Shown: positions 1-64,000 of the stretch, piece after piece
Layout: each line of letters begins with the position of its first letter
How positions within the stretch are numbered: position 1 is the stretch's first letter
NCBI RefSeq assembly: GCF_026627925.1
Contig: NZ_JAPNLE010000009.1
Coordinates: forward strand, 1,302,001 to 1,366,000
Length of the DNA stretch: 64,000 nt
DNA from: Cupriavidus sp. D39
Lineage (GTDB): Bacteria > Pseudomonadota > Gammaproteobacteria > Burkholderiales > Burkholderiaceae
Reading direction: 5' to 3'
Notes under the pieces: generated by a model
Seen by the model: the letters and a program-made list of their open reading frames with translations, nothing else
What the model was told of the DNA's origin: nothing
Database searches by the model: none
Position numbers and translations under genes: made by a program

Positions 1-704
1 TCCATCCGGCCTACGTCAGGCCTGAGTTGCTGGCGCGCGCGCCTAACCAGGTGTGGTCGTGGGACATCACCAAACTCAAAGGGCCAGCCAGGTGGACGTG
101 CTTCCACCTCTACGTCATCCTGGACATCTTCAGCCGCCATGTCGTGGGCTGGTTGATCGCCGGGCGCGAGAGCGCGGAGCTCGCTGAACAGCTCATCGCC
201 GACAGCGTGGCACGCCACGATATCGCCCCCGGCGTGCTCACGCTTCATGCCGATCGCGGTGCCAGCATGCGCTCTAAACCGGTGGCCGCGTTGCTGGTCG
301 ACCTGGACATTACTAAAAGCCACAGCCGGCCTCACGTATCTGACGATAATCCCTTCTCGGAGTCGCAGTTCAAGACGATGAAGTACCGTCCGGACTTCCC
401 CGCGCGCTTCGGCTGCATTGAGGATGCGCGCGCCCACTGCCAGGCATTCTTCGCCTGGTACAACACCGTGCATCGGCACTCGGGCATCGGATTCATGACG
501 CCGCACAGCGTTCATTATGGGCTCGCCCAGGAGTTGCACCTCACCCGTCAGGCAGCACTCGACACAGCATTCAGGGCGTCCCCAAACAGGTTTAAAGGGC
601 ATCGCCCTGAACCACCGCGGCTGCCCACAGCAGTCTGGATCAACCCGCCGCCATCGGAGGCCATTACCCCAAACACACCACAGCCCGGCACAGTAAATTC
701 ATGA
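1..704 (+). CDS. IS3-family transposase (OrfB), 5' end outside the window
   Basis: This is the integrase-core (rve/DDE) transposase of an IS3-family insertion sequence; it catalyses strand transfer of the element. The reading frame is open from base 3, before the first possible start at 27, so the N-terminus lies upstream of the window. The DDE residues are visible: Asp in WDIT, Asp in LHADRG, and Glu in NPFSESQFKTMKY. The C-terminal AFFAWYN...HSGIGFMTPHSVHYG segment is typical of the family and the C-terminus looks complete. OrfA and the left end of the element are not in the window, so intactness cannot be judged. A tyrosine-integrase remnant starts directly downstream, which suggests the element inserted into or beside that gene. 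Confidence 0.9.
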   Translation, partial: HPAYVRPELLARAPNQVWSWDITKLKGPARWTCFHLYVILDIFSRHVVGWLIAGRESAELAEQLIADSVARHDIAPGVLTLHADRGASMRSKPVAALLVDLDITKSHSRPHVSDDNPFSESQFKTMKYRPDFPARFGCIEDARAHCQAFFAWYNTVHRHSGIGFMTPHSVHYGLAQELHLTRQAALDTAFRASPNRFKGHRPEPPRLPTAVWINPPPSEAITPNTPQPGTVNS

Positions 705-740
705 GGCCAGGTGACGCAAAGTCATTGACACGTTCCGGCC
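1..740 (+). mobile_element. Right part of an IS3-family element
   Basis: The transposase stop codon is followed by about 35 bases ending near GTCATTGACACGTTCCG (728-744). This resembles the kind of terminal sequence seen at IS3-family right ends. The exact end is inferred, because the left inverted repeat is outside the window and cannot be compared. Integrase-like coding begins immediately afterwards. Confidence 0.5.
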
Positions 741-976
741 CGTCGCCTTGGAACAAGGGAAAACTTTCCGGGCAGAAGCCGCCACTGAAACTCAAGGAGG
801 TTCGGGCGATCCGCACCAGGCTGCATATCGCGGCATGGCAAGGTTATGAGGCAGCCAGGGTACGCGAATACCTGAGCGGCACGGCGGACGAAGCGGAGGT
901 CGTAGCGCAGGAACTGCAGGTCAGTCGGACCGCATCCACTCGGTGCCTTCGTTCGTCATTGGCAAGCATCGCGTGA
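738..976 (+). pseudogene. Tyrosine-type integrase remnant (N-terminal piece)
   Basis: The residues PWNKGKLSGQKPPLKLKEV followed by RAIRTRLH match the start of a common proteobacterial tyrosine recombinase family that opens with 'KPWNKGKLIGQKPPLKLKE'. After about 35 residues the resemblance stops and the frame runs on as an unrelated sequence (WQGYEAARVREYLSG...) to a stop at 976. The catalytic R..HxxR..Y domain is absent. The formal start at 701 overlaps the transposase stop and is probably an artefact of the IS insertion. I read it as a decayed integrase cut by the IS and later fused to other DNA. The origin of the second half is unknown. Confidence 0.5.
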
Positions 977-1449
977 GCGGCGGTCAACCACCTGAGTATT
1001 TAAGCGGGGTGATGCAGGCCGCGGCCGCCAAAGCCGGGAATGTGTGAATGGCTGCCGGGGTCTCCTACCTGCGCCAAACATGGCCGATGCAGCACCTCCG
1101 TAGCCGGAGAGTTGCAGCCAATCCCGCCAATGCGCCGGGACAACGCTCCAGAAGCTGGTCGGCGGAGTGTCGACGAATCCACAAATGTACCCGCAACTAG
1201 TGCTTACCCCAGAACACTCCAGCGAATCCGAAGGTATCATGGCCTCTTTGCAAACGTTTGCAATACTAAGGTAACCGCCTCATGAGTGAGTCCTCATACA
1301 TAGCGCATCCGTGGCCACCCGCCAGCCCTGCCGCGCATTGGCATCGCAGGTGCGTGCGGTCCGCTCCAGGCGCTTGGAGCCGACATACATGGCCTGTATG
1401 CCGGCTCGTGAGGCTTGCTAGGCGAGGGGTGCCGAAGCGCGGATCGCGC
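977..1449. other. Gene-poor stretch between integrase remnant and hydrolase
   Basis: Short open frames exist on both strands (for example 1040-1285 plus and 956-1240 minus), but none has a recognisable domain or a convincing ribosome-binding site. The stretch is probably leftover mobile-element DNA. I see no RNA gene in it. Confidence 0.4.
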
Positions 1450-2609
1450 TCAAAGCCGCTCGATAAACCAGTCGCAGATCAAGCTCAGGGCAGGTTCTGG
1501 CCGGTCGAGCTGGACATGCGCGGCGCCGCCTTCTGCTTCGGTATAGACGCGCAGCTCCTTGTGGCGGGAGCTCGCCTCGGCAAACAATTCCTGCGCCTCG
1601 ATGAGTGGCGTTTGCCGGTCGTGTTCGCCATGAACGATCAGGAAGTCGCAAGTAATGTTGGAGGCGACCCCCTTCAGGCGGAACTTCTCAAGCTTCTCGA
1701 AGGCCTGGTCCCAGGTCTGCACGCCCATGATCCGGAGGAAATGCTTCCCGGTGGTGCCCAGCGCGGCATTGGCATCGAGTTGCTGGATGCCGGCGCCCTT
1801 TTCATATCCGACACGGCGCTGCCAGCAAGCGTAGTAGTCATAGATGGCCGCCCATGCCACGCAAGCCTTGATCCGCTTCTCGAAGCAAACGGCGCGCGGA
1901 GCGTAGTAGCCCCCATCGAGGCCGCCATCAACCCGATGCGATCCGCGTCCACATCGTCCCTGCCCGATACATAGTCGACCACTGCCGACAGGGCCACTTC
2001 GGAGTCATGCCGCGCTACGAGACCCTTCACCCGAAGGGTGGCGCCCTGACCCGGGCCGTCAAAGCCAAGGCAATTGATGCCGCGCGCAGCGAGCGCACGT
2101 GCAACGTAGAACATTTCCTCCTTGGTGCCGTCGAGGCCGTCGTGCAACAACACCGTGGGCGCCCGACCGGTCACGTTCTGGGCTTTGACGAAGTATGCCG
2201 TGATAGCCGAATTCTCGAACGGAATATCAAGAATCTCGACCTGCGGGGAACTAAGCTCGGCAAATTCCCTGAAACAGTCAAGATGCTTGCCATAATAAAT
2301 TGGCGCGCGTGCATCGTCCGGATCCAGGAACGCTTCCGTCCATTGGTAGTACTGCGCGGCGCGGAAATAAGCCTCCCGCGCGGTGACCGAGTGCCCCTTG
2401 CCCGCCGCATCCCGCGCTACGCCTTCGACTTGTTCGGAAAGCGTGTGCCACGCCTTGTGCCACGCCTCGGTATCACCCGCGGCACCGGCTTTCGAAGCTT
2501 CGTGCAGATTGCGGCAGACCCAATCTATCTCTCCAAAGATGCCACCGCCCGCCATGCAGCGCAGCACCGAGAGCGACCACATATAGTTGCCGGGAAAATA
2601 CTGAAACAT
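1450..2609 (-). pseudogene. Alpha/beta hydrolase (dihydropseudooxynicotine hydrolase/FrsA-like), frameshifted as sequenced
   Basis: This is a two-part hydrolase: an N-terminal helical domain (about residues 1-130) and an alpha/beta-hydrolase core with APTVLLHDGLDGTKEE, FDGPGQGATL, and the nucleophile elbow AASMG. Just after that serine the frame breaks at a run of five C on the plus strand (1910-1914). One extra base would restore MAASMGGYYAPRAV and join the C-terminal half, which carries the acid (FLIVHGEHDRQTP) and histidine (GGAAHVQLDRP) regions. Corrected length is 386 residues. The family cleaves C-C or ester bonds in catabolic intermediates such as 2,6-dihydropseudooxynicotine; the substrate here is unknown. 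It is divergent from the AraC regulator at 2824, a likely controller. The break is either decay or a base-calling error. Confidence 0.8.
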
Positions 2610-2823
2610 AGTTCCTCCAATTAATAACTCATTTTTAAATACCGCACAATCCGTAATGCTCTATCTATTTAACAACCTTACTATTTCCGTCTTGCCCAGG
2701 AATCGCTTCGACGGTTAAACTTTAAACGAACACTAAATTATCAGCATAACCAAAGCATCCCCCGGTTACCCAATCGTCCCAAGATGGCGAAGGCACACCA
2801 ACGAGGATTCAGGAGACACATCA
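2610..2823. promoter_or_regulatory. Divergent intergenic region between hydrolase and AraC regulator
   Basis: This 214-base, A/T-rich spacer separates two divergent genes and must carry both promoters. A GGAGG-like site precedes the minus-strand hydrolase start (ATTGGAGGAACT then ATG). No unambiguous -35/-10 pair or AraC operator could be fixed by eye. Confidence 0.5.
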
Positions 2824-3678
2824 ATGGCCAAGGACCGGCTCATTCGCATCGTTCATGGCAGTTTCGGACGCGCCACGCTTCATCTGATCGAAGGGGCGCT
2901 TGTCGCACACGCTCACGCCGAGTTTCATCTGATTTTCAAGCTGGGCGGCTCGGACGCTCTCTTCAAGGTGGACGACAGCACGGTCACGGTGTCTGAGGAC
3001 CGCGCACTGCTGATCAATCCATGGTCGACACACGCCAAACTGGATCAAGGCCCCGAACGGTCCCTCCTGCTGGCGCTCCTGCTCGACCCCGGCTGGCTTG
3101 GAACCACCCTGGATATTGAGAACGCAGCAACCGGTCTGCAGTTCAGGGAGCTCGCCGCTGGAGTGGATGGCGAGATAGCGACGGCACTCGCCGCGCTCAG
3201 CGGCTGCCTCGCGCACGGTGAAACCAATGCGACCACAAGCTGCGAGGAGGCCGTGGCCCAACTGGTAAGAGCAATCTCGGCACGATATGCCAAGCTTCGT
3301 TCCATGACCGAGGTCCTGGCCACATCAAAGCCGCTTGACTATCGAATCAAACGCGCGGCGGAGTTCATTCGGAACCATGCATGGGAGAACCCGAATGTAG
3401 AAACCGTGGCGAATGCAGTGGGCATGTCGCGAAGCCGTCTTTTTGATCAGTTCAAGGCTTGCATGGGGATCTCGCCCCAGCAGTACCTCGACTGGGTTCG
3501 CGTGGGCCTTGCCACCCGGCTGCTGACAGAGCGTCACACGAGCATCGGCGAAGTTTCGCACCAGTTGGGCTTTAGCGCACAAAGCCACTTCACGCGCTTC
3601 TTCGTCCAGCATCTGGGGATCAGCCCGTCGGAATTCCGTCGTACGGGCATTGTCGCTGGCGTGCAGTCCGGGCAGTAG
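2824..3678 (+). CDS. AraC-family transcriptional regulator
   Basis: This 284-residue protein has an N-terminal cupin-like sensing domain (HAHAEFHLIFKLGG near residues 27-40) and a C-terminal double helix-turn-helix. The first HTH is near VETVANAVGMSRSRLFDQFK and the second near IGEVSHQLGFSAQSHFTRFF, followed by the signature GISPSEFR. The layout is standard for AraC activators of small-molecule catabolism. It is transcribed away from the frameshifted alpha/beta hydrolase at 2609, so that hydrolase is the most likely target. The acetamidase-cytochrome-Bug operon converges on it from the right. The inducer is not predictable. The start at 2824 is preceded by GGATTCAGGAGACACATCA, a good ribosome-binding site. 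Confidence 0.92.
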   Translation: MAKDRLIRIVHGSFGRATLHLIEGALVAHAHAEFHLIFKLGGSDALFKVDDSTVTVSEDRALLINPWSTHAKLDQGPERSLLLALLLDPGWLGTTLDIENAATGLQFRELAAGVDGEIATALAALSGCLAHGETNATTSCEEAVAQLVRAISARYAKLRSMTEVLATSKPLDYRIKRAAEFIRNHAWENPNVETVANAVGMSRSRLFDQFKACMGISPQQYLDWVRVGLATRLLTERHTSIGEVSHQLGFSAQSHFTRFFVQHLGISPSEFRRTGIVAGVQSGQ

Positions 3679-3705
3679 TGCGCGCCAGCCATCTGCAACA
3701 GGCTG

Positions 3706-4854
3706 TCAGGATCGCAGTGAATCCGAGATCTTCTGCCTGATTCGGGGTTCGAACACGGATTTCGGAAGCATCCCATGCACGGTTTTGGCCGGGATGGAAG
3801 TGTAATTGCTAGCCGTCTGGTTCGAATACTGGGTAATCCGGAAGTTCGCGGCGATACTGGCGAGCGAGTAGACATCCTGCGTGTCCATGCCGGAAGCTTC
3901 GCTCAACCAGCTGATCATGTGTCGCAAACACGCCGTCAGGGCACCATCCAGGTTCTTGCCGAATCCCAGCGCAATCCAATGTGAAGGCGTCTCTGCCATT
4001 GGCAGGGCGAGGGCATTTCGCTTGTGCAGAAAGTATTGGATCTGCATGTCCTCCATCGCGGTTTCAATCGCAGTCTGATTGACGACGCCATCGCCTTGCG
4101 CCGCATGAGAGTCTCCTGTCCAGACCATCCCGCCCGGGCGCTGCACCGGCAAAAACAGCGAGGTTCCCTCGACGAGTTCTCGCAACACCAGGTTGCCGCC
4201 ATACGGTCCGCTGAGGATACCGCTGACGGGCTCGTCTGAAGCGGGCTGGACTGCCATGACGCCTTGAAACGGGGCGAGCCTGATACGAATGCCCGGCGCG
4301 AATTCTGTGTACTTGCGCGACTCGTCAAACTCAAAGTAGCGCAGGTATGGTTTGCTAAAGTCGTTCGGCAGCGCGCCTACCCCTTTGGGCGCCGAGTTCC
4401 AGCCCCACCCAATCGGGCGCAACCGGACCATGTGACATTCAATCACGTCTCCAGGCATGGCCCCCTTGACTTCGACCGGACCAATGTTCGAGTAGGGTCC
4501 TTGCGGAAACCGCTTGCGCACGGGTTCCCGCTCCTCAAAGCTCATGCCGTACCTGGCGCCATTGGCCCAGTTCACCCAGGTATTCGGGTATGCGACCAGA
4601 TCACCCGATTCGACCGTTGCTACTGGCGCGACCTTCGGATCCAGTATGCCGACTCTCACGGTCTCCGATGTCGAGACGATACGATGAATCCTGCCTGGCT
4701 TGCGTACCGGAAGTGGGGAACCAACCGCATTGTCCGCCAACGCATTTCCCTCGGGCGACGCTGTGACGGATGCCTGAGCCATTGTCTTTGCCGATCCCAC
4801 ACCGATTCCTGCGACGGCTGCCGCCTTCAGTAGTTGCCTTCTGTCGATCAACAT
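3706..4854 (-). CDS. Acetamidase/formamidase-family protein with Tat signal
   Basis: The protein belongs to the acetamidase/formamidase (FmdA/AmdA) family of amide hydrolases. The start at 4854 is chosen because a GGAGGAG site lies just upstream and because it gives a twin-arginine leader, MLIDRRQLLKAAAVAGIG, ending near AQA. The mature enzyme is therefore probably periplasmic, which is unusual for a family best known as cytosolic. Family-like segments include GDVIECHMVRLRPIGWGWN, GGMVWTGDSHAAQGDGVV, and the C-terminal half with VYSLASIAANFRITQ. Length is 382 residues. It is the last gene of a minus-strand operon (Bug protein, diheme cytochrome c, this gene) and overlaps nothing. The substrate is unknown; an exported amide or ring-opened amide is plausible. 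Confidence 0.85.
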   Translation of the reverse strand: MLIDRRQLLKAAAVAGIGVGSAKTMAQASVTASPEGNALADNAVGSPLPVRKPGRIHRIVSTSETVRVGILDPKVAPVATVESGDLVAYPNTWVNWANGARYGMSFEEREPVRKRFPQGPYSNIGPVEVKGAMPGDVIECHMVRLRPIGWGWNSAPKGVGALPNDFSKPYLRYFEFDESRKYTEFAPGIRIRLAPFQGVMAVQPASDEPVSGILSGPYGGNLVLRELVEGTSLFLPVQRPGGMVWTGDSHAAQGDGVVNQTAIETAMEDMQIQYFLHKRNALALPMAETPSHWIALGFGKNLDGALTACLRHMISWLSEASGMDTQDVYSLASIAANFRITQYSNQTASNYTSIPAKTVHGMLPKSVFEPRIRQKISDSLRS

Positions 4855-4918
4855 CTTTTGTGCTCCTCCTTCTGAGAATCTGAATCTCTGGCTTTCACCT
4901 GATCGCCGGCTTTCCGGC

Positions 4919-5570
4919 TCATTGAAGTTGCGCGACGTACTGAGCAACAGCCTCGATCTCTCCATCGCTCATCAATGGCACGATCAGGCTCATCAAGCTT
5001 CCCCGGTCCGCCTCGCATGCCCGTCCTCCATGCGTGCAGTTGCTTCTCCACGTACTCGGATTGCTGGCCACCGATCCTCGGAAAATCGGGAGCAATACCC
5101 TCACCGCCGGGCCGATGGCAAGAGACACACGCCGGCAATCCATTTGCTGGATTACCCTTCCAATAGATCACGCGACCAGGTTCGACCAGGTCCGCCGAGA
5201 CTGGTTGACTTCGTGCTGGCGGCCGATGACTGAAATAGCGGGCGAGATTCTGCATTTCATTGTCATTAAAGGGTTCCATCACCACGCGCATCACTTCGTT
5301 GTTACGTAGCGGCTTCTCACCAGCGGTCCCCTTGAATTGCCGCATCTGCTTAAGCAGATAGTCCGCATTCTGTCCCGCGAGGCTGGGATACGCCCCTTGG
5401 TGGCTTTGACCGCCGACGCCGTGGCACGCCGCACATACCTGCTCTGCAACACGCCGTGCATCCGACAGGTCCCATGCTCCGGATTCAGGTTCACCCCGGG
5501 CCTGTGAGATGAGCACAAGCAAGGCCGCGATCAAGGCAGCGTGGGTTCGGCGTGTCGGACGGCGTCTCAC
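4919..5570 (-). pseudogene. Diheme cytochrome c (c4-like), frameshifted as sequenced
   Basis: Two CxxCH heme sites are visible, CAACH and CVSCH, each followed by the usual distal methionine region. An n-terminal RRRPTRRTH segment plus a hydrophobic stretch (ALIAALLVLIS) forms a Sec signal peptide, so the protein acts in the periplasm as an electron carrier. I start at the GTG at 5570 because GAGGGG lies eight bases upstream; a TTG at 5603 would overlap the previous stop. Near the end the frame breaks at a C run at 5001-5004 (plus strand). Removing one base gives SLMSLIVPLMSDGEIEAVAQ and a normal c-type C-terminus at 4919, total 216 residues. It lies between the Bug protein and the acetamidase-like gene, suggesting a shared oxidative pathway. 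Confidence 0.8.
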
Positions 5571-5599
5571 AATGATGTCCCCTCGGAAGATTGACTGGC

Positions 5600-6622
5600 T
5601 CAATTCAGATAGGCGCCTGTTTTGGCGACAATTCCCCTGGCACGCTCGGTCTCGCTGGACAAGCGACTGGATAAGGCGTTGGAGCCAGACTGGCTGAAAG
5701 TGATATCCACACTCAGTTCAGCCATGTGTTTGCGAACTTCAGGATCATTCATGATGTTCCTGGTTGCTTCGCGCAACCGGTCTATGACCGGCCCGGGAGT
5801 ACCCTTGGGCGCGAACAATCCATACCAGACCGTGATGTCGTAACCCGGGATGGCTTCGGCAATCGTCGGCACATCGGGCATGGACTTCAGGCGACTTGGT
5901 GTCCCGACTGCGAGCAGCCGCAACTTGCCGGACTTCACATGCGGCATGTACTCCAGCAATGGGCCGGTTGCCAGATCAATGTGGCCTGCAATCATGTCAT
6001 TGATGGTTGGACCGCTACCCTTGTACGGAATATTGGTGATGTCAACGCCAGCCATCGTCTTGATCATCTCGAGCGGGTAGCTCGTGGGTCCTCCGTAATT
6101 CACCTTGCCTGGATTTGCCTTGGCAAATGCAATCAGGTCGGGAACAGACTTGTATGGCGTGTGTGGATTGGTCACCAGTACCAGCGGAGATTCCCCAAGC
6201 GGGGCCACGGGTGTCAGATCTCGCGTGACGCTATATGGAAGCTTCCTGTAGAAGGCAGCGTTGACCGCATGAATGCTGTTGAGAATTCCAATCGTCTGCC
6301 CGTCTGGTGCGGCTCGCACAATTGCCTCGGCACCGATGTTTCCACTTGCGCCGGGCCTGTTCTCAACCACGACGGGTTGGCCGAGCACATTCGACAACCG
6401 CTGCGCCAGCGTTCTGGCCAGCACGTCATTGATGCCGGCTGGAGGGAAGGGAACGATGAAGGTAACGGGCTTTGCAGGCTTCCAGCTTGCCGACGCAGGT
6501 TCGGCCGCCGATGCCGCGCTCTCACTGCCAGGCAGGACTCCGAGCATTGCGGCGGCCAGACTTGCGAGTATGGCTAGCCTGGCTGATGCCACCCGAAGCG
6601 CCGGGGTATTTAGACTCAACAT
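5600..6622 (-). CDS. Bug-family (tripartite tricarboxylate) solute-binding protein
   Basis: This is a periplasmic substrate-binding protein of the Bug/TctC family, greatly expanded in Burkholderiaceae. The start at 6622 follows AAGGAGACACGATCAT and gives a signal peptide with a hydrophobic core (LAILASLAAAMLGVL). Family hallmarks are VTFIVPFPPAGINDVLAR, VVVENRPGASGNIGAEAI, and APDGQTIGI. No TctA/TctB membrane subunits are adjacent, as is usual for orphan Bug proteins, which often capture carboxylates or act as sensors. It is the first gene of the operon with the cytochrome c and the amidase-like protein. Length 340 residues. The ligand cannot be predicted. Confidence 0.92.
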   Translation of the reverse strand: MLSLNTPALRVASARLAILASLAAAMLGVLPGSESAASAAEPASASWKPAKPVTFIVPFPPAGINDVLARTLAQRLSNVLGQPVVVENRPGASGNIGAEAIVRAAPDGQTIGILNSIHAVNAAFYRKLPYSVTRDLTPVAPLGESPLVLVTNPHTPYKSVPDLIAFAKANPGKVNYGGPTSYPLEMIKTMAGVDITNIPYKGSGPTINDMIAGHIDLATGPLLEYMPHVKSGKLRLLAVGTPSRLKSMPDVPTIAEAIPGYDITVWYGLFAPKGTPGPVIDRLREATRNIMNDPEVRKHMAELSVDITFSQSGSNALSSRLSSETERARGIVAKTGAYLN

Positions 6623-6865
6623 ATGATCGTGTCTCCTTGATTTCGTGATGCCAGCACGCACCGGTTACGTCTTGCTCCCTACTTTACCGATCCGACGGAA
6701 TGGCGTTTTCCTTACCGACTAGCCATTTACCAGGAAGTCCATCATTTTTGCCTGGCAGGCTTTCCCGGACATTTACCGAATCCTCCGCAAAATGCGTCGG
6801 GTGCGATCGCATGCAACGACTCCTGGTGCAGGATTGAGATCCGTCCATCAAGAAAGGGAAGATAA

Positions 6866-7639
6866 ATGGATACGAAAGACCTCGTTTTAGTTGGCCATGG
6901 ACCCATACATGTCATCGCCTTGCATGGCTGGTTTGGTCATGCGCGAAGCTGGGGACATTTTCCAGGTGAAATCGATGTGGAGACCTTCACCTATGCTTTC
7001 ATCGACTATCGGGGCTATGGATCCCGTCGCGATCGGGAAGGTACCTTCAGCATTGGCGAAATTGCCAAGGACACGTTGGCCCTTGCAGATGGGCTTGGAT
7101 GGGACCGCTTCGCATTGCTCGGCCATTCGATGGGTGGGAAGGCCATGCAGGCCGTCTCCGTCCTTGCCCCCGAGCGCATTACGGCAATGGTGGGTATCAC
7201 ACCTGTTCCACCGACGCCTGTCGAGTTCGATGCTTCCACGCGAACGTTGTTCGAGAGCGCCGCCCGCAGCGTGGAAGCCAGAATCGGGATTATCGATACC
7301 ACCACGGGTAACCGGCTTGGGCGGGCATGGCTCGCGCGAATGGCACAGGATTCCATCGCGCACTCCGAGGTCGCGGCGTTTGCCGCCTACTTTCAGGCAT
7401 GGGCAGACACCGACCTGTCGGGGCGCATTGCGGGCATCGAAATTCCCACACTGGTGCTGGTCGGGGAACATGATCCGTCGCTGACCGCGGCGTTCATGGA
7501 AGAGACCTACGGCAGGTTGTTTCTGAATGTGGAAATCGAGGTCATTGGTAATGCGGGTCACTACCCCATGAACGAAGCGCCAGTCGATTTGGCCACGCGA
7601 GTCGAGAGCTTTCTTGCCGGCTTGGCTGGTAGGATCTGA
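6866..7639 (+). CDS. Alpha/beta-fold hydrolase
   Basis: A 257-residue single-domain hydrolase. The oxyanion region is IALHGWFGHARSW, the nucleophile elbow is LLGHSMGGKAM (Ser), the acid lies in VLVGEHDPS, and the histidine in GNAGHYPMNEAP. All catalytic elements are present, so it should be active as an esterase, lactonase or C-C hydrolase. An AAGAAAGGGAAGATAA site precedes the ATG. It is divergent from the Bug operon (204-base spacer) and convergent with the GlcG-like gene, so it probably belongs to the same catabolic locus. No signal peptide, hence cytosolic. The substrate is unknown. Confidence 0.9.
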   Translation: MDTKDLVLVGHGPIHVIALHGWFGHARSWGHFPGEIDVETFTYAFIDYRGYGSRRDREGTFSIGEIAKDTLALADGLGWDRFALLGHSMGGKAMQAVSVLAPERITAMVGITPVPPTPVEFDASTRTLFESAARSVEARIGIIDTTTGNRLGRAWLARMAQDSIAHSEVAAFAAYFQAWADTDLSGRIAGIEIPTLVLVGEHDPSLTAAFMEETYGRLFLNVEIEVIGNAGHYPMNEAPVDLATRVESFLAGLAGRI

Positions 7640-7648
7640 GGCGACAAG

Positions 7649-7675
7649 CGCCGGCCGCATACTGAACGGCCGGCG
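7649..7675. terminator. Hairpin between convergent genes
   Basis: CGCCGGCCG and CGGCCGGCG form a perfect 9-bp stem with a 9-base loop, 10 bases after the hydrolase stop and before the convergent heme-binding gene ends. There is no clear T-tract on either side, so efficiency is uncertain; it may serve both directions. Confidence 0.5.
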
Positions 7676-7709
7676 ACGTACCCGAAGGCGGGATTCGCAA
7701 CGTCTGCCC

Positions 7710-8215
7710 CTATGGGGTTTCCGTTGCACCGATCGCGGCGATGCCACGCCTGCCCGCCTCCTCGTCCATGTCTGACGCCCCCCGCTGACGCCAACAGCAC
7801 CAGCCAATTGACCGCCGATATAGATCCCGAGCGAGCCTTGCGACGGTAAAAGAGGACCACCATAGACGAGGGAACTCATCTGCCCGAAGACAATAGGATT
7901 GGCTCGATAGCGCTGCGCCAGTTCGGCACCAGATGCTCCGCCGGTGGCCGCTGTCGCCAACGCCTTGCCGCGAGCGACATCGAATGTCGCAAACGGGGCT
8001 CCGTCCATCCGCACGCCAGTCACAAAGTGGCCTGCTGCATCCACGACGACAATGCTGACGGGTGTCTTCTTCTGCCCGGCGAACTGCGCCGCGGCACTAA
8101 CGAGATGACTTGCTGTTTCCAGGCCAAGTCCCTTTCCTTGTACTGCTTGCTCTGCGCAAGCCGGAAGGGAGCCGCACAACTGCAATGCAGCCGCCGCCAG
8201 CACTAGGTATCGCAT
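7710..8215 (-). pseudogene. GlcG/HbpS-family heme-binding protein, frameshifted as sequenced
   Basis: The protein starts with a signal peptide (MRYLVLAAAALQLCGSLPACA) and continues as a GlcG/HbpS domain: PVSIVVVDAAGHFVTGVRMD, FDVARGKALATAATG, LPSQGSLGIYIGGQLAGAVG. The family is small (about 140-170 residues), binds heme or cobalamin-like ligands, and often accompanies catabolic operons. At a run of six C on the plus strand (7778-7783) the frame is lost; one more base restores SDMDEEAGRRGIAAIGATE and a stop at 7710, total 168 residues. A GGGGAGG site precedes the ATG. The next gene upstream on the same strand is the porin, 168 bases away. Confidence 0.78.
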
Positions 8216-8383
8216 CGTTCGTCCTCCCCAACGGGCAAGGCTGCAGAAGGGAGCAGCCGATCAGCATAAGAACTCGCAAAGGCCGAATGGGCGGCTGCAG
8301 GAGGTATCGCCCAGTCGGCCACGCCAGGGCAAACTATCGCCCCAGTTGCAAAAGGTGTTTTATCAGATCGTCCAATCTTTGCA

Positions 8384-9435
8384 TCAGAACAGTTGGCGCA
8401 TGCCAAACATCACGCCCTGCGGGTTGGATGCACCAGCGGGTGACACGTCATTGGGGAAGTTTGAGAACGTGTAGTTGGCCTGACCCTTGTTCCAGATCTT
8501 GCTGGCATTTGCGTATAGTGTCGTGCGCTTGGACAGATTATGTTGGTAGCCCAGGGATGCCTGGTCGCCCCGGTTCGACGTACCAACCGTGCGCTGCATG
8601 CCATACGCCAGCAGCACCAGCCCGCTTGGACCCACAGGTACGGAAACGCCGACATGGTAGCCGCGGTCCTTGATCGTAGCCTGCCCCGGATTCCAACGTG
8701 TTGCCTGACGCCCGTTGACGAATACCTTCAACCACGGGAACTCATACGTTCCCCCGATTGCGCGCTCGTCCCGATCGGCATTCGCGACGCCGCCAATGCT
8801 GTAGGTTCTCTCATAGGCCAGGCCGAGCCAGAGCGGCCCTCTGCCATAGGTAAGTCCGACCGCCTTCAGCCAGTCAGCGTCGCGCGGTGGCGCGGTGCGC
8901 TCGGCCCCGAGCGAATAAATCAGACTAGCTTGAAAGCCCGCCAGCTCGGGGCTCTCATACCGGATGGAATTGTCGGCGCGGGCAGTAAGGCTACTGCCCG
9001 CGGGGCCGCTGTTCTGCAAACGCCCAAGCGGGCCATACGGCGAGAAGCCAAAGGCTGACGCCTGCCCCTCGATGTAGTAGATAGGGGTATTCTGCCGGCC
9101 CAATGTCACCGCCCCCACTGCGTGCTGCTCAGGCCTACCCAGGCCTGCCGGCCAAACAGCCGGCCACCTTGTTGCACGGTACCCGAGTCCAACGCGAGCC
9201 CGGTCTCCAGCGTAAACACGGCAGACACGCCGGAACCCAGATCCTCCTTGCCACGCAAGCCCCAGCGGGATTGGTAAAGGCCGCCGTCCTCCACGCGCGT
9301 GGCGTGCTTATCGCCAGACTTGACGTACTCAATGTACTGATCGGCCACGCCATAGAGCGTGACTCCACTCTGTGCGCTTGCCAAACCCGGCGTGACAGCT
9401 GCTCCCGCCAACAAAAATGCTCCCAGCTTCTTCAT
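8384..9435 (-). pseudogene. Gram-negative (Burkholderia-type) trimeric porin, frameshifted as sequenced
   Basis: This outer-membrane general porin has a signal peptide (MKKLGAFLLAGAAVTPGLASA) and then QSGVTLYGVADQYIEYV, the typical start of betaproteobacterial OmpC-like porins. The plug-loop region (RLFGRQAWVGLSS, then VTLGRQNTPIYY) follows, and the protein ends in the terminal phenylalanine needed for BamA recognition (GMRQLF). The frame breaks at five C on the plus strand (9112-9116); one extra base gives TQWGAVTLGRQ and a single 350-residue protein. Start 9435 has an AAGGAGAGAGC site. It sits beside catabolic genes and may admit the pathway substrate; its specificity is unknown. Confidence 0.85.
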
Positions 9436-9741
9436 GCTCTCTCCTTGTCCCATCCACCGTGCGCAGCGGTGTGGTAGTTCGCGCGGTCAATTGCCGCGCT
9501 GCAAGGGTACGAGCAAGAAGAAAGGAGGTATTAACCCAATCGTCCCGCCAATTGCAGTCAAGTCCGGAAAGGCGCTGGGGCAGGCAAGAAGCCCAGCGAA
9601 GACGTTAGTTGCGTTTTTCGCAGGCAGTGTGACACCGGTAGGTGAACGGCCAATCTCGACTTCGGCTCTGCGGCGGCGCCCGGCACTTTTTGGCAAGCAA
9701 ATCCCTCCCGCAGACCGCAAGGACCCGCGAAGAGCAAGCAG
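9436..9741. other. Upstream region of the porin, no supported gene
   Basis: A 77-residue minus-strand frame (9720-9487) has a hydrophobic C-terminal half but no ribosome-binding site or known domain, so I do not call it. The porin promoter should lie here. Nothing else was recognised. Confidence 0.4.
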
Positions 9742-9762
9742 GTGCGGCCTTCAGGGCCGCAC
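9742..9762 (-). terminator. Hairpin after the small lipoprotein gene
   Basis: GTGCGGCC-TTCAG-GGCCGCAC is a perfect 8-bp stem with a 5-base loop starting directly after the minus-strand stop codon at 9764. The following T content is low, so it is an imperfect intrinsic terminator, but its position supports the small gene. Confidence 0.55.
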
Positions 9763-9763
9763 G

Positions 9764-9904
9764 CTAGAGATTTTTGCTCAGCTCATAGTTATACGGATCG
9801 CTCGAGAATCGTTGCGATTGTTCGGCGCTTACAACATGACTTGCACAGCCCAGCACGCCAAGAGTCAGTGCGCTGAGAATCGCTGCCGCGAGAATTCTTG
9901 TCAT
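9764..9904 (-). CDS. Small putative lipoprotein (46 residues)
   Basis: The frame starts at ATG 9904 with a GAGGAAAATC ribosome-binding site and reads MTRILAAAILSALTLGVLGC followed by ASHVVSAEQSQRFSS and ends at 9764. It has a charged n-region, a hydrophobic core and a lipobox-like VLGC, so the mature peptide would be a lipidated peptide of about 27 residues (CASHVV...), anchored in the inner or outer membrane. A hairpin follows the stop. It is divergent from the isochorismatase-like tail at 9998-10063. I do not recognise a family. The combination of start signal, lipobox and hairpin is what supports it as a real gene. Confidence 0.55.
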   Translation of the reverse strand: MTRILAAAILSALTLGVLGCASHVVSAEQSQRFSSDPYNYELSKNL

Positions 9905-9997
9905 GATTTTCCTCGGCCGGGAGTGCCCTTGCGGGCGGGAATTCCGAACTTAATTCTAGTCGTTGCCGTTCCTGATGCGACGCCGCCTGCTGGGCCT

Positions 9998-10063
9998 GCG
10001 CAACGCACTGCCACGCCGCATGCATCGCTTGCACCGGTGTATGCGCCGGTCATCGAGTGCTGA
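9998..10063 (+). pseudogene. Fossil 3' end of an isochorismatase-like gene
   Basis: These 22 codons read AQRTATPHASLAPVYAPVIE then C and a stop. They match the C-terminus of the hydrolase at 25128-25826 (AQRTATPHESLAPVHAPVIE then R) at 18 of 21 residues, and the DNA is clearly related too. Upstream of the alanine the resemblance ends, so only the tail survives. I read it as a relic of a second copy lost by deletion or rearrangement. Confidence 0.55.
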
Positions 10064-10496
10064 TCCAAGCGCACCGCTGGGCGTTCTACACCAAAGCACC
10101 AGATTTCTGCATACAGCAGCCAGGGCTGTCATTGATCAGCCTTGCAGATGCCAATTGGGTGATTGGATTTCGTCGCGATGACGCTGCACACGCTCGGTTA
10201 CTTCCCAGATTTGCGCCGATTGGCAGAATTGTTGCCGGATTCCCGCAAGCCACACCAATAAATTGCGTCAAACCCGAATTACCCCAGTTGGGTACAGACA
10301 TCCTTGTACGCTGCGGCCCGGATGCCTGCCCGCCCTGCCGCATCGCCCCGGTGACAATGTATGCAGACCAAGCATGCCGGTGATAGTATCCACGTCCAGA
10401 GCGTTTCCTGATGGCAGACGACCCACAAATCGATAGCCAGCCGGCATCATGCATTGTTAGTAAAGCCAGACGCCTTGTCGTGTCTGACTTGGTGCA
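10064..10496. other. Stretch without a supported gene
   Basis: Open frames exist on the minus strand (10538-10086 and 10450-10268), but with no recognisable domain. A CIHCH motif on the minus strand at 10351-10365 is the only suggestive element, and its frame stops soon after. The stretch is probably decayed DNA plus the promoter of the AraC gene. Confidence 0.4.
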
Positions 10497-11443
10497 ATGA
10501 CCTGGACTCTCCGCATGCGATTGCCCATTTCCAACCAAGAAGCTGCCGAGCGGGCCATACAGCGCGACTCATTGGGCTGCATGGCGCAAGCATTGCTCCT
10601 CGATCAGGCGCTCGCTGCCGGAGATCTTTGCTTTTTTCGCAAAAGCTCGGCGGTCGAGCACGTAAGTCAGGTGGTGACGCCAGCTTCCGGACGTGGATTT
10701 CTGGCAGGCGTGTCGCTGGTGGATGGGCATCGCCGACGCATCTTCCATCAGAATCGCGCAAGCACGCATGCGTTTGAAGCAGGCTCCGTTTACTTGCGCA
10801 ACTTCCAGGATGACTACAAGGCCGATCTCTCCGGCACCTTCGATTTCGTACTGATCGAACTCCCTCCCTGTTCATCGAGCGGACAGCCCTGGAATTGGGC
10901 TGCCCCGCAAGTCTCGAGTTGCGTCACGCCGCGGCGCTGCGCGACCCTGTGCTGGCGCATCTCGCCCAGGCACTCCTGCCGGCTCTCGACGGTGCCCACG
11001 GTGCAAGCCGATTGTTTATCGATCAACTCGGACACGCGATCGGGACACATCTGGTCGAGCATTATGGAGCCGTCAACCCCGGGCGCATTCGTCCAATGGG
11101 CCGGCTTTCTTCCCGCATACTGGCGCGGGCGCAAGAGTATCTCGCCGCACGGCTGGACGACAGCACCGTGTCCATTGCCGAAGTCGCCGATGCCTGTCAA
11201 TTATCCCGAAGCCATTTTTCGCGGGCGTTTCGCCAGAGTACTGGCAAGACGCCGCATGAATGGCTGCTGGAGCGTCGCCTCGAGCGCGCGGCGGCGCTCC
11301 TTAGCACCACGGAGCTTCCGATCGCAGGTGTCGCCGCTTCATGTGGCTTTGCCGATCAAAGTCATCTCACGCGCAGCTTTTCCAAAAGTCTTGGCCAGAC
11401 TCCGGGTAACTGGCGACGCACGCAGCAGGACCTCATGCCCTGA
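10497..11443 (+). pseudogene. AraC-family regulator with AraC_N-like domain, frameshifted as sequenced
   Basis: The N-terminal half (about residues 1-120) resembles the AraC-binding-like domain of benzoate and oxygenase regulators (LCFFRKSSAVEHVSQVV, GSVYLRNFQDDYKADLSG). The C-terminal half is a standard AraC DNA-binding domain: VSIAEVADACQLSRSHFSRA, then IAGVAASCGFADQSHLTRSF and GQTPGNWRR. The two halves are in different frames; adding one base in the C-rich stretch 10862-10869 restores a 315-residue protein with FIERTALELG at the join. The ribosome-binding site of the 10497 start is weak, so a downstream start is possible. The target genes are unknown; the large hybrid kinase lies downstream on the same strand. 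Confidence 0.75.
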
Positions 11444-11825
11444 TTTTCCCCTCTGGACTCCATTACCGCTGTCTTGCGCACAATAGAACAAGGAAGAGCA
11501 CAGAAATTCAAGCCAGCGGGCAGGCACCCCACGTACATTGCCGTTGACGCGGCGTTCCTCCGGCACTGAGTAGATTCGGCTGGCGCGCGTCACGCACGCC
11601 AAGGGGAGGGCCGAGCATGACTGCGATGCTAGCGACGTTCGCCCGGGTCCTCGCCATTGCTGGAAGCATGGGGGCACGAGCCGCACGAGAGTGCCACATC
11701 CATTCCGTCTGCAACCATCTGTTCAGCGCCGCCCGCCTCGAAAGCGAGCCTTCTGCCGCCGGCTATCCGGCGCACCGTGGCGGCATGCCCGCATCTACCA
11801 CCGAACCAAAGGTGGGGCACGGCAG
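11444..11825. other. Intergenic region upstream of the hybrid kinase
   Basis: No supported gene. Several short overlapping frames have no domain or ribosome-binding site. The region should contain the promoter of the large kinase gene. Confidence 0.4.
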
Positions 11826-14800
11826 ATGAAGCCATCGTTCCGCTTCTGCGTCGAGGGGGATGTCCGTTCCCGGGTCCTGTGGAAGGATAGCGACCGTGTT
11901 CTCGGCCGCTGGATCATCGAACTCGACGGCCGGCAAACGCCTGTTCTGGCGGTCTGGCCCGCTACCGAGCGCCCGACTTCCTCCAATCTCTCCCGCCTCA
12001 CGCACGAATATGGGCTGAAGGAGGAGTTGGATGGGACATGGGCGGCCCGACCGCTGGAGCTTGTGCGCGAAAACGGTCACACAGCACTGCTGCTCGAGGA
12101 CCTTGGTGGCGAGCCGCTAGCCGGGCTGCTGGGTTCTCCCATGGAGTTGGGCCGCTTCCTGCGCCTGGCCATCAGCATCGCCGCGGCCCTGAGCCAGCTC
12201 CATCGGCGACGCCTGATTCACAAGGACCTCAAGCCAGCCCACATCCTGGTGAACGATAACCTTGGGTCGGCCCGGCTCACCGGCTTCGGCGTTGCCTCGC
12301 GCCTGGCACGCGAGCGCCACGCGCCAGGTCCGGCCGAGGAGATTACCGGCACGCTGGCCTATATGGCCCCCGAGCAAACCGGGCGCATGAACCGGCCGAT
12401 CGATGCCCGCAGCGACCTTTATGCATTCGGCGTCACCCTTTATCAAATGCTGACTGGCGTATTGCCATTCGCTACCGACGACCCGATGGGCCTGGTGCAC
12501 TGCCACCTGGCCCGGCAACCGATGCCGCCAGCGCAGCGGATCCCGGGTATCCCGGAATTGCTCTCCGACCTGGTGCTGAGGCTGCTTGCCAAACCAGCAG
12601 AGGAACGCTACCAGACGGCGGCAGGGCTGGAAGCTGACCTGCGGCGCTGTCAGGTCGAATGGGAGAACCGGAGCCGCATTGATGCGTTCCCGCTTGGCGC
12701 GCATGATGTGCCCGAGCGGCCGATGACCCCGTCGCGGCTCCATGGACGTGAGCGCGAAATGCAGGCGCTACTTGCTGCCTATGATCGGGTAATGGCAGAC
12801 AGCGCGCCGGAGCTTGTGCTGGTTTCGGGGTATTCCGGGATCGGCAAGACTTCGGTCGTACATGAATTGCGCCAGGCCGTGGTCTCCCGTTATGGACTTT
12901 TTGCATCGGGCAAGTTCGATCAATTCAAGCGAGACATCCCCTATGCCACGCTGGCACAGGTGCTGCAGAGCCTGATTCGCCCACTGCTGGGCAAGAGCGA
13001 GGCAGAGCTCGAGCCGTGGCGCCAGGCACTGGACACGGCGCTGGGGCCGAATGGCGCACTACTGGCGCCCCTCATTCCAGACCTCGAGTTGATCCTGGGG
13101 CCGCAGCCGCCTGTAGCAGCCTTGCCGCCAAGGGACACGCAACATCGCCTCCATCAGGTATTCCAGTGCCTGCTCGGCGTCTTTGCCCGGGCCGAGCACC
13201 CCTGGTGCTCTTTCTCGACGATCTGCAGTGGCTGGATACGGGAACGCTCGATCTGCTCGCATACCTTGCGACTCAATCAGAGATGCGCCATCTGCTGCTC
13301 GTCGGCGCCTATCGTAGCAATGAGGTAAAGGCCAGCCATCCGTTGCTACAGCGATTGTCGGCCATACGCCAGGCCGGTGGGCAGGTGCGTGACATCAAGC
13401 TTGCCCCGCTTGGGGTGACCGACGTCGGCCGGCTAATCGCCGATGCCCTCCGCTGCCCGCCGGCGCGCGTTGCTGCCCTGGCTGGTCTCGTACAGGCCAA
13501 GACCGCTGGCAATCCGTTCTTCGCCGTACAGTTCCTCACGGCCTTGGCGGACGAGGAGTTGCTCGCCTTCGATCAACGGGTCGCGGGCTGGTCCTGGGAC
13601 CTTGAGCAGATTCTGGCCAAGGGGTTCACCGAAAATGTGGCGGACCTCATGCTCAGCAAACTGGGGCGCCTTCCAGAGGGGACGCGGGATGCACTGCAGC
13701 TGTTGGCCTGTCTTGGCAACGACGCCACGACCGCGCTGCTGACGATAGTTCATGGCGGAGACCAGACTCTCCTTGAGGAAGCGCTTTGGCCGGCGATTCA
13801 CGCTGGGCTCGTGGTGCGCCAGGAGGATACTTGCCGCTTCCAGCACGACCGCATCCAGGAGGCCGCCTACCGGCTGATCCCCGAGGGTGCGCGGCCGGCG
13901 GCACACCTTGAAATCGGCCGGCGACTGGCCGCGGGCACGCCGCCAGAGGCAGTCCCGGACCGCATCTTCGAGATCGTCGGCCAACTCAATCGCGGCGCCG
14001 CCCTGATTCACACTACCAGGGAGCGCGAGCAAGTGGCCGAGCTGAACCTGCTCGCTGGCGAACGCGCCAAGGCCGCAACAGCCTACGCCTCGGCGCTGAG
14101 CTGCCTTGCCGCCGGAACTGCCCTCCTGCGGGGAGACGCCTGGAAGCGCCGACCCGAGCTGGCTTTCGCGCTCGATCTCCACCGCGCCGAATGTGAGTTC
14201 CTGACCGGCGCCTTGCCCGTGGCGCAAGCGCGCCTTGCCGACCTCGCGGATCGAGCCCGCAGCCTTCCTGACCTGGCTCACGTCACCCAGCTTCAACTGG
14301 AGCTGTTCCTGGCCTGCGGCCAGCGCGCGCGCGCCGTCGAGGTGGGCCTCGACTACCTGCGCCGTGCCGATATCCACTGTCCGGCACAACCGAGCAAGGA
14401 AGACGTGCAGCGTGAATACGGCCGGATGTGGCAGCTGATTGGCAACCGCCCCATCGAGGCGCTGCGCGACCTGCCACTGATGACGGATGCGGTCTCCAGG
14501 GGCACGATGGATGTCCTGACGGCGCTCATGCTGCCAGCCTGGTACACGAACGTTGACCTGGGCTCCCTCATCATCGGCCGGATGACCAACCTCAGCCTTG
14601 AACATGGCAACTGCGACGCATCGTGCCTGAACTATGCCTGGCTCGGCCTGCTCCTGGGACCGCAATCCGGCGACTACGATGCCGCATTCCGCTTCGGCCG
14701 TTTAGGCGTGGACCTGGTGGAGCAGCACGGACTGGACCGCTTCAAGGCCCGCGTCTACCAGGCGTTCGGGGGCCACGTCATGCAGTGGACTCGCCCGATT

Positions 14801-17334
14801 CGGACCGCGCGCAGCCTGGTGCAACGTGCTTTCGACGTGGCGAGCAAGCTCGGCGACCTCACCTATGCGTCCTTCGCGCGCAACAATCACATTACCCAGA
14901 TGCTCGCCATTGGCGAGCCGCTCGCCGAGGTGCAGCGCGAAGCCGAGGCCATGATCGACTTCGCGTACAAGGCGAGGTTCAGCCTGGCTGTAGACAGGGT
15001 CACGCCCCAGCTCCAGTTGGCCCGCTCGCTGCTCGGACGAACTCCGGTCTTCGGTACATTGAGTGATGCCGGCTTCCATGAGGAGTCATACGAGCGATAT
15101 CTTGATGAGCCTCCGGGTCCCACGCTCGCCACCTGCTGGTACTGGGTCCGCAAGCTGCAGGCTCGCTGTCTTGCAGGCGATTATGCAACCGCATTGGCGG
15201 CGGCAGATCGGGCGGAGCAGCTGCTGTGGACGTGTCCATCGTTCTTCGAGCAAGCGGAGTACCACTTCTACGCCGCGCTGGCGCGCGCCGCTCACGACAT
15301 CTCGCTCGCGGAGCCAGAAAGGATCCGGCATATCAGGATCATCAGCGACCACCATCGCCAACTCCTGCTCTGGGCGGAACATTGTCCGGAGAATTTCCAG
15401 ACCCGCGCCGCATTGGTGGGTGCCGAGCTCGCACGCCTCGAAGATCGCGAAACCGATGCGATGAACCTCTACGAACAGGCGATCCGCAGCGCGCGAGACA
15501 GTGATTTCATCCATAACGAGGCGCTCGCTAACGAACTGGCGGCGCGCTTCTACGCTGCGCGGGGCTTTGAGAAGATCGCCAGGGTCTACCTGCAGGATGC
15601 CCGCCACGGCTATCTACGTTGGGGCGCCGACGGCAAGGTTCAGCAACTTGACGGGCTCTATCCACACCTTTGCGGCGAAGAGAGCGCGCCTGCGCCGACT
15701 GCGACGATTGGCCTGCCGCTGGAACGCCTGGACCTTGCCACGGTAATTGCCGTGTCCCAGGCGATCTCGGGCGAAGTGGTGCTGGACAAACTGCTCGACA
15801 CGCTCATGCGCAGGGCGCTCGAACAGGCAGGCGCCGAGCGCGGAGTGCTGGTCCTTTCCCGAAGAACCGATCTGCGCGTCGTTGCCGAAGCCACAACCCG
15901 CGGCGATGCAGTCACCGTTCAACTGCTCGACGAGAGCGTTTCCGCGGCGGTGCTGCCTGTATCGATGCTTCACTATGTGCTGCGCGCCCGGGAAAACATC
16001 ATCCTTGACAATGCGACTACCCAGAACGCGTTCGCTGACGATCCGTACATCCAGCGGCGACACGCCCGTTCGATCCTGTGCCTGCCATTGCTGACTCAGG
16101 CCAAGCTGATTGGCGTACTCTACCTCGAGAACAACCTTGCCCCGCGCGTCTTTGCGCCGGCCCGGACCGCGGTACTGAAACTGCTCGCATCGCAAGCTGC
16201 AACCGCGATCGAAAACGCCCATCTGTATCGCGATCTCGCACAACGCGAAGCGAAGATCCAACGCCTGTTGGAGGCCAACTTCATAGGCATCTTCATCTGG
16301 CACCTCGACGGCCGCATTCTTGAGGCCAACGACGCGTTCCTTCACATGCTGGGCTACCACCGCGACCATCTCGTATCGGCCAGCCTCAATTGGGCGGACC
16401 TGACGCCTCCGGAATGGCATGAGCGCGACGCCAGGCTGGCGCAGGAGTTCAGGCTGACCGGGAGCGTGCCGCCGCCGTTCGAGAAGGAGTTCTACCGCAA
16501 GGATGGCAGCCGCGTACCCGTGCTGATTGGGTCCGCAAGCTTCGAAGAGAGCGAGGATCAGGGTGTCTCCTTCGTGCTCAACCTGACTGAACGCAGGCGC
16601 GCCGAAGAAGCGCTGCATCATGCGCAGGCCCAGCTTGCTCACGTCACGCGGGTAACAACGTTGAGCGCACTGACAGCATCGATCGCCCACGAGGTCAACC
16701 AGCCACTGGCCACCATCATCACCAACGCCAATTCGGCTCTGCGCTGGCTCGCCCGCCAGCCTCCCGATCTTGGGGAAGTGCACGATGCGGTGGAGAGCAT
16801 TGTCCAGGCCGGGCATCGCGCCGGCTCGGTGATCGGGGGATGCGTGCACTGTTCAGGAAGACGACTGCTGTCAGTGTGGCGCTGGACTTGAACCGACTCA
16901 TCGAAGAGACCAGAACCCTCGTCCACTGCGAGGTGATCCGTCATCAAATCCTGGTCCAGACCGATCTGGCCGCCGACCTCCCGCAGGTCGTGGGAGATCG
17001 GGTGCAGTTGCAGCAAGTATTGCTAAACCTCTTGATGAACGGCATCGAGGCGATGAAGGACGTGACCGACCGCCCCAGGGTGCTGCTGATTCAGTCCCGG
17101 TGCGACGCGGCCGGAGCCGCCCTGGTCGCGGTTCACGATACAGGCATCGGGCTGGAACCACAGGCTGAGGAGCGAATCTTCGACGGCTTTTATACAACGA
17201 AGACGGAAGGCCTGGGCATGGGTCTCACGATCTGCCGAATGATCGTCGAAGCGCACGTAGGCCGACTGTGGGCAAGCGCGGTTGCGCCTTTCGGCTCCGT
17301 CTTTCAGTTCACCCTGCCACCCGCGCACAATTAG
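11826..17334 (+). CDS. Hybrid Ser/Thr kinase-ATPase-sensor histidine kinase (two apparent frameshifts)
   Basis: With both breaks repaired this is one protein of about 1836 residues. Order of domains: Ser/Thr kinase-like (residues about 1-290; catalytic loop HKDLKPAHILVND, MAPEQTGRMNR); AAA-type ATPase (P-loop GYSGIGKTSVV, Walker B LVLFLDDLQWLD); a long helical TPR-like region; GAF (about 1300-1460); PAS (LLEANFIGIFIWHLDGRILE); HisKA (IAHEVNQPLATII, phospho-His); HATPase (N-box LLNLLMNGIEAM, VHDTGIGLEP, GLGMGLTICRMIVEAH). The kinase DFG motif reads GFG, so Mg binding by the first domain may be lost. Breaks lie at four C (13199-13202) and five G (16835-16839); one added base in each gives a continuous frame. 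No response regulator is encoded next to it. The signal is unknown. Confidence 0.88.
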
Positions 17335-17375
17335 AGCGCCTGCGCGAGTGACAGGGATGACGAATCTTGCAATCG

Positions 17376-19784
<2,409 letters not shown>

Positions 19785-20174
19785 CTAAGGGGCAGACTCG
19801 CCATGGCGTACCTGCAAGACCTGCTCGATGCACCGGATGATGTCTGTATCCTGAAACGGCTTTTTTAGAAAGCAAGCCGCGCCGGCTGCCATGGCACGTT
19901 CCTCGGATCCCTCTTCGGCAAAGCCCGTCATGAAAATGACCGGCTTGTCGAAGCCGCGCGCACGCAATCCGTCATAGAGAGCAAAGCCATTCATTCCGGG
20001 CATCACCACATCCGTGATCACGCACGCGATCCGGTCAAGCGCGGCGAACTGCAAGAGATCCAGGCCTCCTGCGAATAGCTCCGCTGAGAAGTCATAGGAG
20101 CGAATCAGCCTTCCCATGGCATCTCTGACAGAAGCGTCGTCGTCAACGATAGCGATCACCGCAGTGGCAGTCAC
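19785..20174 (-). CDS. Single-domain response regulator (receiver only)
   Basis: A 129-residue CheY/FixJ-type receiver. The acidic pocket is IAIVDDDASVRDAMG, the phospho-acceptor Asp lies in VITDVVMPGMNGF, the Thr in VIFMTGF, and the Lys in FLKKPF. No output domain follows. I place the start at GTG 20174 because GAGGA lies six bases upstream; the frame is open to 20330 without similarity. FixJ-like receivers of this type commonly partner PAS-histidine kinases. The large hybrid kinase ending at 17334, which lacks a receiver, is a candidate partner, but katG lies between them. Confidence 0.85.
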   Translation of the reverse strand: MTATAVIAIVDDDASVRDAMGRLIRSYDFSAELFAGGLDLLQFAALDRIACVITDVVMPGMNGFALYDGLRARGFDKPVIFMTGFAEEGSEERAMAAGAACFLKKPFQDTDIIRCIEQVLQVRHGESAP

Positions 20175-20400
20175 ACTGAATCCTCGCGTGGTCTTTGCGG
20201 TGACCGGACATGGCCGAAGCTTTGTGCACCGCTCGCATTCAGCATAACCGCGTCCGGCGCGACGCCAAATAGTACTGAAGTATTGCCCAGGCTTCTCTGA
20301 CGCCACTCTTGATCTACCGAACCCATCCATTCGTCTCGCGAGCCGGATCGCCCAAGTGCACGAAACGCGGCAGCCGAGGGCTTCGATCGCCGCTACCAGC

Positions 20401-20562
20401 CTAGAAGTTGTGCCGCATGCCTAGCGCAAAAGTCTGCGGATCGGCGCCGGCGCGAATGCCTAGCTGATTGATCGCAAAATCATAGATCGCATTTTTCTTG
20501 TTCTCGATCCGGCTGTAGTACGTGAACAGTGCCGTGCGTTTTGACAACGGATACTCGTACCC
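20401..20562 (-). pseudogene. Porin C-terminal fragment
   Basis: The minus strand reads GYEYPLSKRTALFTYYSRI then ENKKNAIYDFAIN and ends in GMRHNF plus a stop. This is the last two beta-strands of a Burkholderia-type porin, with the terminal phenylalanine. The sequence is cut at about 20560, where plus-strand cydB-like coding begins. It has no start, so it cannot be expressed as a porin. Confidence 0.75.
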
Positions 20563-21065
20563 TCGGTGTGGCCGCGGGATATGCGCTGCTGCGTTCGACC
20601 TATCTGCTCAAGAAGGCAATCGACCCTGTCGATGCCATCGCGCGCCGATGGACCCTGATTGCATTGCCCGTGACCGTCATCTGCGGGCTGGTCCTTTCCG
20701 CGGCTACGCTGCATCTGAGCCTGATCGGCACCGAACGCTGGCACCAGCATAGCGTGCTGGCCCCGCTCTGCGTGCTCGGGCTGATTGGGGCGCTGGCGGT
20801 ATCCTGCATCGCCGGCACGACCTGGACAGGCGGCCGGCGCGGTCCGTCCCGTGGCGCGGTGTTGCTATTCCTGGTGTCGTTCGGCGGGCTCGCCATCAGC
20901 CTGTTTCCGTACATCGTGCCAGGCAAGCTGCTGCTGACCGATGCGGCATCCGATAGTCAGACACTTGTATTCATGCTGATCGGCATCGGCATGCTGCTGC
21001 CCGTGATGCTTGGCTACAACCTCTATCAGTACCATGTGTCTCGCGGGAAGGTCTCAGCCTCAACG
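20563..21065 (+). pseudogene. cydB: Cytochrome bd oxidase subunit II (CydB) C-terminal fragment
   Basis: The plus strand encodes GVAAGYALLRSTYLLKK followed by several membrane helices (LIALPVTVICGLVLSAATL, VLAPLCVLGLIGALAVSCIA), then the CydB C-terminal signature FPYIVPGKLLLTDAASD and MLLPVMLGYNLYQYHVSRGK. About half of a normal CydB is missing at the 5' end, where the porin fragment begins. There is no cydA nearby. The frame runs on past the natural end into sequence opposite dps. This is a rearrangement remnant, not a working oxidase gene. Confidence 0.75.
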
Positions 21066-21085
21066 GGCCAGCCTCCCTGCTCGCG

Positions 21086-21111
21086 ACGGGCTGGCCGCAA
21101 GGCCAGCCCGT
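21086..21111. terminator. Strong hairpin between cydB remnant and dps
   Basis: ACGGGCTGGCC-GCAA-GGCCAGCCCGT is a perfect 11-bp stem with a GCAA tetraloop, followed by TTGCTTTCC on the plus strand. It lies between the end of the cydB fragment and the stop of dps, and can terminate both. Confidence 0.75.
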
Positions 21112-21140
21112 TTGCTTTCCCGCATCGCAATAGACGATGC

Positions 21141-21617
21141 CTATTTCACCGCTTCCGCGAGGAACCAGGCGCGACGCTGCGCCTGGTCGATCCAGGTTTC
21201 AAGCAAACCGGCGGTAGCCACGTCGGCGTGTTCGTCGCAAGCATGGTGTGCCTCGAGCATTGCCGCCACCAGCTTCAGGTTATCGGCATGCAGCTCGCGC
21301 AGCATCGCGTGCGGCGACACCGACTCCTCATCGTTGTCACGCAGCCGCTGCAGGCGCGCAATACCGCCAATCGAACGCAGCGTGGTGCCGCCGATCTTTC
21401 GCACACGTTCGGCGATGTCGTCGGTAGCGGCGAAGATCTGCGCCGCCTGTTCGTCAAGCAGCAGATGGTAATCGCGGAAATGCGGGCCGGACATATGCCA
21501 ATGAAAATTCTTGGTCTTCAGATAGAGCGCGAAGACGTCCGCCAGCAGTCCGTTCAGATGGTCGGAGAGCTCGGTGACGGCAAGTCCAGGGTCAGAATCG
21601 GTAGAAGCGCGTTGCAT
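21141..21617 (-). CDS. dps: Dps-family ferritin-like DNA-protection protein
   Basis: A 158-residue Dps/miniferritin. The inter-subunit ferroxidase ligands are in FHWHMSGPHFRDYHLLLDEQ (His, then Asp and Glu), followed by DIAERVRKIGG. Dps dodecamers oxidise and store iron using hydrogen peroxide and can bind DNA. The start at 21617 has a GCAGGAGTCACC ribosome-binding site; upstream the frame is open but unrelated. With katG and the receiver it forms an oxidative-stress neighbourhood. Confidence 0.95.
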   Translation of the reverse strand: MQRASTDSDPGLAVTELSDHLNGLLADVFALYLKTKNFHWHMSGPHFRDYHLLLDEQAAQIFAATDDIAERVRKIGGTTLRSIGGIARLQRLRDNDEESVSPHAMLRELHADNLKLVAAMLEAHHACDEHADVATAGLLETWIDQAQRRAWFLAEAVK

Positions 21618-21834
21618 GGTGACTCCTGCAGAAGGATAGAGGCGGGCAAACGGAGGCCCGGCTAGAGCATAGCCCAGGAGATCCTCGCGGGTCTTGTCAG
21701 TAAGCCGATGGCTTTCGCAAATGCATTGCGCGTTGGCGCCAGTACTCATACTTTGATCTGATACCGCCCCCGACTGCATTCCCCTAGGATCAGGCTCGGC
21801 CCATGGTCCACATGCAAGACGAGGCCCACACCGC

Positions 21835-22437
21835 ATGCGTAGCGAAACGAGTCGCCGGTTGCTGAATATTGCCGCCTGTACATTGGCGATGATCATCTTC
21901 GTGATCGATGCATTCACGCCGCTTGATATTGCCGTGGCGGTGCTCTATGTGCTGGTCATCCTGATGGTGGCGCTGACCGGATCGGAGCTGGCCACGCGCG
22001 TCGCCTCGGCTGCGTCTCTGTTGCTCACCATGGCTGCGTATCTTCTGTCGCCAAGCCATGGCGCAGGACATGGCCAGGAAATGCGTAGCTTCTTTGCGCT
22101 GCTGGTCATTGGCGCGACCACGCTGCTGGCGCTGCGAAACCTTGAGGACATGAGCGAGCTGCAGCGCGCCAAGGCAGCTCTGGCGCGCAGCGAGGCCTTT
22201 CTGGCCGAAGCCCAGCAACTCAGCAAAGCAATGCGCAGCCGTACGCCAGGATCGGACTTGCAGGCTCTTCGTCGATGCTTCCCATCCTTTGGTTTGCCTG
22301 TCGCCATCCCACCCACATGGAATGGCAAAGCGATCGACCCACGGCGTGGCGAGTGCTGCATTTATCGATCGAAAATCAAGCCTAATCGGGACGGAGGCGT
22401 TGCGTGGCGTGCAACGCTGACTTGCATCCCGTTGTGA
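21835..22437 (+). pseudogene. Truncated membrane sensor (N-terminal part of a histidine kinase or PAS sensor)
   Basis: Residues 1-100 form about four membrane helices (LNIAACTLAMIIFVIDAF, IAVAVLYVLVILMVALTG, and so on). Then comes a linker ELQRAKAALARSEAFLAEAQ followed by QLSKAM, the characteristic sequence just before a PAS domain in many proteobacterial sensor kinases. At about 22230 similarity stops and an unrelated tail runs to 22437. The PAS, HisKA and ATPase domains are missing, so a deletion has removed them. A stable membrane peptide could still be made. Confidence 0.6.
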
Positions 22438-22501
22438 TTCAACTTGCGCTTTCCAGCGCCTAAGCTTCGGACATCGCAACCTGACACCCAAAGCCATAGC
22501 C

Positions 22502-23704
22502 ATGGAAACCACAACCTCCCCCGTCTTCAACAAGGTCGGCCATGCCGCGGCGCCGATGTCCAGTGCGTTGATCGCGCTTTTCTCGCTGTGCGCCGGCGTG
22601 CTGGTCGCCAACCTCTACTACGCCCAGCCGATCATCGAGCTGATTGCACCGGCCGTTGGCCTGTCCGCGCAAAGCGCCAGCGTGATCGTGTCGCTGACCC
22701 AGATCGGCTATGCCGTCGGCCTGTTCTTCCTGGTGCCGCTGGCCGACCTCCTCGAAAACCGTCGCCTGCTGACGATCAGCGGCGTAGCCGCAGCCATCAG
22801 TCTCGCGGGAGCCGCCACCTCGTCGCAGCCAGGCGTGTTCCTGCTGGTGTCGCTGCTGCTGGGCCTGAGCTCGGTCAGCGTGCAGATCCTGATTCCGCTC
22901 GCGGCACACCTTGCACCCGAATCGCTCCGCGGGCGTACCGTGGGAACGATCATGGGCGGCCTGCTGTCCGGCATCCTGCTGTCGCGCCCCCTGTCGAGCA
23001 TGCTGGCCCAGTACTTCGGGTGGCGCGCGGTGTTCTACATCGCCTCCGCCATGACGCTGGCCACGGTGGCGATCATCACCACGACGCTGCCGCGCCGGGT
23101 GCCGGAGCATCGCACTACCTACGCCAACCTGCTGGCCTCGTTGTGGCATCTGTTCACGCGCTACCCGGTACTGCGTCAGAGGGCGCTGTACCAGGGGCTG
23201 CTGTTCGCCGCATTCAGCCTGTTCTGGACTGCAGTGCCGATGGAGCTGACGAGCCACTACGGCCTGTCGCAATCACAGATCGGCATCTTCGCGCTGGTCG
23301 GGGCACTCGGCGCGGTGGCGGCTCCGATCGCTGGCCGGCTGGCTGACGCGGGGCACACACGCATCGCCTCATACGTTGCGATGATCGCGGCAGCCGTTAG
23401 TTTTATCCCGGGAATTGTCGGTGGCGCTGGCGGTCTGTATCTGCTCGCACTGACCGGCATCGTGCTCGACTTTGCCGTGCAGATGAACATGGTGCTGGGT
23501 CAACGTGCGATCTACGCACTCGATGCCAACAGCCGCGGCCGTCTGAACGCCCTGTACATGACGGCCATCTTTGCCGGTGGTGCGGTGGGGTCGGCAGTTG
23601 CCAGCGCGCTCTACACGCATATGGGCTGGGCCGGCGTCGTCGCGACTGGCAGTGGTCTCGCCCTGGCGTCGCTGGCAGCCCTGGCGCTGGCTTCCCGACG
23701 CTAA
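22502..23704 (+). CDS. MFS transporter (drug/sugar efflux type)
   Basis: A 400-residue protein with twelve predicted membrane helices. The N-terminal half has LYYAQPIIELIAPAVGLS and a loop carrying the MFS motif-A-like PLADLLENRR; loop 8-9 repeats it (PIAGRLADAGHTR). The family resembles the YnfM/AraJ-like efflux group. It exports small molecules by proton antiport. It lies 40 bases before the Old Yellow Enzyme gene on the same strand and is probably cotranscribed, so the pair may handle a reactive electrophile. The start has only a weak upstream purine stretch. Confidence 0.9.
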   Translation: METTTSPVFNKVGHAAAPMSSALIALFSLCAGVLVANLYYAQPIIELIAPAVGLSAQSASVIVSLTQIGYAVGLFFLVPLADLLENRRLLTISGVAAAISLAGAATSSQPGVFLLVSLLLGLSSVSVQILIPLAAHLAPESLRGRTVGTIMGGLLSGILLSRPLSSMLAQYFGWRAVFYIASAMTLATVAIITTTLPRRVPEHRTTYANLLASLWHLFTRYPVLRQRALYQGLLFAAFSLFWTAVPMELTSHYGLSQSQIGIFALVGALGAVAAPIAGRLADAGHTRIASYVAMIAAAVSFIPGIVGGAGGLYLLALTGIVLDFAVQMNMVLGQRAIYALDANSRGRLNALYMTAIFAGGAVGSAVASALYTHMGWAGVVATGSGLALASLAALALASRR

Positions 23705-23744
23705 GACCGTTCCTTATCGAAATCCGTCAACAGGAGTCCTTGTC

Positions 23745-24857
23745 ATGACATCCCAACTGTTTGCTCCCATCAAGATCGGGCAATTGCATCTGAACCACCG
23801 GGTGGGCATGGCGCCGCTGACACGGTCGCGCGCAGGCCAGCCGGGCAATGTGCCCACCGCCATGAACGTGGAGTACTACCGGCAACGCGCCTCGGCCGCG
23901 CTGATCATTACCGAGGCCACACAGATCTCCCAACAAGGTCAGGGCTATGCGTGGACGCCCGGCATCCATACGACGGAGCAGATCGATGGCTGGCGCGCCG
24001 TGGCCGACGCCGTGCATGCCGAAGGCGGCAGGATCTTCCTGCAACTGTGGCACGTGGGTCGCGTCTCGCACCCATCGTTCCAGCCCGGCGGCGCGCTGCC
24101 GGTGGCGCCCAGCGCGCTGCCGGTGCCCGGCAAGACGTTCATTGTCGACGCGGACGGCAACGGCGTGTGGGGCGAAATCCCGACGCCGCAGGCACTGACC
24201 GTCGAGGGCATCGCGCAGATCGTGCAGGACTACCGTCAGGCCGCGCGCAATGCCATCGACGCGGGCATGGACGGCGTGGAGATACATGCGGGGAATGGCT
24301 ACCTGCTGGATCAATTCATCAACTCGGAAAGCAACCATCGCTCCGACGCCTACGGCGGCAGCATCGAGAACCGCGCGCGCCTGCTGCTCGAGGTAGTCGA
24401 TGCCGTGACGGCGGAGATCGGCGCCGATCGCGTGGCCGTACGGCTTACGCCGATGGGCCGCTTCATGGGTATGGGCGATGACACCCCAGAAGCCACGTTC
24501 GGCTACATCGCGCTTCGTCTCAGCGACAGGTCGCTGGCGTATCTGCACCTGGTGGAGCCCGCGATGGTCGGCACGGTCAAGGACGAAGTCGCCGATCCGC
24601 GCTGGGACAGCATGATCCGCACGATGCGTGCGGCATTCCAGGGTGTGCTGATGCTGGCGGGCGGCTACGACGGCGCATCCGCGGAAAAGGCGATTGCCGA
24701 CGGGCGTGCCGACATCATCGCATTCGGACGGCCGTTCATCGCCAATCCCGACCTGCCTCATCGAATCAGGACCTCGGCTGCGCTCAACACGCCGAATCCG
24801 GCCACGTTCTTCGGCGGAACAACCGTTGGCTACACCGATTATCCGGCGCTTGTCTGA
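23745..24857 (+). CDS. Old Yellow Enzyme-type NADH:flavin oxidoreductase
   Basis: A 370-residue FMN-dependent ene-reductase of the NemA/OYE class. The start at 23745 (MTSQLFAPIKIGQL) has an ACAGGAGTCCTTGTC ribosome-binding site. Visible hallmarks are the substrate-binding HAGNGYLLDQF (His-Asn pair), SNHRSDAYGGSIENRARL, and the FMN phosphate region ADIIAFGRPFIANPDL. These enzymes reduce activated alkenes, nitro-esters and nitroaromatics with NAD(P)H. It follows the MFS pump closely, and the isochorismatase-like hydrolase lies downstream. Confidence 0.95.
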   Translation: MTSQLFAPIKIGQLHLNHRVGMAPLTRSRAGQPGNVPTAMNVEYYRQRASAALIITEATQISQQGQGYAWTPGIHTTEQIDGWRAVADAVHAEGGRIFLQLWHVGRVSHPSFQPGGALPVAPSALPVPGKTFIVDADGNGVWGEIPTPQALTVEGIAQIVQDYRQAARNAIDAGMDGVEIHAGNGYLLDQFINSESNHRSDAYGGSIENRARLLLEVVDAVTAEIGADRVAVRLTPMGRFMGMGDDTPEATFGYIALRLSDRSLAYLHLVEPAMVGTVKDEVADPRWDSMIRTMRAAFQGVLMLAGGYDGASAEKAIADGRADIIAFGRPFIANPDLPHRIRTSAALNTPNPATFFGGTTVGYTDYPALV

Positions 24858-25127
24858 GCGCGGTGGGCGGCGGGAGCACGGATCATGCAGATGGTCCTTG
24901 TCACGCAGCGCCTGGCAGCGGTCATGCTCCATGCCGGTCTCCCGCCCGTATCCTCACCTCCGAAACATCAATTTTTTTGAACAACACTGACAATCATGAC
25001 TGGCTTGTCGCGCACTTCCGATCGCTATAGTTCTGCACATGGACAGCGCGACAACGCCACCGAGCAAACAAAGCGCCGCCATTCCAAAACGCAATATCAT
25101 TGAATTATTTTCATCCGAGAGAGCACC

Positions 25128-25826
25128 ATGTCGAACGCCAAGCTTGAAGTCCTGACCCCGCGCAACAGCCAATTGATCATCATCGACCACCAGCCCCAGA
25201 TGGCCTTCGGTGTGCAGTCGATGGACCGCCAGACCATGAAGAACAACGTCGTGGGCCTGGCCAAGGCGGCGAAGATCTTCGAGGTGCCGACCACCATCAC
25301 CACGGTCGAGTCTGAATCGTTCTCGGGTTACACCTACCCCGAACTGCTCGACGTCTTCCCCGGCAAACAAACGCTGGAGCGTACCTCGATGAACTCCTGG
25401 GACGACCAGAAGGTGCGCGACGCGCTGGCCGCCAATGGCCGCAAGAAAGTGGTGGTGGCCGGCCTGTGGACCGAGGTCTGCAACACCACGTTCGCGCTGT
25501 GCGCGATGCTGGAAGGTGACTACGAGATCTACATGGTGGTCGACGCTTCTGGCGGCACGACCAAGGAAGCGCATGACTACGCCATGCAGCGCATGGTCCA
25601 GGCAGGCGTGGTGCCAGTGACCTGGCAACAGGTCATGCTGGAGTGGCAACGCGACTGGAAGAACCGCGAAACGTACGACGAGGTAATGGCCGTGGCCAAG
25701 GAGCACTCGGGCGCATATGGCATGGGCGTCGATTACGCCTACACGATGGTCCACAAGACCGCGCAACGCACGGCAACCCCGCACGAATCGCTGGCGCCCG
25801 TGCACGCGCCGGTCATCGAACGCTGA
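25128..25826 (+). CDS. Isochorismatase-family cysteine hydrolase (YcaC-like)
   Basis: A 232-residue cysteine hydrolase. The catalytic triad is Asp in LIIIDHQPQMAFG, Lys near DDQKVRDAL, and Cys in GLWTEVCNTTFALCAM. Family members act on amide or enol-ether substrates; YcaC-like forms are of unknown substrate. The C-terminal tail RTATPHESLAPVHAPVIE is an extension that recurs as a fossil at 9998-10063. A second family member lies at 29056-29682. A GAGAGCACC site precedes the ATG. A small peptide frame follows at 25865. Confidence 0.93.
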   Translation: MSNAKLEVLTPRNSQLIIIDHQPQMAFGVQSMDRQTMKNNVVGLAKAAKIFEVPTTITTVESESFSGYTYPELLDVFPGKQTLERTSMNSWDDQKVRDALAANGRKKVVVAGLWTEVCNTTFALCAMLEGDYEIYMVVDASGGTTKEAHDYAMQRMVQAGVVPVTWQQVMLEWQRDWKNRETYDEVMAVAKEHSGAYGMGVDYAYTMVHKTAQRTATPHESLAPVHAPVIER

Positions 25827-25864
25827 TTCAGGCGCGCCGTCAGTCAATCCCGGGAGCACACAAC

Positions 25865-25978
25865 ATGAAACCAGCTCGAAGCGTGGTCAATGGCGCCCTG
25901 CTGCTTGGATGCTGGCTGGCGATCAGCACCTCAAGCGTAGCGGTGGCGGCGATCGTCGCACAGACGCTAATCACTTGA
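25865..25978 (+). CDS. Small membrane or exported peptide (37 residues)
   Basis: The frame starts 38 bases after the isochorismatase stop with a GGGAG site eight bases before the ATG. It reads MKPARSVVNGALLLGCWLAI followed by STSSVAVAAIVAQTLIT. The shape is that of a signal peptide or a single membrane helix with nothing after it. It could be a genuine small peptide of the same operon, or the start of a longer gene cut by the rearrangement that begins at about 26000. No family recognised. Confidence 0.4.
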   Translation: MKPARSVVNGALLLGCWLAISTSSVAVAAIVAQTLIT

Positions 25979-26047
25979 TCGTACGGTCAGCGGGGGAAGC
26001 CCTCCCCGCTGATATCCCCTTGCACCTGACCTGGCTCGTGCTTGGGA

Positions 26048-26250
26048 TCAATCGACTACCGAGTCCATCGTCAGAATGATCCAGCCGACATTGACCGCCG
26101 ACTCCATTCGACGATGTGCATCCGCTGCGCGGGCCAAAGGACATGCGCTATCCACAACCGGAACCAGGCGCCCGTCTCCTTCGAGCCGCTCGCTCCAGTG
26201 TTCGCGAAAACGTCGCACCATTGCATGCTTCGAATGGTGTGATGCAATTT
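26048..26250 (-). pseudogene. Zinc-type alcohol dehydrogenase/quinone oxidoreductase C-terminal fragment
   Basis: The minus strand reads HAMVRRFREHWSERLEGD, GRLVPVVDSACPLARAADAH and RRMESAVNVGWIILTMD before a stop at 26048. This matches the C-terminal end of NAD(P)H quinone oxidoreductases (pattern 'LARAAEAHRHMES..HIGKLVL'). Only about 65 residues remain; the frame is closed upstream at about 26250. It is followed upstream by a fragment of an unrelated hydrolase. Confidence 0.6.
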
Positions 26251-26333
26251 TGCATCAGTCGCGATGTCATGTTTTCCGCCTCACGGCCGGCTCGTAGAAA
26301 TCCTCGGGCGCTGTACACCCGTATCGGAAGCGA

Positions 26334-26880
26334 TCAGGTCTTCAGGAAACCGAGGATATCGGCATTGATCTCATGAACATGGGTCATGACGATGCCATGC
26401 GAGCCGCCCGGGTACACCTTCAGCGTTGCGTTCGGAATGAGCTTCACTGACTGCTGCGCGGAGATCTCGATTGGCACATTCTGGTCGTCGTCGCCGTGGA
26501 GAATCAGTGTCGGCACAGAAATCCTCTTCATGTCCCCGGTATAGTCGACCTCGGAGAATGCCCGAATGCAGTCGATCTGCCCCAGGATGCCGCCAGACAT
26601 GCCCTGCAACCAGAATGCGTCAACTGTGCCTTGGGGAACACTGGCGTTCGGACGATTGATACCAAGGAACGGGCCAGCGAGATCTTTGAAGAACTGCCCG
26701 CGGTTGTCAGCCAATGCCTTCCGGATTCCGTCAAATATTTCCTTGGGCACGCCAGCGGTTGTGGGGGCTACCGAGCCGACCAGAATCACCTTCGCGACAC
26801 GTCCGCTGCCATGACGACTGACGTAGCGTGCGATCTCGCCACCGCCGATCGAGTGCCCGACCAACGTTGCGTCCCGTGCT
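26334..26880 (-). pseudogene. Alpha/beta hydrolase (chloroperoxidase-like), 5' truncated
   Basis: The C-terminal two thirds of a non-heme chloroperoxidase/esterase: nucleophile elbow ATLVGHSIGGGEIARY, then DGIRKALADNRGQFFKDLAG, the acid in LILHGDDDQNVPIE, and the histidine in VYPGGSHGIVMTHVHEIN. The roughly 85 N-terminal residues, including the oxyanion strand, are missing and replaced by LysR-derived and other sequence, with no stop between them. The fusion frame begins at 27245, but a chimera of this sort is unlikely to fold. The stop at 26334 is the natural end. Confidence 0.75.
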
Positions 26881-26944
26881 GCGGCGTGCCGTGATTGTCC
26901 AGATACGAAGGCGCGGAGCAAAAGAGGCGTCGCACAGGGAACAA

Positions 26945-27107
26945 ACGCCGTTCGATCAGCGAATTCCGCCAGCGCGGCACCAAAGTGCCCGAGCGCAAAG
27001 CCGGGCAGCATCTGGATGCGCAGCCTTCCCGTGGGTGTGGCGCGAAGTTCGCGCATCTGGTCGGTCAGATCGTTGACGCGTCCGACGACTTGCGCGCATT
27101 CGCGATG
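26945..27107 (-). pseudogene. LysR-family regulator internal fragment
   Basis: The minus strand reads HRECAQVVGRVNDLTDQMRE, LRATPTGRLRIQMLPGFALG and HFGAALAEFADR. This is the stretch of a LysR regulator that links the DNA-binding domain to the first effector-binding lobe ('..PSGRLRVSAPPGFG..'). It is about 55 residues long and in the same frame as the downstream hydrolase fragment. Both ends are abrupt, and the upper end abuts an MFS fragment on the other strand. Confidence 0.6.
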
Positions 27108-27117
27108 GAACGGCGCG

Positions 27118-27597
27118 TTGATCGCTTCGCTGATGCCCCTTGGTGGTGTGCTCGGCAACCTGTGCGCTGGCTGGCTGATGGACCGATGGACGGCCCGGCG
27201 CACCATCACCCTCGCCTTCCTGCTGACTGGTGTCCTTGTGCTCATTGCGGGTCAATGTGCCGGCCACCCCATGCTGCTGGGCATCCTGTTGTTTGCCTCC
27301 GGTACTGTCGTGACGGCGCCTGTAACGTCCATGGCCTCGTACGCAGCAGTGCTCTACCCCACCGAAGGCCGCGGCACGGGGGTCGCCTGGATGTTTGGCG
27401 TCGGGCGATTCGGCGGCGTCGCAAGCGCTTTCGTGGGCGCCACTCTGCTGGGGCTCGGCTGGACCATCGGCGCTGTCTTCAGCTTGCTGATTGTTCCATC
27501 GCTGATCGCGGCATTCGCCTTATGGGCCATTGGGCACAGTCGATCCAGTCGCGCCGAACATGGAGAAATGAGCCATGAGACGGCAAATCAACGCTGA
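27118..27597 (+). pseudogene. MFS transporter C-terminal fragment
   Basis: The plus strand encodes GGVLGNLCAGWLMDRWTARR, a loop 8-9 MFS motif, followed by four hydrophobic helices (ITLAFLLTGVLVLIAGQC, and so on) and YPTEGRGTGVAWMFGVGRFG, typical of aromatic-acid/AAHS-type MFS carriers. About 150 C-terminal residues remain of a protein of about 430. There is no start of its own; the open frame before 27118 is antisense to the LysR fragment. Confidence 0.7.
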
Positions 27598-27687
27598 CAG
27601 CTAGTCGCGCATGTGATGGGTGCGGAGTTCTTCTCCTGAACTACTGCAAGTGGAGTAGACAGGTTCAAAGAACTACAAAACGCTCAC

Positions 27688-28286
27688 TTATGGCTTCTTG
27701 CCCTCTTTCCCCAAAAGATACCTTTCGATTCGCGAATCGGGAAGAAACCAAAATGCAGCCATCGCAATTAGAATAAGTGTTGCTGCAATGCTGCTAAAAA
27801 ACTTACCACGATCGCCAGTGCGTAGACAACCAGAGATAATCTCCCCTTCAGATCTTTGCCAATCGCACCTGCGAGGGAGGAGCCCTTCCCCTCCAATGCC
27901 ATGATGACACGTTGCAATACCCAATAGGATACGGCACACATGAACAGCACAAAGGCATACAACGCGGTTGGAACTTCCGAGAATTCTGACTTTCCAGTCC
28001 AGGTGGTGGTTATGGGAATCATCGTCAACCAGAACAACAGATTGAGATTGGCCCACATGACCTTTCCATTGATGCCGCGCACCATCTGGAACAAGTGATG
28101 GTGATTATTCCAATAAATTCCGACGTAAATAAAACTGAGCACATATCCGAAGAAATGATGGGCCTCCGCTTGCACTCCGTTCCAGTTAAATTCGGCGGGA
28201 AGCTGAATCTGATACAGCATCAGCGTCAGGCTCACCGATATGACACCATCACTGAAGGATTCCAGTCGGCTTTTGTTTATGACCAT
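27688..28286 (-). pseudogene. TMEM175/DUF1211-family potassium channel-like protein, frameshifted as sequenced
   Basis: The N-terminus RLESFSDGVISVSLTLML carries the RxxxFSDG motif of TMEM175-type K+ channels, followed by helices including HHFFGYVLSFIYVGIYWNNH. Near the end a run of six A on the plus strand (27796-27801) breaks the frame. One more base gives ALAIVVSFFSSIAATLILIA and a C-terminus ending in LLGKEGKKP at 27688; corrected length is 199 residues, normal for the bacterial family. The gene is strikingly AT-rich compared with its surroundings (60 bases at 28081-28140 count 22 G+C). It is the last gene of the minus-strand group beginning at 32401. Confidence 0.8.
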
Positions 28287-28294
28287 GGCCTCCC

Positions 28295-29008
28295 TCAGAT
28301 TAATTGTTTACGAAAGGACAGGCTGGCCAGATACAAAATTACCAGCGCGAAAGGCAGCACGCTCCAGAATCCAACACGCATGTAAAGCACGGCACCAAGA
28401 AACGCGCCCAGGACGAAACCAACTACGATGCTCCCGCTTTTCAGCACGGCCACCCCATGCTCTCGGCTGAGCGTGCGTACGAAATTCGATAAATCGATAC
28501 CGAACTGAGTGGTATTGCCAGTCATCATGGTGCTGGGGCTGATGTGCTTGATCAACGTCTTGCTCGCCGTATTGCGGATTGCCAAGGCCATCAGGCCCAG
28601 GCCGCCGGTCAGCGCCAGTTCGCCCGCGTCGGGGTCGCGAAGCGGATCGAAGTACAGGCCCACCAGCATGAAGCCCAACAGGAACACAGCCTCCGCCACG
28701 AACAGCCAGCCCAGGGTCTTGTGGGACTGGCTACAGCGGTCAATCCACATTTTGGCAAACATGACCGTGGCGATAAATAACGGAATGGCCCCCAGTTTGA
28801 TCCACATGCCCGCCCCTCCCTTCACGAAGGCCGCGCCGGCCAGCACCAGGTTGCCGGTCACATGGGCGGTGAAAAAACCGAGCAAAGCGATGAAGCCTAT
28901 GGTGTCGATGGCCCCTCCCACGACGGTGAGCAGCACTGCCGTGCGGCATTGCGCCCACAAGCTGATGGCAGAGTTGTCGTGGGGCTGCGAATCGCTGATG
29001 GCTGTCAT
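28295..29008 (-). CDS. DUF1275 (YoaK-like) membrane protein
   Basis: About 237 residues with six predicted helices. The first includes AVLLTVVGGAIDTIGFIALL, then FFTAHVTGNLVLAGAAF, the DUF1275 hallmark (xxFxxHxTGN). The molecular function is unknown; the family is often near transport or detoxification genes. The start at 29008 (MTAISDSQ) follows AGGA; a start at 29026 is also possible. It lies 8 bases before the TMEM175-like gene and 47 bases after the isochorismatase, so the three are probably cotranscribed. Confidence 0.85.
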   Translation of the reverse strand: MTAISDSQPHDNSAISLWAQCRTAVLLTVVGGAIDTIGFIALLGFFTAHVTGNLVLAGAAFVKGGAGMWIKLGAIPLFIATVMFAKMWIDRCSQSHKTLGWLFVAEAVFLLGFMLVGLYFDPLRDPDAGELALTGGLGLMALAIRNTASKTLIKHISPSTMMTGNTTQFGIDLSNFVRTLSREHGVAVLKSGSIVVGFVLGAFLGAVLYMRVGFWSVLPFALVILYLASLSFRKQLI

Positions 29009-29055
29009 GTCGTATACATCCTGCAAATAGCGTTAATCGCCTGAATTGAGGGCAA

Positions 29056-29682
29056 TCATGTCGGTTTGATCATGTCACGCGCATAGGCGAGGCCCGTGCC
29101 ATACCCACCACCATGCTCAACCACGATCGAGCGCGCCTTCTCATATGTGTCATGACGAGTCCAGTCCCTCTGGAATTCGAGAAGGAGTTGGAGCCAGGAA
29201 GTCATCACTGCGCCAGCGGAAGCCATCCGTCGCAACGCAAGGTCATGGCTTGTTGGTGTCAGTCCACCGCAAGCATCGGCAACGACGTGCACTTGATATC
29301 CCTCGGACAGCGCAGAAAGAACCGGGAAGCTCACGCAGGCCTCCGTCAGCATGCCCGCGATGATCAGCGTACGCTTTCCGGTAGCCGTAATCGCGTCGCG
29401 CACCGCATCATCTTCCCAAAGGTTCATGTTGCGGCGTTCAATCGGCGTGACGTTTGGCAGCACTTCCCGAAAAGCCGGCATCAATGGGCCGCTGTACACC
29501 TTCGACGCCGAAGTGGAGACCACAACCGGCAAGTCAAAGGCGACCGCCGTCTTCGCGACGGCAAGGCCATTACTGCGCAGAATCTGGGGGTCTTGAGAAC
29601 CCGCAGCGAACGCAAGGCCTGCCTGTTCATCAACGAGGATCAATGCGCAATCGGCGGGTTCGAGCAACGGTAGTTTGGACAT
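29056..29682 (-). CDS. Isochorismatase-family cysteine hydrolase
   Basis: A 208-residue cysteine hydrolase related to the one at 25128. Catalytic elements: Asp in ALILVDEQAGLAFAAG, the Lys position in the region WEDDAVRDAITATG, and Cys in GMLTEACVSFPVLSAL. The start at 29682 (MSKLPLLEPADCA) has a CAGGAGAACTCCC site. It lacks the C-terminal tail of its paralogue. The substrate is unknown. It heads a subgroup with DUF1275 and TMEM175, downstream of the flavoprotein/UBP module with a 287-base spacer that may carry its own promoter. Confidence 0.92.
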   Translation of the reverse strand: MSKLPLLEPADCALILVDEQAGLAFAAGSQDPQILRSNGLAVAKTAVAFDLPVVVSTSASKVYSGPLMPAFREVLPNVTPIERRNMNLWEDDAVRDAITATGKRTLIIAGMLTEACVSFPVLSALSEGYQVHVVADACGGLTPTSHDLALRRMASAGAVMTSWLQLLLEFQRDWTRHDTYEKARSIVVEHGGGYGTGLAYARDMIKPT

Positions 29683-29854
29683 GGGAGTTCTCCTGTTCAT
29701 TTGAGACTGCGATCCTGTGACAATCCGCAGCCTTCGCCACGAGTTAATTCAATTAGATTGACGTTGTTTGACGGCGTTTTTTGTCATTTCGACGCCATGG
29801 GGCTAACTACAGCAGCGAGAGCTTCGCCAAAAGTGATTGATTCGCGCACACATT

Positions 29855-29871
29855 ATTCAAATATTTTGAAT
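29855..29871. promoter_or_regulatory. A/T-rich inverted repeat upstream of isochorismatase
   Basis: ATTCAAA-TAT-TTTGAAT is a perfect 7-bp inverted repeat with a 3-base centre, in an A/T-rich spacer between the UBP gene and the isochorismatase gene. Its size and symmetry suit a dimeric repressor operator. There is no second copy I could find, so this is suggestive only. Confidence 0.35.
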
Positions 29872-29969
29872 TTCGAAGTTCGTGAAACGGACGCTTCGGA
29901 GTGCGGTGAGGGATGCGACTGCGCACCTGCCAGACCCTACGCGTTCATACAAGCCCGATTAGCGCTCCG

Positions 29970-30272
29970 TCAGACGAACCGTGGGATGGGTCCTCGCTGC
30001 GGCGTCTGGCCCGGGAGCACGATCTCTTCCCGATCAATGTAGCACCACCCCCATCCCTCAGGGGGGTCATATCCCTCAATGATTGGATGTCCGGTTTTTT
30101 CGAAATGCGCGCGGGCATGCTTGAGAGGAGAGTTATCGCAGCAGCCAACGTGACCGCAGGTTCGGCACAACCGAAGATGCACCCACGGGCTGCCCACCTT
30201 GAGGCATTCTTCATAACCCAGGGCGCTTGGCACGACATCACGGATCGTATCCGCATGGTCACAGGTCTTCAT
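29970..30272 (-). CDS. UBP-type zinc-finger protein
   Basis: A 100-residue stand-alone UBP zinc finger: Cys-x-His near the N-terminus (CDHADTI), CLKVGSPWVHLRLC, RTCGHVGCCDNSPLKHARAH and HFEKTGHPII supply the zinc ligands. In eukaryotes this fold binds the ubiquitin C-terminus; in bacteria it typically accompanies a thioredoxin-reductase-like flavoprotein, as here. The ATG overlaps the flavoprotein stop by 4 bases, so translation is coupled. The bacterial role is unknown. The pairing suggests it modulates or is a partner of the reductase. Confidence 0.88.
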   Translation of the reverse strand: MKTCDHADTIRDVVPSALGYEECLKVGSPWVHLRLCRTCGHVGCCDNSPLKHARAHFEKTGHPIIEGYDPPEGWGWCYIDREEIVLPGQTPQRGPIPRFV

Positions 30273-31921
30273 GCCACCTCCTTTGTCAGTTTGCTGAGGT
30301 AACTGTGGATCTGGGAGATGGCAGCGGCACCATCGCCGACCGCAGCGGCAACTCGCTTGGTCGAGCCAGCGCGGACGTCGCCGATTGCAAAGACTCCAGG
30401 CATGCTGGCCTCGAGAGATAAGGTCGATGCGCCAGTAAGAATGAAGCCCTTGTCATCCGTCGCAATCGAGTCGTTGAGCCAGCAGGTATGCGGCGTCGCG
30501 CCGATGAACAGGAACAGGTGGCAGATATCGTAGTGCGTCGAGGTGCCGCTGGCGCGATCGCGAACGGTGGCGCTGGCGAGCGTGTCGCCAGTGGGGGCGA
30601 GTCCGGTCAGATCCGTACCGACATGAATCTCCACGTTGGACAGTGCCGAGATGCGGTCGATGAGGTAGCGGGACATCGTCTCCGACAGGTCTCGCCGGAC
30701 GAACACGTGAAGCCGCTTCACGTGTGGCGCGAGAAACACGATCGCCTGGCCCGCCGAGTTGCCGCCGCCGACAAGAGCGATTTCCTTGCCAGCACACAAG
30801 CGGGCTTCGATCGGGGATGCCCAATAGGAAACTCCGGAGCCCTCGAAATGCGCGAGACCGGCAATGTCGGGGTGTCGGTAGGCGGCACCTGAGGCAATCA
30901 CGATAGTACGCGCGGCCACTGTCGAGTCGCCGGATAGCTTGAGCGTCAGCCGATCCTCGTGGCGATCGAGCCGCCCAACGCTCACAGGGATGGCCACCTC
31001 AGCCCCGAATTTGAGGGCCTGGGTGAATGCGCGGCCAGCCAGCGCCTGTCCTGAGATGCCTGTAGGAAAGCCAAGATAATTTTCGATTCGCGCCGACGCG
31101 CCGGCCTGGCCGCCCATGGCGCGCTCGTCCAGAACGATCACCGAGAGGCCCTCCGAAGCGCCATAGACCGCTGCGGCCAACCCGGCCGGTCCCGCGCCGA
31201 CGATGGCGACGTCGTAGGTCTTCTGCTGCTCGATCTTGGGGATGATGCCGAGACAGGCCGCCAGCTCCCGCTCATCGGGCCGCTTCAGCACGTTGCCGCT
31301 AGGGCAGACCACCAGCGGCAGGTCGGTGGGGAGAAGCGCCATCCGCTCAATAAAGCTGCGCCCGCCGCCATCGACTTTGGGATCCATGACGTGGTTGGGA
31401 TAGCCGCAGCGGGTCAGGAAGCCCTGGAGGCGCAGAAGATGCGCATCGTCTGGCGCACCAATCAGGATCGTGCCCGAGCCGCCGTGTTCGATCAGCCTGA
31501 CACGGCGCAAGATCAGCGCGCGCATGACGATCTCACCGACCTCCGCCGATCCGATCATCAGGGCTCGCAAATGCGGCGGATTGAACGGAAGCAGCGTAGC
31601 GCCATCAGGACCGGCTCGCGCCGAGGCGATCGACGCACGGCCGTCAATCTGGCTGACCTCTCCCGTGAACTGCCCTGCTCGATGGGTGGTGATTGGCGTT
31701 TCCTCGTCAAGACCATCCCGGCGCTGAACGTCGATCGAGCCATCCAGCACGAGCCAGACGGGCACATTCCTCTCCCCCGTGGCGAAGACAATCTCACCCG
31801 ACGCAAAATACCGCGGCGGACCGCTTGCGAACCGGCGCGCCGCCTCAACCTGGATCGGTGTCAGGACGGGGAATATCTGGTGCCTGCGCTCTCCGACACC
31901 GTCTGTCTGCTGCTGGATCAT
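30269..31921 (-). CDS. cNMP-binding/thioredoxin-reductase-like flavoprotein
   Basis: A 550-residue fusion. Residues about 20-140 form a CRP-type cyclic-nucleotide-binding fold (RYFASGEIVFATGERNVPVW, ITTHRAGQFTGEVSQI). Residues about 160-240 form a receiver-like linker (GTILIGAPDDAHLLRLQGFL). From about 245 on it is a thioredoxin-reductase fold with FAD site VAIVGAGPAGLAAAVYGASE, NADPH site IALVGGGNSAGQAIVFLAP, and C-terminal FAIGDVRAGSTKRVA. The redox CxxC of true thioredoxin reductases is replaced: GVSYWASPIEARLC has Trp and Pro at those places. It therefore cannot reduce thioredoxin by the usual route. A GAGGAGAAC site precedes the ATG; it lies 99 bases after the osmC gene and overlaps the UBP gene. 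Confidence 0.9.
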   Translation of the reverse strand: MIQQQTDGVGERRHQIFPVLTPIQVEAARRFASGPPRYFASGEIVFATGERNVPVWLVLDGSIDVQRRDGLDEETPITTHRAGQFTGEVSQIDGRASIASARAGPDGATLLPFNPPHLRALMIGSAEVGEIVMRALILRRVRLIEHGGSGTILIGAPDDAHLLRLQGFLTRCGYPNHVMDPKVDGGGRSFIERMALLPTDLPLVVCPSGNVLKRPDERELAACLGIIPKIEQQKTYDVAIVGAGPAGLAAAVYGASEGLSVIVLDERAMGGQAGASARIENYLGFPTGISGQALAGRAFTQALKFGAEVAIPVSVGRLDRHEDRLTLKLSGDSTVAARTIVIASGAAYRHPDIAGLAHFEGSGVSYWASPIEARLCAGKEIALVGGGNSAGQAIVFLAPHVKRLHVFVRRDLSETMSRYLIDRISALSNVEIHVGTDLTGLAPTGDTLASATVRDRASGTSTHYDICHLFLFIGATPHTCWLNDSIATDDKGFILTGASTLSLEASMPGVFAIGDVRAGSTKRVAAAVGDGAAAISQIHSYLSKLTKEVA

Positions 31922-32020
31922 ATGAGCGTTCTCCTCTCGAGAGCGGCGTCTTGAGGGTTCATTGCCACGAGCCGTCAGCTTCGGGAAGGTCGGCGGTTGT
32001 CTGCGTGAACCAGATCAGCG

Positions 32021-32401
32021 TCACGCGAGGTGAGTTTCGATCGGCAACCCGGCTCTCAACGTCTTCGTGACGGGCGTGCGCTCGGCAATCTCCGCCAGAC
32101 GCGTTTTCTGGCTGTCCTCCAGCCCCTTGATCACAAGCGTCCGCTCGATGCGGAGCTCGTCTGCCCCAAGAAGCCGCAGGGAAACTTCGAGCGACTCAAG
32201 GACCCAACCTTTGCGTTCGGCATACATCTTGAGCGTGATGGCGGTGCACGCTCCCAAGCTTGCAAGCAATAAATCGTAGGGGGCCGGTCCAGCCCCTTGT
32301 CCGCCGAGCGCGTGGGGTTCATCGGCCGTGATTGCGTGGCCCGATACGACGATGTTCGTGCGATAGGGCGTCGATCCAATCTGCGCGGTGCCGTGTGTCA
32401 T
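32021..32401 (-). CDS. OsmC-family peroxiredoxin-like protein
   Basis: A 126-residue OsmC/YhfA-type protein. The conserved Glu/Arg region is followed by PYDLLLASLGACTAITLKMY, which contains the first redox Cys (GAC). The second cysteine expected near the helix later in the chain is not obvious, which resembles the OsmC-related (YhfA) subgroup. The start at 32401 follows ACAGGAACC. It is first in the minus-strand group and is likely to protect against organic hydroperoxides or bind a small ligand. Confidence 0.85.
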   Translation of the reverse strand: MTHGTAQIGSTPYRTNIVVSGHAITADEPHALGGQGAGPAPYDLLLASLGACTAITLKMYAERKGWVLESLEVSLRLLGADELRIERTLVIKGLEDSQKTRLAEIAERTPVTKTLRAGLPIETHLA

Positions 32402-32966
32402 GGTTCCTGTCTCCACTGCACGATGGGGATGTGGGATGAGCTTGTTTTGCTAGAGTATTCTCGCAACGCGTCTGATATATCAATCAACCTTTAGTATGGT
32501 CGATCGGCTCCGCGGCATCTCGGGATACTCAAATTCAAGAAGCGCGGCGTTGCTGGGATCGAAGCTGGCATCACTCATGGCCACTACACCTTTGGCGCAT
32601 TGAATCAGGCGTTCCAGAGCGACGTGCTGTCGCTGGCAGCCGGGATTGCACGGGAAGCGCAGGTCATGAGCGAGCTGGCGGCAGGCCATAGGGAAGAGGC
32701 AGGCTGAAGCGGGGGCTACCGGCAAGAAGACCGATCCCGAGCGCCGTTCGGCGCATTCAATTCGGGCTGGCCAGGCGTGCGCGGCTTCCTGGCCGGCTCC
32801 ATAAACGCTTCATAAGACAAGCAGACCTTGTCAGTAGGCGCCCCTCAGAGATACGGGTGTAGATTGAGACCGCCGTACACGTTGCTTGTTGGAAGCCGTC
32901 CTCTGTCACCGCGATCCAACGCCGCCCCCTGAACGGCATCATCGCATCCAGCCATGACTCGTAACC
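32402..32966. other. Spacer with remnants between osmC and the OsmC-YcaO gene
   Basis: Besides the plus-strand remnant at 32520-32707, a minus-strand frame (32942-32757, containing WLDAMMPFRGRRWIAVTEDG) has no recognised family or ribosome-binding site. The osmC promoter should lie at the left side. No RNA gene seen. Confidence 0.4.
32520..32707 (+). pseudogene. C-terminal remnant of an unidentified protein
   Basis: One plus-strand frame reads ILKFKKRGVAGIEAGITHG, HYTFGALNQAFQSDVLSLAA and GIAREAQVMSELAAGHREE before a stop. It looks like genuine protein (helical, balanced composition), but there is no start codon in a suitable place and no family recognised. It is probably the 3' end of a gene lost when the flanking DNA rearranged. 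Confidence 0.3.
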
Positions 32967-35171
32967 CTAGCTGGCTGTAGCCGCCACATTGGCCCGCGCC
33001 TTATGCAATTTTTTGTAACTGTCGATCAGGCGGTGGTGCCTATCGAAACCCTTCAGTTTCATACTCGTTGGCGTTAATCCGAAGAAGCGCACGCTGCCGT
33101 CCACTGACCCCATTACCGCGTCCATCCGAGCGTTGCCAAACATCCGACGGAAGTTGACCGCGTAGTCGTCTAGTTCCAGGTCGTCATCGAGCAGCACCTC
33201 CAGCACCACATTCAAGGCCTGGTAAAACAATCCGCGCTCGACCGTGTTGTCGTTGTACTGCAGGAAGGCTCCTACCAGCTCTTGCGCCTCCTCCAACTGC
33301 TGCAGGGCGAGATGAATCAGCAGCTTCAACTCGAGAACTGTCAGCTGCCCCCAGTCCGTATTCTCGTCAAATTCGATGCCGATCAAAGTGGCAATATCGG
33401 AGTACTCATCCAGCTCACTGTTATCCAACCGCTCAAGCAGATCCTCCAGGCCGGCATCGTCCAGGCGATGCAAGTTCAAAATGTCGGCGCGGAACAACAG
33501 CGCCTTGTTTGTGTTATCCCAGATCAAATCCTCTACCGGGTAAACTTCCGAATAACCAGGCACCAAAATCCGGCAGGCTACGGCACCCAGCTGGTCATAC
33601 ACCGCCATGTAAGTCTCTTTGCCCATGTCTTCGAGAATGCCGAACAACGTTGCGGCTTCCTCGGCATTGGAGTTTTCACCCTGGCCAGAAAAATCCCACT
33701 CAACAAACTCGAAATTCGCTTTGGCGCTGAAAAAGCGCCACGACACCACACCGCTGGAATCGATGAAGTGCTCAACAAAGTTGTTTGATTCCGTCACGGC
33801 GTTACTGACAAAGGTGGGCTGAGGTAAATCGTTCAGGCCTTCAAAACTGCGCCCCTGCAGCAATTCCGTCAGACTCCGTTCCAGCGCCACTTCGAAGCTT
33901 GGGTGCGCGCCGAACGAGGCAAAGACACCGCCTGTCCGCGGGTTCATCAAGGTGACGCACATCACCGGATAGGTCCCGCCCAGCGACGCGTCCTTTACCA
34001 GCACCGGAAAGCCCTGCTCTTCCAACCCCTGAATTCCGGCCAGAATGCCGGGGTATTTCGCCAGCACTTCGTGCGGCACATCAGGCAATGCGATTTCACC
34101 TTCCAGAATTTCGCGCTTTATCGCCCGTTCGAAAATTTCGGAAAGGCATTGCACCTGCGCTTCAGCCAGCGTATTACCGGCACTCATGCCATTGCTGACG
34201 AATAGGTTTTCGATCAGGTTGGATGGAAAATACACCACTTCGCCGTCCGACTGCCGCACATACGGCAGCGAACAGATACCGCGCTGTACATTGCCGGAGT
34301 TGGTGTCGTACAGATGCGAGCCATGCAACTCGCCATCGGAATTATAAATTTGCAGGCAGTATGCATCCAGAATTTCAGCCGGCAGCGCATCCTCCGGGCC
34401 AGGCATGAACCAGCGCTCGTTCGGGTAATGAACAAACGCCGCATTGGCGATGTCCTCGCCCCAAAACGTACCGCCATAGAAATGGTTGCAGTTCAGGCGC
34501 TCGATAAACTCCCCTAACGCCGACGCCAACGCGCTTTCTTTGGTCGCTCCCTTGCCATTGGTAAAACACATCGGCGAGTGCGCATCGCGGATATGCAGCG
34601 ACCACACATTGGGAACGATATTGCGCCACGAAGCGATTTCAATCTTCATGCCCAGATCCGCCAAAACGCCCGACATATTGGCGATGGTTTGCTCCAACGG
34701 CAGATCCTTGCCCACAATATAGGTGCTGGCGTCAGAAGCCGGCTTCAACGCCAGCAACGACTGAGCATCGGCATCCAAGTTCTCTACCTCTTCAATGACA
34801 AACTCGGGTCCGGCTTGCACCACTTTTTTCACCGTACAACGCTCGATAGAGCGCAAAATACCTCGGCGGTCCATGTCCGAGATATCCGGCGGCAACTCAA
34901 CCTGAATCTTGAAAATCTGTTGGTAACGGTTTTCCGGATCAACAATATTATTCTGCGACAGGCGGATATTTTCGGTAGGAATATTGCGGGTTACGCAGTA
35001 CAACTTCACAAAGTAAGCGGCACACAAGGCCGATGAGGCCAGAAAATAATCGAAGGGACCAGGCGCCGAGCCATCGCCCTTATAACGGATAGGCTGGTCG
35101 GCCACTACCGTGAAGTCATCGAACTTGGCTTCAAGACGTAGTTTATCGAGAAAGTTGACTTTAATTTCCAC
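32967..35171 (-). CDS. OsmC-YcaO fusion protein
   Basis: A 734-residue fusion. Residues about 1-140 are an OsmC-like domain (GSAPGPFDYFLASSALCAAY; Cys present). Residues about 150-560 are a YcaO ATP-utilising domain: SALASALGEFIERLNCNHFY with the ExxER-type ATP/Mg residues, AEAQVQCLSEIFERAIKREI, and later ALERSLTELLQGRSF. The C-terminus is helical with acidic stretches. YcaO enzymes activate amide backbones with ATP (azolines, thioamides) or support RimO methylthiolation; this stand-alone form has no peptide substrate or dehydrogenase gene nearby. The start is GTG at 35171. G+C is lower than in its neighbours (26/60 at 33001-33060; 34/60 at 34141-34200; 38/60 in guaA at 36001-36060), suggesting recent transfer. 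Confidence 0.9.
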   Translation of the reverse strand: MEIKVNFLDKLRLEAKFDDFTVVADQPIRYKGDGSAPGPFDYFLASSALCAAYFVKLYCVTRNIPTENIRLSQNNIVDPENRYQQIFKIQVELPPDISDMDRRGILRSIERCTVKKVVQAGPEFVIEEVENLDADAQSLLALKPASDASTYIVGKDLPLEQTIANMSGVLADLGMKIEIASWRNIVPNVWSLHIRDAHSPMCFTNGKGATKESALASALGEFIERLNCNHFYGGTFWGEDIANAAFVHYPNERWFMPGPEDALPAEILDAYCLQIYNSDGELHGSHLYDTNSGNVQRGICSLPYVRQSDGEVVYFPSNLIENLFVSNGMSAGNTLAEAQVQCLSEIFERAIKREILEGEIALPDVPHEVLAKYPGILAGIQGLEEQGFPVLVKDASLGGTYPVMCVTLMNPRTGGVFASFGAHPSFEVALERSLTELLQGRSFEGLNDLPQPTFVSNAVTESNNFVEHFIDSSGVVSWRFFSAKANFEFVEWDFSGQGENSNAEEAATLFGILEDMGKETYMAVYDQLGAVACRILVPGYSEVYPVEDLIWDNTNKALLFRADILNLHRLDDAGLEDLLERLDNSELDEYSDIATLIGIEFDENTDWGQLTVLELKLLIHLALQQLEEAQELVGAFLQYNDNTVERGLFYQALNVVLEVLLDDDLELDDYAVNFRRMFGNARMDAVMGSVDGSVRFFGLTPTSMKLKGFDRHHRLIDSYKKLHKARANVAATAS

Positions 35172-35516
35172 GGGAGAATTCCAAAAATGGTGCTAAAAAT
35201 GATGTAGCCGCTACTATCTGCCGCCACGCCGGTGCCGTGCAATGCATCGATGCTTTCCACAAACGCTGCCGCATACGGATAATTTGACAGGGGAACGCCA
35301 CGGCGCAAGACATGGCTGGAACCGGCGAGCTTCCATGTGCCATGGCGATATCCACGGCAACGCCAAGTGCAGTTGTACCAAACTGAATCGCCACGAGTTC
35401 CTCCAACACTCTCCAGAATGCGAGAACTACCAGGCGACAATCCGAAATATAAAGCCCTGTAAAAACAGGGCTTTAATAGTCAATCAACTAGCGAATAATG
35501 TTTCCCAACGGGAATT
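35172..35516. other. Spacer between the YcaO gene and guaA
   Basis: No supported gene. Two minus-strand frames (35440-35105 and 35409-35161) overlap the YcaO start and show no domain. The stretch holds the guaA terminator (35451-35474) and must hold the promoter of the YcaO gene. It is the probable edge between imported and core DNA. Confidence 0.45.
35451..35474 (-). terminator. Intrinsic terminator of guaA
   Basis: AAAGCCCTG and CAGGGCTTT form a perfect 9-bp stem with a 6-base loop, 43 bases after the guaA stop in its direction of transcription. A/T-rich ends on both sides make it usable in both directions. Confidence 0.75.
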
Positions 35517-37136
35517 TCACTCCCACTCGATCGTCGCCGGCGGCTTGCCCGACACGTCATACACCACGCGATTCAAACCACGCACCTCATTGATGATGCG
35601 GTTCGAGCACCGCCCCAGCAGCGCGTACGGCAAATGCGCCCAATGCGCCGTCATGAAGTCCGTGGTCTGCACCGCACGCAGCGCCACCACGTAGTCATAG
35701 GTGCGGCCGTCGCCCATCACGCCAACGGACTTGACCGGCAGGAACACCGCAAACGCCTGGCTGGTCAGGTCATACCAGCTCTTGCCCACTTGCGAGGGCT
35801 CGCACATGCCGGCGGCGGCGTCTTGCTCGGTGGCCACCGTGCCACGCAGCTCTTCGATGAAGATCGCATCTGCGCGGCGCAGCAGCTCGGCGTAGTCGCG
35901 CTTGACTTCGCCCAGGATACGCACGCCCAGGCCCGGGCCCGGGAACGGATGGCGGTAGACCATTTCCGGCGGCAGGCCGAGCGCCACGCCGAGTTCGCGG
36001 ACTTCGTCCTTGAACAGGTCGCGCAGCGGCTCAAGCAGCTTGAGGCCCAGCGTTTCCGGCAGGCCGCCCACATTGTGGTGGCTCTTGATGGTGGTGGCCT
36101 TCTTGGTCTTGGTGCCACCGGATTCCACCACGTCGGGGTAGATCGTGCCTTGGGCCAGCCACTTCGCGTTGGTCAGCTTCTTGGCTTCGGCCTGGAACAC
36201 TTCGACGAACTCGCGACCGATGATCTTGCGCTTTTGCTCGGGATCGGTCACGCCGGCCAGGTGGCCGAGGAACTGCTCGGAGGCGTCGATGGCGATGACC
36301 TTGGCGTGCAGGCGGCCGGCGAACATGTCCATCACCATCTTGCCTTCGTTCAGGCGCAGCAGGCCGTGGTCGACGAACACGCAGGTGAGCTGGTCGCCGA
36401 TGGCGCGATGGATCAGGGCCGCGGCCACCGACGAATCGACGCCGCCGGACAGGCCGAGGATCACTTCTTCGTCGCCCACCTGTTCGCGGATCTTGGCGAC
36501 GGCTTCGGCGATATGGTCGTGCATGACCCAGTCAGGCTTGGCGCCGGCGATCTTCAGCACGAAGCGCTCGAGCATGTCGCGGCCCTTGGCCGTGTGCGTG
36601 ACTTCCGGGTGGAACTGCACTGCATAGTAGCCGCGCGCTTCGTCGGCCATGCCGGCGATCGGGCAGCTCGGCGTGGAGGCCATCAGCTTGAAGCCGGGCG
36701 GCAGCTCGGCAACCTTGTCGCCGTGGCTCATCCAGACCTTGAGCATGCCGTGGCCTTCGGGCGTGGAGAAGTCCTCCAGGTCCTTGAGCAGCGCGGTGTG
36801 GCCATGCGCGCGCATCTCGGCGTAGCCGAACTCGCGATGGTCGCTCCATTCCACCTTGCCGCCCAGCTGCACGGCCATGGTCTGCATGCCGTAGCAGATG
36901 CCCAGCACCGGCACGCCGAGGTCCCACACGGCCTGCGGCGCGCGCAGCTGGTGGTCTTCGTAGGTGCTGGCGTGGCTGCCGGACAGGATGATGCCCTTGG
37001 GCGCGAACTCGCGCACGAATTCGTCCGTGACGTCGTTCGGGTGGATCTCGCAGTAGACGTGCGCTTCGCGCACGCGGCGGGCGATCAGCTGCGTAACTTG
37101 CGAGCCGAAATCAAGGATGAGGACTTTGTCGTGCAT
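35517..37136 (-). CDS. guaA: GMP synthase (glutamine-hydrolysing)
   Basis: GuaA converts XMP to GMP with ATP and glutamine, the last step of guanine nucleotide synthesis. It has 539 residues, the normal length. The class I amidotransferase domain has Cys in [17 protein letters not shown] and His-Glu in [10 protein letters not shown]. The ATP-pyrophosphatase P-loop is [16 protein letters not shown]. The C-terminal dimerisation domain ends in PPATIEWE, as is standard. It is encoded downstream of guaB with a small membrane-protein gene between. Its 3' end borders the accessory region; guaA 3' ends are known integration sites of genomic islands. Confidence 0.98.
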
Positions 37137-37175
37137 GATGGGCGGATGGCGTTTCGTCCGGTGCGGGCTCGGTCA

Positions 37176-37721
37176 TCACTTCGGTGCCCGGACCATAGCC
37201 GGGCGGTGGCGTGACACTCGGCTCGCGCCGGTATTCGGGTGATTGCGGCCGGCGTGCCACGGGGCGGCGCCGGCATCCTTGTTTTGCGTTTCTTTTTGCA
37301 GCTCCCGTTGTTCACGTTGCTCGCGTTCGCGCACGCGTACGCGCTTGGCGGCCGGGATCTGCACCGCGGCGAAGAAGGCCAGCATCGCGGCCAGCACCGG
37401 CAGCCAGATCTTTCCGGCGCCCTGCACGGGCAGGTCGAACATGAGCATCCACGCCACGATCAGCACCGCGCTGGCCAGGTTGACCTGCCCGACTGTTCGC
37501 GCCACCGCCACCGTGAGCTGCCCGTTGACGGTCGCCTGCCACAGGAGCAAGGCCAGGCCGATCAGGGCCACGCCGAGCAACTGCCCGTACATGGCGGGCT
37601 GCGGCTGCGGCAATTGCAGCGCGCTGTAGAAGGTCGTGAAAGGCGACAGCAGCATGACGATGCCGAGCAGCAGATTCAGCAATGCGTCCAGGAACAGCAC
37701 GGCACGCAGCAATACTTTCAT
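37176..37721 (-). CDS. Small integral membrane protein between guaB and guaA
   Basis: A 181-residue protein with about four helices (AVLFLDALLNLLLGIVMLL, LLGVALIGLALLLWQA, LASAVLIVAWMLMFDL, IWLPVLAAMLAFFAAVQI) and a charged, Arg/Glu-rich cytoplasmic tail. The start at 37721 (MKVLLRAV) follows GGAGTTCTT. I do not recognise a named family beyond the general appearance of uncharacterised Burkholderiaceae membrane proteins. It lies 150 bases after guaB and 39 bases before guaA on the same strand, so it is likely cotranscribed with them. Its role is unknown. Confidence 0.75.
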   Translation of the reverse strand: MKVLLRAVLFLDALLNLLLGIVMLLSPFTTFYSALQLPQPQPAMYGQLLGVALIGLALLLWQATVNGQLTVAVARTVGQVNLASAVLIVAWMLMFDLPVQGAGKIWLPVLAAMLAFFAAVQIPAAKRVRVREREQREQRELQKETQNKDAGAAPWHAGRNHPNTGASRVSRHRPAMVRAPK

Positions 37722-37870
37722 AAGAACTCCTCCGGCCTGGCGCGGGGCCTGGCTTGGGGGCGGCGCCGGTCGGCGCAGCCGGCGCGCGGCTGGCAGGACA
37801 TCCGGGTCCCGCGCAGCCGCCAGTTCATAGAGACCTGCCTGGTCGACGCACTTGTTCGACTCAGCCCGAC

Positions 37871-39334
37871 TTAGTCGATGTAGTAGTTCGGCGCTTCCTT
37901 GGTGATCTGCACGTCGTGCACATGCGACTCGCGCATGCCCGCGGCGGTGATCTGCACGAACTCGGACGTCTCGTGCCAGTCGGCGATCGAGCTGCTGCCG
38001 CAGTAACCCATGGAGGCACGCACGCCGCCGCACATCTGGTGGATGATGGCGGTGACCGAGCCCTTGTAGGCCACGCGGCCTTCAATGCCTTCGGGGACCA
38101 GCTTGTCGACGTTGGCGGTGTTGTCTTCCTGGAAGTAACGATCTGCCGCGCCGTCTTTCATCGCGCCGACCGAACCCATGCCGCGGTAGCTCTTGAAAGA
38201 ACGCCCTTGGTACAGGAACACTTCGCCCGGTGCCTCTTCGGTACCGGAGAACATGCCGCCCATCATGACCACATGCGCGCCGGCAGCCAGTGCCTTGGCG
38301 ATGTCGCCCGAGTAGCGGATGCCGCCGTCGGCCACCAGCGGCACGCCGGTGCCCTTGAGGGCTTCGGCCACGTTGGAGACCGCGGTGATCTGCGGCACGC
38401 CCACGCCAGCGACGATACGGGTGGTGCAGATCGAACCCGGGCCGATGCCAACCTTGACGCCGTCGGCGCCATGATCGACCAGCGCCCGCGCGGCCGAGCC
38501 GGTGGCGATGTTGCCGCCGATCACCTGCACCTGCGGATAGTTCTGCTTGACCCAGCGCACGCGGTCCAGCACGCCCTGGCTGTGGCCGTGGGCGGTGTCT
38601 ACCACGATCACGTCCACGCCGGCCTTGACCAGCAGGTCGACGCGTTCATCGTTGTCAGGGCCCACGCCGACTGCGGCGCCTACGCGCAGCTGGCCGCGGT
38701 CATCCTTGCTGGCGAGCGGATGCTCCACTGCCTTCTGGATGTCCTTGACGGTGATCAGGCCGTTCAGCTCGAAATCCTTGTTGACCACCAGCACGCGCTC
38801 GAGGCGGTGGCGGTTCATCAGGCGCTTGGCGTCCTCCAGCGAGGCGTCTTCGCCCACCGTGACGAGCTTTTCGCGCGGGGTCATCTTGGCGCGCGCGGGC
38901 GCGTCGAGTTCTTCCTCGAAACGCAGGTCGCGGTTGGTGATGATGCCGACGACCGTCTTGCCTTCCACCACCGGGAAACCGGAGATGCCGTATTGATGTG
39001 ATAATGCAATCACATCACGGATCTTCATGTCTGGGGGAATCGTGATGGGGTCACGCAGCACGCCGGATTCGTAGCGCTTCACGCGCGCCACTTCCCGGGC
39101 CTGGTCGGCCGGCTTCAGGTTCTTGTGGACGATGCCGATACCACCGGCCTGCGCCATGGCAATCGCCAGGCGGGCTTCCGTGACGGTATCCATGGCGGCG
39201 GATACCAGCGGAATGTTCAATTCGATCGAACGGGTCAGGCGGGTACGGAGCGAAACATCCCGGGGCAGTACCGACGAATAGGCCGGCACGAGGAGCACGT
39301 CATCGAATGTGAGTGCTTTCTGGACAAGACGCAT
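37871..39334 (-). CDS. guaB: IMP dehydrogenase
   Basis: GuaB oxidises IMP to XMP with NAD+, the committed step to guanine nucleotides. It has 487 residues. The TIM barrel is interrupted by two CBS domains (about residues 93-205; [20 protein letters not shown] and [20 protein letters not shown]). The catalytic loop is [19 protein letters not shown], with the active Cys. The N-terminus [20 protein letters not shown] is typical. A TATAAT box lies 27-32 bases before the ATG, and a TAGAGGAATTGCT site precedes the start. guaA follows on the same strand. Confidence 0.98.
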
Positions 39335-39360
39335 AGCAATTCCTCTAGGCGCAAAACCGA

Positions 39361-39366
39361 ATTATA
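39361..39366 (-). promoter_or_regulatory. Probable -10 box of guaB
   Basis: The minus strand reads TATAAT exactly, 27-32 bases before the guaB start codon. No good TTGACA match sits 16-18 bases upstream, so the assignment rests on the -10 alone. Confidence 0.5.
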
Positions 39367-39456
39367 CAGGAATGGCACGTTTCTTGACGCGCCTGCGAGT
39401 GCCCTTGTTCAAGTCTGCTATGCTCTTTGTCTTTTTTCAGGGATAGGCAAGCAACA

Positions 39457-40425
39457 ATGGGTATCGGCGTACTGTGCGGCCTGCTGGCCGGCGCCTTCTG
39501 GGGCATGGTGTTCATTGCCCCCAAGCTGCTGCCCGTATTCTCCCCCTGGGAACTCGCGATCGGCCGCTACCTGGCCTACGGGCTGGTCGCTTTCATCGCC
39601 GCGGTGCCGCTGATGAAGCGCATTGCGCGCAAGCTCACGCGCGCGGATTGCCTTGCACTGCTACGCCAGGCCTTCACCGGCAACCTGCTGTACTACGTGC
39701 TGCTGGCGTTTGGCGTACAGCTTGCCGGCGTGGGCCCCACCTCGCTGATCATCGGCATCCTGCCCATCTCCGTCACCATCATGGGCCGGCGCGACCATGG
39801 CGCCGTGCCGCTGTCGCGCCTGATCTGGCCGTTGCTGGTGGTGGCCGCCGGCATCGCCTGCATCAATATCGACCTGTTCTCCGGCGCAGGGCACGCGCAT
39901 GGCGCTGCCGCGGGCGAGGCGGTGCGCAGCGTCTGGCAACGCCTGGCCGGCGTGATGTGCGCGGCCGGCGCGCTGGTGTGCTGGACGCTCTACGCGGTCG
40001 ATAACGCACGCTACCTGCAGCGCAACCCGCAGTACAGCGGCAATGAATGGTCCGCGCTCTATGGCATCTCCACCGGCGTGGTGTCGGTGGTGCTGGCGCT
40101 GCTGGCATTGCTGGGCTGGCTGGTGGCCGGCGACAGCCTCGCCGCGGCCAGCGGCGGGCGCGACTGGCAATGGTTCTGGATGGTTAACGCGGCCGTGGCG
40201 CTCGGCGCGTCGCTGATCGGCAACAACCTGTGGAATATCTCCAGCCGCCGCCTGCCGCTCACCTTGTCGGGCCAGATGATCGTGTTCGAGACGTTGTTCG
40301 CGCTGGCGTATGGCTTTGTCTTCGACCATCGGCTGCCACGCCCGCTGGAAATCGCGGCCATTGTGTTGCTGATGATTGGCGTGGCCTGGTCGGTGCGCTT
40401 GCACGCTGTCGACAAGTCTGCCTAA
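39457..40425 (+). CDS. DMT-superfamily (EamA) permease
   Basis: About 322 residues with ten predicted helices in two EamA repeats. The first helix starts GVLCGLLAGAFWGMVFIAP, and repeat two ends with LTLSGQMIVFETLFALAYGF then VLLMIGVAWSVRL. The start at 39457 (MGIGVLCG) places the first helix at the N-terminus; the frame is open to 39427. The family exports or imports small metabolites (amino acids, nucleotide-related compounds). It is divergent from guaB, with a 122-base shared promoter region. The substrate is unknown. Confidence 0.88.
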   Translation: MGIGVLCGLLAGAFWGMVFIAPKLLPVFSPWELAIGRYLAYGLVAFIAAVPLMKRIARKLTRADCLALLRQAFTGNLLYYVLLAFGVQLAGVGPTSLIIGILPISVTIMGRRDHGAVPLSRLIWPLLVVAAGIACINIDLFSGAGHAHGAAAGEAVRSVWQRLAGVMCAAGALVCWTLYAVDNARYLQRNPQYSGNEWSALYGISTGVVSVVLALLALLGWLVAGDSLAAASGGRDWQWFWMVNAAVALGASLIGNNLWNISSRRLPLTLSGQMIVFETLFALAYGFVFDHRLPRPLEIAAIVLLMIGVAWSVRLHAVDKSA

Positions 40426-40542
40426 ACTAGCGGCCAATCCCGGCAGCCAAGGGCGCGCGAGTCACTCGCGCAGTGGGGTTCCAGCCCTGCGCGCCCTGCT
40501 GCCGCACTTGTCACCGCAGGCTGCCTCCCTACACGCCAAGCC

Positions 40543-41114
40543 ATGAAACGATCGACCGCGCTCTTCAATCTCGCCACGCTGGCCGCCCTCGCCTGCCTGT
40601 GCCAGGCTGCCACCGCCCAGACGGATTCGCAATGGCAGTGGCGCGACGGCAATGGCCGCATGGTCTACAGCGACGTGCCGCCGCCGCCCTCGGTGCCTGC
40701 CGCCAGTGTGATCAAGGCCCCCGGACGCTTTGCCGGCAGCTTGCGCCCGATCGAGCCTGGCGGCTCGCCAGCGGCGGGAGCTGGCCCAGCAGGCGTTGTT
40801 GCAGGCACCCAGCCCGCGCCGGCCGCGAAGGGCGATGGCAAGGTAAAAGCGGAGTCCATGGCAAGTGCCGAGGAGGCCTTCCAAAAGCGCCGTGCCGCGC
40901 AGTCGAAGCGGAAGCGGACCAGGCCGCCAAGGACCTGGCCGCGCAGGAACGCCAGGTGCGCTGCGCGCAATCGCGCAACTATGCGACTTCGCTGCAGCAG
41001 AACCGCCGCATTGCCGTGCCAGCGCCAGACGGCACGCCGCGTCATCTGAACGATGACGAGCGGCAGGCCGAATTGCAACGCGTCAACGCCAGTCTCGAGC
41101 AAAACTGCGCCTGA
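40543..41114 (+). CDS. DUF4124-domain periplasmic protein (apparent frameshift)
   Basis: A signal peptide (NLATLAALACLCQAATAQ) is followed by the DUF4124 core QWQWRDGNGRMVYSDVPPPP. The rest is an Ala/Pro-rich linker and a charged coiled-coil-like C-terminus (QAAKDLAAQERQVRCAQSRN, DDERQAELQRVNASLEQNC). The two parts are out of frame; one base is missing somewhere in 40880-40912, where no long run exists. Corrected length is 190 residues with a stop at 41114. DUF4124 proteins are common in beta- and gammaproteobacteria, and their function is unknown. Periplasmic location is inferred from the leader. Confidence 0.8.
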
Positions 41115-41150
41115 GCGCCTGAGCGCCTGCGTACTCCGTGCCGGCGCCAG

Positions 41151-41503
41151 TCAGCCGCCACGTAGCCATTTCAGCCCTTCGCGCGTGCCGCCCTTGCGGG
41201 TCTTCTGCACGCGCCGGTTGCGCGCCGACTTGGGATCGGCCACCAGCGGGCGATAGACCTCGATGCGGTCGCCGGCCCGCACCAGGGTGTCCGGTGTCTT
41301 GAGCTTGCTGAAAATGCCGACCCGCATGGTGGCGGGATCCACCTCCGGACAAGCCTGCAGCAAGCCTGAAGCGGCAATCGCGGCGACAATGGTGGTGCCG
41401 GGGGCACCTCGAGTTCCTTCAGGAAGGCGTCGCCAGGACGGGCGTAGCAAACCGAGATACGCACCGCAGGTGCAGTGCCGGGGATGCCGGCCTCGTCAGC
41501 CAT
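41151..41503 (-). CDS. rnfH: RnfH-family (UPF0125) protein, apparent frameshift
   Basis: RnfH is a small ubiquitin-like-fold protein usually encoded next to ratA and smpB, as here. The N-terminus ISVCYARPGDAFLKELEVP and the C-terminal part GLLQACPEVDPATMRVGIFS, then DRIEVYRPLVADPK, are both clear but out of frame. A run of five G on the plus strand (41400-41404) should be six; that restores VPPGTTIVAAIAASG and gives 117 residues. The ATG overlaps the ratA stop (ATGGCTGA). The function is unknown; the pair resembles toxin-antitoxin layouts but is not proven to be one. Confidence 0.82.
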
Positions 41504-41948
41504 TGCCATAGACCACTTCGGCACGCTTGACGAACGCGTCGACAAACGTATTGGCGATCATGTTGAACACCGGCCCGATGATTTTCTCCAGCAGGAAGCT
41601 GGAGAACTCGTAGTGCAGGTGGAATTCGATCTTGCAGGCATCCTCGCGCAGGGGCGTGAAGCGCCAGGAACCGCTGAAGGTCTTGAAGGGCCCGTCCTCG
41701 AACACCATATCGATCTTGGTGGGCCGCTCCTGCGTATTGCGGGTGTGGAAGTACTGCTTGATGCCGTTGAAGTGGATGTAGATCTTGGCGTCGAGCATTG
41801 TCTCGGTCTGCTCGAACACCTCCACGCCACCGCACCAGGGGAGGAACTTGGGATAGTCCTCGACTTGCGTGACCAGGTTGTACATCTGCTCGGCGGAATG
41901 GCCGAGCAGCACGGATTTATGGACGTCTGCCATGTAGTGGGGAATCAT
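41496..41948 (-). CDS. ratA: RatA-like START/SRPBCC protein
   Basis: A 150-residue SRPBCC-fold protein of the RatA/Coq10 type: VLLGHSAEQMYNLVTQVEDY, PKFLPWCGGVEVFEQTETML, and the C-terminal helix VFNMIANTFVDAFVKRAEVV. RatA in E. coli affects 70S ribosome assembly; Coq10-like members bind ubiquinone. Its position, divergent from smpB and overlapping rnfH, matches the conserved smpB-ratA-rnfH neighbourhood of proteobacteria. An alternative reading as a ubiquinone-binding protein cannot be excluded. Confidence 0.92.
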   Translation of the reverse strand: MIPHYMADVHKSVLLGHSAEQMYNLVTQVEDYPKFLPWCGGVEVFEQTETMLDAKIYIHFNGIKQYFHTRNTQERPTKIDMVFEDGPFKTFSGSWRFTPLREDACKIEFHLHYEFSSFLLEKIIGPVFNMIANTFVDAFVKRAEVVYGNG

Positions 41949-42183
41949 GGCCCGCGCGAAGCGCCGCCAGCGCCATGACGCACTGCGGAATCCACCGGAG
42001 CGGGCCGGTTTGCTAGAATCCCGATTTTAGCCCACGCGCGCGCCGACGGCACCCCGGACGCGCACGATAGCGCTCAAACCACGGCCTTATGGCCTTGCGT
42101 GGCCCTGCAGCGTCGCCGCAGCGGCTTTCCCCTTCGTTTTTGGTGTTTGTTTTACTTATCTCCATTTCCACTATCCGGACCGC

Positions 42184-42636
42184 ATGACCATCGCAGACAA
42201 CAAGAAAGCCTTTTTCGACTACTTCATCGAAGAGCGATATGAGGCGGGGATCGTGCTCGAGGGCTGGGAAGTCAAGGCGATCCGCGCGGGACGCGTGCAG
42301 ATCAAGGAAGGCTACGTGGTCATTCGCGACGCCGAGCTGTTCCTGATCGGCGCCCATATCAGCGCGCTGAACAGCGCCTCCACCCATATCTCGCCCGATG
42401 CGGTGCGCACTCGCAAGCTGCTGCTCAAGGCCGAAGAGATCAAACGCCTGATCGGCAAGGTGGAGCAGCGCGGCTTCACGATCGTGCCGCTCAACCTGCA
42501 TTACACGCGCGGACGCGTCAAATGCGAGATCGGCCTGGCCAAGGGCAAGAAGATGTTCGACAAGCGCGAAACCGAGAAGAACCGCGACTGGCAGCGGGAG
42601 AAAGCGCGGATCATGAAGGGCGCCGGAAAAGAGTAA
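42184..42636 (+). CDS. smpB: SsrA-binding protein SmpB
   Basis: SmpB delivers tmRNA to stalled ribosomes in trans-translation. It has 150 residues, the usual size: [40 protein letters not shown], and the basic C-terminal tail ([20 protein letters not shown]) that enters the decoding centre. A 235-base spacer separates it from the divergent ratA. The ssrA gene itself is not in the window. Confidence 0.97.
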
Positions 42637-42695
42637 TAGACCGAGGCAGCCTGGCAGCACGCCGCAAGACTGCCGCCTCGCTTCATCGCCCTTCT

Positions 42696-43628
42696 TCAAG
42701 CCCCCTTCTGCTGGCCTTTGACGATCTGCAGCGCCGACGCAATCATGGTGCTCATGTCACCAAGGTTGCCCGGCACGATCAGCGTGTTGCCCTGCTTGGC
42801 CAGACTGCCGAAGGCGCTCACGTACTCCTCCGCCACCTTCAGGTTCACCGCCTCCATGCCGCCGTCCGTGCGGATGGCATGTCCGATCTTCTCGATGGCC
42901 TGCGCGTTGGCCTCCGCCACCGCCAGGATCGCAGAGGCCTCGCCCTGCGCCCGGTTGATGGCCGCCTGCCGCTCGCCTTCGGACTTCTGGATGGCGGCCT
43001 CGCGCGCGCCCGTGGCCAGGTTGATCTGCTCCTGGCGCTTGCCTTCCGACGCGGCGATCAGCGCCCGCTTTTCACGCTCGGCGGTAATCTGCGCCTGCAT
43101 CGCGTGCAGGATTTCCTTGGGCGGAGTGAGATCCTTGATCTCGTAGCGCAGCACCTTCACGCCCCAGCTCGCGGCGGCCTCGTCCAGCGCATTGACCACG
43201 CTGTGGTTGATGTACTCGCGCTCCTCGAAGGTCTTGTCCAGCTCCAGCTTGCCGATCACCGAGCGCAGCGTGGTCTGCGACAGCTGAGTGATGGCCACCA
43301 CGAAATTGCTGGATCCGTAGGACGCTTTCATCGGGTCGGTGACCTGGAAGTACAGCACGCCGTCCACCTGCAATTGCGTGTTGTCCTTGGTAATGCAGAT
43401 CTGGCTCGGCACATCGAGCGGGATTTCCTTCAGGACATGCTTGTAGGCCACGCGGTCGATGAAGGGCAGCACGACGGTCAGCCCCGGCGTCAGCGTGGCG
43501 CGGTACTTGCCGAGGCGTTCCAGCACCCAGGCATGCTGCTGCGGCACGATCTTGAAGCTTTGCGCCACCAGCACGATGACGGCGACCAGGATCAGCAGGG
43601 GCAGCAGGCTGCCGAAGAATTCGAACAT
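42696..43628 (-). CDS. SPFH/stomatin-family membrane protein (QmcA-like)
   Basis: A 310-residue SPFH protein. One N-terminal helix (LLPLLILVAVIVLVAQSF) is followed by the Band-7 domain (KIVPQQHAWVLERLGKYRA, LDVPSQICITKDNTQLQVDG) and a long Ala/Glu-rich coiled coil (EGERQAAINRAQGEASAILA). These proteins form ring scaffolds in the inner membrane and are often paired with an NfeD protein, as here (65 bases upstream on the same strand). They modulate membrane proteases and microdomains. Confidence 0.95.
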   Translation of the reverse strand: MFEFFGSLLPLLILVAVIVLVAQSFKIVPQQHAWVLERLGKYRATLTPGLTVVLPFIDRVAYKHVLKEIPLDVPSQICITKDNTQLQVDGVLYFQVTDPMKASYGSSNFVVAITQLSQTTLRSVIGKLELDKTFEEREYINHSVVNALDEAAASWGVKVLRYEIKDLTPPKEILHAMQAQITAEREKRALIAASEGKRQEQINLATGAREAAIQKSEGERQAAINRAQGEASAILAVAEANAQAIEKIGHAIRTDGGMEAVNLKVAEEYVSAFGSLAKQGNTLIVPGNLGDMSTMIASALQIVKGQQKGA

Positions 43629-43693
43629 GGGACCTCCGTGACGGGGTTGAAAAAAACGAACGGCGAGAAACCGGTGGAAATCGAGGCTGCGCC

Positions 43694-44119
43694 CTACCGC
43701 GGGCTGACGAAGAGCGTATTGCCGCGTACCTCGACGATGCGAAAACGCCCAGGCGCTGCCGGGCCGGCCGCCTGGAGCTCCACGTCCCAGTCGGTGCCGC
43801 GGTAACGCACCCGCGCCCGCCCGGCCTCGCCCCAGGCCGGCACCTCAAGCTCCTGGCCGATATCCGGGTTGACGTTGGGGTCTCGTTCCGCCGCGTCGCG
43901 CTTGACGCGCCCGTAGCGGGACCGCCGCAGCGCGACAAAGCCGGCTAGCGCCACCAGCGCCGCCATCAGGGTCTGGGCGGCTGCGCCAAGCCCGGCCAGC
44001 GCACCCAGGCCGCCCACGGTGGCGCCCAGCGCCACCATCAGCAAATACAAGGTGCCGAGCCCCAGTTCCGCGATCACCAGCACCGCGGCCAGCGCAAACC
44101 AGATGTAGTACGGCGCCAT
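43694..44119 (-). CDS. NfeD-family membrane protein
   Basis: A 141-residue short NfeD: helices at YYIWFALAAVLVIAELGLGT, LYLLMVALGATVGGLGALAG, and AQTLMAALVALAGFVALRR, then a C-terminal OB fold (LEVPAWGEAGRARVRYRGTD, FRIVEVRGNTLFVSPR). It is cotranscribed with the SPFH protein downstream, and the pair probably forms one membrane complex. Confidence 0.93.
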   Translation of the reverse strand: MAPYYIWFALAAVLVIAELGLGTLYLLMVALGATVGGLGALAGLGAAAQTLMAALVALAGFVALRRSRYGRVKRDAAERDPNVNPDIGQELEVPAWGEAGRARVRYRGTDWDVELQAAGPAAPGRFRIVEVRGNTLFVSPR

Positions 44120-44172
44120 ATTTCCCCTCCTTGCTTACCTGCTCACCTGCCTTTGTCCTGGCCACGGCCAAG

Positions 44173-44209
44173 ACAAAAAACCCCGCAGCGCCAGAGCGCC
44201 TGCGGGGTT
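44173..44209 (-). terminator. Intrinsic terminator of ppsA
   Basis: On the minus strand AACCCCGCAGG and the following CTGCGGGGTT pair around a short loop and are followed by TTTTTT, a classic rho-independent terminator. It lies about 50 bases after the ppsA stop and before the nfeD start. Confidence 0.85.
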
Positions 44210-44259
44210 CGGAACACCTGGCGCAGGGCCGGTGTACCGCTATTGTGACGTCAAATGCC

Positions 44260-46644
<2,385 letters not shown>

Positions 46645-46912
46645 AAAAGCCTCAAAACAAAGTAAGAAACCTGTTGCTGACGCCCGGAATATTGTTGGAG
46701 TTCTGCTACCGGACGGATCGCTTGGCTAAACAGTCCCAGCGGCTCACAATCGGTATGCGATCGTGATTGCTGCAGCGCACATTGTTGACAATTCGTGGCC
46801 GAATCGTTGTGCCAACAGCGCTGACGGAATTGCTTAGCGAAAAGATCGCCGCTATTCTACCGTGCCGCACCGCACTTTCGCGGAGCGCGGATTCAAAAAT
46901 AATTGTCCATAC
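46645..46912. promoter_or_regulatory. Divergent ppsA-ppsR intergenic region
   Basis: 268 bases holding the promoters of both genes. A perfect TTGACA lies at 46785-46790 on the plus strand inside a short symmetry (ATTGT-TG-ACAAT), but no matching -10 was clear. No small gene seen. Confidence 0.45.
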
Positions 46913-47821
46913 ATGTCCCTGCCCGACGCTCCCCAGCCCGATGCTCCCGCTGCGCCCCTTGCGCCGCAGCAACCCCAGGAACCGAGTAAAGAGGAGCGCC
47001 CCGCCATCCGCACGGTCTTTATCGTCTCCGATGGCACCGGCATTACCGCCGAGACCTTCAGCCACTCGATCCTGGCCCAGTTCGAGATGCGTTTCCGCAA
47101 AGTGCGCATGCCATTCGTCGACACGCCCGAAAAGGCGCACATCGCGGTGGGCAAGATCAATGAGGCCTTCTACGCGGAAGGCGTGCAGCCCATCGTCTTC
47201 ACCACCCTGGTCAACCAGGAGTCGAACAAGGCGATCCGCCGCGCCAAGGCCATGATCCTGGATATGTTCCAGACCTTCATCGAGCCGCTGGAGAAGGAGC
47301 TCGGGCTGAAGTCCACCCATGCGATCGGCCGTTTTCACCAGAACGCGGACACCGAGGCCTACCAGAACCGTATCGAGGCGATCAACTTCTCGCTCGCGCA
47401 TGACGACGGCCAGTCGCACAAGAACCTGGCCGAGGCCGACATCATCCTGGTGGGCGTGTCGCGCAGCGGCAAGACCCCGACCAGCCTTTACCTTGCCATG
47501 CAGTATGGGCTGAAGGCGGCCAATTACCCGCTGATTCCCGACGACTTCGAGCGCGGCAAGCTGCCCACCGCGCTCTACGCGTTCAAGAGCAAGATCTTCG
47601 GGCTGTCGATCAATCCGCAGCGCCTGGCCGAGATCCGCAACGAGCGGCGCCCGGGCAGCAAGTACGCAGCGCCGGAGAACTGCCGCTACGAGGTCAACGA
47701 GGCCGAGGCCATGATGCGCCGCGAGGGCATCAAATGGCTGTCGTCCACGCACAAGTCGATCGAAGAGATCGCCACCACGATCCTGCAGGAGATCAAGGTG
47801 GACCGCGACAGCAATTATTGA
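46913..47821 (+). CDS. ppsR: PEP synthase regulatory protein (kinase/pyrophosphorylase)
   Basis: This DUF299 bifunctional enzyme inactivates PpsA by ADP-dependent phosphorylation of a threonine and reactivates it by phosphate-dependent dephosphorylation. About 302 residues: TVFIVSDGTGITAETFSHSI at the N-terminus and the P-loop-like GVSRSGKTPTSLYLAMQYG in the middle; the C-terminus KWLSSTHKSIEEIATTILQE is typical. I start at 46913 (MSLPDAPQ), since the frame upstream has no similarity. Its position divergent from ppsA is the conserved arrangement. Confidence 0.96.
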   Translation: MSLPDAPQPDAPAAPLAPQQPQEPSKEERPAIRTVFIVSDGTGITAETFSHSILAQFEMRFRKVRMPFVDTPEKAHIAVGKINEAFYAEGVQPIVFTTLVNQESNKAIRRAKAMILDMFQTFIEPLEKELGLKSTHAIGRFHQNADTEAYQNRIEAINFSLAHDDGQSHKNLAEADIILVGVSRSGKTPTSLYLAMQYGLKAANYPLIPDDFERGKLPTALYAFKSKIFGLSINPQRLAEIRNERRPGSKYAAPENCRYEVNEAEAMMRREGIKWLSSTHKSIEEIATTILQEIKVDRDSNY

Positions 47822-48043
47822 GGAAGCATCGAGCCGCGGATGAAGCCAGCGGGGCAGAGGGCGGGCGTTGGATGTGGCGTTGGTCCTCGAATGCCTAGTT
47901 GTTCGCCATCCACGATGCTTAACGTCAAAAGCTCAAAAGCTTAAAATCAAAGGCAGTTTCACCTCCCCTGCGGGGAGGCGACCTACTTTCTTGTCTCGCC
48001 AAGAAAGTAGGCAAAGAAGGCGACCCGGATGGGGCGAAAGACT

Positions 48044-48149
48044 CCTCGTCGGCAGGCAAAAAGAGCGGCCGGGGGCCAAACTCACATCGCCTTAAGGCGA
48101 TGCTCAGACATGGCCCCCTCTTTTCCGCTCTTTTTGCCTGCCGACGAGG
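48044..48149. repeat. Nested palindrome with 25-bp perfect arms
   Basis: The outer arms (48044-48068 and 48125-48149) are perfect 25-bp inverted copies containing CGGCAGGCAAAAAGAGCGG. Inside lies a second inverted pair GGGGGCCA/TGGCCCCC (48071-48078 and 48111-48118), and in the centre a perfect 18-base palindrome CATCGCCTTAAGGCGATG (48085-48102). As RNA it would fold into one long imperfect hairpin. It lies between convergent genes, where a strong terminator is useful, but its size and nesting suggest a mobile intergenic repeat. Confidence 0.85.
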
Positions 48150-48267
48150 CGCCCCATAACGGGAGATGAAAACCTTGACGGCTCGCTTCGCGTCGCGGGC
48201 AGGTGATTGCCGCCTGGGGGCGGAAATCACGGCTACCACAATTGGTTGATCTTTCCGCCGGTTTGCT

Positions 48268-48293
48268 CCCCTCTCCCACTTGTGGGAGAGGGG
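48268..48293. repeat. 12-bp hairpin repeat
   Basis: CCCCTCTCCCAC-TT-GTGGGAGAGGGG is a perfect 12-bp stem with a 2-base loop. Repeats of this C/T-rich type are widespread in intergenic DNA of related bacteria. Confidence 0.75.
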
Positions 48294-48481
48294 CCGAGGG
48301 AGAGGGCGGGCGCTCGACAGCGCTGTCATGCGCTCAATTGCTGATTCCAATGGCAATCGCCACGGGCCAGGCGCGAGATCGCGTCCTTGACGAATGCCCG
48401 CCCTCTCCCCCGCCCCTCATCCGCCGCGCGGCAGAGGGGAAAAACCTCGGGCCAATCCTTCCACGCACCTGGCACCTGGTA

Positions 48482-49264
48482 TCAGCCCTGCCGCCGCTGC
48501 CGCACCGCCTCGAACAGGCAGATCGCCGTGGCCGCGGCCACGTTCAGCGATTCCAGCCCGCCCGGCTGGGGAATGCCAACCGTGCGGCTGATCTTGTCCA
48601 TCCACTCCGGGCTCACGCCCGCGCCTTCATTGCCCACCACCCAGCCGACCGGACCACGCAGGTCGGTGTCGAACACGGCTGCCTGCGCGTGCGAGGACGT
48701 GGCCAGCAGCGGCACTGCCAGACGCGGCGCCAGCATGTCGAGCGTGCAGTGCTCGACGATGTTCAGGTGGAAATTGGCGCCCATGGCGGCGCGCAGGGTC
48801 TTGGTCGACCAGGCGAAGGCGCTGCCGGTGACAAGAAAGGCGTGCTGGATGCCCGCGGCCGCGGCGCTGCGCAGGATCGAGCCGACGTTGCCGGCATCCT
48901 GGACGCCGTCCAGGATGATGCAATCGGTGTCGATATGCGACGGCAGGTGGCCGGTGGGCGTGTCGATGACCAGCATCAGGTCGATGCCGTTGACCACGCC
49001 GGCGATCTGGTCAAACAAGGCATCCGCCAGCAGCACCACGCGCTCGGGCTCGATCTGCCTGAGCAGCGCCGCCACTTCGGCATGATCGTAGTGCCGCTCG
49101 GACACCACGCACTGCACCGGCTGGCCCAGCGCGTCCAGATAGGCTTGCGCCAGGTGCACGCCATCGAGCACCGAATGCCCCGCCTTGCGGCGCGCATGCG
49201 TGGAGCCGGTCAGCGCCTTGAGGTGCTTGAACAGCGCGTTCTCGCGCGAAGTGACGTGCTTCAC
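48482..49264 (-). CDS. SPOUT-family RNA methyltransferase (TrmH/SpoU type)
   Basis: A 260-residue 2'-O-ribose methyltransferase. An N-terminal substrate-binding region ([20 protein letters not shown]) precedes the SPOUT knot: [54 protein letters not shown] (motif 2) and [20 protein letters not shown] (motif 3). The target could be 23S rRNA or tRNA; the sequence alone does not decide. It is translationally coupled to rnhB (4-base overlap) at the end of the lipid A gene block. Confidence 0.92.
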
Positions 49265-49971
49265 AATTGCGGCTCCGGGAATGCTGGCACCGGGGCGGCG
49301 GCAACGGGTGCGATGCGCCCCAGCGCGATGGCTTCACGCACGGGCGCAAACGAGCGCCGGTGGTGCGGTGTGGCGCCGAACTCGGCCAGCGCTGCCAGGT
49401 GCTGCGGCGTACCGTAGCCGGCGTGGGCATCGAAGCCGTACTGCGGGTACGTGGCGTGCAGCATCAGCAGTTCGCGGTCGCGCGCCACCTTGGCCAGGAT
49501 GGAGGCCGCCGAGATGGCCTGCACCTTGGCATCGCCCTTGACGATGGCCTCGACTGCAAAACGCACCTGCGGGCGGCGGTTGCCGTCCACCTGCACCAGG
49601 TCCGGCTCCAGGCCGGAATCGGCCAGGCCATGCACGGCACGCTGCATGGCCAGCATGGTGGCATGCAGGATGTTGATGGTGTCGATCTCTTCCACCGACG
49701 CCTGGGCGATATGCCAGCCCAAGGCGCGCTCGCAGATCTCGTCGAACAGCGCCTCGCGACGGCGCGCGGTCAGCACCTTGGAGTCCGCCAGGCCCTGGAT
49801 TGGACGAGCCGGGTCCAGCACCACGGCGGCGGCATAGACCGGGCCGGCCAACGGGCCCCTGCCCGCTTCGTCCACGCCGCACAGGTGGCGGACCTGCGCG
49901 CCGGCGCCGGTCAGGTCGAAACCGAGCTGGGCCGAATCGCCCTTGGCGGTGGCTGTGGGTCGGCGCGCCAT
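49261..49971 (-). CDS. rnhB: Ribonuclease HII
   Basis: RNase HII removes ribonucleotides from DNA and RNA-DNA hybrids. 236 residues. The acidic site is in [20 protein letters not shown] (Asp-Glu) and in [10 protein letters not shown] (Asp), with the GYGTPQH region at the C-terminal side. The ATG overlaps the lpxB stop (TAATG), so it is in the lpx operon. Confidence 0.97.
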
Positions 49972-51175
49972 TACACGCCCCTCCGCTGCCGGATCAGGTC
50001 GGCGACCACGGCCGAAGCGATCTCGGCGGTATTGCGTTTAAGCGTCTGGTGCATCTGGGTGAAATGGTCGCGCAGGAACGCGGTGTTGCCTTCGTCGTTC
50101 AGCTGCAGCAGCGTCTCGCGCGCCAATGCCTCGGGCGTGGCGTCGTCCTGCAACAATTCGGGCACGACAAAACGCCCCGACAGGATGTTGGGCAGGCCCA
50201 CATAGGGCAGGTAACCCTGCCGCTTCATGATCTGCGCGGTCAGCCAGGGCACCTTGTACGAGATCACCATGGGCTTCTTGTACAGCGCCGCCTCCAGCGT
50301 GGCGGTGCCGCTAGCCAGCAGGATCACGTCGGCGGCTTCCATGGCCAGGTGCGACTGCCCGTCGATGACGGTCAGCGGGATCTGCGGGTACTGCTGGTGC
50401 AGGCCCGCGACGATCTCGCGCAGCGGTGCGCTGGCAACCGGCAGCACGAAGGCGAGATTGCCGTCCATGCTGTGCATGCGTGCCATCGCCGCGAAGAACG
50501 TCGCGCCCAGGTTGCGCACCTCGGACTGCCGGCTGCCGGGCAGCACGGCCACCACGCGAGGCCCGGCCGGCAGGCCGAGCTTCTCGCGGGCGCCCTGCGT
50601 GTCCGGCACCATCGGGATCACGTCGGCCAGCGGATGGCCCACATAGGTGGCGGGAATCCCGGCGCGGGCGTAGATCTCAGGCTCGAACGGGAACAGGCAC
50701 AGGATGTGGTCGACCGCGCGCGCGATGGTGCGGATACGCCCCCGCGCCAGGCCCAGATCGACGGGCTGACGAAGTGCACCACCGGAATGCCGGCACGGCG
50801 CAGCGGTACCTCGAGCCCGAAGTTGAAATCCGGCGCATCCACGCCGATAAAGCACAGCGGCGGCTGCGCCAGCAGCTTTTCCTTGATGGCGCGGCGCGTG
50901 GCGAGGATCTCGCGCAGCGAGCCCAGCACCTCCACGTAGCCGTTGACCGAGAGGGTGTCCATCGGCCATTGCGACTCGAACCCCTGCGCCATCATGCGGG
51001 GCCCGCCGATGCCGGCATAGCTGACTTCGCCGAGGCGGGCCTTGAGCCCGCCCATCAGCAAGGAGGCAAGCAGGTCGCCTGAGTTCTCGCCAGCCACCAT
51101 GGCGATGGTGCCGCGATTGCCCGCGCCCGCCGCGACCGGCGTGGCCTCCATGGCCGGTAGGACACCGTCGACCAT
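49971..51175 (-). CDS. lpxB: Lipid-A-disaccharide synthase (apparent frameshift)
   Basis: LpxB condenses UDP-2,3-diacylglucosamine with lipid X, the first disaccharide step of lipid A. The N-terminal part ([48 protein letters not shown]) and C-terminal part ([40 protein letters not shown]) are both intact but in different frames. The break is a run of five C on the plus strand at 50739-50743; six gives [17 protein letters not shown] and 401 residues. Because lipid A synthesis is normally essential, the frameshift is more likely an error than a real mutation. It lies 14 bases after lpxA. Confidence 0.93.
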
Positions 51176-51189
51176 GGCTGTATCCGGCT

Positions 51190-51993
51190 TCAGCGCACAA
51201 TGCCGCGCTGCGTGGCGGCAATGAAGTCTAGGAAACCCTGCAGCGCTGCCGTGGCGGTGCCTTCGGCCTGCGCGATCAGTTGCGCGATCTCGTTGCGGGC
51301 GGCTTCAAAGCTCAGGTCGGACTTGTACAGCACCTTGTAAGCCTGGCGCAGGGCCGCGATCTGCGCGGCGTCAAAACCGCGGCGGCGCATGCCTTCCACG
51401 TTGATGCCGTGCGGCGTGGCCTTGTTGCCGCCCTTGTCGCCAGCGGCGATCACGAACGGCGGCAGGTCCTGCACCAGTGCCGAGGCGCCACCCAGCATGG
51501 CGTGCGCGCCGATGCGCACGAACTGGTGCACCCCGCTCATCCCGCCAAGAATGGCCCAGTCGCCCACCTGCACGTGGCCGGCGATCTGCGCGTTGCTGGA
51601 GAACACCGTGTGGTTGCCCACCTGGCAATCGTGCGCGATGTGCACGTAGGCCATGATCCAGTTGTCGTCGCCGATGCTGGTCACACCCAGGTCCTGTACC
51701 GTGCCGGTGTGGATGGTGGTGAATTCGCGAATGGTATTGCGATCGCCGATCACGAGCCGGGTCGGCTCGTTGCGGTACTTCATGTCCTGCGGCGTGCCAC
51801 CCACCGAAGCGTACGGCCCGATGCGGTTATCCGCGCCAACGGTGGTATGCCCTTCGATGGTGGTATGCGCACCCACCTGGGTACCGCTGCCAAGGCGCAC
51901 GTGGGGACCCACGATGGAAAACGGCCCGACCGTCACGTCGGCTGCAAGCTCGGCCTTCGGGTCGACCAGTGCGCTGGGATGGATTTGCGTCAT
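51190..51993 (-). CDS. lpxA: UDP-N-acetylglucosamine acyltransferase
   Basis: LpxA transfers a hydroxyacyl chain from ACP to UDP-GlcNAc, the first step of lipid A synthesis. 267 residues. A left-handed beta-helix of hexapeptide repeats ([40 protein letters not shown]) carries the catalytic His in [19 protein letters not shown], followed by a helical C-terminal domain. It lies between fabZ and lpxB in the usual order. Confidence 0.97.
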
Positions 51994-52095
51994 GCGTCCT
52001 GTCCTATGGTCTGAGATGAAAAGATTGAACGGTCAATACAGTGAGCCAATACGTCCAGGACCTGCCTTCAGGGCGTAGCCCTGATGACTGGCTTG

Positions 52096-52545
52096 TTAGT
52101 CGGCTTGTTTGACGGTGCACATCAACTCAGCTTCGCAAGCCACCTTGTCGTCGACGGTGGCAAATGCCTTGAACTTCCAGATGCCGCGAATATAGCGTTC
52201 AACCGATACGGTCATGTGCAGCTGGTCGCCCGGCGTCACAACCTGCTTGAAACGTGCGCCGTCGATGCCGACGAAGTAATACAGCGAGTTCTCCTTGCGC
52301 TCCATGTCGGCGCCAAAGGTCAGCAGGCCGGCCGACTGCGCCAGCGCTTCGAGGATCATCACGCCCGGCATCACGGGGTGACCCGGGAAATGGCCCTGGA
52401 AGTACGGCTCGTTCATGGTGACGTTCTTCAGCGTTTTGATACGCTTTTGCGGCTCCAGTTCAAGCACGCGGTCTACCATCAGGAACGGGTAACGATGCGG
52501 CAGCAGCTTGAGGATCTTGCGGATGTCGATATCGACGGCGTTCAT
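52096..52545 (-). CDS. fabZ: 3-hydroxyacyl-ACP dehydratase FabZ
   Basis: FabZ dehydrates beta-hydroxyacyl-ACP in fatty-acid elongation. 149 residues. The hot-dog fold has the catalytic His in [20 protein letters not shown] and Glu in the same helix. The start at 52545 ([20 protein letters not shown]) follows AAGAGAAAAATC. The preceding lpxD frame runs 86 bases into this gene, which is odd (see lpxD). Confidence 0.96.
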
Positions 52546-53647
52546 GATTTTTCTCTTCGGTATGCGGGATAGAATTGCCGGCGTCTTGCCCTTGCAAGCG
52601 CTTCTCAAGCTGAATCACGCGGTCGCGCAATTTGCTCAGGCCTCGCAAGGTGGCTGCGGTGCGCTCCCACTCGCCATGCGGCTGAACCGGGAATACGCTC
52701 GTGAAATGCCCGCCGGGCTTGGGAATGGATTTAGTGATCGAAGTGCCACCGGAAACCGTGGTGCGGTCGGCGATGTTCAGGTGGCCGGCAAAGTTGGCCG
52801 AGCCCCCGATCACGCAGAAGCGCCCGACCTTGGTACTGCCGGCAATCGCCGCGCAGCCTGCGATCACAGTATGCGCGCCGACCCGCACGTTATGCGCGAT
52901 CTGTACCTGGTTGTCGAGCTTGCAGCCGTCCTCGATGACCGTGTCTGCCATGGCACCGCGATCGATCGCGGTATTGGCGCCGACCTCGACGTCATTGCCC
53001 AGCACGGCGCGGCCGGTCTGGGGAATCTTGACGTACTCGACGCCGCCCGGGCCGATATCCGGCGCAAAGCCGAAGCCATCCGCACCCAGCACCACACCGC
53101 TGTGCAGTATGCATCTCATGCCCACCACGCATTGGTGATAGACCGAGACATTGGCGTAGATCAGCGTGTCATCGCCGATCTGCGCCCCCGCGCCGACAAA
53201 GCCGTTGGCCAGGATGCGCACCCGCTCGCCGAGCCGGGCCCTGCTTTCGATCACCACGTTGGGGCCGATAAAGCAGGACGGCGGCACCACGGCGTCGGGC
53301 GCCACGCTGGCGCGCGGGTCGATGCCGGTACGGTGGTCGGTGTTGGCGCGGCGCTCGAACCCTTGCGCAATACGGGCAAAGCACACGTAAGGGTTACGTG
53401 CCACCAGCCAGTTGCGGCCGTCGGCCTGCCCTTCGGCCCGGATGCGCTCCAGGTCGGGCGCCGACACGATGACGGCGCCGGCGCCGGAGGCCAGCGCCTG
53501 CGGCAGGTACAGGGGATTCGAGAGGAACGAGAGCTGGTCGGGACCGGCCTGGTCGAGCGGCGCGAGGCCGCGCACGGCGAGGTCGGGATCACCCACAACC
53601 TGCGCGCCGGTATCGGTGGCGAGCTGACCCAGTGTGGGTGTTTGCAT
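52460..53647 (-). CDS. lpxD: UDP-3-O-acylglucosamine N-acyltransferase
   Basis: LpxD adds the second acyl chain in lipid A synthesis. An N-terminal uridine-binding domain (residues about 1-100) is followed by hexapeptide repeats with the catalytic His in [16 protein letters not shown] and the [12 protein letters not shown] motif. The C-terminal helix [20 protein letters not shown] is normal, but the frame then continues for 41 residues into fabZ, giving 395 instead of the usual 340-370. If one base is missing just before, the gene would stop at TGA 52542-52544 overlapping the fabZ ATG. I cannot decide between a real extension and a further one-base error. Confidence 0.93.
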
Positions 53648-53681
53648 GGCAGTACTTCCTTGGACGGCGAAAACTGGCAGC

Positions 53682-54209
53682 TTACTTGCTGCCGGCGTTC
53701 AACGCTTTCATCACATCGTCGGTAATGTCGATGCGAGGATTGACGTACACGGCCTCTTGCACGATCAGGTCGTACTTGCGCTGCTCGGCAAGCTGGCGGA
53801 TCACGCGGTTGGCGCGCTCGAGCACCTGGGCCAGTTCCTCGTTGCGGCGCTGGTTCAGGTCCTCGCGAAATTCACGTTGCTTGCGCTGGAATTCGCGATC
53901 CAGATCGGCCACTTCGCGCTGGCGGCGTTGACGGTCGGCATCGGCCAGCACGGCCGTGTCCTTGTCGAGCTTGTCGGCCATGCCCTTGATCTTCTGGGCC
54001 ATGTCCTGCAACTCGCGGTCACGCTTGGAGAATTCCTGCTCCAGCTTGACCTGGGCCTGCTTGGCGGGCACCGAATCGCGCAGGATACGCTCGGAATTGA
54101 CCGCGGCGATGCGTGCTTCCTGCGCCGTGGCGGGCGCGGCAGCCAGCAGCGCGCCGGCCGTCAGCGCGGCGGCGGCCAGGCTCTTGATCAGTGGGAATGT
54201 TGTTTTCAT
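53682..54209 (-). CDS. skp: Periplasmic chaperone Skp/OmpH
   Basis: Skp escorts unfolded outer-membrane proteins across the periplasm to BamA. About 175 residues: a signal peptide ([20 protein letters not shown]), then [18 protein letters not shown] and two long coiled-coil arms ([40 protein letters not shown]). The start at 54209 (MKTTFPLIK) is favoured; an upstream ATG at 54224 adds five residues. It lies between bamA and lpxD, the conserved order. Confidence 0.95.
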
Positions 54210-54246
54210 GAATCCGTTCCTCAATCCTTCTTTTCTCTATTCTCGC

Positions 54247-56580
54247 TCAGAACGCAGTACCGATCTGGAACTGGAAGCGCTGTACCTTGTCGGTCTCGTC
54301 CTTCTTCAGCGGGAAGCCCACGCTGATCTTGAGCGGACCGATCGGCGACAGCCAGGACATGCCCAGGCCCGTCGAATACTTGAGCTGGCTGAACACTATC
54401 GGGGCCCCTTCCTCGTACACGTTACCAAAGTCGAAGAAGGTGAACAGGCGCAGGGTCCGGTCCACGCCCGAGCCCGGCAGCGGGAAGATGAATTCGACAT
54501 TACCGATCATCTTGGAGGCGCCGCCGATCGGGTTGCCGTTCTGGTCCTTCTTGCCCAGCGTGCTGGTCTGGTAGCCGCGAACCGAACCGATACCACCGGC
54601 GTAGAAGTTCTTGAACACAGGGAACGGCGTGTTGCCATAGCCGTGACCGTAAGCCACTTCACCGTTGAAGGCCAGCGTGAAGGCCTTGGACAGCGGATAG
54701 AAATATTGCTGCTGGGCACTGGCGCGATAGTACTGCGTATCGCCGCCGGGCACGCCCACTTCAAGGTTGACCTGCGTGTAGGGTCCCTTGGTCGGGACCA
54801 GCGCGCTGTCGCGACGGTCACGGGCCCAGCCGATCGTGAACGGGAAGTTGTTGATCGGGTCGCCGCTGGACTTGCCGATCTTGGTCAGCCACTGGCCGTA
54901 CTGGAGCGGGGTGTTCGGCGAGATGGTCACCTGGGTGCGCTCGTAGCCGATACCGAAGAACACGGTATCGGTTTCCGTAAACGGCACGCCGAACTTGACG
55001 TTGCCGCCTTCCGATACGATCTTGTAGTCCTGGTCACCGGTGTAGTACAGCGGCCGCGACGTACGGTAGTAGATATCGGTCGAGCGGCTGATGCCGTCCA
55101 CCGTGAAGTACGGATCGTATTGCGTCAGCGAGATGGTACGGAAGGACTTCGCCGTGTTCACGTCCAGGCCCAGGCTGGTACCCGAACCGAACACGTTGTC
55201 CTGGCGCAGGCCGGCCTGCAGCACCAGCTTGTCCGTGGAGGAGAAGCCCAGGCCCAGGCTGATCTGGCCGGTCGGCTTTTCGGTCACGTTGACATTCACA
55301 TCGACCTGGTCGGGCGCGCCGGGCACGTCTTCGGTGGTGATGTTGGTGTCGGTGAAGTAGCCGGTACGGTTGATACGGGCCTGCGATTGCGTCAGCTTTT
55401 CGCTGTCGAACCACGAGCTTTCCATCTGGCGCATTTCGCGGCGCACCACTTCATCGCGGGTCTTGCTGTTGCCCACCACGTTGACACGGCGGACATAGAC
55501 GCGACGGCCCGGGTCGACCATCAGGGTCAGCGCGACTTCACGCTTTTCCTTGTCGATCTGCGGCTGCGGGTTGATGGTGGTGAACGCGTAGCCGTAGGTG
55601 CCCAGCAGGTCGGTGATGGCCTTGGTGCTCTGGGTCAGCTTCTCGGACGAGAAGACCTCGCCCTTCTGCAGCTTGAGCAGCTTTTCCATCTCGGCCTGCT
55701 TGCCGAGCAGCTCGCCCGCCAGGTGGATGTCCGACACCTTGTACTGGTCGCCTTCCTTGATGTTCAGCGTCAGGAAGATGTCCTTCTTATCCGGCGTGAT
55801 CGACACCTGCGTCGATTCGATGGCGAACTCGAGGTAGCCGCGGTTCAGGTAGTACGAACGCAGTGCCTCCAGGTCGGCGGTGAGCTTTTGCTTGGAATAC
55901 AGGTCGTTCTTGGTGTACCAGGACAGCCAGTTCGGGGTCGACAGCTGCATTTCATCGCGCAGCGTGCTTTCCTTGAAGGCCTTGTTGCCGACGATATTGA
56001 TCTGGCGGATCTTGGCCACCGGACCTTCGTCGACATTGAACACCACCGATACGCGGTTGCGGTCGACCGGGGTGATCGTGGTCTGGACGTCGGCCGCGTA
56101 GTAGCCACGCGCCACGTACTGGCGCTTGAGCTCCTGCTCTGCCTTGTCGATCAGGGCCTTGTCGTAGTACCGGGCCTCGGCCACGCCCACCGCGCGCAAC
56201 GAGCGGCGCAGGGTGTCCTTGTCGAATTCCTTGATGCCGACGAATTCGAGCTGGGAGATGGCGGGACGCTCTTCCACCTGGACCACCAGCACACCGTCCT
56301 CGGAACGGATCTGGACATCCTTGAAGAACCCGGTGTTATACAGGGCACGAATGGCGTCCGCGCCCTTGTCGTCGCTGAAGGTTTCGCCGACCTTGACCGG
56401 CAGGTAGCCGAACACCGTACCCGGCTCGACCCGCTGCAGGCCCTCGACACGAATGTCCTTGACGACGAATGGCTCCGCGGCCCAACTCACTGGGGTCCAG
56501 GCCGCGATGATGGCACTCGCCAGCACGCCCAGCGAGATGCGCTTATGTCTGATCAATCTTGATCCCCTCTTTGATTCCAT
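54247..56580 (-). CDS. bamA: Outer-membrane assembly factor BamA
   Basis: BamA is the essential beta-barrel insertase of the outer membrane. About 777 residues: signal peptide ([19 protein letters not shown]), five POTRA domains (first [20 protein letters not shown]), and a C-terminal 16-strand barrel containing the [10 protein letters not shown] loop motif and a terminal Phe region (FQFQIGTAF). A TTG start at 56556 ([10 protein letters not shown]), preceded by AGAGGGGATCAAGA, is a reasonable alternative to the ATG at 56580. It lies between rseP and skp. Confidence 0.97.
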
Positions 56581-56678
56581 GCAGGATTGGGCTCCGATGC
56601 TTCACGGGGCTGCGCCTTGGCTCGGCAGCCGGCGCGGGGTGTCAGTGACACCCGCACGCCGCAGCCGGCAACCTATGT

Positions 56679-58069
56679 CTAGCCGCGCGCTAAAAACAGC
56701 CGGCTGACATCGTTGAACAAGGCGAGCGAAGTCAGGAGCAAGACGCAGGCGATGCCGACCTTCTGCAGCACAGCCTGCCAGCGGTCTGGTACGGGCCTGC
56801 CAGTCAAAAATTCAACGCAATAATACAGCAAATGCCCCCATCCAATACCGGAATAGGTAACAAATTCAATACACCGAGGCTAACACTGACCAACGCCAGG
56901 AAGCCGACAAAGGGCTGCCAGCCGAGGTGGGCGGCACGCCCCGCGTAGTCCGCCACGGTCAGCGGGCCGCTCAGGTTCTGCAGCGACGCCTGCCCCACCA
57001 GCATCTTTCCGAGCAGCTTGAGCGAGAGCGCGCTCGTGCTCCAGACCTGCCCGACCGCGCGGCTCAGCGCCTCGACCGGCTGGTAGCGCACGGTCTCCAT
57101 CTCGACCGCCTGGCTCAGCGCGGCGCCGAGCTTGCCGGTGGCGGCGGCTGCCGCGCTGGCGCCCTGCGCAGCAGGGACCGTATCCAGCTTAACGGGCACA
57201 TCCAGGCGCCGGCCCTCGCGCTCGATGCCAAGCGTGACCTCGGCGCCGGGCTGCGCCCTGACCCCGCGGATCAGCTCCCCGGCCTGGGTCAGCGGGCGTC
57301 CCTGCCAGGCCACCACGCGATCGCCCTGGCGCAGGCCGGCGCGTTGCGCGGCGGAGTCCGGCAGGACTTCGGTAATCGTGACCGGGCCGCCCTTGAGGGC
57401 CAGCCCCAGCGTGGCAAGCGGGTCTTGTTCGGGATTGCCGCCGGTATTCGGCAGCCGCGGCAGCTTCACATCGCGCTCGGCGCCATCGGCCGCGCGCACG
57501 TGCAGCACCGCGCTGGCGTCGCCAAAGCCCTGGGCGAACACGGCCATGCGCAGGTCGTTCCAGGAACGCACCTGCTCGGTCTGGCCATTGGCCTGCAGCG
57601 CCAGCACGCGATCGCCCTCGCGCAAGCCCGCCTCGGCCGCGGGCGTGCCGGCAGGCGGCGCCGCGACGATGGGCACGGCCTCGCGCATGCCACCGGCAAA
57701 CAACACGAAATACAGCACAATAGCCAGGGCAAAATTGGCCAGCGGCCCGGCTGCCACGATGGCGAAGCGCTTGGCCACCGGCTGCCGGTTGAAGGCGCGT
57801 GGCAGGTCGGCGGGATCGACCGGCGCATCATGGCCCGGATCGCCCTCCCGCTCGTCGAGCATCTTGACGTAGCCACCCAGCGGAATCGCGGCGATGGTCC
57901 ATTCGGTGCGGTCCCGCCCCTTGGACACCCAGCGCACCAGCGGCCGCCCGAAGCCGATCGAGAAGCGCAGCACCTTGACCCCGCACAGGCGCGCGGCCAC
58001 GTAGTGACCCATTTCATGGAAATAGATCAGGATGCAAAGGGCAGCGACGAAAGCAATTACGGTTTGCAT
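56679..58069 (-). CDS. rseP: Site-2 intramembrane zinc protease RseP (apparent frameshift)
   Basis: RseP cleaves the anti-sigma factor RseA after DegS, releasing SigmaE during envelope stress. The zinc site is LIYFHEMGHYVAARLCGVKV (HExxH). Two PDZ domains follow (GLREGDRVLALQANGQTE, GLRQGDRVVAWQGRPLTQ). The C-terminal metal-ligand motif NLLPIPVLDGG is present, but directly after it the frame breaks at five C on the plus strand (56835-56839). Six would give DGGHLLYYCVEFLTGR and the last membrane helix, ending at 56679 with 463 residues. As sequenced, the last helix is lost. A base-calling error is likely because the gene is usually essential. Confidence 0.93.
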
Positions 58070-58209
58070 GGCAGGCAGCTTGTCGTCAGGGGCTTAACGC
58101 CTCGATAGCACAAAGGAGACGCCGGGCACGAGCCCCGGCAACCGGTGCGCCGGCATCGGCCGGTGCGCCGCTATTGTCGCCGATCCCGGCCGCGCCTCCA
58201 CCGGCGTCA

Positions 58210-59385
58210 TCACGAATGCCCGCTTTCCAGCAAGGCGCCGGCGCGGCGGCGCGCCTCCTGGTCGGCGTCCATCACGCCTTCCAGCGTGTCGACGCTGCCG
58301 GGCGAGGCCTGCGCCAACACCTGCGCCACGATGCGCGCGATGTCGGTGAAACGGATCCGGCCTTGCAGGAACGCCTCGACGGCAACCTCGTTCGCGGCGT
58401 TCAGGATGACCGGGGCCACCCCGCCTGCCCGCAAGGCGTCGAACGCCAGGCCCAGGCAGGGAAAGCGCGCCAGATCCGGGGTTTCGAAGGTCAGCGCGCC
58501 GGCACGGGTAAGGTCCAGCGGGGAAACGCCCGCGTGCATGCGCTCGGGATAGGCCAGCCCGTAGGCGATCGGCGTGCGCATGTCAGGGTTGCCGAGTTGG
58601 GCCAGCACCGAGCCGTCGGCGTAGGACACCATCGAATGCACGATGCTCTGCGGGTGGATCAGCACCTCGATGCGGTCCGCCGGCGCGGCAAACAGCCAGT
58701 GCGCCTCGATCACCTCCAGCCCCTTGTTCATCATGGTGGCGGAGTCGACCGAGATCTTGCGGCCCATCACCCAGTTCGGATGGGCGCAGGCCTCGTCCGG
58801 CGAGATATCGTGCAAGGTGGCCGGATCCCGGGTCCGGAACGGGCCGCCGGAAGCCGTCAGCAGGATCTTGGAGACGCCCGCGCCCAGGCGCGGATCGTCC
58901 GCCGGCAGACACTGGAAAATGGCATTGTGCTCGCTGTCGATCGGCAGCAGCGTGGCGCCGTGCTCGCGCACGGCATCCATGAAGAGCCGGCCGGACATCA
59001 CCAGCGCTTCCTTGTTGGCCAGCAGCACGCGCTTGCCAGCCCGCGCCGCGGCCAGCGTGGGACGCAGCCCGGCTGCGCCGACGATGGCTGCCATGACCGA
59101 ATCGGCTGCGGGATCGACCGCCACCGCTTCCAGCGCTGCCTCGCCATAGTCAACCTCGGTCTTCACGCCGGCCGTGCGCAGCAGCGCCTCCAGCTCGCTC
59201 GCTGCCTGGGCGGTGCCGACCACGGCGTGGGCCGGGCGGAATTCCCGGCATAGCGCAGCCAGCTTGTCGACCTGCCGATGTGCCGTCAGCGCATGGACCG
59301 CATAGCGCTCGGGGTGGCGCTTGACCACATCAAGCGTACTTTCCCCGATCGAGCCGGTGGCACCCAGGACGGTAATACGACGCAT
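58210..59385 (-). CDS. dxr: 1-deoxy-D-xylulose-5-phosphate reductoisomerase
   Basis: Dxr makes MEP in the non-mevalonate isoprenoid pathway. 391 residues. The NADPH fold starts [20 protein letters not shown]; the substrate/metal region includes [17 protein letters not shown] and [15 protein letters not shown], with the C-terminal [20 protein letters not shown]. It is in the usual place between cdsA (11 bases upstream) and rseP. Confidence 0.98.
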
Positions 59386-59396
59386 ATCAGATCAAC

Positions 59397-60218
59397 TCAA
59401 AGATAGATGGCCAGCAAGGCGGCCAGCGGAAACACGGGCAAGAGGGCATCGATCCGGTCGAGCACGCCACCATGGCCTGGCAACAGCCTGCTGCTGTCCT
59501 TCATGCCAACCTGGCGCTTGAGCAGCGACTCGAAGAGATCCCCCACGACGCTGGCGACCACCAGCAGGGTAGACAGCAGCGCCACGACGGCCAGGCCGTT
59601 ATGGTCGGCCATGCCAGAGAACCAGGTCGGGGAAAAAGCTTGGGTAGCGGCAAGCCCGAGAGCGATCAGCAGCACCACCAGCCAGCCGCCGATGGCGCCT
59701 TCCCAGGACTTGCCCGGGCTGATGGTGGGGGCAAGCTTGCGCCGCCCGATGGCCTTGCCGACAAAGTAGGCGCCGATATCGGCCGCCCAGACCAGCACCG
59801 CCACCGACAGCAGCACCCCGATGCCCAGCTCGCGCAGGATCAAGGTGGCGTGGCCGAACGCGGGCAGCATGAACAAGCCGAGAATGGCGCCCAGCAAGGT
59901 AAAGGACGGGCTGGCCTGGCGCACGCCGCGCGCCAGCAGCACCACGGCGACGCCCCAGCAGGCCACGCCGACCTGCAGCAGGCGGGTCAGCGCCTGGCGG
60001 TCGGCAGCATCATGCCAGCCGACCAGGGCGACCAGGCAGGCCACCGCATAGACATAGGGCCAGACGCCGCGCAGCCCGATCAAGCGACCGAATTCCCAGC
60101 CCGCCAGGACGACGATCACCGCCACCAGGCCGGCCAGCGCCGACGGGGGTGCCAGGAACAGGATCGGCAGGATCAGCAGCAACAGGCATACGGCGGTGAT
60201 GACACGGGTAAGAAGCAT
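59397..60218 (-). CDS. cdsA: Phosphatidate cytidylyltransferase
   Basis: CdsA makes CDP-diacylglycerol, the precursor of all membrane phospholipids. About 273 residues with eight membrane helices and the family signature GDLFESLLKRQVGMKDSSRL followed by LPGHGGVLDRID. The start at 60218 (MLLTRVITAVCLL) begins at the first helix; the frame upstream is unrelated. It is downstream of uppS by 37 bases. Confidence 0.97.
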   Translation of the reverse strand: MLLTRVITAVCLLLLILPILFLAPPSALAGLVAVIVVLAGWEFGRLIGLRGVWPYVYAVACLVALVGWHDAADRQALTRLLQVGVACWGVAVVLLARGVRQASPSFTLLGAILGLFMLPAFGHATLILRELGIGVLLSVAVLVWAADIGAYFVGKAIGRRKLAPTISPGKSWEGAIGGWLVVLLIALGLAATQAFSPTWFSGMADHNGLAVVALLSTLLVVASVVGDLFESLLKRQVGMKDSSRLLPGHGGVLDRIDALLPVFPLAALLAIYL

Positions 60219-60255
60219 GCGCTGCGGGATTCCGGTGAAAAAATGGAAAACGGCT

Positions 60256-61029
60256 TCAGGCGGTGCCGGAAAGGCCGGGTGGTGCCACCACTTGCGCGCT
60301 GGTACGGCCGAAGCGGCGCTCGCGCTGCCGGTACGAGGCAAATGCCTTGTCGAGCTCTGCGGCGCTGAAATCCGGCCAGAACACGTCGGTGAAATAGAGC
60401 TCGGAGTACGCCAGCTGCCACAGCAAGAAATTGCTGATGCGCTGCTCGCCCCCGGTGCGGATGAACAGGTCGGGCTCGGGCGCGTAGGCCATGGCCAGGT
60501 GCGGCGCGAGCATGGATTCGTCCACGGATTCCGGATCGAGCATGGGCGAGCGCGCCAGCATCTTGCGCATGGCCTGGAGCAGGTCCCAGCGGCCGCCGTA
60601 ATTGGCGGCGATGGTCACCGTCAGGCCGGTGTTGCCGTCGGTGCGGGCCTCGGCGTCGGTGATCAGCTGCTGGATGCGAGGGCTGAAGCGGCTCAGGTCG
60701 CCAACCACCCTCACCCGGATATTGTTGGCGTGCATCTTGACCACCTCGCGGCGCAACGCGGTCATGAACAGCCGCATCAGGAACGAGACTTCGTCCGCCG
60801 GGCGGCGCCAGTTCTCGGAACTGAACGCGAACAGGGTCAGGTACTGCACGCCACGCGCGGCGCAGGCTTCCACCACGGCCCGGACGGCATCCAGGCCACG
60901 GCTGTGGCCGGCAACGCGTGGCAGGTGCCGCTTGGTCGCCCAGCGGCCGTTGCCATCCATGATGATGGCAACGTGGCGGGGCACATAGGTGGAGTCGGGG
61001 ACGCTGAGCGTGGAACTGATGTGATGCAT
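60256..61029 (-). CDS. uppS: Undecaprenyl diphosphate synthase
   Basis: UppS builds the C55 lipid carrier used for peptidoglycan and O-antigen. The IPP-synthase motif is [20 protein letters not shown] (catalytic Asp), then [14 protein letters not shown] and the C-terminal [21 protein letters not shown] use ATG 61029 ([12 protein letters not shown]), 257 residues. A GTG at 61086 overlapping the frr stop (GTGTGA) would add 19 residues and is also possible. Confidence 0.96.
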
Positions 61030-61082
61030 GATGGGAAACGGTACCGGACACAGCGGCGGCTGGCAAGCCACCGCATTATGCG

Positions 61083-61643
61083 TCACACCGTCATGATCTC
61101 CTTGTCCTTCTCGGCAACCATCCTGTCGATCTCGGCGACGAACTTGTCGGTCAGCTTCTGGACATCGTCCTGTCCGCGGCGCTCGTCGTCCTCGGAAATG
61201 GCTTTGTCCTTGACCAGCTTCTTGAACTGCTCGTTGGCATCGCGGCGCAGGTTGCGCACGGCGATCTTGGCGCCCTCGGCCTCACCCTTGACGACCTTGG
61301 CGAGTTCCTTGCGGCGCTCTTCGGTCAGCATGGGCATTGGCACGCGGATGGTCTCGCCCATGGTCGACGGGTTCAGGCCCAGGTCCGCGTCGCGGATGGC
61401 CTTCTCGATGGCGCTGACCATCTTCTTTTCCCACGGCTGCACGCTGATGGTGCGCGAATCGGCCAGGCCGACGTTGGCCACCTGGCTGATCGGCACCGGG
61501 GAGCCGTAGTAATCCACTTGTACGTGGTCGAGCAGACCTGTGTGTGCACGACCAGTGCGAATCTTGGCCAGGTCGGCCTTGAACGCTTCAATGGTCTTTT
61601 GCATTTTCTGCTCGACGCTCTTCTTGGTGTCGGCGACGCTCAT
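61083..61643 (-). CDS. frr: Ribosome recycling factor
   Basis: Frr splits the ribosome after termination together with EF-G. 186 residues, exactly the usual size. Segments: [60 protein letters not shown]. It is between pyrH and uppS as in most proteobacteria. The ATG is preceded by GGAGGTAAAA. Confidence 0.98.
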
Positions 61644-61763
61644 TTTTACCTCCGAAAACGGGTAACCATGATCCCGGACGGCGGGATCGAAAATGAATCA
61701 TTCTACTCTTTGCCGGCACGCGCGCCACCTTCGGCGGCAGCGCACCAGCGCCTGGTGCAGCAC

Positions 61764-62474
61764 TTATACGTGCACCAGCGTACCTTCGTCTTCGCCCAGG
61801 ATCACGCGTCTGAGCGCGCCCGGCTTGACGATGGAGAACACCTTGATCGGCAGCTTCTGGTCGCGGCACAAGGCGAACGCCGTGGCATCCATCACCTGCA
61901 GGTTGCGCGAGATCGCCTCATCGAAGGAGATGGTGGTGTAGCGCGTGGCGCTGGGGTCCTTCTTCGGGTCGGCGGTGTAGACGCCGTCCACCTTGGTCGC
62001 CTTGAGCACGATTTCCGCGCCGATTTCCGCGCCACGCAGGGCGGCAGCGGTATCGGTCGTGAAGAAGGGGTTGCCGGTGCCGGCGGCGAAGATCACCACC
62101 TTACCCTCCTCCAGCTGGCGGATGGCGCGCGGGCGGATGTAAGGCTCGACCACCTGGTCCATGCGCAGGGCCGACTGCACGCGGCCAACGATGTCGGCGT
62201 GACGCATGGCATCCTGCAGGGCTAGCGCATTCATCATGGTGGCCAGCATGCCCATGTAGTCGGCCGTGGCGCGGTCCATGCCCGCTGCCCCGCCGGCCAC
62301 GCCGCGGAAGATGTTGCCACCGCCGATCACCACCGCGACCTGGACGCCCAGCCTCACGATCTCGGCGATGTCATTGACCATGCTCTCGATGGTCGAGCGA
62401 TTGATGCCGAAGGCATCATCACCCATCAGGGCTTCGCCGGACAATTTCAGTAGGACGCGCTTATAAGCTGGCAT
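61764..62474 (-). CDS. pyrH: UMP kinase
   Basis: PyrH phosphorylates UMP to UDP and is regulated by GTP and UTP in other bacteria. 236 residues: [40 protein letters not shown], and [20 protein letters not shown]. The start at 62474 ([10 protein letters not shown]) is the family start, with the frame upstream unrelated. It follows tsf after a hairpin. Confidence 0.98.
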
Positions 62475-62696
62475 ATTGATCCCCGGGGCTGGTTCGGCTC
62501 GTTCTGTTGAGTCGGATATTTGAAGGCAAGCGGCACGGATCGGCGTGCCGCCGCTATAAAAGCCGGTTTTCGGGGTGGCCTGGTTGCTGCACGGCAAACG
62601 CAGAACAAACATGCGCTTGAAGCACGGCAGGTCAGACGACTGCGGAAACGGGCTACTTCGCCCGCGCCGCACGGGTAAGCGCGGCGCGGTCATTTG

Positions 62697-62728
62697 TGCC
62701 GAGGGGCACCTTGCGGTGCCCCTCGGCA
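62697..62728 (-). terminator. Hairpin between tsf and pyrH
   Basis: TGCCGAGGGGCACC and GGTGCCCCTCGGCA form a perfect 14-bp stem with a TTGC loop, 50 bases after the tsf stop. It is the strongest hairpin in this block. There is no long T-tract, so partial read-through into pyrH is likely. Confidence 0.7.
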
Positions 62729-62779
62729 TTATACGGCGACCGGTGGGGCACCCTACCGGGCACCCTGGTCGCCAGGACT

Positions 62780-63658
62780 TCAGGCCTTTTGGGCGGCTGC
62801 CACCTGGGCGGCCACTTCAGCGGCAAAGTCGTCCTGCTTCTTCTCGATGCCTTCACCGACCACGTACAGGGTGAAACCCTTGACCGTGGTGTTGGCGGCC
62901 TTGAGCATCTGCTCGACGGTCTGCTTGTCGTTCTTCACGAAGGTCTGGTTGAACAGCGACACTTCCTTCAGATACTTCTGCACCGAGCCGTCGACCATCT
63001 TGGCGACGATTTCGGCCGGCTTGCCCGATTCGGCAGCCTTTTGCTCCGCAATGCTGCGCTCCTTGGCGATCAGCTCGGCGGGCACGTCGGCGGACGACAG
63101 CGACACCGGCTTCATCGCGGCAACGTGCATGGCCACGTCCTTGGCGGCGGTTTCGTCGCCGTCGAACTCGACCATCACGCCGATGCGGGTGCCGTGCAGG
63201 TAGGCAGCCAGCTTGCCGCCATTGGCGTAGCGGGCAAAGCGGCGGATCGCCAGGTTTTCGCCGATCTTGCCGATCAGGGCGGTACGGGTGGCTTCAACGG
63301 TCACGCCGTCGATTTCCAGCGCCGACAGCGCAGCCACGTCGGCCGGGTTCTGCTTGGCGACCAGTTCGGCGACCTTGTTCGAGAACGCCATGAAGTCGTC
63401 GTTCTTCGACACGAAGTCGGTTTCGCAGTTCAGTTCCACCAGCGCGCCGGTGGTACCCTCGATGAAGGACACGACCACGCCTTCGGCGGTCACGCGCGAG
63501 GCGGCCTTGCTGGCCTTGTTGCCCAGCTTGACGCGCAGCAGCTCTTCAGCCTTTTCCATGTTGCCGTCGGCCTCGGTCAGGGCCTTCTTGCACTCCATCA
63601 TCGGCGCGTCGGTCTTCGCGCGCAGTTCTGCCACCATGCTTGCGGTAATTGCCGCCAT
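62780..63658 (-). CDS. tsf: Elongation factor Ts
   Basis: EF-Ts exchanges GDP on EF-Tu. 292 residues. The N-terminal UBA-like domain has [20 protein letters not shown], and the core has [19 protein letters not shown], the TDFV motif that contacts EF-Tu. It follows rpsB after a 263-base spacer, as is standard. Confidence 0.98.
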
Positions 63659-63921
63659 TTGTCACTCCTTGAATGGTTCGCCCCGCCCTATCCCGCCGTC
63701 GGTGCGGCAGGATCCGGGATCCGGAGGTATGTTCAACTTCACCCGCGCCAGATCATGCCAGGGGCGGATGACAACAATTCGAAAAAAGGGGCGTAAGATT
63801 CGCCCCCTCGATTGCCGGAAAGCCCCGGCTGCGCGCAGCGCCCGGCCCTGGGGCCGGTCGGCTAGCGGTGATGTGTCAGCTTGCGATGCGCGCGGTATGG
63901 GGTCCTTACGGCAGCAAGCCT
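63659..63921 (-). other. rpsB-tsf intergenic region
   Basis: 263 bases with no gene. A CCGGCCC-TG-GGGCCGG hairpin lies near 63841-63857. It probably acts as a partial terminator or attenuator between rpsB and tsf. Confidence 0.5.
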
Positions 63922-64000
63922 TTAGGCTTCTTCGACTTCGACGAAATCGTCACCGCCGCGGGCGGCTTCAACCACGTCCTGCACGGCGTTTGCACGGCCT
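63922..64000 (-). CDS. rpsB: Ribosomal protein S2, 3' end only
   Basis: The minus strand reads GRANAVQDVVEAARGGDDFV then EVEEA and a TAA stop at 63922. This matches the C-terminal tail of betaproteobacterial S2, and the position before tsf confirms it. The rest of the gene is beyond the window edge. Confidence 0.92.
   Translation of the reverse strand, partial: GRANAVQDVVEAARGGDDFVEVEEA

Follow-up and report, generated by a model that had tools for sequence, protein, structure and literature searches.

Frameshifted genes in the Cupriavidus sp. D39 assembly very probably reflect uncorrected long-read consensus errors

Background

Long-read sequencing errors consist chiefly of short insertions and deletions tied to homopolymers, as described in the excerpted text of the report on Kastor (PMC12007338); in an example long-read bacterial assembly given in those excerpts, pseudogenes made up 23.3% of genes, falling to 5.6% after correction. 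The assembly of Cupriavidus sp. D39, a strain from pea roots, was announced as 11 contigs totaling 7,740,597 bp with an N50 of 5,336,522 bp, obtained with an Oxford Nanopore R9.4.1 flow cell, Guppy 5.0.11 and Flye 2.9 with two polishing rounds, and the announcement makes no mention of short reads (PMC10112225). It states a coverage of 44-fold and 188.5 million bases of reads, although the latter figure over 7.74 Mb amounts to about 24-fold; the MinION run is deposited as SRR22426105 (PMC10112225).

A preliminary description of one stretch of 64,000 nucleotides of this assembly (hereafter the window; G000:C9:1302001-1366000, where G000 denotes the D39 assembly) had reported twelve single-base frameshifts in eleven genes, nearly all of them losses in homopolymer runs, and had attributed them to long-read under-calling. 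Here we compare the window and its surroundings with related genomes and weigh this attribution against biological alternatives.

Results and discussion

Frame breaks in the window

Alignment of the open reading frames (ORFs) and proteins of relatives to the window revealed a frame switch inside one homologous protein at all twelve of the named sites (Table 1). The presence of the breaks in the sequence is thus confirmed, as is their distribution over eleven genes, with the breaks at 13199 and 16835 falling in the same gene; the list proved incomplete, as one further break lies at 37260-37263, in a gene with no Pfam or NCBIfam match. Ten of the twelve sites were recovered with reference ORFs of relatives, while that at 5001 was recovered via cytochrome c genes and that at 27796 via TMEM175 proteins. 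The number of reference ORFs per break, which partly includes ORFs from overlapping stretches of one genome, ranges from 44 for rseP and 34 for lpxB down to a single one at 10862 (57-59% identity).

Table 1. Genes of the window interrupted by a change of reading frame, with the matches that reveal each break (G038 is one of the two relatives used as controls)
Gene	Position	Strand	Matches crossing the break	Family matches
Gene with weak FrsA-like esterase match	1911..1914	-	4 reference ORFs switch frame	PF06500 on first piece
Cytochrome c gene	4995..5004	-	cytochrome c genes of three relatives (50-58% identity) switch frame	PF00034 on first piece
HbpS-like gene	7778..7783	-	3 reference ORFs	PF03928 on ORF 6887-8215
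Porin gene	9112..9116	-	5 reference ORFs	PF13609 on both pieces
AraC-type regulator gene	10862..10871	+	1 reference ORF, 57-59% identity	PF12833 on second piece
Protein kinase / AAA_16 / histidine kinase gene, first break	13199..13214	+	8 reference ORFs	AAA_16 spread over two frames
Protein kinase / AAA_16 / histidine kinase gene, second break	16835..16840	+	8 reference ORFs	HisKA and HATPase_c in different frames
TMEM175-family gene, near end	27796..27801	-	three TMEM175 proteins weakly continue in other frame	PF06736
Gene outside the earlier list	37260..37263	-	3 reference ORFs; pieces 95% and 98% identical to G038	
DUF4124 gene	40880..40912	+	2 reference ORFs in other frame, 67-70% identity	PF13511 on first piece
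RnfH-family gene	41399..41404	-	2 reference ORFs	PF03658 on second piece
lpxB	50738..50743	-	34 reference ORFs; pieces 100% identical to G038	PF02684 on both pieces; G038 orthologue matches TIGR00215
rseP	56834..56839	-	44 reference ORFs; genus search	G038 orthologue matches TIGR00054

The individual sites differ in how sharply the switch is seen. At 27796 the matches to the second piece are weak (E-values of 0.004, 0.012 and 0.14 for the three TMEM175 proteins), and one of the three also keeps aligning in the first frame. The first piece of the AraC-type gene at 10862 shows no Pfam family match. At the lpxB site, six reference ORFs also cross in one frame: five of these align at 56-59% identity with 1-3 stops and look like over-extensions, and the remaining one is a short ORF at 77% identity with no stop.

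The association of the breaks with homopolymers, which had been noted earlier, is borne out: 11 of the 12 sites have a run of at least 4 within 6 bases of the break, compared with a mean of 1.9 of 12 and a maximum of 6 in 5000 random sets of places having the widths of the twelve sites. With narrow random places the comparison gave 13.8%.

Frame switches indicated by the reference ORFs group into 21 clusters across the window: nine correspond to named sites, one to the break at 37260, one to a switch at 39433 and ten to other positions. We regard the switch at 39433, which affects an EamA-family gene, as doubtful, because 34 of 60 Cupriavidus genomes have a match that starts close to this point, and the switch may touch only an upstream extension. 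Over 39125-40422 of the window, the match to the EamA-family protein of close relatives starts at residue 80-111 in those 34 genomes. As for the ten others, those at 41955 (1 reference), 52550 (3) and 60245 (5) seem to stem from differing assumptions on where the gene starts; the cluster at 54209-54236 (11 references) is located upstream of a gene to which other references align in one frame, beginning at 54224 or 54209; and those at 46646 (3), 46899 (1), 50798 (1), 59391 (1) and 62525 (1) are each spanned in one frame by other references. None of these was counted, nor was the switch at 61672 (1 reference), for which no other reference spanning it in one frame was found. Ab initio scanning for frame switches returned 10 calls for the window, five of them on or near the named sites. 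For the calls at 564 and 21000 no homologue was found to test against; those at 22219 and 29322 are crossed in one frame by a weak homologue (46%) and by homologues of about 40%, respectively; and the call at 52549 is the same assumed-start difference as that at 52550.

Breaks beyond the window

As controls we used two relatives, G038 and G023, which are about 5-6% away from D39. The two chromosomes of G038 (4,566,734 and 3,303,026) are equal in length to those of C. basilensis DSM 11853, which was polished with Illumina reads. The genomes were aligned over 264 kb of the contig, comprising the window plus the 200 kb that follow it, and over 80 kb around the ribosomal operons, with 86 of 176 chunks in the former and 46 of 53 in the latter aligned in all three. 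Among genes of the first stretch that are conserved in the other two genomes, 25 of 98 are broken in D39, as against 2 of 75 in G023 and 2 of 75 in G038; in the ribosomal stretch the corresponding values are 8 of 64, 0 of 48 and 3 of 49. These counts come from a simple codon-score gene picker, and wrongly placed starts account for part of the 25 and of the 8 broken genes; a strict count of tight frame switches in the first stretch leaves 8 of 98 in D39 and none of 75 in either control. With breaks present in the controls too, an occasional real break is to be expected.

In four stretches of the window's contig, the ab initio scan gave 129-209 switches for each Mb of coding sequence. Among the control stretches, the four of 80-280 kb gave 16-43, and the three of 20 kb gave 0, 0 and 64. 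Values for nine small stretches of D39 contigs other than C9, C2, C3 and C10 ranged from 0 (in two of them) to 521. The problem is therefore not special to the window.

Most of positions 1-35500 of the window lacks collinearity with the corresponding part of chromosome 1 in the two closest relatives. Pieces of it match elsewhere, both on chromosomes 1 and 2 of G038 and on contigs from other relatives. These positions thus resemble an accessory region, flanked by a conserved core that starts at about 35.5 kb. Searches against plasmids returned relatives of this first 35 kb as well as the TMEM175 relatives. The contig carrying the window (C9) is 5.34 Mb long, against 4.57 Mb and 4.52 Mb for contig C1 of G038 and G023, respectively, and may include second-replicon material or be a misjoin.

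The homopolymer signature

The three-way alignment comprises 196,801 columns, and in it the probability of losing a base climbs steeply with run length in D39. Runs one base short relative to both relatives number 20 of 115,594 at lengths 1-2, 7 of 4465 at lengths 3-4, and 12 of 103 at length 5; the share then reaches 8 of 22 for runs of 6 and 4 of 7 for lengths 7-9. This comparison with the two relatives supports the reading of the preliminary description: runs of at least 5 are one base short in 24 of 132 cases in D39, 2 of 106 in G038 and 0 of 105 in G023. Other alterations of such runs in D39 are few: 3 of the 132 differ by more than one base, and 1 is longer. Viewed from the D39 sequence itself, 43 of 69 single-base losses touch a run of at least 4, against a background of 3.5% of positions, and the same is seen for 3 of 14 and 2 of 11 losses in the controls.

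Long runs are also depleted in D39. Runs of at least 8 number 0 in 308,483 bases of D39, 8 in 312,813 of G038 and 9 in 308,966 of G023, and no run above 7 was found in about 0.56 Mb of D39 sampled, whereas G038 and G023 reach 8 and 9. The ratio of runs of at least 6 to runs of 5, which is 0.12 in the D39 core, varies from 0.09 to 0.62 in single loci of about 22 kb from named relatives, one of them falling below the D39 value.

The bias toward loss, put earlier at eleven to one, is real and weaker over the larger stretch, with 69 single-base losses to 27 gains in D39 and 14:7 and 11:7 in the controls. The D39 branch is also the longest of the three (7062 substitutions versus 2556 and 2631), so that single-base losses per substitution are only about twofold above the controls. 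The excess is concentrated in long runs and gene breaks.

Events off long runs form a sizable class, in that for 26 of the 69 single-base losses the run touched has at most 3 bases. At the 14 gene-break junctions that were tied to a simple length difference, the relatives have a run of at least 5 in 4 cases and of at most 2 in 8; 13 further junctions could not be tied to such a difference. Some gene-break junctions sit at runs of 4 or 5 in D39 itself, which may have grown beforehand through a real substitution. The earlier attribution to homopolymer under-calling is supported, and is refined on two points: some of the events fall outside long runs, and the problem extends past the window.

Errors or mutations

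The breaks are, with near certainty in our judgment, base-calling and consensus errors rather than mutations; the run-length dependence, the splitting of needed genes and the published method, which used R9.4.1 reads only, all support long-read under-calling. Under the mechanism we propose, R9.4.1 reads at about 24-fold raw yield, polished solely inside the assembler, would often leave homopolymers one base short. Further errors of one base, fewer in number, would also remain in the consensus. Each such error would shift the frame, and one real gene would then show as two or more overlapping ORFs. By extension, we infer that each single site is an error.

Elsewhere on the contig, outside the window, rpsC (ribosomal protein S3), rpsH (S8) and rpoC (RNA polymerase subunit beta'), named from profile matches of their G038 orthologues, are split. 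For S3 and S8 one locus each was found in the genome. A cell with broken S3, S8 and RNA polymerase beta' could not live, and consequently neither real decay nor hypermutation can be the main cause. Decay of the frameshifted genes of the window through mutation in the D39 lineage would account for the breaks being in the deposited sequence and for several affected genes lying in the accessory first 35 kb. It is also in keeping with a share of third-position substitutions slightly lower in broken genes (0.713, 27 genes) than in intact ones (0.750, 140 genes), first and second positions together having 11.5 substitutions per kb in broken and 8.1 per kb in intact genes. Nevertheless, the third-position bias of the broken genes is still strong, and the small gap may come from wrongly delimited genes or from a few truly relaxed ones. 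This, together with the rise of losses with run length and the splitting of needed genes, makes decay highly improbable as a general explanation. It is rather unlikely that even one or two of the twelve breaks are genuine recent inactivations; accessory genes within the first 35 kb would be the likeliest candidates.

Hypermutation in a lineage that lacks mismatch repair, which we consider just as improbable as decay, would fit the losses in homopolymers, these being a signature of mismatch-repair loss. Consistent with it, mutL (L258:3152-5358) is split into several frames, with no run of at least 4 around the single junction looked at. Yet there is more than one switch in mutL, which is what errors would produce, and its split may itself be an error, while mutS is open over 904 aa. 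Loss of mismatch repair also raises transitions, whereas the transition/transversion ratio is lower on the D39 branch (1.5) than on the control branches (2.2 and 2.5); the needed genes, too, are affected. The least credible of the alternatives, to which we give practically no weight, is that programmed ribosomal frameshifting or recoding restores the proteins. It would fit the conservation of both halves of each protein, but the 33 genes counted as broken in the two stretches are of many kinds, and most relatives encode rseP in one frame: the genus search found it in one match in 55 of 60 genomes, 9 of these with one stop inside the match. The reference ORFs taken from relatives have, by construction, a single frame.

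Besides D39, rseP is also split in two other genomes, G053 and G052, whose splits align to different positions of the protein. In G053 (locus L253, G053:C1:1840001-1860000) the junction lies about nine residues away in the alignment, and the locus has few long runs; G053 may be another uncorrected long-read assembly.

Conclusions

The frameshifts of the window are an ordinary artefact of an already described kind, and represent a quality problem of one public assembly. Given the conserved genes broken in the two stretches (25 of 98, or 8 of 98 by the strict count, and 8 of 64), gene absences, pseudogene counts and orthologue tables for D39 are untrustworthy without correction. The finding thus concerns users of databases, and we see no bearing on biology.

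The D39 announcement is silent on frameshifts (PMC10112225). With respect to the case presented in the excerpts of the Kastor report (PMC12007338), D39 is another bacterium, and its error rate was measured against two relatives rather than against reads; it nonetheless resembles that case, so far as the excerpts describe it, in having one-base losses concentrated in homopolymers and numerous apparent pseudogenes.
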